Shown one piece after another: positions 1 to 29,430 of a stretch of 29,430 bases of DNA. The stretch comes from Nitrospinota bacterium (lineage in GTDB: Bacteria > Nitrospinota > Nitrospinia > UBA9942 > JAHJSF01), in NCBI GenBank assembly GCA_018830405.1, contig JAHJSF010000057.1, positions 1 through 29,430 on the forward strand, read 5' to 3'. The translations under genes and the position numbers were made by a program. Within the stretch, counting starts at the first letter, position 1. Every line of letters starts with the position of its first letter. The notes under the pieces were generated by a model, which saw nothing but the letters and a program-made list of their open reading frames with translations, ran no database searches and had not been told where the DNA came from.

Positions 1-1596
1 CATACCCTTGTAGGGGCCGGTGCGGCTGAGGGTTCCATGGATGGGGCTAATATAATGAAGCCGGCCCTTTCACGCGGAGAGATTCAATGTATCGGGGCCA
101 CCACCATAGATGAATACCGACGTCATATAGAAAAGAATGGGGCCCTAGAGAGACGTTTCCAGTCTGTTATGGTTGAACAGCCCACCCTTGAGGAGACAAT
201 AAAGATTATACGCGGACTCAGGGAGGAGTATGAGATCCATCATAAAGTCACTATAACAGATGAGGCCATTGAGGCGGCTGTTAGGCTTAGTGACCGTTAT
301 GTTCCTGATAGATTTTTGCCTGACAAGGCTATTGATGCGGTTGATGAGGCGGCCTCTATGGTTCACCTTAGGCTGTCCACCTATACGCCGGAGATGCAGG
401 AACTTTATCGAAAGGTAGATGAGGTGATAATCGATAAGGTTAAATGGATTGAGGCCCAGAAGTTTGAGCGGGCCCTTAGCTTGAGGAATGAAGAGGAGGA
501 GCTTAAGACGAAGCTCGATCTCCTTAAAAATGAATGGCGGAAAAATCAGGGGGAGGTTGAACCTACCGTGACCGAAGATGATATTGCCCGTGTCATATCT
601 AAGACTACCGGCATCCCCATTAATAGAATAGAAGAAGAGGAGACGCAGAAGTTAAGGAATGTTGAGATGGATCTGGCCAAACATATTATCGGTCAATCAG
701 AGGCGATAAAGGTGGTTGCCTCGGCTATAAGGCGTTCCCGAGCCGGTCTGAAGGATGCCAACAGACCTATGGGTTCTTTTCTTTTTGTCGGCCCTACGGG
801 GGTAGGCAAGACGGAGCTTACAAAGGTACTGGCGGAAAGGCTCTTTGGTGATTCAGATTCGATTATCAGGTTGGATATGTCTGAGTATATGGAGAAACAT
901 AATGCCTCCACCATGATTGGCGCCCCGCCCGGTTACGTTGGGTTTGAGGAGGGGGGGAAACTTACCGAGAAGGTGAGGAGACACCCCTACTCAGTTGTCC
1001 TTTTCGATGAGATAGATAAGGCCCACCCTGATATATTTAATATCCTCCTCCAAATAATGGATGAGGGAAGATTAACCGATAGCGCAGGGAGAACGGTCAG
1101 TTTTAAAAATGTTATCCTTATTATGACCTCAAATCTGGGCACGAGATCCCTGGAGAAGGTTGCCAATATGGGTTTTCAGAGCCAGGATGCTGCCCTGTCA
1201 GACCAGAAGTATAAGGGGAATATTACGGCCGAGCTTAAAAAGCTTTTCAATCCGGAGTTTTTGAATAGAATAGATGAGGTGGTCATTTTTAATCATCTCC
1301 TTAGAGAGGATATCAGAAAGATTCTCTCCGCTATTGTTTCCGAGCTGAGCAGGCGCCTCTTTGAGAGGGGTATTGCCTTGGAGTTGGGAGAACCTGTCTT
1401 TGATTGGCTGGTCGAAGAGTCTTACAATCCCGCCTACGGGGCCAGAGAGTTGAGAAGGGTTGTTCAGAAGAATATTAGCGATCCTATCGCTGAAGCAATT
1501 CTTTTTCAGGGCGTTAAAGATGGCAAGGTTATGATTGAAATAGGCGATGGTCGCCCAACAATTTCCATCGAAAAAGGGGAGCTGGCCGGTCTTTAA
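1..1596 (+). CDS. clpC: ClpC-type AAA+ unfoldase (5' truncated by window edge)
   Basis: ATP-dependent Clp unfoldase that feeds proteins to ClpP in the cytoplasm. The reading frame is open from base 1, so only the last 531 codons of a protein usually about 810-850 residues long are present: the end of the first AAA+ module (arginine-finger motif ALERRFQ near base 150), a middle region and the whole second AAA+ module. That module has Walker A GPTGVGKT at about 790-813, Walker B VVLFDEIDKAHPD and sensor 1 IMTSN. The middle region is short and carries a UVR-like motif (AQKFERALSLRNEEEEL) instead of the long coiled coil of ClpB, so ClpC is the better name. The C-terminal D2 domain ends normally. 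bamA starts 73 bases downstream. Family identity is sure; ClpC over ClpB or ClpA is strongly favoured. Confidence 0.93.
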   Translation, partial: HTLVGAGAAEGSMDGANIMKPALSRGEIQCIGATTIDEYRRHIEKNGALERRFQSVMVEQPTLEETIKIIRGLREEYEIHHKVTITDEAIEAAVRLSDRYVPDRFLPDKAIDAVDEAASMVHLRLSTYTPEMQELYRKVDEVIIDKVKWIEAQKFERALSLRNEEEELKTKLDLLKNEWRKNQGEVEPTVTEDDIARVISKTTGIPINRIEEEETQKLRNVEMDLAKHIIGQSEAIKVVASAIRRSRAGLKDANRPMGSFLFVGPTGVGKTELTKVLAERLFGDSDSIIRLDMSEYMEKHNASTMIGAPPGYVGFEEGGKLTEKVRRHPYSVVLFDEIDKAHPDIFNILLQIMDEGRLTDSAGRTVSFKNVILIMTSNLGTRSLEKVANMGFQSQDAALSDQKYKGNITAELKKLFNPEFLNRIDEVVIFNHLLREDIRKILSAIVSELSRRLFERGIALELGEPVFDWLVEESYNPAYGARELRRVVQKNISDPIAEAILFQGVKDGKVMIEIGDGRPTISIEKGELAGL

Positions 1597-1669
1597 TCAG
1601 AGGTTGGTTTTGCAAGAAATGCACAAAAAATATTTATTGAGGTTGTTTTTTAACCTAGGGGGGGATTGA

Positions 1670-3970
1670 GTGAGTCGGTCTAAATGCAAAGTTGTTGCTA
1701 TATGTTTCTTTGTGCTGATTATTTCCTTTGTCTCCTCGCCGGCCTATTCTTTCGACACGTCAAAAAAGGTCTCTCAAATTGTTATTGTTGGGAATGAACG
1801 GGTTCAGGAACCGACCATACGTTACTACATATCCCTGAAAGAAAAAGAACCTTATTCAGCCACTAAGGTAAGTAGTGATATCCACTCCATATTTTCTCTG
1901 GGCAGTTTTGATGACATCAGAGTTGATGTGACGGATGGGGTGGACGGCTTAGTAGTGACCTACATTGTCAAAGAAAAACCTTTTATAGTCGGGGTAAGCT
2001 TCAAGGGGGTCGAAATTAACAGGAAAAAAGATATAAGGGAAATGATAGAGCTTAAGGAGGGAAACTTTCTTAAGCCAGGCCAAGCCTTAAGGGATAAGGC
2101 CAAGATAAGGCAGTTCTACAAGGATAAGGGCTACTATTCTGCCAATGTGGATATTGTTGAGAAGGACAGAGGGCACAATCAGATAGAACTTGAATACGAG
2201 ATAGCGGAGGGGAAGAAGGCGTATGTCTCAAATATCATCTTTGAAGGTAATAAGCATTTTAGCGACCGCAAGCTATCCAAAAACATAAATACCAAAGAGA
2301 AAGGGTTTTTCTCTTTTTTGACCGATTCGGGGCTATTCAGGAAAGACCTGCTTGAGACAGATGTCCAAAACATTGAAACCATCTATAAAAATGATGGTTT
2401 TATAAAAGTTAAAGTGCAGGAGCCGCGTGTTGATATTGATGAGAGTATGGGGACCATCTCTATAAGTTTCTTTATAGATGAGGGAGAACAATATCGTCTG
2501 GGGGATATTGGGATAGAAGAGGATGAGTTGTTCACGGAAAAGACGCTCAGAGATACTCTAAAAATAAAGTCAGGGGATGTATTTAATAGGGCTGAATTTT
2601 CGAAGGGAATCTTTGATATTACCAATCTATATCTTGAAAAGGGGTATGCCTATACCGATGTTATACAGCAGACAAAGGTGGATGATGAGGCTAAGACGGT
2701 TGCCGTAGACCTTAAGGTGGCCAGGGGGGAAAAGGTCTATATAGGGAACATCAATATATTCGGCAATAAGAAGACAGTGGATAAGGTTATCAGGCGTGAG
2801 ATCCGTTTCAAAGAGGGGGAACTTTTTGATATCAGTAAGTTGGTGCTTAGCCGTGACCGTCTGAACCGTCTCGGATATTTTAGCAAGGTCGATATAAAAC
2901 AGAAGGGGAGAGAGGAGGATGATCTGGTAGATCTTGATATAGACCTTGAGGAGACATACACCGGAACATTTAGCATCTCGGCCGGCTATAGCGATTTAGA
3001 GGGGGCTCTCTTTGCGACTTCAATTACACAGAGAAACCTGTTCGGCGAAGGACAGACCCTTAATCTCAGGGCCGAATTTTCATCGATGAAAAGGGATTAT
3101 ACCTTGAGTTTTTATGAGCCGTATCTGTTTGACAAAAATCTCTCGGCCGGATTTTCAATATTTAATACCCAAACGGAATACACAAGTTACGATATAGCCG
3201 AGAATGGCGGTGACATTAGTTTAGGTAAATCGGTCGGCGAATATGGTCGTATAGGCCTACAATACCAATATAAACAAAGTGATACGATAGTTAAGGATGA
3301 AGCTAATGCCAGTACTAAAGTCCTGGCCTCTAGCGGAAATTGGAAATTTCATGAGCTGACAAATAGTTATAGTTTTGACAGCAAGGATGACTTTTATAAC
3401 CCCACTAAAGGGGCCACAGTAAAGATTAAAGGTACGTATGGAATGGGGGAGGGGCCGACAGGGGAGGTTGATTATTATCGCTTAGACTATAATAGCGCCC
3501 ATTACTATTCTATTTTTTGGAATCTTATTACCAAGATTGGGGGTAGAATAGGCTATACGGATACTATTGATGGAGGTGATCTGCCAATCTTTAAAAATTA
3601 TTATCTTGGGGGGGCCTCTTCATTGAGAGGGTTTAATTATGAGAATGTTGGCCCCAGAGATGAAAATGGGGACTCCATAGGCGGCCGGGCACTTTTGCTC
3701 CTAAATGCTGAGCTTCAGTATCCATTTAATAAGAGTATCAGGGGATTGATTTTTTATGACCGGGGCCAACTTTATGGCGAGGACGCCCTAACCCCCTCTC
3801 GAACCACAGAAGACCGTTATGACATAGCCAATATGAGAAGCAGTTGGGGGACGGGAGTGAGCATCTTATCTCCGATTGGCCCTATAAGCCTTGTGTGGGG
3901 TTTCAAGCTTGACCCTATTGAAAAGGAAGAGGCGGTAGAGTTCCATTTTAATATGGGGGGCTCATTCTGA
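1670..3970 (+). CDS. bamA: Outer-membrane protein assembly factor BamA
   Basis: Omp85-family insertase that folds beta-barrel proteins into the outer membrane. The 766-residue product has an N-terminal signal peptide (basic start, hydrophobic stretch at about 8-22, SPAYS cleavage region), five POTRA domains (about 34-103, 104-183, 184-274, 275-355, 356-432) and a C-terminal 16-strand barrel. The family lid motif SLRGF is at 651-655, and the protein ends in phenylalanine (MGGSF), as expected of a BAM substrate signal. The start is GTG, preceded by a G-rich Shine-Dalgarno-like AGGGGGGGA. The skp and lpxD genes follow on the same strand, as in many Gram-negative genomes. clpC lies upstream, where Lol transport genes are often found. 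Confidence 0.96.
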   Translation: MSRSKCKVVAICFFVLIISFVSSPAYSFDTSKKVSQIVIVGNERVQEPTIRYYISLKEKEPYSATKVSSDIHSIFSLGSFDDIRVDVTDGVDGLVVTYIVKEKPFIVGVSFKGVEINRKKDIREMIELKEGNFLKPGQALRDKAKIRQFYKDKGYYSANVDIVEKDRGHNQIELEYEIAEGKKAYVSNIIFEGNKHFSDRKLSKNINTKEKGFFSFLTDSGLFRKDLLETDVQNIETIYKNDGFIKVKVQEPRVDIDESMGTISISFFIDEGEQYRLGDIGIEEDELFTEKTLRDTLKIKSGDVFNRAEFSKGIFDITNLYLEKGYAYTDVIQQTKVDDEAKTVAVDLKVARGEKVYIGNINIFGNKKTVDKVIRREIRFKEGELFDISKLVLSRDRLNRLGYFSKVDIKQKGREEDDLVDLDIDLEETYTGTFSISAGYSDLEGALFATSITQRNLFGEGQTLNLRAEFSSMKRDYTLSFYEPYLFDKNLSAGFSIFNTQTEYTSYDIAENGGDISLGKSVGEYGRIGLQYQYKQSDTIVKDEANASTKVLASSGNWKFHELTNSYSFDSKDDFYNPTKGATVKIKGTYGMGEGPTGEVDYYRLDYNSAHYYSIFWNLITKIGGRIGYTDTIDGGDLPIFKNYYLGGASSLRGFNYENVGPRDENGDSIGGRALLLLNAELQYPFNKSIRGLIFYDRGQLYGEDALTPSRTTEDRYDIANMRSSWGTGVSILSPIGPISLVWGFKLDPIEKEEAVEFHFNMGGSF

Positions 3971-4072
3971 TTTGGCCGGTTTGGCCGCACGGAGGTTTTT
4001 CCGGTTATAGCCAAATGAGTATGGGTTTGTATAGAAGTAATATTTTTTAACATATTGAGGAGATTGATTGTT

Positions 4073-4597
4073 ATGAAGAGTAAGTTATGGAGGATTGTCC
4101 CTGTTGCGATTTTCGCTTTTTGTTCGGTTATGTTTGTCTCAAACGGTTTTATAGCCTCGGCCGTTGAGACGAATATAGCCGTGCTGAATATGAGGGAAAC
4201 GATGAATGAGTCAAACGCCTGGAAGGCGACCATGAAGAAGCTCGAAGACAAGTATGCTAAGGATCTAGAGAAAAGAGTTAAGGCGATGAAGGATATTGAG
4301 GAGAAGATATCTTTGAAGGGGAAGATGCTTAAAGAGGATGAAAAAAAGGCCCTTCAGGAAGATTATTTTAAGAAGAAAAATGATTTTGAACAACTCAGAG
4401 GCAATATCGTCAAAGAGGAGAGGGAGATGTCCAACAAGATTATCAATGATATTTTGGCGATATCAAGAAAGATAGGCCAAGAAGAGGGATATTCTCTGAT
4501 ACTCGAAAAGGGGTCCAATGTAATTTTCTCTATCGACGGTCTGGATATTACAAAAAAGGTTATCAAGAGGCACAACGAAGAATATAAAACTAAATAA
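4073..4597 (+). CDS. skp: Periplasmic OMP chaperone Skp/OmpH
   Basis: Trimeric periplasmic chaperone that holds unfolded outer-membrane proteins on their way to BamA. The 174-residue product has a signal peptide (MKSKLWR, a hydrophobic core, then ASA|VE), a short beta core (TNIAVLNM) and a long charged alpha-helical hairpin (about 45-130, rich in K and E with heptad character) before the chain returns to the core ([14 protein letters not shown]). I chose ATG 4073 over an in-frame TTG 18 bases upstream, because GAGGAG at 4058-4063 is well placed for the ATG and the protein then begins with a normal signal peptide. It lies between bamA and lpxD, the conserved position. Confidence 0.92.
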
Positions 4598-4605
4598 TAA
4601 TTGAG

Positions 4606-5655
4606 ATGAAGCTTTCACTGGGAGAGATTGCAAAATTATTAAGGGGGGGCCTGATTGGCGGCTCTCCCGATATTCAAATATCGCGGGTTTCTCTAATAGA
4701 GAAGTCCGGAGAGGGGGATATTGTCTGTCTCTTTGATAAAAAGAGTATAGATAAACTCTCCTCTTTTACCCCCTCGGCCATAGTGGCCGGGAAGGAACTG
4801 GGCGTTGATATTCCTACCATAGTTGTTGCTCATCCTCTTAGGGCCCTTTCCCAACTCCTTAATACCTATTATCCTCCCCTTAATCCTCAGGCTGGGGTCT
4901 CTCCCATGGCCTTTGTCTCTGATGCTGTCGAGTTGGGGAATGATATTTCTATCGCGCCATTTGTCTTTGTTGGAGAGGGGGCCAAGATTGGCAACAGGGT
5001 CACTCTCTATCCTGGGGCATATATCGGGAACGGAGTTACGATTGGAGATGACACCATTATATATGCCAATGTCTCTATACGGGATGGTGTATCCGTAGGA
5101 AAGAGGGTTATTTTGCACGCTGGCACCTCGATAGGGAGTGACGGCTTTGGTTTTTATCCTGACGAGAGTGGTGTTTACAATAAGATACCCCAAGTCGGCG
5201 GAGTTGTTTTGGAGGATGATGTTAATATCGGGTCCAACAGCTGTGTCGATAGGGGGACGATTGGTAATACGGTTATATCAAAGGGGACCAAGATAGATAA
5301 CCTTGTCCAGGTGGGGCATAACTGTAATATAGGCGCCAATACTGTGGTGGCCGGTCAGTCCGGTATTTCGGGGAGTGTTGATATAGGTCAAGGGGGGCGA
5401 ATAGGGGGGAATGTAGGGATTGCCGACCATGTGACCATAGTCCCCAATACAACTCTGGCAGCCAAGGCTGGGGTTATAGGCGATATAGATGAGGCGGGGA
5501 TATATGCTGGTTTCCCTACCACTACTCAAGATAAATGGAGAAGGATTCAGGCCTCTCTCAGGCATCTTCCTGAGCTTCTCCTAAAGGTCAGGGAGCAGGA
5601 AAAGAGGATAATCGAGTTAGAAAATAAGATAGAGGAGAAGAGATGTACAAAATAG
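4606..5655 (+). CDS. lpxD: UDP-3-O-(3-hydroxyacyl)glucosamine N-acyltransferase LpxD
   Basis: Third step of lipid A synthesis: transfers a second 3-hydroxyacyl chain from ACP to the 2-amino group of UDP-3-O-acyl-glucosamine, in the cytoplasm. The 349-residue protein has the LpxD uridine-binding N-terminal domain (about 1-100), then many left-handed beta-helix hexapeptide repeats ([18 protein letters not shown] and others). The LpxD-type catalytic segment is VGHNCNIG, whose histidine is the general base. A C-terminal helix (about 318-349) completes the fold. The ATG start lies 8 bases after the skp stop and has only a weak ribosome-binding site. The 3' end overlaps fabZ by 13 bases, suggesting translational coupling. 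Confidence 0.96.
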
Positions 5656-6077
5656 AGGAGATAAAAAAGCTGCTCCCTCACCGTTATCCCTTTCTGTTGG
5701 TTGACAGGGTAACGGAGGTGGAAATAGGAAAGAGGATATCAGGCTATAAAAATGTGACCGCCAATGAAGAGTTTTTTCAGGGGCATTTTCCTGACAATCC
5801 GATAATGCCGGGGGTTCTTATTATTGAGGCGATGGCCCAGTTGGCCGTCATCTTGGGAGTTTTGAGCAGTAGCGGGGACGGGAGCAGCGTAACGCCTCTG
5901 TTTCGTGGAATCGATAATGCCAAGTTTAAGAGAATGGTTGTCCCTGGAGACAGGTTGGATATGACACTCACCCTTGTCAAGAGCAGGCAAAATATTTGGC
6001 ATTTATCTGGGGAGGCCCGTGTTGATGGAGAATTGGCTACCAAGGCAGAACTTCAGGCATTGTTACAGGTAAAATGA
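5643..6077 (+). CDS. fabZ: 3-hydroxyacyl-ACP dehydratase FabZ
   Basis: Dehydrates 3-hydroxyacyl-ACP in fatty-acid elongation. It competes with LpxA and LpxD for the 3-hydroxyacyl-ACP pool, which explains its place inside the lpx operon. The 144-residue hot-dog-fold protein shows the family signatures [12 protein letters not shown] (10-21) and [20 protein letters not shown], giving the catalytic pair His48 and Glu62. Length is normal for FabZ. The ATG lies within lpxD, preceded by GAGGAGAAGAG, a good purine-rich ribosome-binding region. The stop overlaps the lpxA start as ATGA. Confidence 0.97.
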
Positions 6078-6844
6078 ATATTCATCCAACAGCAATTGTA
6101 GATAAAAAGGCCCAATTGGGGGAGAATGTATTGATTGGGCCATTCTCTCAGATAGGGGCTAAGGCGGTTATCGGTGATAATTCGGAGATTGGTTCCAATG
6201 TTATTCTGGATAGGTGCAGCCTAGGCAGAGATTGTATTATTGGCCACTGTACCATCATAGGTGGTCTTCCCCAGTCGATAGGCATTGACAGGAATATCGA
6301 TTCCAGGGTTCTGATAGGGAATAAGAATACGATAGGGGAGCATGTAGGCATACATAGGGGGAGTAAGGTCGGAGGGGCAACAACTATTGGCGACGAAAAC
6401 TTTATTATGTCGATGGTCCATATCGGACACGATTGCCACATATGCAATAACACCATAATTACCACCTTTGCCGGATTTTCGGGGCATGGATATCTCGGCA
6501 ATAGGGCGGTTGTCGGCGGCAATGCCGGGGTTCACCAGTTTGTCCGAATTGGGGAGATGGCCATGGTGGGGGCTATGTGTAAGGCAGTTAAAGATATCCC
6601 CCCATATTTTATGGTCGAGGGGGTTCCCGCCGCAGCCAGGGGCTTGAATACGGTTGGTCTCAAGAGGAGTGGAGTTACTGTTTCGGAGATATCTGCTATC
6701 AAAAAGGCCTACAAGCTGATGTGCCGTTCCGAGTTTAATCTTTCTCAGGCGGTTGAGAAGATTAAGGCGGACTTAGAAATGACCGAGCAGATAAGCAATT
6801 TGTTGAAATTTATAGAAGAGTCGGAGAGAGGGGTTACCCTGTGA
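6074..6844 (+). CDS. lpxA: UDP-N-acetylglucosamine O-acyltransferase LpxA
   Basis: First committed step of lipid A synthesis: transfers 3-hydroxyacyl from ACP to the 3-position of UDP-GlcNAc. The 256-residue protein opens with IHPTAIVD, runs through left-handed beta-helix repeats, and has catalytic His119 in HIGHDC. The C-terminal acyltransferase helical domain follows RGLNTVGLKR (about 191-256). Starts are coupled: ATGA overlap with fabZ and GTGA overlap with the following oxidoreductase. If that oxidoreductase makes a 3-keto or 3-amino nucleotide sugar, this LpxA could prefer UDP-GlcNAc3N, as reported in Acidithiobacillus and Leptospira; the sequence alone does not decide it. Confidence 0.96.
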   Translation: MNIHPTAIVDKKAQLGENVLIGPFSQIGAKAVIGDNSEIGSNVILDRCSLGRDCIIGHCTIIGGLPQSIGIDRNIDSRVLIGNKNTIGEHVGIHRGSKVGGATTIGDENFIMSMVHIGHDCHICNNTIITTFAGFSGHGYLGNRAVVGGNAGVHQFVRIGEMAMVGAMCKAVKDIPPYFMVEGVPAAARGLNTVGLKRSGVTVSEISAIKKAYKLMCRSEFNLSQAVEKIKADLEMTEQISNLLKFIEESERGVTL

Positions 6845-7806
6845 AGAAAGAACTTAGAGCTGCGGTCGTCGGTGTAGGACATATGGGGCGTTATCACGCC
6901 AACGTTTATTATGAACTTCCGGGTGTAGAGCTCGTGGCAGTGGTTGACCTGAGCGAGGAGCAGGGGAAGAAGGTGGCGGAACAATATGACGCCGTCTATT
7001 ACAAAAAATATGAGGATATCTACGATAAGGTTGACCTCGTTACTATTGCCGTTCCAACCTCAAAGCATTATCTGGTCGCCAAAGAATTTTTAGGGAGGGG
7101 GATCAGTGTCCTATTGGAAAAGCCGGTAACCAACGATTTGAGTGAGGCAAGGGAGCTGTTTGCGATTGCGGCCAAGAATAAAGCTGTCCTCCATATTGGG
7201 CAGATAGAGCGTTTTAACGGGGCGGTTCAGGAGTTAAAGAATGTTGTGACCGAGCCAATTATGATTGAGTGCCGCCGTCTTGGCCCCTTTAATCCCAGGA
7301 TTAACGATGTTGGGGTTGTGATGGATCTGATGATACATGATATAGACATTGTCCTTAACCTGGTAGATTCAAAGGTTAGACGTATCAATGCCCTTGGGAT
7401 CAGCATTTTTACCAAGAATGAGGATTTGGCTAACGTCCAACTACAATTTGAAAATGGCTGCATAGCCAATCTGATGGCCAGCCGTGTTACCCAGCATAAG
7501 AAGAGGACATTGACGGTAACCCAACAGGATAAATATGTTGTTCTTGACTACACCAACCAGAATATATTTATCCATCGCCAGGCCTCGTCCGAACATTTTC
7601 TCACCAAGGAACAGCTCCGTTATACCCAAGAATCGTTCACCGAGCAGATCTTTGTCCATAAGGATAATCCCCTTAAGCTAGAGATAAAACATTTTATAGA
7701 GTGCGCCTCTAATGGAGGCAAGCGGAGTGTGTCGGTGGAGAAGGAGCTCTACTCCCTTCAGATAGCCCTTGAGGTCATGTCGGAGTTAGAGAAAAACATA
7801 GATTAG
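6841..7806 (+). CDS. Gfo/Idh/MocA-family NAD(P)-dependent oxidoreductase of the lpx cluster
   Basis: Dehydrogenase of the glucose-fructose oxidoreductase family, probably acting on a nucleotide sugar or related envelope precursor. The 321-residue protein has an N-terminal Rossmann fold with the dinucleotide loop GVGHMGRYHA (11-20), the family EKP motif at 93-95 (Lys94 catalytic) and the DLMIHDID segment (162-169) holding the usual catalytic Asp/His region. The GTG start overlaps the lpxA stop by four bases. Relatives sit between lpxA and lpxB in other genomes, and GnnA of Acidithiobacillus, which oxidises UDP-GlcNAc at C3, is the best studied. No GnnB aminotransferase is present here, so a GnnA role is only a hypothesis. 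The gene ends 31 bases before a palindromic repeat. Confidence 0.88.
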   Translation: MKKELRAAVVGVGHMGRYHANVYYELPGVELVAVVDLSEEQGKKVAEQYDAVYYKKYEDIYDKVDLVTIAVPTSKHYLVAKEFLGRGISVLLEKPVTNDLSEARELFAIAAKNKAVLHIGQIERFNGAVQELKNVVTEPIMIECRRLGPFNPRINDVGVVMDLMIHDIDIVLNLVDSKVRRINALGISIFTKNEDLANVQLQFENGCIANLMASRVTQHKKRTLTVTQQDKYVVLDYTNQNIFIHRQASSEHFLTKEQLRYTQESFTEQIFVHKDNPLKLEIKHFIECASNGGKRSVSVEKELYSLQIALEVMSELEKNID

Positions 7807-7837
7807 GATTATTAAGCTGGGAGTCTACCGCCAATCT

Positions 7838-8032
7838 AGTGTTTAGTTGCTAAGTCTGCGTTAGTACCAAGACCGAGAATTTGGTGCGGCTGGCGCGAAG
7901 ACAACCGTAGCATACAACCCCCTTATTCCCCCTTAACAAAGGGGGATAGGGGGTTGTGTAGCGAGGATTGACGACAAAGCCAGATGCGCCAAAGGCCGGT
8001 CGGCTACAGCAAGATTTAGGCAATTAAGCACT
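7838..8032 (+). repeat. Palindromic repeat family 1, copy A (195 bp)
   Basis: Non-coding element between the oxidoreductase and lpxI. Ends are imperfect inverted repeats: AGTGTTTAGTTGC on the left and, read on the other strand, AGTGCTTAATTGCC on the right. Similarity of the arms continues inward for about 75 bases, so a transcript would fold into a long imperfect hairpin. Two further copies lie at 15161-15324 (opposite orientation) and 23787-23980. Shared inner blocks include GAGAATTTGG, GCTGGCGCGAAG and AAAGGCCGGTCG. The apex holds a 44 bp palindrome at 7914-7957. No open reading frame is convincing inside. It looks like a non-autonomous mobile element (MITE or REPIN-like); no clear target duplication is visible. 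Confidence 0.88.
7914..7957. repeat. 44 bp palindrome nested at the apex of copy A
   Basis: Near-perfect inverted repeat beginning ACAACCCCCTTATTCC and ending GGATAGGGGGTTGT, with a short centre around TTAACAAA. The same sequence is found at 23862-23905 (identical) and, inverted with small changes, at 18859-18902. It is absent from the apex of the family 1 copy at 15161-15324, which has a different small hairpin there, so it is a separable unit. Confidence 0.9.
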
Positions 8033-8052
8033 ATCGAGGGGCTGAAAACAGG

Positions 8053-8862
8053 ATGAATTCAGAGATTAAGAAGGTGGGGATTGTGGCCGGAGAAGGTGCT
8101 CTCCCTATACTTATCGCCCAAGAAGTAAAAGCCAAGGGGATTGAGGTTGTCTCCATTGCCCTCTCGGATGCCATTTCCGACTCCTTGACTCCTTATTCCG
8201 ATGTCTGCCAGATTAGTGTGGGACAGATTGGGAAACTTATTAAGCTTCTCAAGGTAAAAGGGGTGACCCATGTTGTAATGGCCGGGAAGGTCAATAAGGG
8301 GGTCCTCTACAAAAAACCAAAACTCGACCTTAAGGCGATAGCCATCTTGGCCAAACTCAAGGACAGATGTGATGATACCATCCTGTTGGCCATAGTTGAT
8401 GAGATAGAGAAGGCCGGAATGAGGGTTGTTAAACAGTCTCTCTTTCTCAGACATCTTATGCCCGATAAGGGGTTGATTGCCGGAAAGAAACCGAGCCGAG
8501 TTCAGGAAGGGGATATCGAGTTTGGTTTCAGATATGCCAAGGAAATAGCCCGTCTTGATATAGGGCAGACTGTTGTCGTTAAGAATAGAGCGGTGATGGC
8601 TGTTGAGGCGATAGAGGGGACCGATGAGGCTATTAAGAGAGGGGCCGCCCTATGTGGAGAGGGGGCGGTTGTGGTCAAGGTTGAAAAACCGAGTCAGGAC
8701 CCCAGGTTTGACCTCCCGACCATAGGTCCCTCAACCGTTAGAAGTTTGGTCGAGGGGAAGGGTTCCCTTATTGCTATAGAGGCGGGGAAGACCCTCTTGG
8801 TTGAACCGGAGGAGGTTATATCAATTGCCCAAAAGGGGGGTATAACCATAATAGCCGTTTGA
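8053..8862 (+). CDS. lpxI: UDP-2,3-diacylglucosamine pyrophosphatase LpxI
   Basis: Hydrolyses UDP-2,3-diacylglucosamine to lipid X and UMP, replacing LpxH, which is not seen in this window. The 269-residue protein matches the LpxI (DUF1009) family: N-terminal domain with KVGIVAGEGALP, VMAGKVNKG (76-84), and the C-terminal catalytic domain with EAIEGTD (185-191) and KPSQDPRFDLPTIGP (212-226), whose Asp216 and Asp220 fall in the conserved metal/catalytic region. ATG 8053 is preceded by GAGGGG at 8036-8041, a slightly distant ribosome-binding site just outside repeat copy A. Repeats on both sides separate it from the upstream oxidoreductase and from lpxB. Confidence 0.95.
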   Translation: MNSEIKKVGIVAGEGALPILIAQEVKAKGIEVVSIALSDAISDSLTPYSDVCQISVGQIGKLIKLLKVKGVTHVVMAGKVNKGVLYKKPKLDLKAIAILAKLKDRCDDTILLAIVDEIEKAGMRVVKQSLFLRHLMPDKGLIAGKKPSRVQEGDIEFGFRYAKEIARLDIGQTVVVKNRAVMAVEAIEGTDEAIKRGAALCGEGAVVVKVEKPSQDPRFDLPTIGPSTVRSLVEGKGSLIAIEAGKTLLVEPEEVISIAQKGGITIIAV

Positions 8863-8907
8863 TTGTCCCGAACGAAAATAGCCGATACGCCTTTATCTCG
8901 GCCGGTC

Positions 8908-9033
8908 TATACAGAGCGTTAGAAAAAAGTAGACCGAGGCGCGACGAAGGCGAGGAGTGAGGCGTATTAAGCATACGCCGCAACGATGAGCCGAGGAGCA
9001 ACAAAGGTATACAAATTTATGTCGCTCTGTCTA
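8908..9033 (+). repeat. Palindromic repeat family 2, copy 1 (126 bp)
   Basis: Non-coding element between lpxI and lpxB. Terminal inverted repeats are TATACAGAGCG and, on the other strand, TAGACAGAGCG. The apex is the perfect hairpin GGCGTATTAAGCATACGCC. The left arm (about 60 bases, with GTAGACCGAGGCGCGACGAA) and the last 22 bases are almost identical to the element at 18794-18968 in the opposite orientation. It ends 17 bases before the lpxB start codon. Confidence 0.85.
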
Positions 9034-9050
9034 ACCTTTCTTTTCTTCAA

Positions 9051-10208
9051 ATGAAAGACACTAAAAAAAACACCTTGTTAATCATCGCCGGCGAGGATTC
9101 TGGTGATATCTACGGAGGAATGCTGGCCAAGGATATCCTTGGTCTAAACCTAAACCCCGATATAAATATTGTTGGTATCGGCGGCGAGAAGATGCGGGAG
9201 GCAGGGGTAGAACTTATCTGCGATGTCAAAGATACCGCCGTAGTAGGGGCGGTGGAGATTATCGACAAGCTCTTTTTCCTCTACCGTATCTATAGAAAAG
9301 TAGTCTCCATATTTAAATCAGGTTCTGTCGCCGGGGTTGTCCTTATTGACTACCCTGAATTCAACCTCCCCTTAGCCAGACATGCCTTTAATAATAATGT
9401 CCCTGTTTTCTACTATATAAGCCCGCAGCTATGGGCCTGGCGAAAGGGACGTATAAAGAAAATAAGGAAATATATTAAGAGGATGATGGTTATCCTCCCT
9501 TTTGAAAAGGGCTTTTATGAAGGGGAGGGGGTTGAGGTAGACTTTGTGGGGCACCCTATGGTTGACATCGTCAAGCCAACCGCCGACCGAGAGAGTTTAA
9601 AAAGGGAGCTTGATATTGTCGGAGCCTCCCCTGTCATCTCTATCCTCCCCGGTAGCAGGAAGAAGGAGGTTAGGGCCTTACTCCCTGAGCTCCTAAAGGT
9701 TGTCAGAGAATTAAAGAATAGATACCCTGAGGCGAGATTTCTCCTCCCTTTGTCTCCATCAATTGATGAACTGTTTGTCAGGCAATTTTTTTCGGGCGAG
9801 GATAGCCATCATATAAAGATACTAAATGGACGTAATTACGATCTGATGTCTGTGGCCGACCTCTTAATAACCAAGTCGGGGACGTCTACCCTTGAGGCGG
9901 CCATTATCGGTGTTCCCATGGTGATTATATATAAGACATCATTTTTCTCTATGCTTTTGGCCAAGATGTTGGTTCATATCTCTTTCGCCGGTTTGCCCAA
10001 TCTTCTGGCGGGGAAGGAGATTGTCCCGGAGTTGATACAGGATAATATGAGGAGTGATTTAATCATTAAAGAGGCGCTCTCTATTCTCGATGACCCAAGG
10101 CGTAGAGATGCTATGAAGCATGAGCTTGGTCAGGTGAGGGATACCCTTGGGGGAGGGGGGGCATCTTTAAGAGCGGCCAAAATAGTTGTTCATGGGCTAA
10201 GCCGTTAA
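9051..10208 (+). CDS. lpxB: Lipid-A-disaccharide synthase LpxB
   Basis: Family GT19 glycosyltransferase joining lipid X and UDP-2,3-diacylglucosamine to the lipid A disaccharide at the inner face of the inner membrane. The 385-residue protein begins with LLIIAGEDSGDIYGG, has PQLWAWRKGRIKKI in the middle, GSRKKEV from residue 201, and the donor-binding motif GTSTLEAAIIGVP from residue 277. Length is normal. No Shine-Dalgarno sequence is seen before ATG 9051: the 17 bases between the repeat and the start are pyrimidine-rich (CTTTCTTTTCTTCAA). The repeat has probably replaced or moved the original leader, so translation may depend on coupling or an unstructured leader. Confidence 0.96.
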   Translation: MKDTKKNTLLIIAGEDSGDIYGGMLAKDILGLNLNPDINIVGIGGEKMREAGVELICDVKDTAVVGAVEIIDKLFFLYRIYRKVVSIFKSGSVAGVVLIDYPEFNLPLARHAFNNNVPVFYYISPQLWAWRKGRIKKIRKYIKRMMVILPFEKGFYEGEGVEVDFVGHPMVDIVKPTADRESLKRELDIVGASPVISILPGSRKKEVRALLPELLKVVRELKNRYPEARFLLPLSPSIDELFVRQFFSGEDSHHIKILNGRNYDLMSVADLLITKSGTSTLEAAIIGVPMVIIYKTSFFSMLLAKMLVHISFAGLPNLLAGKEIVPELIQDNMRSDLIIKEALSILDDPRRRDAMKHELGQVRDTLGGGGASLRAAKIVVHGLSR

Positions 10209-10246
10209 CAGGGGGGCCATCTCTCAAAACATTCGGGAAACATATT

Positions 10247-10276
10247 TTGCACCTATATTATAATTTAGGATAGAAT
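10247..10276 (+). promoter_or_regulatory. Sigma70-like promoter for the DUF1844-ROK pair
   Basis: TTGCAC at 10247-10252 and TAGAAT at 10271-10276 with an 18-base spacer, in the short AT-rich gap after lpxB. It would start transcription near 10283, about 30 bases before the preferred DUF1844 start. This is a consensus reading only. Confidence 0.5.
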
Positions 10277-10312
10277 ATCGACCGTAGCATATATCTAATG
10301 CAGGAGGCCTAT

Positions 10313-10681
10313 ATGGAAGAAAAAAAAGGATTTAGCACGAACGATCGAAGAGGGACATTGGGCGATAAGTTACCTGTTGACGAGCCAGACTTCGATCTAA
10401 AGAGGGAAGAGAATCAAAAGGATAAAGGGGGGGCGATCAAGATAGATTTTTCAACCTTTATCCTATCTATGAGCAGTTCAGTCTTTTTACATTTTGGAGA
10501 GATTCCAAATCCGGAGACGGGGGTCAAGGAGAAGAATCTCCCTGTTGCTAAGCAGACTATAGATATAATTTCCATGCTTCAGGAGAAGACCAAGGGAAAC
10601 CTTAGCGACGACGAAAACAAACTCCTCGAAAATATACTCTACGAACTAAGAATGAGATATATGGAGCTGGTAAAGGCTTAG
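10313..10681 (+). CDS. DUF1844 domain protein
   Basis: Small protein of unknown function, 122 residues from ATG 10313. I prefer this start to ATG 10298 because AGGAGG at 10302-10307 sits five bases before it. The charged, probably disordered N-terminus (about 1-45, with many K, E and D) is followed by the DUF1844 domain: FSTFILSMSSSVFLHFGEIP, then NLPVAKQTIDIISMLQEKTKGNLSDDE and a C-terminal helix ending ELRMRYMELVKA. The helical domain has no signal peptide or membrane segment, so a cytoplasmic location is likely. Relatives are widespread in Deltaproteobacteria and other Gram-negative phyla, often near envelope genes. It is probably cotranscribed with the ROK kinase 47 bases downstream. Confidence 0.88.
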   Translation: MEEKKGFSTNDRRGTLGDKLPVDEPDFDLKREENQKDKGGAIKIDFSTFILSMSSSVFLHFGEIPNPETGVKEKNLPVAKQTIDIISMLQEKTKGNLSDDENKLLENILYELRMRYMELVKA

Positions 10682-10728
10682 TCCCTGTTAGAGACGAGTA
10701 GAATAACCGAATCAACGGCGGAATTTTT

Positions 10729-11652
10729 ATGGGCGATTTACTGGTGAAATATTTCATAGGCCTAGATGTCGGGGGAACAAATATTCGGGGGGGGGCTGTT
10801 TCCGCCGAAGGGAAGATACTTTACAAGTCTAAGATGGCGACCAATGTAAGCCGCGGGCGCCAAGAGGTTGCCGACAACATACTTGCCCTTACCCATTCTA
10901 TAGTTTCCTATATAAAAACCCCTCCTTCGGCGATAGGGATTGGGGTGGCCGGTCTTATCCGGGGGGAGGAAGGGATAATCGCCGAGTCCCCCAATTTTCC
11001 CGATTGGATTGAATATGATCTAAAAACCCCTTTGGAAAAGGCCCTTAAGCTCAAGGTTGTTGTTGAAAACGACGCCAATGCGGCCGCTATCGGGGAAGGA
11101 TGGCTTGGTGCCGGGGCCGGAGAGAAAAACTTTTGTCTCCTGACACTCGGCACAGGGATAGGAGGGGGAGTATTTTTAGGGGGAAAGATCTGGAGAGGGG
11201 TTGACGGGATGGCCGGAGAATTGGGGCATATAAATATACACCCTGAGGGGCGGAGGTGCGGCTGCGGAAATCGGGGCTGTCTTGAGCAGTACGCCTCGGC
11301 TCAGGGGATTATTAAAAGTTATCAAGGGCGCCGGCCCGTAAAAGGAGAATTTAGTGCCAAGGAGATATTCAATTTGGCTGCCAAGGGGAATGGAGAAGCG
11401 ATAGATATATTGAGAGGGGTTGGCTCCTCTCTCGGCATTGCCATTACCGACCTTGTAAATATATTAAATGTCAGACTTTTTATAATCGGTGGCGGCGTAG
11501 CCGGTGCCTGGGACTATTTTATAGAACCGCTTAAGGGGGAGATTGCCGAACGGGCCTACAAGGTAACCGGTGATAATGTCCGAATAAATAAGGCTATTTT
11601 GGGGGATGATGCCGGTATGATGGGGGCCGCCCGATTGGCCATGGGTAATTAG
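10729..11652 (+). CDS. ROK-family sugar kinase (glucokinase-like)
   Basis: Phosphorylates a hexose, most likely glucose, using ATP. The 307-residue protein has the actin-like ATPase phosphate loop FIGLDVGGTNIRGG, the ENDANAAAIGE segment with the catalytic Asp, the GELGHINI motif, and the ROK zinc signature CGCGNRGCLEQYAS. The start could be ATG 10729 (weak GGCGGA upstream) or GTG 10744, which gives the common beginning VKYFIGLDVGG. A run of nine G residues at 10787-10795 lies inside codons 20-22. With the alpha-glucan phosphorylase at 21783-23777 it fits use of glucose released from glycogen, but N-acetylmannosamine or GlcNAc kinases share these motifs. Confidence 0.9.
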   Translation: MGDLLVKYFIGLDVGGTNIRGGAVSAEGKILYKSKMATNVSRGRQEVADNILALTHSIVSYIKTPPSAIGIGVAGLIRGEEGIIAESPNFPDWIEYDLKTPLEKALKLKVVVENDANAAAIGEGWLGAGAGEKNFCLLTLGTGIGGGVFLGGKIWRGVDGMAGELGHINIHPEGRRCGCGNRGCLEQYASAQGIIKSYQGRRPVKGEFSAKEIFNLAAKGNGEAIDILRGVGSSLGIAITDLVNILNVRLFIIGGGVAGAWDYFIEPLKGEIAERAYKVTGDNVRINKAILGDDAGMMGAARLAMGN

Positions 11653-11672
11653 CTTCTCTTAATGAAACCTAG

Positions 11673-12221
11673 CTAAAGTTTAGCCAATACCCCCTTATTT
11701 ACCTCGGCCACCTTGCCTGGTCCGAGGAGAAGTTCTAATATCTTGAAGGCGAATTCCATGGCCGTTCCCGGGCCTCTGCTTGTCACCATATTGCCGTCGA
11801 CTACAACCCGTTCTTCCGAATAGACTGCTTCTTTAAACTCCTTACTGAAGGAGGGGTGGCTGGTGAGTCTCTTCCCCTTGGTTAGCCCCAAGACAGATAA
11901 TATGGTTGGGGCAGCACAGATGGCCGCGATAAGTTTCCCCTCAGAATGGTGTCTTTTAACTAGATCAGCCACGCGCTGATCTCTCTTTAGGTTCTCTGTT
12001 CCTTCTGCACCTCCCGGCAATATAATCGCTTCGTAATTCCTGTTTAGGCTGATATCTATGGCTTCATCCGTCAAGACCATTATTCCGCACCGCCCCTTGA
12101 TGGGGCCATCAATAGTGCCAGCCAAGGTTACCTCTATTCCTCCCCTGCGTAATATATCTACGGCGGTTAGGGCCTCGATATCTTCAAAACCGGGGGCCAA
12201 AATCACAAGAGCTTTCTTCAT
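11673..12221 (-). CDS. DJ-1/PfpI family protein
   Basis: Cytoplasmic DJ-1/ThiJ superfamily protein, related to YajL and DJ-1, which act in protein and metabolite damage control (glyoxalase or deglycase activity is debated). The 182-residue product has KKALVILAPGFEDIEA with the conserved Glu16, and the nucleophile elbow AAICAAP with Cys102. Together these make the expected DJ-1 active site. It is read on the minus strand, probably after the HAD gene, and converges with the ROK kinase (20-base gap). The 15 bases before ATG contain no Shine-Dalgarno sequence; a palindromic repeat begins 18 bases upstream and may have altered the leader. Confidence 0.92.
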   Translation of the reverse strand: MKKALVILAPGFEDIEALTAVDILRRGGIEVTLAGTIDGPIKGRCGIMVLTDEAIDISLNRNYEAIILPGGAEGTENLKRDQRVADLVKRHHSEGKLIAAICAAPTILSVLGLTKGKRLTSHPSFSKEFKEAVYSEERVVVDGNMVTSRGPGTAMEFAFKILELLLGPGKVAEVNKGVLAKL

Positions 12222-12238
12222 CTTTTATACGAAGTCGC

Positions 12239-12338
12239 ATTCAAACGCTAACTGTGTTGGCTTCGTCGTCAGCTCCTCGACATACCAACCAGTATGTCTG
12301 TGTCGCTTCCTCCTTGCCGCCTTGTTATTATTTTGAAT
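12239..12338 (-). repeat. Palindromic repeat family 3 (100 bp)
   Basis: Element between the HAD and DJ-1 genes. Ends are ATTCAAA and TTTGAAT. The apex is a perfect 7 bp stem GACATAC/GTATGTC with loop CAACCA (12279-12298). The inner arm, on the minus strand, contains GAGGAGCTGACGACGAAGCC, closely matching GAGGATTGACGACAAAGCC in family 1. Only one copy is in the window, so repeat status rests on this resemblance and its architecture. It overlaps the last three codons and stop of the HAD gene. Confidence 0.65.
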
Positions 12339-13035
12339 ACAATTCCGTATATTCCTCCATGTCTTTAATATCGGGAAACCATTCTGAAAAGTTAAACTCC
12401 TCCAAAGAGTTCAATACAATATCTGCCTTGGTGAACTGGCCGATGTCTATCCCCAGGCTGCTGTCGGGAATGGCTACTGTCTTCATGCCGGCTGCGATGG
12501 CTGCCTCTACCCCTATCGGCGAATCTTCAAAAACGAGGCAGTTAGCCGGCTCGGCCCCTAGCCTGGCTGCCGCCAATAAAAATATGTCGGGGGCCGGTTT
12601 CCCTCGATGTAGTTCTTTGTCGTCTCCCGTTATGATTGCATCGAACAGGTCAAACCACTCCTTATGATGCCCTGTTTTCAGGGCGTAGTTTTCTCTACTA
12701 GTACTGGTGGCGACCGCCTGTCTTATTCCCAGAGATTTCCCCTGGCCGGTAATCTCTTTGGCCCCAGGTCTAGGTTTCGAGGTTGGGAATAGTTTGAGAA
12801 GTATTTCTCCCCTCATTTCAAGATATTCTTTCGGGGTGATTGGGAGGGCCAATGCCTCGACCAATATCTTGGCCGACACCTCTGCCCTTCGTCCCATCAT
12901 CTTTACCTTGAGGGAGGGGGCAAACTCCTTGCCGAATCTGGCCGTTACTTCTTGGGCGGCTATGGTATAGAATGGCTCTGTATCGAGGAGGAGACCATCC
13001 ATGTCGTATATGATATGCGTAATTTTTTTGGGCAA
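12328..13035 (-). CDS. HAD-superfamily phosphatase, pseudouridine-5'-phosphatase-like
   Basis: Haloacid-dehalogenase-family hydrolase, probably dephosphorylating a small phosphorylated metabolite. The 235-residue protein has motif I YDMDGLLLDTEP (nucleophile Asp11, acid/base Asp13), a helical cap domain (about 18-85), motif II ATSTSR, motif III lysine in HRGKPAPDIF and motif IV VFEDSPIGVEAA. The cap and the stretches MGRRAEVS, KTGHHKEWFDLFD and LVFEDSPIGVEAA resemble eukaryotic PUDP/HDHD1 pseudouridine-5'-phosphatase more than generic beta-phosphoglucomutase, but specificity is inferred. The start is TTG at 13035, supported by GGAG eight bases upstream. The stop codon lies in the end of repeat family 3. 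Confidence 0.85.
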   Translation of the reverse strand: MPKKITHIIYDMDGLLLDTEPFYTIAAQEVTARFGKEFAPSLKVKMMGRRAEVSAKILVEALALPITPKEYLEMRGEILLKLFPTSKPRPGAKEITGQGKSLGIRQAVATSTSRENYALKTGHHKEWFDLFDAIITGDDKELHRGKPAPDIFLLAAARLGAEPANCLVFEDSPIGVEAAIAAGMKTVAIPDSSLGIDIGQFTKADIVLNSLEEFNFSEWFPDIKDMEEYTELYSK

Positions 13036-13172
13036 CTTTTATTCTCCAAATATATTTGTTCAATCTTTATGTTAGCATAAAAGGCCGGTTGGGGCCCCCG
13101 ATTTATGGCCAGAGACATCTTTTCTTACTTTTCTTGCCTATGGGGGGACTTATTTGATAGATTGTAAAAATC

Positions 13173-13751
13173 ATGATTGATCTAATTATCAAATACGACC
13201 GCCTTCTTTTTTTGGCTATCAATAACGGGCTTGCCAATAGGGCCAACGATATCCTCTTGGGAGGATTTACCCTAGCCGGTTATGCCTACTTTCTGATCCC
13301 TGTCGCCTTTCTATATCTCTTCATAATAGATAGGGAGAGATTTAGAACTAATACAATCTATTTTATCTTAACCCTCATCGTTGGTGCCCTGCTTGTCCAG
13401 TCAATAAAGATAGGAGTCGGCAGGCCGCGTCCCCTTAAAGATATGGAGCCGTTGCTTCTGGCCGGAAAGATCCATATCCACAACCTCTTTTATCCTCTAA
13501 AAGAGAACTCTTTCCCCTCAGGGCATACCCAATTGGCCTTTACTGTAGCTACCTTTTTGGCTATGGTTAATAGGCGGGATGCCTTTTATCTCTTTCTCAT
13601 GGCCTTCCTGATTGGGCTATCAAGGATATATGTGGGGGCTCATTATCCCCTTGATGTCCTTAGCGGGGCGATAGTCGGATCGCTGGCATCTTTTGTCGTC
13701 GTCAAATTATCCAAAATAGAAAACAAAATATCTAAAGGGAGTAAGTTATGA
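13173..13751 (+). CDS. PAP2-family membrane phosphatase
   Basis: Integral inner-membrane phosphatase of the PAP2/BacA-independent type, likely acting on undecaprenyl pyrophosphate or another lipid phosphate with its active site toward the periplasm. The 192-residue protein has about five to six hydrophobic segments and all three PAP2 motifs: KIGVGRPRP, FPSGH and SRIYVGAHYPLD (the His and Asp relay). Length is typical of a single-domain enzyme. Near the ATG no clear ribosome-binding site is seen. The stop overlaps the transaldolase start as ATGA, an unexpected operon partner. Confidence 0.92.
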   Translation: MIDLIIKYDRLLFLAINNGLANRANDILLGGFTLAGYAYFLIPVAFLYLFIIDRERFRTNTIYFILTLIVGALLVQSIKIGVGRPRPLKDMEPLLLAGKIHIHNLFYPLKENSFPSGHTQLAFTVATFLAMVNRRDAFYLFLMAFLIGLSRIYVGAHYPLDVLSGAIVGSLASFVVVKLSKIENKISKGSKL

Positions 13752-14968
13752 ATGGTAAATGGGATGACCTTATACATGATATTGCCGTATTGGGCCATGT
13801 AAGCGGCAAGCTGCACCAAGGGGAGGAGAGTGAGGTCCTTGAAAAACTTCTCAACACAGGGAGCCGCCTATGGATGGATACCGGCGATAGAGATCTGGCC
13901 CTGTCTCTCTGGAAGAAGGAGATATCGGCCCTGACCACTAATAATACCTTGGCCAATCAGGTTGTTCAGAGCGGTGTTATGGATGCCGATATTGAGTCGG
14001 CCCTTAAAAGGATAAGAAAAGAGGCCCCTGACATCTCCGAGGAGGAGTTGATTACGGAGATCGGTTTTATAATTAACTGTAAGATTGCCCTGAGGCTGGT
14101 TACAACCTTTGGGAAGAAGGTGAGTGTCGAGCTCCACCCCTCCATGTCTCGAGATATAGAGAAGAGTCTTCACTATGCTCGAAGATACTACAAGGTAAAT
14201 CCCGAACATTTTATTATAAAGGTTCCTCTAACTCCTGAAGGATATTTGGTAGTTAGGCGGCTCTCCAAGGAGGGGATTCCGACCAACTTTACCCTCGGTT
14301 TTTCGGCTCGGCAAAATTATTTGGCAGCCAGATTGGCCAACCCTACCTATGTGAATGTTTTCCTGGGAAGACTTAATGCGGTTGTCTCTGACAATGGTCT
14401 TGGTTCGGGGGACTATGTCGGGGAAAGGGTGACCATAGCAACCCAGAGGGTATTAAATGGACTTAAAAAAAGAAATCCGAAGGTAGGGACATCCCTTATA
14501 GCGGCCAGTGTCCGCAATGGGCAGCAGGTTCTGGATTTGGCAGGGGTTGATGTGTTGACTATTCCGCCAAAGTCCTTTGGAGAACTCTATAATTCCGAAA
14601 CATCTTCGGGAAAAATTTCGTCCAAGTTGGAGGAGGTCTGTCCGGCAGGGATAGATTCCCCCGATAGATTTGCCCCCCTTTGGGAGGTAGATGAAAGATT
14701 TGTAAGTTTTGTTGATACCCTTTTAGGTGAAAATCCTGATAGTATGAATGGGGAAGGCTTGTTGAAGGTATGCCGAGAGAGCAATATAAACCTGTTTTAT
14801 CCTTTCAGCTCGGAGGAGATACAGTCTATAAAGGATAGGGGGAAAATTCCTAGGTTGAGTGATTGGAACGAGGATGTGGCCATTGATGACCTTATGACAG
14901 CGTCGGCCCTACTCTCCTTTACAACCGATCAGGCAGCCTTAGATAAGAGAATAAAGGGGTTTATATAG
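13748..14968 (+). CDS. tal: Transaldolase-family protein
   Basis: Class I aldolase fold, predicted to exchange dihydroxyacetone units between sugar phosphates in the pentose phosphate pathway. The 406-residue protein has LWMDTGDRDLALSLW (41-55), LTTNNTLANQVVQSG, VSVELHPSMSRD, then IIKVPLTPEG with the Schiff-base Lys158, and TLGFSARQNYLAARLANPTYVNVFLGRLNAV. It is longer than E. coli TalA/B (about 317) because of an extended C-terminal region (about 290-406) after the barrel core, more like the longer transaldolase groups. ATG overlaps the PAP2 stop by four bases. The gene ends only five bases from the 3' end of the converging tRNA-Val gene. Confidence 0.88.
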   Translation: MNGKWDDLIHDIAVLGHVSGKLHQGEESEVLEKLLNTGSRLWMDTGDRDLALSLWKKEISALTTNNTLANQVVQSGVMDADIESALKRIRKEAPDISEEELITEIGFIINCKIALRLVTTFGKKVSVELHPSMSRDIEKSLHYARRYYKVNPEHFIIKVPLTPEGYLVVRRLSKEGIPTNFTLGFSARQNYLAARLANPTYVNVFLGRLNAVVSDNGLGSGDYVGERVTIATQRVLNGLKKRNPKVGTSLIAASVRNGQQVLDLAGVDVLTIPPKSFGELYNSETSSGKISSKLEEVCPAGIDSPDRFAPLWEVDERFVSFVDTLLGENPDSMNGEGLLKVCRESNINLFYPFSSEEIQSIKDRGKIPRLSDWNEDVAIDDLMTASALLSFTTDQAALDKRIKGFI

Positions 14969-14973
14969 AAGAT

Positions 14974-15048
14974 TGGTGGGCGGTACTGGGATCGAACCAG
15001 TGGCTTCCACCGTGTGAAGGTGGCACTCTCCCGCTGAGTTAACCGCCC
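14974..15048 (-). tRNA. tRNA-Val (anticodon CAC)
   Basis: Read on the minus strand the 75-base gene folds as a standard cloverleaf: acceptor GGGCGGT/ACCGCCC, anticodon stem CCACC/GGTGG with loop TTCACAC (anticodon CAC, reading GTG), T arm ACTGG-TTCGATC-CCAGT, and a genomically encoded CCA tail. It follows tRNA-Ala by 32 bases and is probably cotranscribed with it. Confidence 0.97.
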
Positions 15049-15080
15049 TTATTTATCTATAAAAAGGGGCATTCTGAGAA

Positions 15081-15156
15081 TGGTGGAGCAGATCGGGATC
15101 GAACCGACGACCTCGTCGTTGCGAACGACGCGCTCTCCCAACTGAGCTACTGCCCC
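15081..15156 (-). tRNA. tRNA-Ala (anticodon CGC)
   Basis: On the minus strand the 76-base gene has acceptor GGGGCAG/CTGCTCC with the alanine identity wobble pair G3:U70, D arm GCTC-AGTTGGGA-GAGC, anticodon stem CGTCG/CGACG with loop TTCGCAA (anticodon CGC, reading GCG), T arm GTCGG-TTCGATC-CCGAT and encoded CCA. Palindromic repeat family 1 copy B ends four bases upstream of its 5' end. Confidence 0.97.
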
Positions 15157-15160
15157 GACG

Positions 15161-15324
15161 AGTGCTTAATTGCCTAAATCTTGCTGTAGTCGACCGGCCT
15201 TTGACGCGCCTGGCTTTGTTGTCAATCCTCGCCATAGGCTTTAAGCTATGGCTGCGGTTGCCTTCGCGCCAGCCACGCCAAATTCTCGCTCTTGGTACGG
15301 CGCAGACTTAGGCAACTAAACACT
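15161..15324 (-). repeat. Palindromic repeat family 1, copy B (164 bp)
   Basis: Same element as 7838-8032 and 23787-23980, in the opposite orientation. On the minus strand it starts AGTGTTTAGTTGCC and ends GGCAATTAAGCACT. This copy lacks the 44 bp nested palindrome; its apex is the small hairpin CATAGCTTAAAGCCTATG. It is therefore the simplest and possibly ancestral form. It lies between a near-consensus promoter and tRNA-Ala. Confidence 0.88.
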
Positions 15325-15332
15325 GGTAGTTT

Positions 15333-15361
15333 ATAATAGAGATATATATTTAGATTGTCAA
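15333..15361 (-). promoter_or_regulatory. Strong sigma70-like promoter of the tRNA-Ala/tRNA-Val operon
   Basis: On the minus strand TTGACA (15361-15356), a 17-base spacer and TATTAT (15338-15333) form an almost perfect sigma70-type promoter. Transcription would begin near 15326, one or two bases before the first base of the family 1 repeat at 15324, so the tRNA precursor would carry the repeat as a leader of about 165 nt. Confidence 0.75.
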
Positions 15362-15462
15362 CTTATTGCCTTTTGGGGTCTTAGGTAGGCAATTTTCAGC
15401 TAAAGGTGTGTTGGATATAGGCCGATTGTCGTAAAGATTGAAATTTATAAGGGTATTTATAG

Positions 15463-17343
15463 ATGCGTAGACATGTAAATAAGTTCTTTGTTATATTTGG
15501 CGATACTCTCCTTTTTGCTTTTGCCTACTACCTGGCCTACCGGCTCAGGTTTGAGAATTTTTCTCCCCACGAAAGCCGTATATTTTACCAGACTGTTTGG
15601 TGGGTTGTCCTCGTTAAGGTTCTCTCGGCCTACTATTTTGAGCTGTATCGGGGTATGTGGCGCTATACCAGCCTGGCCGACCTGGTCAATATTGCCAAGA
15701 TGTCTTTTTTCAGCACCGTCACAATTATATCCATCATCCTATTTGCCCATCGCTTTGAGGGATTTTCTAGATCGGTCTATGTCATCGATGCAGCTCTCTC
15801 CTTTCTCCTTATCTGCGGCGCTAGGGTGGCCATAAGGGTAGTCCTTAAAGAAGATGGGCTTGTCTCAAGGCTTATTTCTTCTCCCCTTCAAAAGGCCTCA
15901 ACCAAGGGGAAGAGACTTCTGATATACGGGGCGGGGAATAAGGGGGAGTCTATCCTCCGAACTATGCTGAATGATAAGAATGACGGCTATGAGGTGGTCT
16001 GTTTTATAGATGACGATTATAATAAAAAGGGGCGCTCCATACACGGCATCCCCATTGTTGGCGGGTGGCCGGAGATCGCCGGGATAGTGGCCAAGAACCA
16101 GATTGACGAACTCCTTATTGCCTGTGACCTGTCGGGGAAAGAGGTTGAAAAGGTGAACAATTACTGTATGGCCGAAGAAATCAGGTGCCGTATCGTTCCG
16201 AGCTATCACGACCTTGTGACCAACGCCGTCCATATAGAAGCTATCAGGGATGTAGAGGTGGCTGACCTTCTTTATCGTGATCCGGTCAGTATTGATTTCG
16301 GCTCGGTAGAAAAATCGTTGAATGGGAAGTCTATTATGGTGACAGGGGCTGCCGGCTCTATCGGGTCACAGCTTGTCCGACAGATAATTGATTTTGCTCC
16401 GAGCAGGCTGATCCTGATTGACAAGTGCGAAAACTTTATGTTTGATCTAAAATCTAAGCTGGCCAAATATGAGGAGACTATAGATATTCACTACTGCTGC
16501 ACTGACGTGACCCACCTGATAAAAATGGATAATCTTTTTGAGAAATTTACCCCTCAAGCGGTCTTTCACGTGGCGGCCAATAAGCATGTCCCCCTTATGG
16601 AATTAAACAAGGATGAGGTTCTCTACAATAATATCTTTGGGACAAGCGTGGTGGCCGACCTGGCTGAAAAGTGGAGGGCCGACACATTTGTTTTTGTGTC
16701 GACCGATAAGGTTGTCAATCCGGTCAATGCCATGGGGCTCTCCAAAAGGATATGCGAGATGTATGTCCAGGCCATTGCCGCCAGTAGCCGAACCAAGTTT
16801 ATCTCTGTCCGCTTCGGAAACGTCTTGGGGAGTAACGGGAGTGTTATTCCGATATTTAAGCAACAGATAAAGGAGGGGGGACCGGTCACCATTACCGATA
16901 AGAATGTGACCAGATATTTTATGACCATACCGGAGGCGGTTCTTCTGATCCTCCAAGCCGCTACAATGGGAGATGGGGGGGAGATATTCCTCCTTGATAT
17001 GGGGGAACCGGTCAAGATAGTCGACCTGGCCCAAAGGATGATTAATCTTATGAAACCTCACAATGAGAAGAGTATAGAGATAGAGTTTACCGGTCTAAGG
17101 GCCGGCGAGAAACTGCATGAGGAACTGGTAGGGTTAGGCGAGGATAAGACCCACACATACCATAAGAAAATAAGTAAGCTTAGTCAGAAACGGGCAATAG
17201 AGAAGTCTCTGATAGGAGAGGCGGATGACCTGTGTAAGAGAATATACGCTGGTGAAGATATAGAGGAGCTCTACCGAGAGGCGGTAGAGTTGGTCAAGAG
17301 GTATCAGAATGGGGGCAACCCATCTCCTGATGTTTCTCCTTAG
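15463..17343 (+). CDS. Membrane-bound UDP-GlcNAc 4,6-dehydratase (CapD/PglF/WbpM type)
   Basis: Nucleotide-sugar dehydratase that likely makes UDP-4-keto-6-deoxy-GlcNAc, a precursor of surface glycans or glycoprotein sugars. The 626-residue protein has four N-terminal membrane segments (about 7-25, 45-62, 78-97, 105-125), a CoA-binding-like Rossmann domain with LIYGAGNKGESILR, and a C-terminal SDR domain. In that domain TGAAGSIG (294-301) binds NAD, STDK is at 413-416, and MGLSK at 424-428 has Met in place of the SDR Tyr, the hallmark of the PglF/WbpM dehydratases. ATG 15463 has a weak ribosome-binding site. It starts divergently from the tRNA promoter. Downstream is a CCGGAT/ATCCGG hairpin (17373-17393) without a T run. 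Confidence 0.93.
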   Translation: MRRHVNKFFVIFGDTLLFAFAYYLAYRLRFENFSPHESRIFYQTVWWVVLVKVLSAYYFELYRGMWRYTSLADLVNIAKMSFFSTVTIISIILFAHRFEGFSRSVYVIDAALSFLLICGARVAIRVVLKEDGLVSRLISSPLQKASTKGKRLLIYGAGNKGESILRTMLNDKNDGYEVVCFIDDDYNKKGRSIHGIPIVGGWPEIAGIVAKNQIDELLIACDLSGKEVEKVNNYCMAEEIRCRIVPSYHDLVTNAVHIEAIRDVEVADLLYRDPVSIDFGSVEKSLNGKSIMVTGAAGSIGSQLVRQIIDFAPSRLILIDKCENFMFDLKSKLAKYEETIDIHYCCTDVTHLIKMDNLFEKFTPQAVFHVAANKHVPLMELNKDEVLYNNIFGTSVVADLAEKWRADTFVFVSTDKVVNPVNAMGLSKRICEMYVQAIAASSRTKFISVRFGNVLGSNGSVIPIFKQQIKEGGPVTITDKNVTRYFMTIPEAVLLILQAATMGDGGEIFLLDMGEPVKIVDLAQRMINLMKPHNEKSIEIEFTGLRAGEKLHEELVGLGEDKTHTYHKKISKLSQKRAIEKSLIGEADDLCKRIYAGEDIEELYREAVELVKRYQNGGNPSPDVSP

Positions 17344-17513
17344 GAGGAGAGCCCTGCCTTAGCCTTCAACAACCGGATATGTTCATCATCCGGCTTCCGG
17401 CTTCCGTATAATCCCACTGTGCATCGCCTTAGGTTGGTATATTATGCCGTTCAAATCTGTCATAATTTAAACATTTGATTGTTTTGACAGAGGAAAGATA
17501 TTTGGAGAAATCT

Positions 17514-18764
17514 ATGAAAATCTTAATTGTAGGTAACGGAGGACGCGAGCATGCCCTTGTTTGGAAGGCATCCCTTAGTCCGCTGGTTGATAAGATTTAC
17601 TGTACCCCTGGTAATCCCGGTACCGCCGAGTTGGCCGAAAATATAGATATAGCCGTCGAAGATATTGAGGCCCTGGCCGACTTTTCCCTGAAGAATAGGA
17701 TTGACCTGACTATTGTCGGTCCCGAAGTCCCCCTTACCCTAGGGATTGTTGACAGGTTTGAAGAGAGAGGCTTGGCTATCTTTGGGCCTTCCAAATTGGG
17801 GGCAGAACTTGAGGGGAGTAAGGTCTTTTCTAAAAACTTTATGAAAAAATATGGCATTCCAACTGCCGCCTCGGAGATCTTTGTCTCGGCCGACAAGGCC
17901 AAGGAATATATAAAATCAGTCAATCTTCCCTTGGTTATTAAAGCAGACGGCTTAGCTGCCGGTAAGGGGGTTGTTATATGCCACAAGATTGAGGAGGCCT
18001 TCGAGGCTGTAGATACGATCCTCCTTGATAGGCAGTTTGGTTCCGCTGGGGATAAAATATTGGTTGAGCAGTTTTTGGATGGGGTTGAGGTCTCCTTCAT
18101 GGTTTTATCGGATGGCCAAGACTTTATTCCCTTGGTAACCGCCAAAGACCATAAACCTGTCTATGACGGAAATAAGGGACCCAATACCGGCGGCCTGGGG
18201 GCCTATGCCCCATCTCCAACCGTTACCCCGGAGCTTATGAAGAAGATAATAGAGAGGGTTATAAGGCCTACCATAGACGGCCTAGCCTCTGAAGGGAGAC
18301 TTTATAGGGGGGTTATCTATGCCGGACTGATGATATGTGACGGTGAGCCTGTGGTCCTCGAGTATAACTGCCGCTTTGGAGACCCTGAGACACAGCCTAT
18401 CATGTTCAAAATGAAAGGGGACATTATCCCACCAATGGTCAAGATTGCCGCCCACCAGAGCATTAAGGGGCTTGATATTGAATGGCACGAGGGTTATACC
18501 GTTTGTATTGTTATGGCCTCAGGTGGATATCCTGGAGCATACGAGAAGGGGAAGGTAATCAGCGGGCTTGATGATGTTGGGGGGGGAGTTGTCTTTCAGG
18601 CCGGGACCAAATTATCAGGTAAGAATATTGTAACCAATGGGGGGCGTGTCTTGGGGGTTACATCCCGAGGGGCCACCCTTGCGGAGGCCTCAGATAACGC
18701 CTATAAAATTGTTAGTAAAATAAGCTGGGACGGTCTCCACTACAGGAGAGATATAGGGAGATAA
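17514..18764 (+). CDS. purD: Phosphoribosylamine-glycine ligase PurD
   Basis: Second step of purine synthesis: joins phosphoribosylamine and glycine with ATP. The 416-residue cytoplasmic protein has the N-terminal signature MKILIVGNGGREHAL, the ATP-grasp core (VIKADGLAAGKGV, LVEQFLDGVEVSFMVLSDG), the family signature NTGGLGAYAP and the metal-binding LEYNCRFGDPETQP. I chose ATG 17514, with GGAG seven bases upstream, rather than an in-frame start 39 bases earlier, because family members begin at this methionine. A run of eight G residues lies at 18579-18586. No other purine gene is adjacent. It converges on yidC with a palindromic repeat between. Confidence 0.97.
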   Translation: MKILIVGNGGREHALVWKASLSPLVDKIYCTPGNPGTAELAENIDIAVEDIEALADFSLKNRIDLTIVGPEVPLTLGIVDRFEERGLAIFGPSKLGAELEGSKVFSKNFMKKYGIPTAASEIFVSADKAKEYIKSVNLPLVIKADGLAAGKGVVICHKIEEAFEAVDTILLDRQFGSAGDKILVEQFLDGVEVSFMVLSDGQDFIPLVTAKDHKPVYDGNKGPNTGGLGAYAPSPTVTPELMKKIIERVIRPTIDGLASEGRLYRGVIYAGLMICDGEPVVLEYNCRFGDPETQPIMFKMKGDIIPPMVKIAAHQSIKGLDIEWHEGYTVCIVMASGGYPGAYEKGKVISGLDDVGGGVVFQAGTKLSGKNIVTNGGRVLGVTSRGATLAEASDNAYKIVSKISWDGLHYRRDIGR

Positions 18765-18793
18765 CTGGTGGCCCCTCAGGCCATCTCCCTAAC

Positions 18794-18968
18794 TAGACAG
18801 AGCGACATAAATTTGGTTCATCGTGTTTAGGCTTCATTTATCCCCGGCTCGTCGATATACAACCCCCTATCCCCCTTTGTTAAGGGGGAATGAGGGGGTT
18901 GCATAAAAATACGCCTCACTCCTCGCCTTCGTCGCGCCTCGGTCTACTTTTTTCTGCCGCTCTGTATA
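18794..18968 (-). repeat. Palindromic repeat family 2, copy 2 (175 bp)
   Basis: Same family as 8908-9033, opposite orientation. On the minus strand the left arm from TATACAGAGCG through GGCGAGGAGTGAGGCGTAT is almost identical, and the right end CAAATTTATGTCGCTCTG matches, but the right inner arm has diverged and the apex carries the 44 bp palindrome. It fills the gap between the converging purD and yidC genes and ends eight bases before the yidC stop codon. Confidence 0.85.
18859..18902. repeat. 44 bp palindrome nested at the apex of family 2 copy 2
   Basis: Inverted version of the palindromes at 7914-7957 and 23862-23905, with a few substitutions (for example TGAGGGGG instead of TAAGGGGG). 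Located between convergent genes, its GC-rich stem could also stop transcription in both directions, though no T run follows. Confidence 0.88.
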
Positions 18969-18975
18969 AACAGCC

Positions 18976-20580
18976 TTACCGAGACATCTTTCTCTGAACA
19001 TAATATTGCTGGGCGATGGTGAGTATATTGTTAACCATCCAGTACAATATCAAACCGGCCGGGAATTTGAGGAATAGGAAGGTCATGACGACCGGCATAA
19101 GGAGCATTATCTTGGCCTGCGAAGAATCACCACCGGTTGGAGAAGGGGTCATCTTCTGCTGAAAGAACATGGTAATACCCATAAGTACCGGGGTTATGTA
19201 GTATGGATCCTTCATCGAAAGGTCTGTAATCCAGAAGAAGAATGGAGCATGTCTTAGTTCAATAGCACTTAGAAGTACCTTATACAATCCGAAGAAGACG
19301 GGAATCTGTATTACGGTAGGAAGGCACCCTCCCATAGGATTGACCTTATGTTCCTTATAAAGCTTCATAGTCTCTGCATTAAGGGCAGTTTTATCGTTCT
19401 TGTATCTCTCCTGAAGCATCTTAATGTGGGGTTGTAGCTTCTGCATTCTATGCATAGAAGCGAATCCCTTATCCGATAGACGGTAAAAGACAAGCTTTAT
19501 AAGAATGGTCAAGATGATAATGGCTACCCCATAGTTGTGGACATAAGAATTTATATTAACAAGAACCCAAAAGAGAGGTTTAGCAATAAAATCAAACCAG
19601 CCGTAATTTATAATCTTATGGAGGGATAAATCGTGGTACCTTTTTAGGGTTGCCTCGTGTCGCGGCCCCACATATACCCTTATGTTGGCTGTTTCCCCCC
19701 GGCCTGTTTTCAGGCGGAGGGCAATCTCTTGGCTCTCCTTGGTAATAGTTTTGGCGACGCCGATGGCTCCTTCATTAACAGGAATAAGCGCGGCCATAAA
19801 ATATTTATCCTGCATGGCAATCCATTCAAGCTTTTCCTCATATAGCTTCGCCTCCCCCTCGTTTTTAGGGGTCTTGGTGATAAGCTTACCGTCGGCCATC
19901 ATGGTTGGACCGGTATATATGTATTTTGTTTTTGGGCCACTTGTCAAAGATGTGTTCCAAATAATATCCCCGGTTACTTCCCCAAAGGTGTTTTGAGTAT
20001 CAAGAATGGAGACGGATGAGTCAAACATATAGTCTCCGTAACTGAAGCTATAGGTTTTATTGACCACCACTCCGGACTTATCTTTATAGGAGAAGGAGGC
20101 GGTAACCTTGCTGTCATTAGGGGATAGGACTATATTTTCTTTGGTTAAATCGCCGAGGGCATAGTTGGAATTATTTATCCTTTTATTGAGGGCCTCGCTG
20201 GCATAGTTTATAAGGAGAGGATAATCTTCTTCACTGGTGGCATGTATCAGCTCTAACTTGGAGCCATCCTTGTTCTTGTAATCGTTAAGGAGAATGGATG
20301 CTATTCGGCCGCCCCTATTGGTTAATTTAATCTCTGCCTTGCCGGTATCTATGGTGATAATCTTTTCCGCTATGTTTTGATCGAGGGTAAGTTTGTCCGC
20401 GGCTGTTCCCTCTTTTCCAGAGATATCCTCGCTGTTGATATCTTTTTCCGAGGCTGTCGGTGTATTCTCAGTTGCCGTTTGAGTTACTTCCTGAGGGGGC
20501 ATATTCTTCTCAGCAAAGTATTGAAATCCCATAAAGACAAGGATTGATAGTACTACGGCCAAAAATGCTCTTTTTTCCAT
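18976..20580 (-). CDS. yidC: Membrane protein insertase YidC
   Basis: Oxa1-family insertase that places membrane proteins into the inner membrane, alone or with SecYEG. The 534-residue protein has an N-terminal membrane anchor (about 5-22), a linker rich in T, E and S, a large periplasmic beta domain (about 70-330, including VLSPNDSKVTASFSYKD and KYIYTGPTMMADGKL) and the C-terminal five-segment Oxa1 core (about 345-530). Core landmarks are LFWVLVNINSYVHNYGVAIIILT, the cytoplasmic coiled-coil loop MHRMQKLQPHIKMLQERYKND and PMGGCLPTVIQIPVFFGLYKVL. Length and layout are typical of Gram-negative YidC. It is the last gene of the rpmH-rnpA-yidD-yidC unit; jag and mnmE do not follow. Confidence 0.97.
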   Translation of the reverse strand: MEKRAFLAVVLSILVFMGFQYFAEKNMPPQEVTQTATENTPTASEKDINSEDISGKEGTAADKLTLDQNIAEKIITIDTGKAEIKLTNRGGRIASILLNDYKNKDGSKLELIHATSEEDYPLLINYASEALNKRINNSNYALGDLTKENIVLSPNDSKVTASFSYKDKSGVVVNKTYSFSYGDYMFDSSVSILDTQNTFGEVTGDIIWNTSLTSGPKTKYIYTGPTMMADGKLITKTPKNEGEAKLYEEKLEWIAMQDKYFMAALIPVNEGAIGVAKTITKESQEIALRLKTGRGETANIRVYVGPRHEATLKRYHDLSLHKIINYGWFDFIAKPLFWVLVNINSYVHNYGVAIIILTILIKLVFYRLSDKGFASMHRMQKLQPHIKMLQERYKNDKTALNAETMKLYKEHKVNPMGGCLPTVIQIPVFFGLYKVLLSAIELRHAPFFFWITDLSMKDPYYITPVLMGITMFFQQKMTPSPTGGDSSQAKIMLLMPVVMTFLFLKFPAGLILYWMVNNILTIAQQYYVQRKMSR

Positions 20581-20624
20581 TTTTTATATCGAGTTTAAAG
20601 ATTATTATTACGGTTTATTACCTG

Positions 20625-20657
20625 ATAGGGGTATATTTGCTCTACCTCTACCCCTAT
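20625..20657 (-). other. Inverted repeat between yidD and yidC
   Basis: Perfect 9 bp inverted repeat ATAGGGGTA (20625-20633) and TACCCCTAT (20649-20657) with a 15-base loop. One arm covers the yidD stop codon. It could form a hairpin in the operon mRNA that tunes yidC expression relative to rnpA, or protect the 3' end. There is no T run, so it is not a classical terminator. Confidence 0.4.
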
Positions 20658-20863
20658 TTGAGGGGATCGTATCCCCCCTCACAAAAGGGATGACACCTTA
20701 TCAATCTTTTTATCCCTAAATATACCCCCTTTGTGGCACCATATTTTTTTACCGCCTCCTCCATGTAGCTTGAGCAGGTCGGGGTGAATCTACAGGAAGG
20801 GGGCAAAATAGGTGAAATGAGAGTCTTATAAATTCTTATTAAAGCTATAATTATACGTTTCAT
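20654..20863 (-). CDS. yidD: Membrane protein insertion efficiency factor YidD
   Basis: Small amphipathic inner-membrane-associated protein that helps YidC/Sec insertion. The 69-residue product shows the complete family signature: an N-terminal amphipathic helix ([18 protein letters not shown]), [19 protein letters not shown] and [13 protein letters not shown] with three conserved cysteines. It starts three bases after the rnpA stop, in the universally conserved rnpA-yidD-yidC order. Confidence 0.96.
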
Positions 20864-20866
20864 CCC

Positions 20867-21223
20867 TTATTTGCCAGGTTGGAGGTGATGAAAGGAATCA
20901 AGGGCCTCAAAAAAAGAATCTTTCAGCTCTTGATAACTTCTGTCCCTAAAAGAAGGGGAGAGTATAAGAAGAATATCCCCAACCGGAATTGCCTCTTTGT
21001 TTTTTCTAAAGATGTCCCGAAAGAATCTCTTCCCCCTGTTCCTGAAGACGGCATTGCCAACCTTACGCGAGGCGATTATTCCCAGTCTTCTATGGCCGCC
21101 TCCTCTGGGGATAAAATAGATGGAAAAAGGCTCTCTTCTTATCTTTTTCCCCTCTCTGAAGATTTGCTGAAAATCATCTTTTTTGACTATTCTCTCATCC
21201 CTGCAAAATCCTTCTCTGCTCAT
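20867..21223 (-). CDS. rnpA: Ribonuclease P protein component RnpA
   Basis: Protein subunit of RNase P, which matures the 5' ends of tRNAs together with the rnpB RNA (not in this window). The 118-residue basic protein has the family start pattern ERIVKKDDFQQIFREGKK and the RNA-binding RNR motif region FRNRGKRFFRDIFRKN, then DILLILSPSFRDRSYQELKDSFFEAL. Normal size. ATG at 21223 is preceded only by a weak GAG. It follows rpmH by 68 bases. Confidence 0.96.
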   Translation of the reverse strand: MSREGFCRDERIVKKDDFQQIFREGKKIRREPFSIYFIPRGGGHRRLGIIASRKVGNAVFRNRGKRFFRDIFRKNKEAIPVGDILLILSPSFRDRSYQELKDSFFEALDSFHHLQPGK

Positions 21224-21291
21224 AATTGCTCTAAGAAATTATCCGAGTTTGCGAGGATATTAAAGGGGTGGCGGCGGTATCCCCGTGTCTC

Positions 21292-21441
21292 CTATAGGCG
21301 AGAATCGGAAACGGTCAGGGTCTTTCTTCCCTTGGCTCTTCTTCTGGACAGTATAGCCCTTCCGGAACTGGTAGACATTCTGTGGCGAAAGCCATGCTTC
21401 CTCGCCCTTTTTTTATTCTTCGGTTGGTAAGTCCTTTTCAT
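21292..21441 (-). CDS. rpmH: 50S ribosomal protein L34
   Basis: Short basic protein of the large ribosomal subunit, 49 residues: [18 protein letters not shown], then [20 protein letters not shown] and a tail ending [10 protein letters not shown]. The match to L34 is unmistakable, with a C-terminus a few residues longer than in E. coli. ATG 21441 is preceded by a strong AGGAAGGA ribosome-binding site. It opens the rpmH-rnpA-yidD-yidC operon behind a good promoter. The usual upstream neighbour dnaA is absent. Confidence 0.97.
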
Positions 21442-21508
21442 CTGATCCTTCCTAAAACTTAAATATATTGAAAGTAAACTATCTGATTTGCTAAAATCAT
21501 AAGCATGA

Positions 21509-21538
21509 ATAGTACCTTAACAATCGCCACTAAGTCAA
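21509..21538 (-). promoter_or_regulatory. Sigma70-like promoter of the rpmH operon
   Basis: On the minus strand TTGACT (21538-21533), an 18-base spacer and TACTAT (21514-21509). Transcription would start near 21502, giving a leader of about 60 nt before rpmH. The position and near-consensus boxes fit a strongly expressed ribosomal-protein operon. Confidence 0.65.
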
Positions 21539-21665
21539 GTAAAAATAAGGGATAGAGGTGTGCTGGTCCCTCCCCCCTTATTCATAATAATATCTATAAT
21601 CCCCCAAGTTGTAACATGATAGACTGCTAAAACTAAATAAATTGTGCCTATTTTGTTTGGCTGGT

Positions 21666-21694
21666 TTGATAAATCTGATTTTTGCTAATATTGT
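21666..21694 (+). promoter_or_regulatory. Candidate distal promoter for the alpha-glucan phosphorylase
   Basis: TTGATA (21666-21671), 17-base spacer, TATTGT (21689-21694). The region is AT-rich, so chance matches are likely. Confidence 0.35.
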
Positions 21695-21715
21695 TATGGA
21701 TAGCTATCGCTCATC

Positions 21716-21744
21716 TTGATATAGTCCCCTTATATTTATATTAA
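21716..21744 (+). promoter_or_regulatory. Candidate proximal promoter for the alpha-glucan phosphorylase
   Basis: TTGATA (21716-21721), 17-base spacer, TATTAA (21739-21744), about 39 bases before the start codon. Alternative to or tandem with the site at 21666-21694. Confidence 0.35.
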
Positions 21745-21782
21745 GAGTTATTATCCATATTGATTCGAAAAGAGAGCTGAGC

Positions 21783-23777
21783 ATGCCTGCAAGAAATCCT
21801 TTACATATAAGCCCGGAGGAAGAGCGGAAGAAAAGGGAAAGTGGTTGTATAAACGATGACCACTTTTTTGGTTTTCCCGCTAATCCCGTGTTGGAGGCTG
21901 AAAAAGTACTGCAATCATCGGGCACCAAATCTGTGGCCTACTTTTCAATGGAGTTTGGCCTTGCCCCGAGCATATACAATGCGTTCGAATGTCATAACGG
22001 CGTAGACGAGAGAAATTTTGTAAAGCCGCAGGAAGTTTTTTCCAATATGAGGGCGATGGACTATTATCACCTTCTAAAGTTTGGCAATCTTATTGATTTA
22101 CCTATCTACAGCGGCGGCCTTGGTGTTTTAGCCGGGGATATGCTCAAATCGGCGGCCGATTTGGGGGTATCAATGGTTGGGGTGGGAGTCCTCTGGAACA
22201 AAGGGTACTTCAAGCAGCGTTTATGGTACAAGTATGGACAGGTACCGGAGGAAACAAGGTGGGATCCATACAGCTACCCGGGACTAGTCTTAACGGATCG
22301 TTCGGTCAAGGTTCGTTGCTGCAACGAGGATATTACCCTTCGCATCTGGCTCTATCCGGTCTATAGCCATGATCAAAAACATGTGGTCCCCCTCATTCTT
22401 CTCGATTCAGACTGCCCGGAAAACGGAGAGAGAGAGAGGCAGATAACCGATCAGCTCTACCGTAGCGACAGCCTCTGGTGGAAGATTGTTCAGAGGGTTG
22501 TCCTGGGGATGGGGGGGATTAAGGCCCTTGACGCCCTTGGTTATTCGATAGACAAGTATCATATGAACGAGGGGCACGCCGCCTTTTCCTTCATCGAGAG
22601 GTTGTCGGGCGTAAAGGAGAAAGACATTGCCAAGCTGAAGGAGTCATTCTGTTATACCTGCCATACTCCGGTTAAGGCCGGACATGATATTTTGGGGTTA
22701 AATGAGCTGTTGTATGTTTTTGACGAGAAAATTCTGAAGGAGATCAGGGATTATGGTGCAGAGCCGGGTAATAAGGAGGTGGTTAACCTGACACGCCTGG
22801 CCATCAATAGTTCCGGCAGTGTGAATGCAGTTGCTAAGAAGCATGGAGCGATTACCCGACTGCAATTCCCCGAATATGCGGACAAGATACAATCTGTGAC
22901 CAATGGGGTCCATACCTTTACCTGGATAACAGAACCTATTGCCCAACTACTCGATAAATATTCGGAGACTATAGGCGACTGGAGAAGAGACCCAAAACTT
23001 CTCACAAATGTTCGCAAAATGATAAATGACCTCCCATTTAGGCACGCCCTATTTGAGGCGCATCAGGATAACAAGAGACACCTTATCAGTTTCTTCAAGC
23101 ACTGGTTTCTGAAGGAGAACGTTTTTACCCTTTCTTGGGCCAGAAGAATAGCCCCTTATAAGAGGCCCGGCCTCATACTCTCAGATCCGGAACGTCTTGT
23201 CGATATTGCCAGGAGGATAGGGCCTATCCAGATACTTATGGCCGGGAAGGCACACCCTAATGACATACCTGCCTTCCGCTTTATTAACGATATAATGGAC
23301 AAGATAGATAAGCTTGAGCCTGAGAATAAACTCTTAAAGATAATACTCCTTGAAAACTACGATACGCGTCTCGGTAAGCTGTTGACCGGCAGTGTAGACC
23401 TTTGGCTTAATACCCCCCTCCCCCCATTTGAGGCCTCAGGCACAAGCGGCATGAAGGCTATTATGAACGGTGTGGTTCAGTTGAGTTCCCTGGACGGCTG
23501 GGTTGTCGAGGCGGATAAGAGGATAGGGCGTATATTTGGCCATATCCTGCCTGAGGGGGAGATAGGAGATGATGAAGATTTGAAGATAGAGGGGGATTCT
23601 ATAGAACTGTACGATAATCTGGAGGAGCTAGTCGGTCTATACTACGCCAGAGAAGAGAAGGAGTCAGTTATGCGCTCTGAGTGGGTTGATATGATGATTC
23701 ACTGTGTGGCTGAGGCAGGCTTCTTTAATGCGCATCGTATGGCCGAGGAGTATAGAGAAAAGATATGGAAGTTCTGA
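21783..23777 (+). CDS. glgP: Alpha-glucan phosphorylase (GT35, short bacterial type)
   Basis: Releases glucose 1-phosphate from glycogen or maltodextrin with phosphate and pyridoxal phosphate, in the cytoplasm. The 664-residue protein is shorter than classical GlgP (about 800-840) and matches the alpha-glucan family phosphorylase group. It has VAYFSMEFGLAPSIYNAFE, the glycine-rich YSGGLGVLAGDMLKSAADLG, KYHMNEGHAAF with the catalytic-region histidine, FTLSWARRIAPYKRP (phosphate-binding Lys460/Arg461) and the PLP site EASGTSGMKA with Lys558. The motifs look intact. ATG 21783 has only a weak purine-rich site upstream. With the ROK kinase it suggests storage-polysaccharide use; no other glycogen gene is in the window. 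A family 1 repeat begins ten bases after its stop. Confidence 0.93.
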   Translation: MPARNPLHISPEEERKKRESGCINDDHFFGFPANPVLEAEKVLQSSGTKSVAYFSMEFGLAPSIYNAFECHNGVDERNFVKPQEVFSNMRAMDYYHLLKFGNLIDLPIYSGGLGVLAGDMLKSAADLGVSMVGVGVLWNKGYFKQRLWYKYGQVPEETRWDPYSYPGLVLTDRSVKVRCCNEDITLRIWLYPVYSHDQKHVVPLILLDSDCPENGERERQITDQLYRSDSLWWKIVQRVVLGMGGIKALDALGYSIDKYHMNEGHAAFSFIERLSGVKEKDIAKLKESFCYTCHTPVKAGHDILGLNELLYVFDEKILKEIRDYGAEPGNKEVVNLTRLAINSSGSVNAVAKKHGAITRLQFPEYADKIQSVTNGVHTFTWITEPIAQLLDKYSETIGDWRRDPKLLTNVRKMINDLPFRHALFEAHQDNKRHLISFFKHWFLKENVFTLSWARRIAPYKRPGLILSDPERLVDIARRIGPIQILMAGKAHPNDIPAFRFINDIMDKIDKLEPENKLLKIILLENYDTRLGKLLTGSVDLWLNTPLPPFEASGTSGMKAIMNGVVQLSSLDGWVVEADKRIGRIFGHILPEGEIGDDEDLKIEGDSIELYDNLEELVGLYYAREEKESVMRSEWVDMMIHCVAEAGFFNAHRMAEEYREKIWKF

Positions 23778-23786
23778 TTCTTCCCT

Positions 23787-23980
23787 GGTGTTTAGTTGCA
23801 TAAGTCTGCGTCAGTAACAAGACCGAGAATTTGGCGAGGCTGGCGCGAAGACAACCAACGCACAACCCCCTTATTCCCCCTTAACAAAGGGGGATAGGGG
23901 GTTGTATATTGAGGATTGACAACAAAGCTAGACGCGCCAAAGGCCGGTCGACTATAGCAAGGTTTAGGCAATTAAGCACT
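23787..23980 (+). repeat. Palindromic repeat family 1, copy C (194 bp)
   Basis: Close copy of 7838-8032 in the same orientation, including the nested 44 bp palindrome at 23862-23905. Its first base has changed (GGTGTTTAG instead of AGTGTTTAG). It fills the 201-base gap between the converging phosphorylase and glycosyltransferase genes. Its last two bases overlap the glycosyltransferase stop codon. Confidence 0.88.
23862..23905. repeat. 44 bp palindrome nested at the apex of copy C
   Basis: Identical to 7914-7957. It sits at the same apex position of the family 1 element and lies between convergent genes, where its stem could act as a bidirectional transcription barrier. Confidence 0.9.
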
Positions 23981-25454
23981 AGTCTATCAGCCCTCCTTTG
24001 TAGTGGTAGCAGGTGTATATCTTGAAGGTTTTCAGGGTCTTTCCCTTTTTAAAGATTGCCACTGTTTTTACCTCTTCAATATTATTAAAGTAACCCTTTA
24101 TCTTTTCTATACTGTCTCCATCGTAGCCCACATATATGGCATTCTTCCCTTTTAGGTCTGACAGGTTGGCATATTCGTACCTCTCGGTCCCCTTGATCAG
24201 ATATGTTGTTGGTCTCCCCTCCATGTAGAAAGATAACTCCCCACTAAGCTGATAGTGGTTGCTGAAGACAAAGGGTTCTCCCCCCACCGGGGTCATATTC
24301 TTTGAGACTATCGACACCTCTTTCCCAATAACGGGCCATCCGAAGTGGACCTCTTCAATCTTTGGGAATATTATTATCGGGCTTATAGTAAAGAGGTAGA
24401 GGAGAGAGGTTAGGAGAAAGGCTGTTGATAGGGATACCCATGCACCCCATCTGGCCCATTTCTTTCTTTTTAGGGAATCATAGACTCCCGCCAAGGCCAC
24501 AATGCCCCCCGCGTAGGAGAAGGCAGGCCAGTTGGCCTCTGGGCTAGAGCGGAGACTGGCTACTGCGAAGAAGAGGAATATTGGGATAAACATAGAGAAT
24601 AGAAAAAGATATCTGTCATCCTTATACTTAAGGCCTTTATATAGGGCAACGATTGAGGCCCCAATTATGGACAGGAAAAGGAATGGAGATATCAGCAGAA
24701 CTTGAGTCCCCATATATTCTGTAAGCCCTGTCAATCCGGGGGGGGTGTTTTCAGTTAATCCGTGCGAAAACTGAAAGGCGAATGATACCCATTCCCTTTG
24801 CCAGTTCCATATTATGACAGGGGCGAAGAGTATAAGGGCGATAAGAATAGATATGTATGGCTCAGGTTTCAGGAACCATTTCCTCTTTGTGGGGGATAAT
24901 ATTAGATATATGGCCAAGGAGGGGAAAATGAGGACGGCCGTATATTTACTGAGTAACCCCAGCCCTGTAGCTATCCCTCCGTATACCCACCATTTCCGTT
25001 CCTCCTCCTCTGCGGCCCTGTAATATAGGTATAGGGAGAGTATCCAGAAGAAGGCCTGCGGTGAGTCTGGGGTGATAATTAGTCGTCCGGCACCATATAT
25101 GGGGATTACCGCAGTTATTAGGGCCGCAAAAAATCCGCATCGTTCGCTTTTAAATATAGTGGTGCCGAGCTTGTAGGAAATATAGCAGACCCCCATCCCG
25201 AAGATAACCGCCGCAAGCCTGACCGAAAATTCATTTGTTCCGAATAATGTGGTGGATAGGCGTATAAGGTAGGCCACCATCGGGGGGTGGTCGTAATAGC
25301 TGAGTCTCAGCTGTCTCGACCAGGTCCAATAATAGGCCTCATCCATGGCGAGGGGAAAGAGGGATGATATGGCCAGGTGTAGAATAACACCGAGTACGAA
25401 GAGTGCCGCAAAGGCTTTCTTGTAGCTGTCTTGGTTATCTGAATGGTATTTCAT
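23979..25454 (-). CDS. PMT/ArnT-like polyprenyl-phosphate-dependent glycosyltransferase
   Basis: Integral inner-membrane glycosyltransferase of the GT-C fold that moves a sugar from a polyprenyl-phosphate donor to a lipid, glycan or protein on the periplasmic side. The 491-residue protein has a first membrane segment (about 14-34), then the family catalytic loop with the acidic motif MDEAYYWTWS and SYYDHPPMVAYLIRL. Roughly ten further hydrophobic segments are followed by a soluble C-terminal domain (about 375-491). The DEAYYW motif carries the presumed catalytic Asp-Glu. The substrate cannot be told; lipid A modification is possible but not shown. ATG 25454 has GGAAAGG upstream. The stop TAG is formed at the junction with repeat copy C. 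Confidence 0.88.
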   Translation of the reverse strand: MKYHSDNQDSYKKAFAALFVLGVILHLAISSLFPLAMDEAYYWTWSRQLRLSYYDHPPMVAYLIRLSTTLFGTNEFSVRLAAVIFGMGVCYISYKLGTTIFKSERCGFFAALITAVIPIYGAGRLIITPDSPQAFFWILSLYLYYRAAEEEERKWWVYGGIATGLGLLSKYTAVLIFPSLAIYLILSPTKRKWFLKPEPYISILIALILFAPVIIWNWQREWVSFAFQFSHGLTENTPPGLTGLTEYMGTQVLLISPFLFLSIIGASIVALYKGLKYKDDRYLFLFSMFIPIFLFFAVASLRSSPEANWPAFSYAGGIVALAGVYDSLKRKKWARWGAWVSLSTAFLLTSLLYLFTISPIIIFPKIEEVHFGWPVIGKEVSIVSKNMTPVGGEPFVFSNHYQLSGELSFYMEGRPTTYLIKGTERYEYANLSDLKGKNAIYVGYDGDSIEKIKGYFNNIEEVKTVAIFKKGKTLKTFKIYTCYHYKGGLID

Positions 25455-25576
25455 GACCTTTCCACTTATAGGGGGCAGTTACAAGGGGAGTATGTCCCAT
25501 CTTTAACTCTTGGTGTGGGAAGGTTCAGCTATATAAATATTCCTTGGCTTAACGCAGCCCTTTTTAAATCAGGAAA

Positions 25577-25852
25577 CTATTTATTAAGGAGTTCTTTGAG
25601 TTCTTTTCCCATCCTGAAGAAGGGAACAACCTTGGCCGGGACAATAACCTGTTCTCCGCTCTTCGGGTTTCTCCCCTCGCGGGCTGCTCTATGTCTTATT
25701 CTGAAACTTCCGAAACCGCGTAGTTCCACCTTGTCACCGCTGGCTAAGGCATCAACAATCTCCCCAAAGAAGATGTTAATAATCTCTGTTGTCTCTTTGA
25801 CCGTAAGATTTAATTTTCTTGAGAGTTTCTCAGCAAGTTCTACCTTTGTCAT
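25577..25852 (-). CDS. ihfB: Integration host factor beta / HU-family DNA-bending protein
   Basis: Small dimeric nucleoid protein that bends DNA. From ATG 25852 it has 91 residues: MTKVELAEKLSRKLNL, dimer helices, ELRGFGSFRIRHRAAREGRN (beta arm start) and PKSGEQVIVPAKVVPFFRMGKELKELL. I chose this ATG over TTG 25864 because GGAG lies six bases before it and the family begins MTK. The start pattern and the cmk-rpsA-(sppA)-ihfB order, as in many proteobacteria, favour the IHF beta subunit over HU. The partner ihfA is not in the window. Confidence 0.92.
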   Translation of the reverse strand: MTKVELAEKLSRKLNLTVKETTEIINIFFGEIVDALASGDKVELRGFGSFRIRHRAAREGRNPKSGEQVIVPAKVVPFFRMGKELKELLNK

Positions 25853-25894
25853 TTTTTGCTCCAAGATATTATCTGTTATTTCTTAATAAACAAT

Positions 25895-25910
25895 GAACGC
25901 AGTAGCGTTC
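25895..25910 (-). other. Small hairpin between sppA and ihfB
   Basis: Perfect 6 bp stem GAACGC/GCGTTC with loop AGTA in the gap between sppA and ihfB. On the minus strand it is followed by ATTGTTTATT, so it could be a weak terminator or processing site. It is short enough to be chance. Confidence 0.3.
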
Positions 25911-25920
25911 TTTAATAAAA

Positions 25921-26826
25921 TCATCTTCCCCAGACGTAGTAGGCACCCCTCGGTATTATCTCCCCTTTTGAGTAGGAGAATATTATGTCTGATAAGGCCT
26001 CGCCCGTCAATATTCTATTAAGAATGGTTCTCACCTTTTTATCCTCTACTATGGTCGGTTCCCCCTCTATTCCAACCATGGCCGATAGTATAGATATGGC
26101 CTTTTCACGGTTGCCTATCTCGTCTATCAAGCCTATTTCTTTGGCCTGCCTGCCGGAGAAGATACGTCCGTCGGCGATTTTCCGTACATCCTCAACCTTC
26201 ATTTTTCTACCCAAGGCGACTGCCTCTATAAACTGGTTGTGGATATCATCCGATACCCCCTGTAGTATACCCAATTCTTCCTCGGTCAAATCCCTGTTAG
26301 GCAAGCCCATATCTTTATACTTGCCGCTTTTGACAATCGTTGTCTTAAGCCCAATCTTTTTTAGAAGTTCTTCTGCACTGGAAAGGGTCATAATTACCCC
26401 TATGCTGCCGGTAATTGTTCCCGGCGGGGCAACAATCTTATCCGCGGCAACTGCGATATAATAACCTCCCGAGGTTGCGATTCCTCCCATAGAGGCGACT
26501 ATCTTTTTCTTCTTCTTGGCCGCAATGACTGCTTCGTGGATTTCCTGAGACGCTCCAACGCCTCCACCGGGCGTGTCTATTCTAAGAAGGATTCCTCTAA
26601 TCGAAGTGTCTTCTCTATACTGATTGAGGAGTTTGATGGTGCTGTCAGATGCGGCAATCATCCCCTCAATGGTGACTATGGCAATCTTGCCGTTGCCGGA
26701 ATTACCTATTATGGGGGCATTCCGGTAGGCCAAAGACCTGACGAAAAGGTAAAGGATAAGAATGAAGAAGAAAAAAACAAGCCCCCCCTTTTTAAAAGGG
26801 GTTATTTTCTTCTTCAATTCATTCAT
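25921..26826 (-). CDS. sppA: Signal peptide peptidase SppA
   Basis: Membrane-anchored serine protease (family S49) that degrades cleaved signal peptides. The 301-residue product has an N-terminal membrane segment (about 15-31), the domain start KIAIVTIEGMI, LRIDTPGGGVGASQEI, MGGIATSGGYYIAVAADKI with nucleophile Ser119, GTITGSIGVI, and KSGKYKDMG with the probable general base Lys171. It is the short single-domain form rather than the double-length E. coli type. No Shine-Dalgarno sequence is seen before the ATG, which lies 29 bases after the rpsA stop, so translation may be coupled to rpsA. Confidence 0.95.
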   Translation of the reverse strand: MNELKKKITPFKKGGLVFFFFILILYLFVRSLAYRNAPIIGNSGNGKIAIVTIEGMIAASDSTIKLLNQYREDTSIRGILLRIDTPGGGVGASQEIHEAVIAAKKKKKIVASMGGIATSGGYYIAVAADKIVAPPGTITGSIGVIMTLSSAEELLKKIGLKTTIVKSGKYKDMGLPNRDLTEEELGILQGVSDDIHNQFIEAVALGRKMKVEDVRKIADGRIFSGRQAKEIGLIDEIGNREKAISILSAMVGIEGEPTIVEDKKVRTILNRILTGEALSDIIFSYSKGEIIPRGAYYVWGR

Positions 26827-26855
26827 ATTTACGTTGTCAGTATGAGTAAATTATC

Positions 26856-28646
26856 TTACTCGGCTGACTCTTCCTTAGTTGTTTCTTCCGACTCATCAGA
26901 AAGGTCGTCGTAGTCACCGTCATCATCCTCAACCTCAGAATCATCCTCAGCCACTTTACCCGGGCCTCTGCTCACAATAGACTCTATAGACAGGGCCATC
27001 TTTCTGTTGGGGATATCGATCTTCAATACCTTGGCCTTTACAACGTCTCCCACATTTACAATTGACTTGGGGTCTTCCGCTTCCTGAGACATCTGAGAGG
27101 CATGTACTAAAGCCTCAACACCCTTGGGAAGCTTAACAAAGGCGCCAAACTTGGTTACCTTTATGATCTCCCCCTCAACCTCCATGCCGACCTGATACTC
27201 ATCGGCCATCTTATCCCATGGATCATCCATGAGCTGTTTCATGCCGAGGGATATCTTCTCATTTTCCTTATCTATATTTAGGACAATGGTCTTTATCCAG
27301 TCTCTTTTCTTAACAACCTCTGAGGGATGTTTGACCTTTTGGGTCCATGACATATCAGACCTGTGTACCAAACCATCTATTCCATCCTCAAGCTCAACGA
27401 AGGCGCCAAAGTCGGTCAGGTTTCTAACCCTTCCCTCAACGACAGTCCCGATTGGATATCTATCCTCTATGCTGTCCCAAGGATTAGACTCCATCTGTTT
27501 GATGCTCAAGGATATCTTCTTCTTCTCCTTGTCGAAACTTAATACCTGGGCATCAACCATATCTCCTATGGCCACAAGCCTTGAAGGATGCTTAAGGTAT
27601 TTATTCCAAGACATCTCGGATATATGGATTAGTCCTTCAACCCCTTCCTCGAGCTCGACGAATATTCCGTAATTGGTTATGCTGACAACCTTTCCTCTGA
27701 GATGGCCGTCAATCGGGTATTTTTCCTCTATGTTCGACCAAGGGTCAGGGGATATCTGTTTGAATCCGAGAGACACCCTGTCATTTTCCTGATCATACTT
27801 TATAATCATGACCTTAATGGTATCACCTATGGCAAAAAGCTCGGAAGGATGGGTTATTCTCCCCCATGACATATCTGTTATATGGAGCAGGCCGTCAACA
27901 CCGCCCAAATCAACGAAGGCACCGTAGTCGGTTATATTTTTGACCACGCCCTCAACTATATTGCCTACCTCTATATTGGAGAGGGTCTCTTCTCTTGACT
28001 GTTTTCTCTCGGCATCAAGGATAACCCTTCTGGAGAGGATTATATTGCCCCTGCTCTTATTTACATTGATAACCTTGACCTTTATCTTCTCGCCAATCAG
28101 CTTGTCGAGGTTTTTGACCGGTCTTAGGTCAACCTGTGAACCGGGTAAGAAGGCCTTAAGCCCTATATCGACCTTTAAGCCGCCTTTGATTCTGTTAACG
28201 ACGACTCCCTCAATGATTTCGTCATTTTTATGGGCGGCAAGAATCTTTTCCCATGTCCTAATCATTCCGGCCTTTTCTTTGGAGAGCATTATTTCCCCAT
28301 CGCCGTTTTCGGTCTGCTCAATAAGAACCTCTGTCTGGTCTCCTACGGCGATATTTTTCCCGCCTTCAGGAAACTCGGTTACGGCGATTATTCCTTCCGA
28401 CTTGAAGCCGATGTCAATAGTTACAAAGTTAGAGGAAATAGCTACGACCCTGCCTAGGACGAGTTCTCCCTCGCAGAAATTCTGCATGCTTTCTTCGTAG
28501 AGAGCCGCCATGCTCAGGAGTTCGGCCTCATCCATCCTCCCTATCGGTTGGCCGAGCTCTTCAAGATCAATTTCATCGTAGGTGTACTTTCCTCCGAAGG
28601 GGTTTGTATTGATCAGCCCCTTTTCGTTTAATACAGCTTCTTTCAT
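26856..28646 (-). CDS. rpsA: 30S ribosomal protein S1
   Basis: RNA-binding protein that helps load mRNA on the 30S subunit. The 596-residue protein contains six S1 (OB-fold) domains at about 58-123, 142-207, 227-296, 314-383, 399-469 and 486-555. The first two are the divergent ribosome-docking pair. The later ones share the S1 pattern, for example NITDYGAFVDLGGVDGLLHITDMSW. An N-terminal extension (1-57) and a strongly acidic tail (566-596, rich in E and D) flank them. ATG 28646 is preceded by AAGGAG with a 12-base spacing. The long spacing and the hairpin at 28706-28731 leave room for leader control, as S1 is autoregulated in E. coli. Confidence 0.97.
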   Translation of the reverse strand: MKEAVLNEKGLINTNPFGGKYTYDEIDLEELGQPIGRMDEAELLSMAALYEESMQNFCEGELVLGRVVAISSNFVTIDIGFKSEGIIAVTEFPEGGKNIAVGDQTEVLIEQTENGDGEIMLSKEKAGMIRTWEKILAAHKNDEIIEGVVVNRIKGGLKVDIGLKAFLPGSQVDLRPVKNLDKLIGEKIKVKVINVNKSRGNIILSRRVILDAERKQSREETLSNIEVGNIVEGVVKNITDYGAFVDLGGVDGLLHITDMSWGRITHPSELFAIGDTIKVMIIKYDQENDRVSLGFKQISPDPWSNIEEKYPIDGHLRGKVVSITNYGIFVELEEGVEGLIHISEMSWNKYLKHPSRLVAIGDMVDAQVLSFDKEKKKISLSIKQMESNPWDSIEDRYPIGTVVEGRVRNLTDFGAFVELEDGIDGLVHRSDMSWTQKVKHPSEVVKKRDWIKTIVLNIDKENEKISLGMKQLMDDPWDKMADEYQVGMEVEGEIIKVTKFGAFVKLPKGVEALVHASQMSQEAEDPKSIVNVGDVVKAKVLKIDIPNRKMALSIESIVSRGPGKVAEDDSEVEDDDGDYDDLSDESEETTKEESAE

Positions 28647-28705
28647 TAAATTAACAATCTCCTTTCAATTAGTAATCCCTTTGCCTTGGCATGATAAAAC
28701 TCAGA

Positions 28706-28731
28706 GCCCAAGACCGATAACGGCCTTGGGC
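28706..28731 (-). terminator. Strong hairpin between cmk and rpsA (attenuator or terminator candidate)
   Basis: In the minus-strand RNA GCCCAAGGCCG pairs with CGGUCUUGGGC through 11 pairs, including one G-U, closing the loop UUAU. It is followed by UCUGAGUUUU, a short U-containing tract that is not a full T run. It lies 25 bases after the cmk stop and 59 bases before the rpsA start. It could lower read-through from cmk or form part of an rpsA leader. Confidence 0.5.
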
Positions 28732-28756
28732 GTCAAATATATCTAATCGTGAATAT

Positions 28757-29430
28757 TTATCTACACCTTGACTCGACTACTTTTACCATAAAATCAAGCA
28801 GTTCGTCAACAGATTTATCTGTTGTATCTATTAATATTGCATCCTTGGCCGGGGTAAGGGGGGAGAGAGTCCTTCCCTCGTCCCTTTTATCCCGCTCCCT
28901 TATATTATCTATTATCATCTTTAGGTCGCATTTGGCGGAATCTTTAAGCTCTAAGAAACGCCTTCTCCCCCTCTCTTCCGCCTCGGCCTTTAGGAAAAAC
29001 TTAATATCCCCCTTGGGAAAGACCACGGTCCCCGTATCCCTTCCCTCTATGACTATTCCCCCTTCTTTTCCTATTTCTCTCTGTTGGCTTACCAGCTTTT
29101 CTCTTATTCGGCTATATCGGGATATCTTCGAGGTGGCATCACTTACCGCGTCATTTCTGATTAGCCGAGTTATGTCAGTCCCATTTAGGCTTATCCTGTT
29201 TTCTAAATCTTCCTGCTTAAAGGAGAGATGGCATCTCTCGGCCATATCTGAAATAGCGTTCTCATCTTCTATATCCAATCCTTCCTCCAATGCCTTCCAG
29301 GCGATTTCCCGATACATGGCCCCCGTATCTATATAGACGTAGCCGAGTTTCTTAGCCAAGGCTTTGGCCAAGGTGCTTTTCCCCGATCCGGCCGGCCCAT
29401 CTACGGTAATTATGAATTTATTGCCCAATG
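28757..29430 (-). CDS. cmk: Cytidylate kinase (5' end at window edge)
   Basis: Phosphorylates CMP and dCMP with ATP. The readable protein has at least 223 residues, with P-loop DGPAGSGKST (10-19), YIDTGAMYREIAWKAL, the EGRDTGTVVFP motif and the LID region ERGRRRFLEL, all usual for bacterial Cmk. The first possible start in view is TTG at 29428, two bases from the window edge, giving GNKFIITVDGPAG. An ATG just outside the window cannot be excluded, so I treat the 5' end as open. The order cmk-rpsA-sppA-ihfB is conserved among proteobacteria. Confidence 0.95.
   Translation of the reverse strand, partial: LGNKFIITVDGPAGSGKSTLAKALAKKLGYVYIDTGAMYREIAWKALEEGLDIEDENAISDMAERCHLSFKQEDLENRISLNGTDITRLIRNDAVSDATSKISRYSRIREKLVSQQREIGKEGGIVIEGRDTGTVVFPKGDIKFFLKAEAEERGRRRFLELKDSAKCDLKMIIDNIRERDKRDEGRTLSPLTPAKDAILIDTTDKSVDELLDFMVKVVESRCR

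Follow-up and report, generated by a model that had tools for sequence, protein, structure and literature searches.

A short palindromic repeat at the hairpin tips of three repeat families in a Nitrospinota draft genome

HAIRPIN ELEMENTS IN THE WINDOW

The window analyzed here, a stretch of 29,430 nucleotides, forms contig 23 of a draft genome of 1.42 Mb that comprises 185 contigs and is an estimated 87% complete. The closest matches of the protein encoded by its lpxI gene share about 50% identity with it and come from Nitrospirota and related bacteria. Hairpin elements of three families, called F1, F2, and F3 here, are distributed along the window, and some of them carry at their tip a 44-bp imperfect palindrome, which we call U. 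On the forward strand, an F1 element with U (element, 7837 to 8033; U, 7914 to 7957) lies between an oxidoreductase gene and lpxI, and an F2 element without U (8908 to 9033) lies between lpxI and lpxB, with its native tip hairpin, GGCGTAT-TAAGC-ATACGCC, at 8961 to 8979. On the reverse strand is an F3 element without U (12227 to 12350), in which the tip stem GACATAC/GTATGTC belongs to the native hairpin GACATAC-TGGTTG-GTATGTC (12279 to 12298). A HAD-family gene (12328 to 13035) runs at its 3' end into this element, which provides the last residues and the stop codon. Also on the reverse strand are an F1 element without U (15160 to 15325), which adjoins tRNA-Ala and has its native hairpin, GCCATAG-loop-CTATGGC, at 15231 to 15252, and an F2 element with U (18794 to 18968). 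The U of the latter (18859 to 18902) has a TCAT variant on its left and appears in reverse orientation on the forward strand. Finally, an F1 element with U on the forward strand (element, 23786 to 23981; U, 23862 to 23905) has a phosphorylase gene on one side and, on the other, a convergently oriented gene for a glycosyltransferase.

The first-pass annotation had placed U within larger palindromes at 7914, 18859, and 23862, and all of its coordinates are correct and the palindromes real. In the folded strands, 59 base pairs close over U at 7914, 49 at 23862, and 30 at 18859, and the fold energies are all far lower than those of shuffled sequences (z scores of -11.3 at 7914, -8.1 at 23862, and -4.4 at 18859). 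The same annotation described the F1 copy next to tRNA-Ala and the F2 copy between lpxI and lpxB as lacking U and ending in small hairpins of their own, which is borne out. It recognized two palindrome families, F1 and F2, and both stand; the third host family, represented by the element at 12227 to 12350, had been overlooked. Its argument that three out of three occurrences lie at a hairpin apex holds for their placement; the three cannot be counted as independent, since they are copies from families that have been amplified.

ANATOMY OF THE UNIT

U has the structure ACAACCCCC-TTAT-TCCCCCTTAACAAAGGGGGA-TA-GGGGGTTGT, in which two stems are nested: an outer one formed by ACAACCCCC and GGGGGTTGT and an inner TCCCCC/GGGGGA hairpin with the loop TTAACAAA. 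REP sequences of the GTAG/CGTC class bear an unpaired motif at one end of a palindrome of 20 to 40 bp. The copies of U that we read end in ACAACCCCC and GGGGGTTGT with no GTAG or CGTC tag, and U is thus not a member of that class. Nor is it a known RNA family, as evidenced by an Rfam search at gathering scores that matched two tRNAs in the window and neither U nor any of the hairpin elements.

Some units contain several cores. Four U cores stand in tandem with a 34-base period inside a single outer stem at C39:1668-1790 (L080), and units with two to three cores linked by a spacer of the CTCTGCTAAAAT type occur on C143, C33, and C2 (L184, L197, and L272, respectively), which suggests internal duplication of the core. 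In one related genome (G007; L363, L365, and L366), pairs of U-like cores lie in opposite orientation about 57 bases apart, possibly as a separate composite repeat.

HOST FAMILIES

In genome searches, F1, F2, and F3 each yielded about 40 copies or more; the copy counts derive from genome-wide searches together with retrieved stretches of sequence. In each family the ends are complementary, numerous mismatches in the stem are conserved, and the native tip is a short hairpin (GCCATAG-N6-CTATGGC in F1, GGCGTAT-TAAGC-ATACGCC in F2, and GGCATAC-N6-GTATGTC in F3). F1 copies are about 90% identical to one another, and F1 and F3 resemble each other next to the tip (GAGGA..TGACGACRAAGCC). Double changes that preserve pairing between the arms exceeded all 200 shuffles in every family, with 36 pairing-preserving cells against a shuffled maximum of 24 in F1, 52 against 30 in F2, and 22 against 9 in F3. 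Among copies from across the genome, the stems contain more G.T pairs than A.C mismatches (174 to 39 in F1, 45 to 20 in F2, and 73 to 10 in F3). This excess is only a hint of constraint on one transcribed strand, since the choice of the consensus pair biases the ratio in the same direction.

The families resemble miniature inverted-repeat elements (MITEs) in being small (124 to 197 bp), noncoding, and dispersed, with terminal inverted repeats or stems. TA is frequent at the ends of F2 and F3, and a clear duplication is absent in F1. No parent transposon with F1, F2, or F3 ends was noticed in 327 kb of sequence, and none of the three families was found in 40 to 80 related genomes. A search for transposases linked to U or to F1 through F3 likewise found none in this 87%-complete genome. 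Its single RAYT-like Y1 transposase gene (L249, 1465 to 2316) is flanked by inverted GGTCAGGTCTTGCA/TGCAAGACCTGACC ends that are unrelated to these repeats, and we therefore rejected both movement driven by this enzyme and REPIN status.

OCCUPANCY OF HAIRPIN TIPS

The U core was sought across the 1.42-Mb genome as a pattern with up to three mismatches, independently of the host families, and tips were scored by arm homology and by flank complementarity under mild mismatch costs, as harsh costs missed most of the imperfect palindromes. Of 63 core sites, 36 cap a larger imperfect palindrome, 10 have a single arm, and 17 stand alone, figures that describe nonindependent events because the host families have been amplified. 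The tip sites consist of 14 in F1, 3 in F2, 11 in F3, 5 in one-armed F3 copies, and 3 in F3 shells that lack the inner arms. For the exact TTAT subtype, 28 of 34 sites are at tips and 2 are armless. The comparison with random positions that the first-pass annotation had called for gives a clear separation: flank complementarity exceeds the 95% level of random positions at all 15 U-bearing F1 tips and at 10 of the 11 F3 tips tested, versus 1 of 17 stand-alone copies.

The situation in relatives is different. U and its core are present in genomes of the same order as well as in a further family of the class, mostly as stand-alone copies, and most of the 92 U sites in related genomes lie outside larger palindromes. 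The outcome that the first-pass annotation named as refuting, most copies outside larger palindromes, is therefore not seen in this genome but is seen in its relatives. Because U is mostly solitary there, we conclude that it predates its association with tips and that this association is not obligatory. Some of the sites in relatives are nevertheless central in palindromes that do not belong to F1, F2, or F3. At L225 and L230, palindromes of the CACAAAGGCACAAAG type hold U or its core at or close to their center (P = 0.002 and 0.001, respectively), central placement is weaker in the TCTCGTAAAA type at L234 (P = 0.022), and the core alone is central in the GGCACTTCCAAAAACTC type at L297, L369, and L281 (P = 0.01 to 0.03, uncorrected). 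A virus-borne origin was rejected, as 2.9 million viral contigs contained no match to the full U pattern and one match to the core.

JUNCTIONS AND ORIENTATION

Filled and empty members align over the whole of both arms, which excludes the concern that they might be unrelated sequences. The F1 segment bounded by GCCATA and TATGGC (G-N6-C) has been exchanged for U flanked by an apical stem, and in F3, the GGCATAC-N6-GTATGTC tip has been replaced in the same way. No remnant of the native loop persists in any filled F1 copy or in the F3 copies read, and no duplication was seen at the U junctions when filled and empty copies were aligned. The junctions sought by the first-pass annotation are thus those of a loop that was replaced, not split, in F1 and F3. 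For these reasons, simple insertion is disfavored, and we set aside the idea that U is a clean transposable insertion with a target duplication. Filled F2 copies are of two types: in the C74/C177 type, the right outer stem of U is missing, and the apical stem survives together with part of the loop on one side; in the C71/C50 type, the apical stem has been replaced by a new, symmetrical one. Symmetry of the apical stem is not found in every filled copy.

U occurs in both orientations in all three families (13:3 in F1, 3:2 in F2, and 21:10 in F3, the last including one-armed forms). In near-complete F1 copies, insertions of at least 8 bases are located at the tip. Collapsed tips (C85, C120, C113, and C164) and one-armed F3 copies are also present, and hence tips and arms are lost as well.

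TIP AND ARM ANCESTRY

A tree of 43 F1 copies, 15 of them bearing U, was built from about 25 variable arm sites, with the tip excluded; recombination violates the assumptions of such trees, and the results should be read with this in mind. Grouping the 15 U-bearing copies in one clade is rejected (P = 9.6e-9), and across bootstrap trees the state of U must change 11 to 15 times, as often as when the labels are shuffled. When arm sites were tested on trees built without the site in question and its pairing partner, 8 of 20 gave a clear signal (0 to 2 of 100 shuffles as low), while U on the same test gave none (73 of 100 shuffles as low). The association of F1 arm sites with U is strong solely inside the apical stem and fades just beyond it. 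The presence of U in F1 is thus independent of arm ancestry, which supports the separate evolution of tip and arms. Exchange may extend past the tip, since other F1 arm sites are also free of signal. For F3, a single U-bearing clade is not rejected (P = 0.11).

Correlation between left and right arms was dropped as proof of vertical descent because paired columns covary. Confined to unpaired columns, left-right linkage is weak in F1 (P = 0.02) and clear in F2 (P = 0.002). Support for exchange comes from the F2 element at 18794 to 18968. Over its left 32 bases, identity is 97% with the C74 type and 75% with the C71 type; over its right 34 bases the order is reversed, with 94% for the C71 type against 65% for the C74 type. 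The switch of parent falls within the U core. This element is clearly a mosaic of two U-bearing F2 types. The modular exchange of apices that had been raised as one of two readings of the window gains support from this copy and from the assortment of U apart from the arms.

HOW THE TIPS MAY HAVE BEEN FILLED

We lean toward a reading in which U is an old, dispersed, noncoding palindromic repeat, solitary in related genomes, that would have been captured in this lineage by three MITE-like hairpin families peculiar to it, taking the place of the short native loops at their tips. It would then have spread from copy to copy as a tip module, with the arms uninvolved, when hairpin tips recombined or replication switched templates there. 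Inverted tips, symmetrical apical stems, mosaics, and one-armed forms would all be products of this one process. Template switching between inverted repeats is reported to homogenize their arms and flip the spacer between them (PMC8604942) and to build or mend hairpin stems (PMC8794818), effects that match the symmetrical stems, the two orientations of U, and the mosaic copy. We infer the enzymatic route, the direction of change, and the precedence of capture over spread from these patterns.

The other reading put forward for the window was a mobile unit that targets hairpin loops. U might, for example, be an active, tiny, nonautonomous element served by a trans-supplied transposase with a preference for hairpin loops or cruciform tips. 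Such an element would account for the presence of U at the tips of three families, the central U or core in unrelated palindromes of relatives, both orientations, the scatter of U over the F1 tree, and the location of F1 insertions. However, strict targeting of loops is at odds with the 17 solitary copies in this genome and with most of the copies in relatives, as well as with the replaced loops and the lack of target duplication. Moreover, the sole Y1/RAYT-type transposase has unrelated terminal repeats, and the mosaic F2 copy is better explained by exchange. This reading is possible but doubtful, and it is less supported than capture followed by exchange. Plain gene conversion, in which U arrived once per family and was spread by conversion tracts with the hairpin playing no special part, draws on the F1 identity, which suffices for recombination, the F1/F3 similarity beside the tip, and the mosaic F2 copy. 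Yet the association with U is strong only within the apical stem and fades just beyond it, a shorter span than ordinary conversion tracts would leave, and orientation flips and one-armed forms are not predicted, which makes this route improbable.

We consider it very unlikely that U inserted at random and that only elements with tip insertions remained functional or mobile and were amplified. The arms covary to maintain pairing, so that arm insertions should be purged, and stand-alone copies exist at many sites, as this reading expects; neither the replacement of the loop nor the independence of U from F1 arm lineages would follow from it. The data come from one draft genome in which the repeats are close to the limits of assembly. 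Many of its contigs are short, several terminate in F1-, F2-, or F3-type repeats, and the arms and U are on the scale of read length; individual chimeric copies could thus be assembly errors. That a short-read metagenome assembly fused the arms and tips of different copies throughout is scarcely credible, given more than 30 filled tips with distinct unique flanks on both sides, consistent in-register junctions, and a central U in other palindromes of independent genomes. Beyond the capture and exchange that we favor, U might even be among the smallest known mobile units, moving by a structure-specific swap of extruded hairpin tips whatever the stem sequence, an extension that we think rather unlikely.

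The broader question for the field is how bacterial palindromic repeats originate, nest, and diversify. Here, filled and empty members coexist in three families and the tip behaves as a module that changes apart from the arms, and tip exchange is therefore directly testable in a plasmid assay. Composite repeats and new hairpins could be assembled in this way.

COMPARISON WITH KNOWN SYSTEMS

Cyanobacterial small dispersed repeats (SDR), reportedly described by Elhai et al. in 2008, are very small noncoding repeats nested in other repeats, and U is like them in being tiny, noncoding, and nested. SDR5 inserts within the HIP1 octamer (cited in PMC4390886), whereas the sites of U are hairpin tips. 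The pneumococcal BOX, RUP, and SPRITE elements (PMC10969869) are also small, clustered repeats inserted in one another, but we found no description of replacement at hairpin tips across families for them.

Several insertion sequences target REP palindromes, including ISPsy8, ISPa11, ISPpu9, ISPpu10, ISRm19, and ISRm22 (PMC1525189). They share with U the recurrence of a mobile unit in palindromic repeats; however, they are complete elements with a transposase, whereas U is about 44 bp, noncoding, and loop replacing. REPINs and their RAYT transposases (PMC3116915) present the same picture of dispersed hairpins with conserved ends, a variable center, and compensatory changes. The ends differ, no linked RAYT was found in this genome, and the center here is a module that recurs across families. 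Template switching at quasi-palindromes (PMC8604942 and PMC8794818) homogenizes arms and inverts spacers in a manner that matches the stems and orientations of U, but it has been described for short local changes and not for the spread of a tip module among dispersed families.

A further likeness is to REPs that lie inside longer palindromes in three species, in two of which empty palindromes are absent, as reported by Di Nocera et al. (PMC3733652). These REP dimers (GTAG-15 in A. variabilis, GTAG-23 in T. roseum, and CGTC-1 in H. neapolitanus) are, like U, short palindromes within longer ones and present in many copies per genome (PMC3733652). U differs in having no GTAG or CGTC tag. A search of the literature for the U core sequence or for loop insertion of repeats found nothing. 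Furthermore, A. variabilis and H. neapolitanus yielded no insert-free palindromes (PMC3733652), whereas matched empty elements exist here in three families, and occupancy was tested here against arm ancestry. What appears to be new is that a single unit caps several families for which matched empty counterparts exist, and that the uncoupling of tip from arms has been tested.
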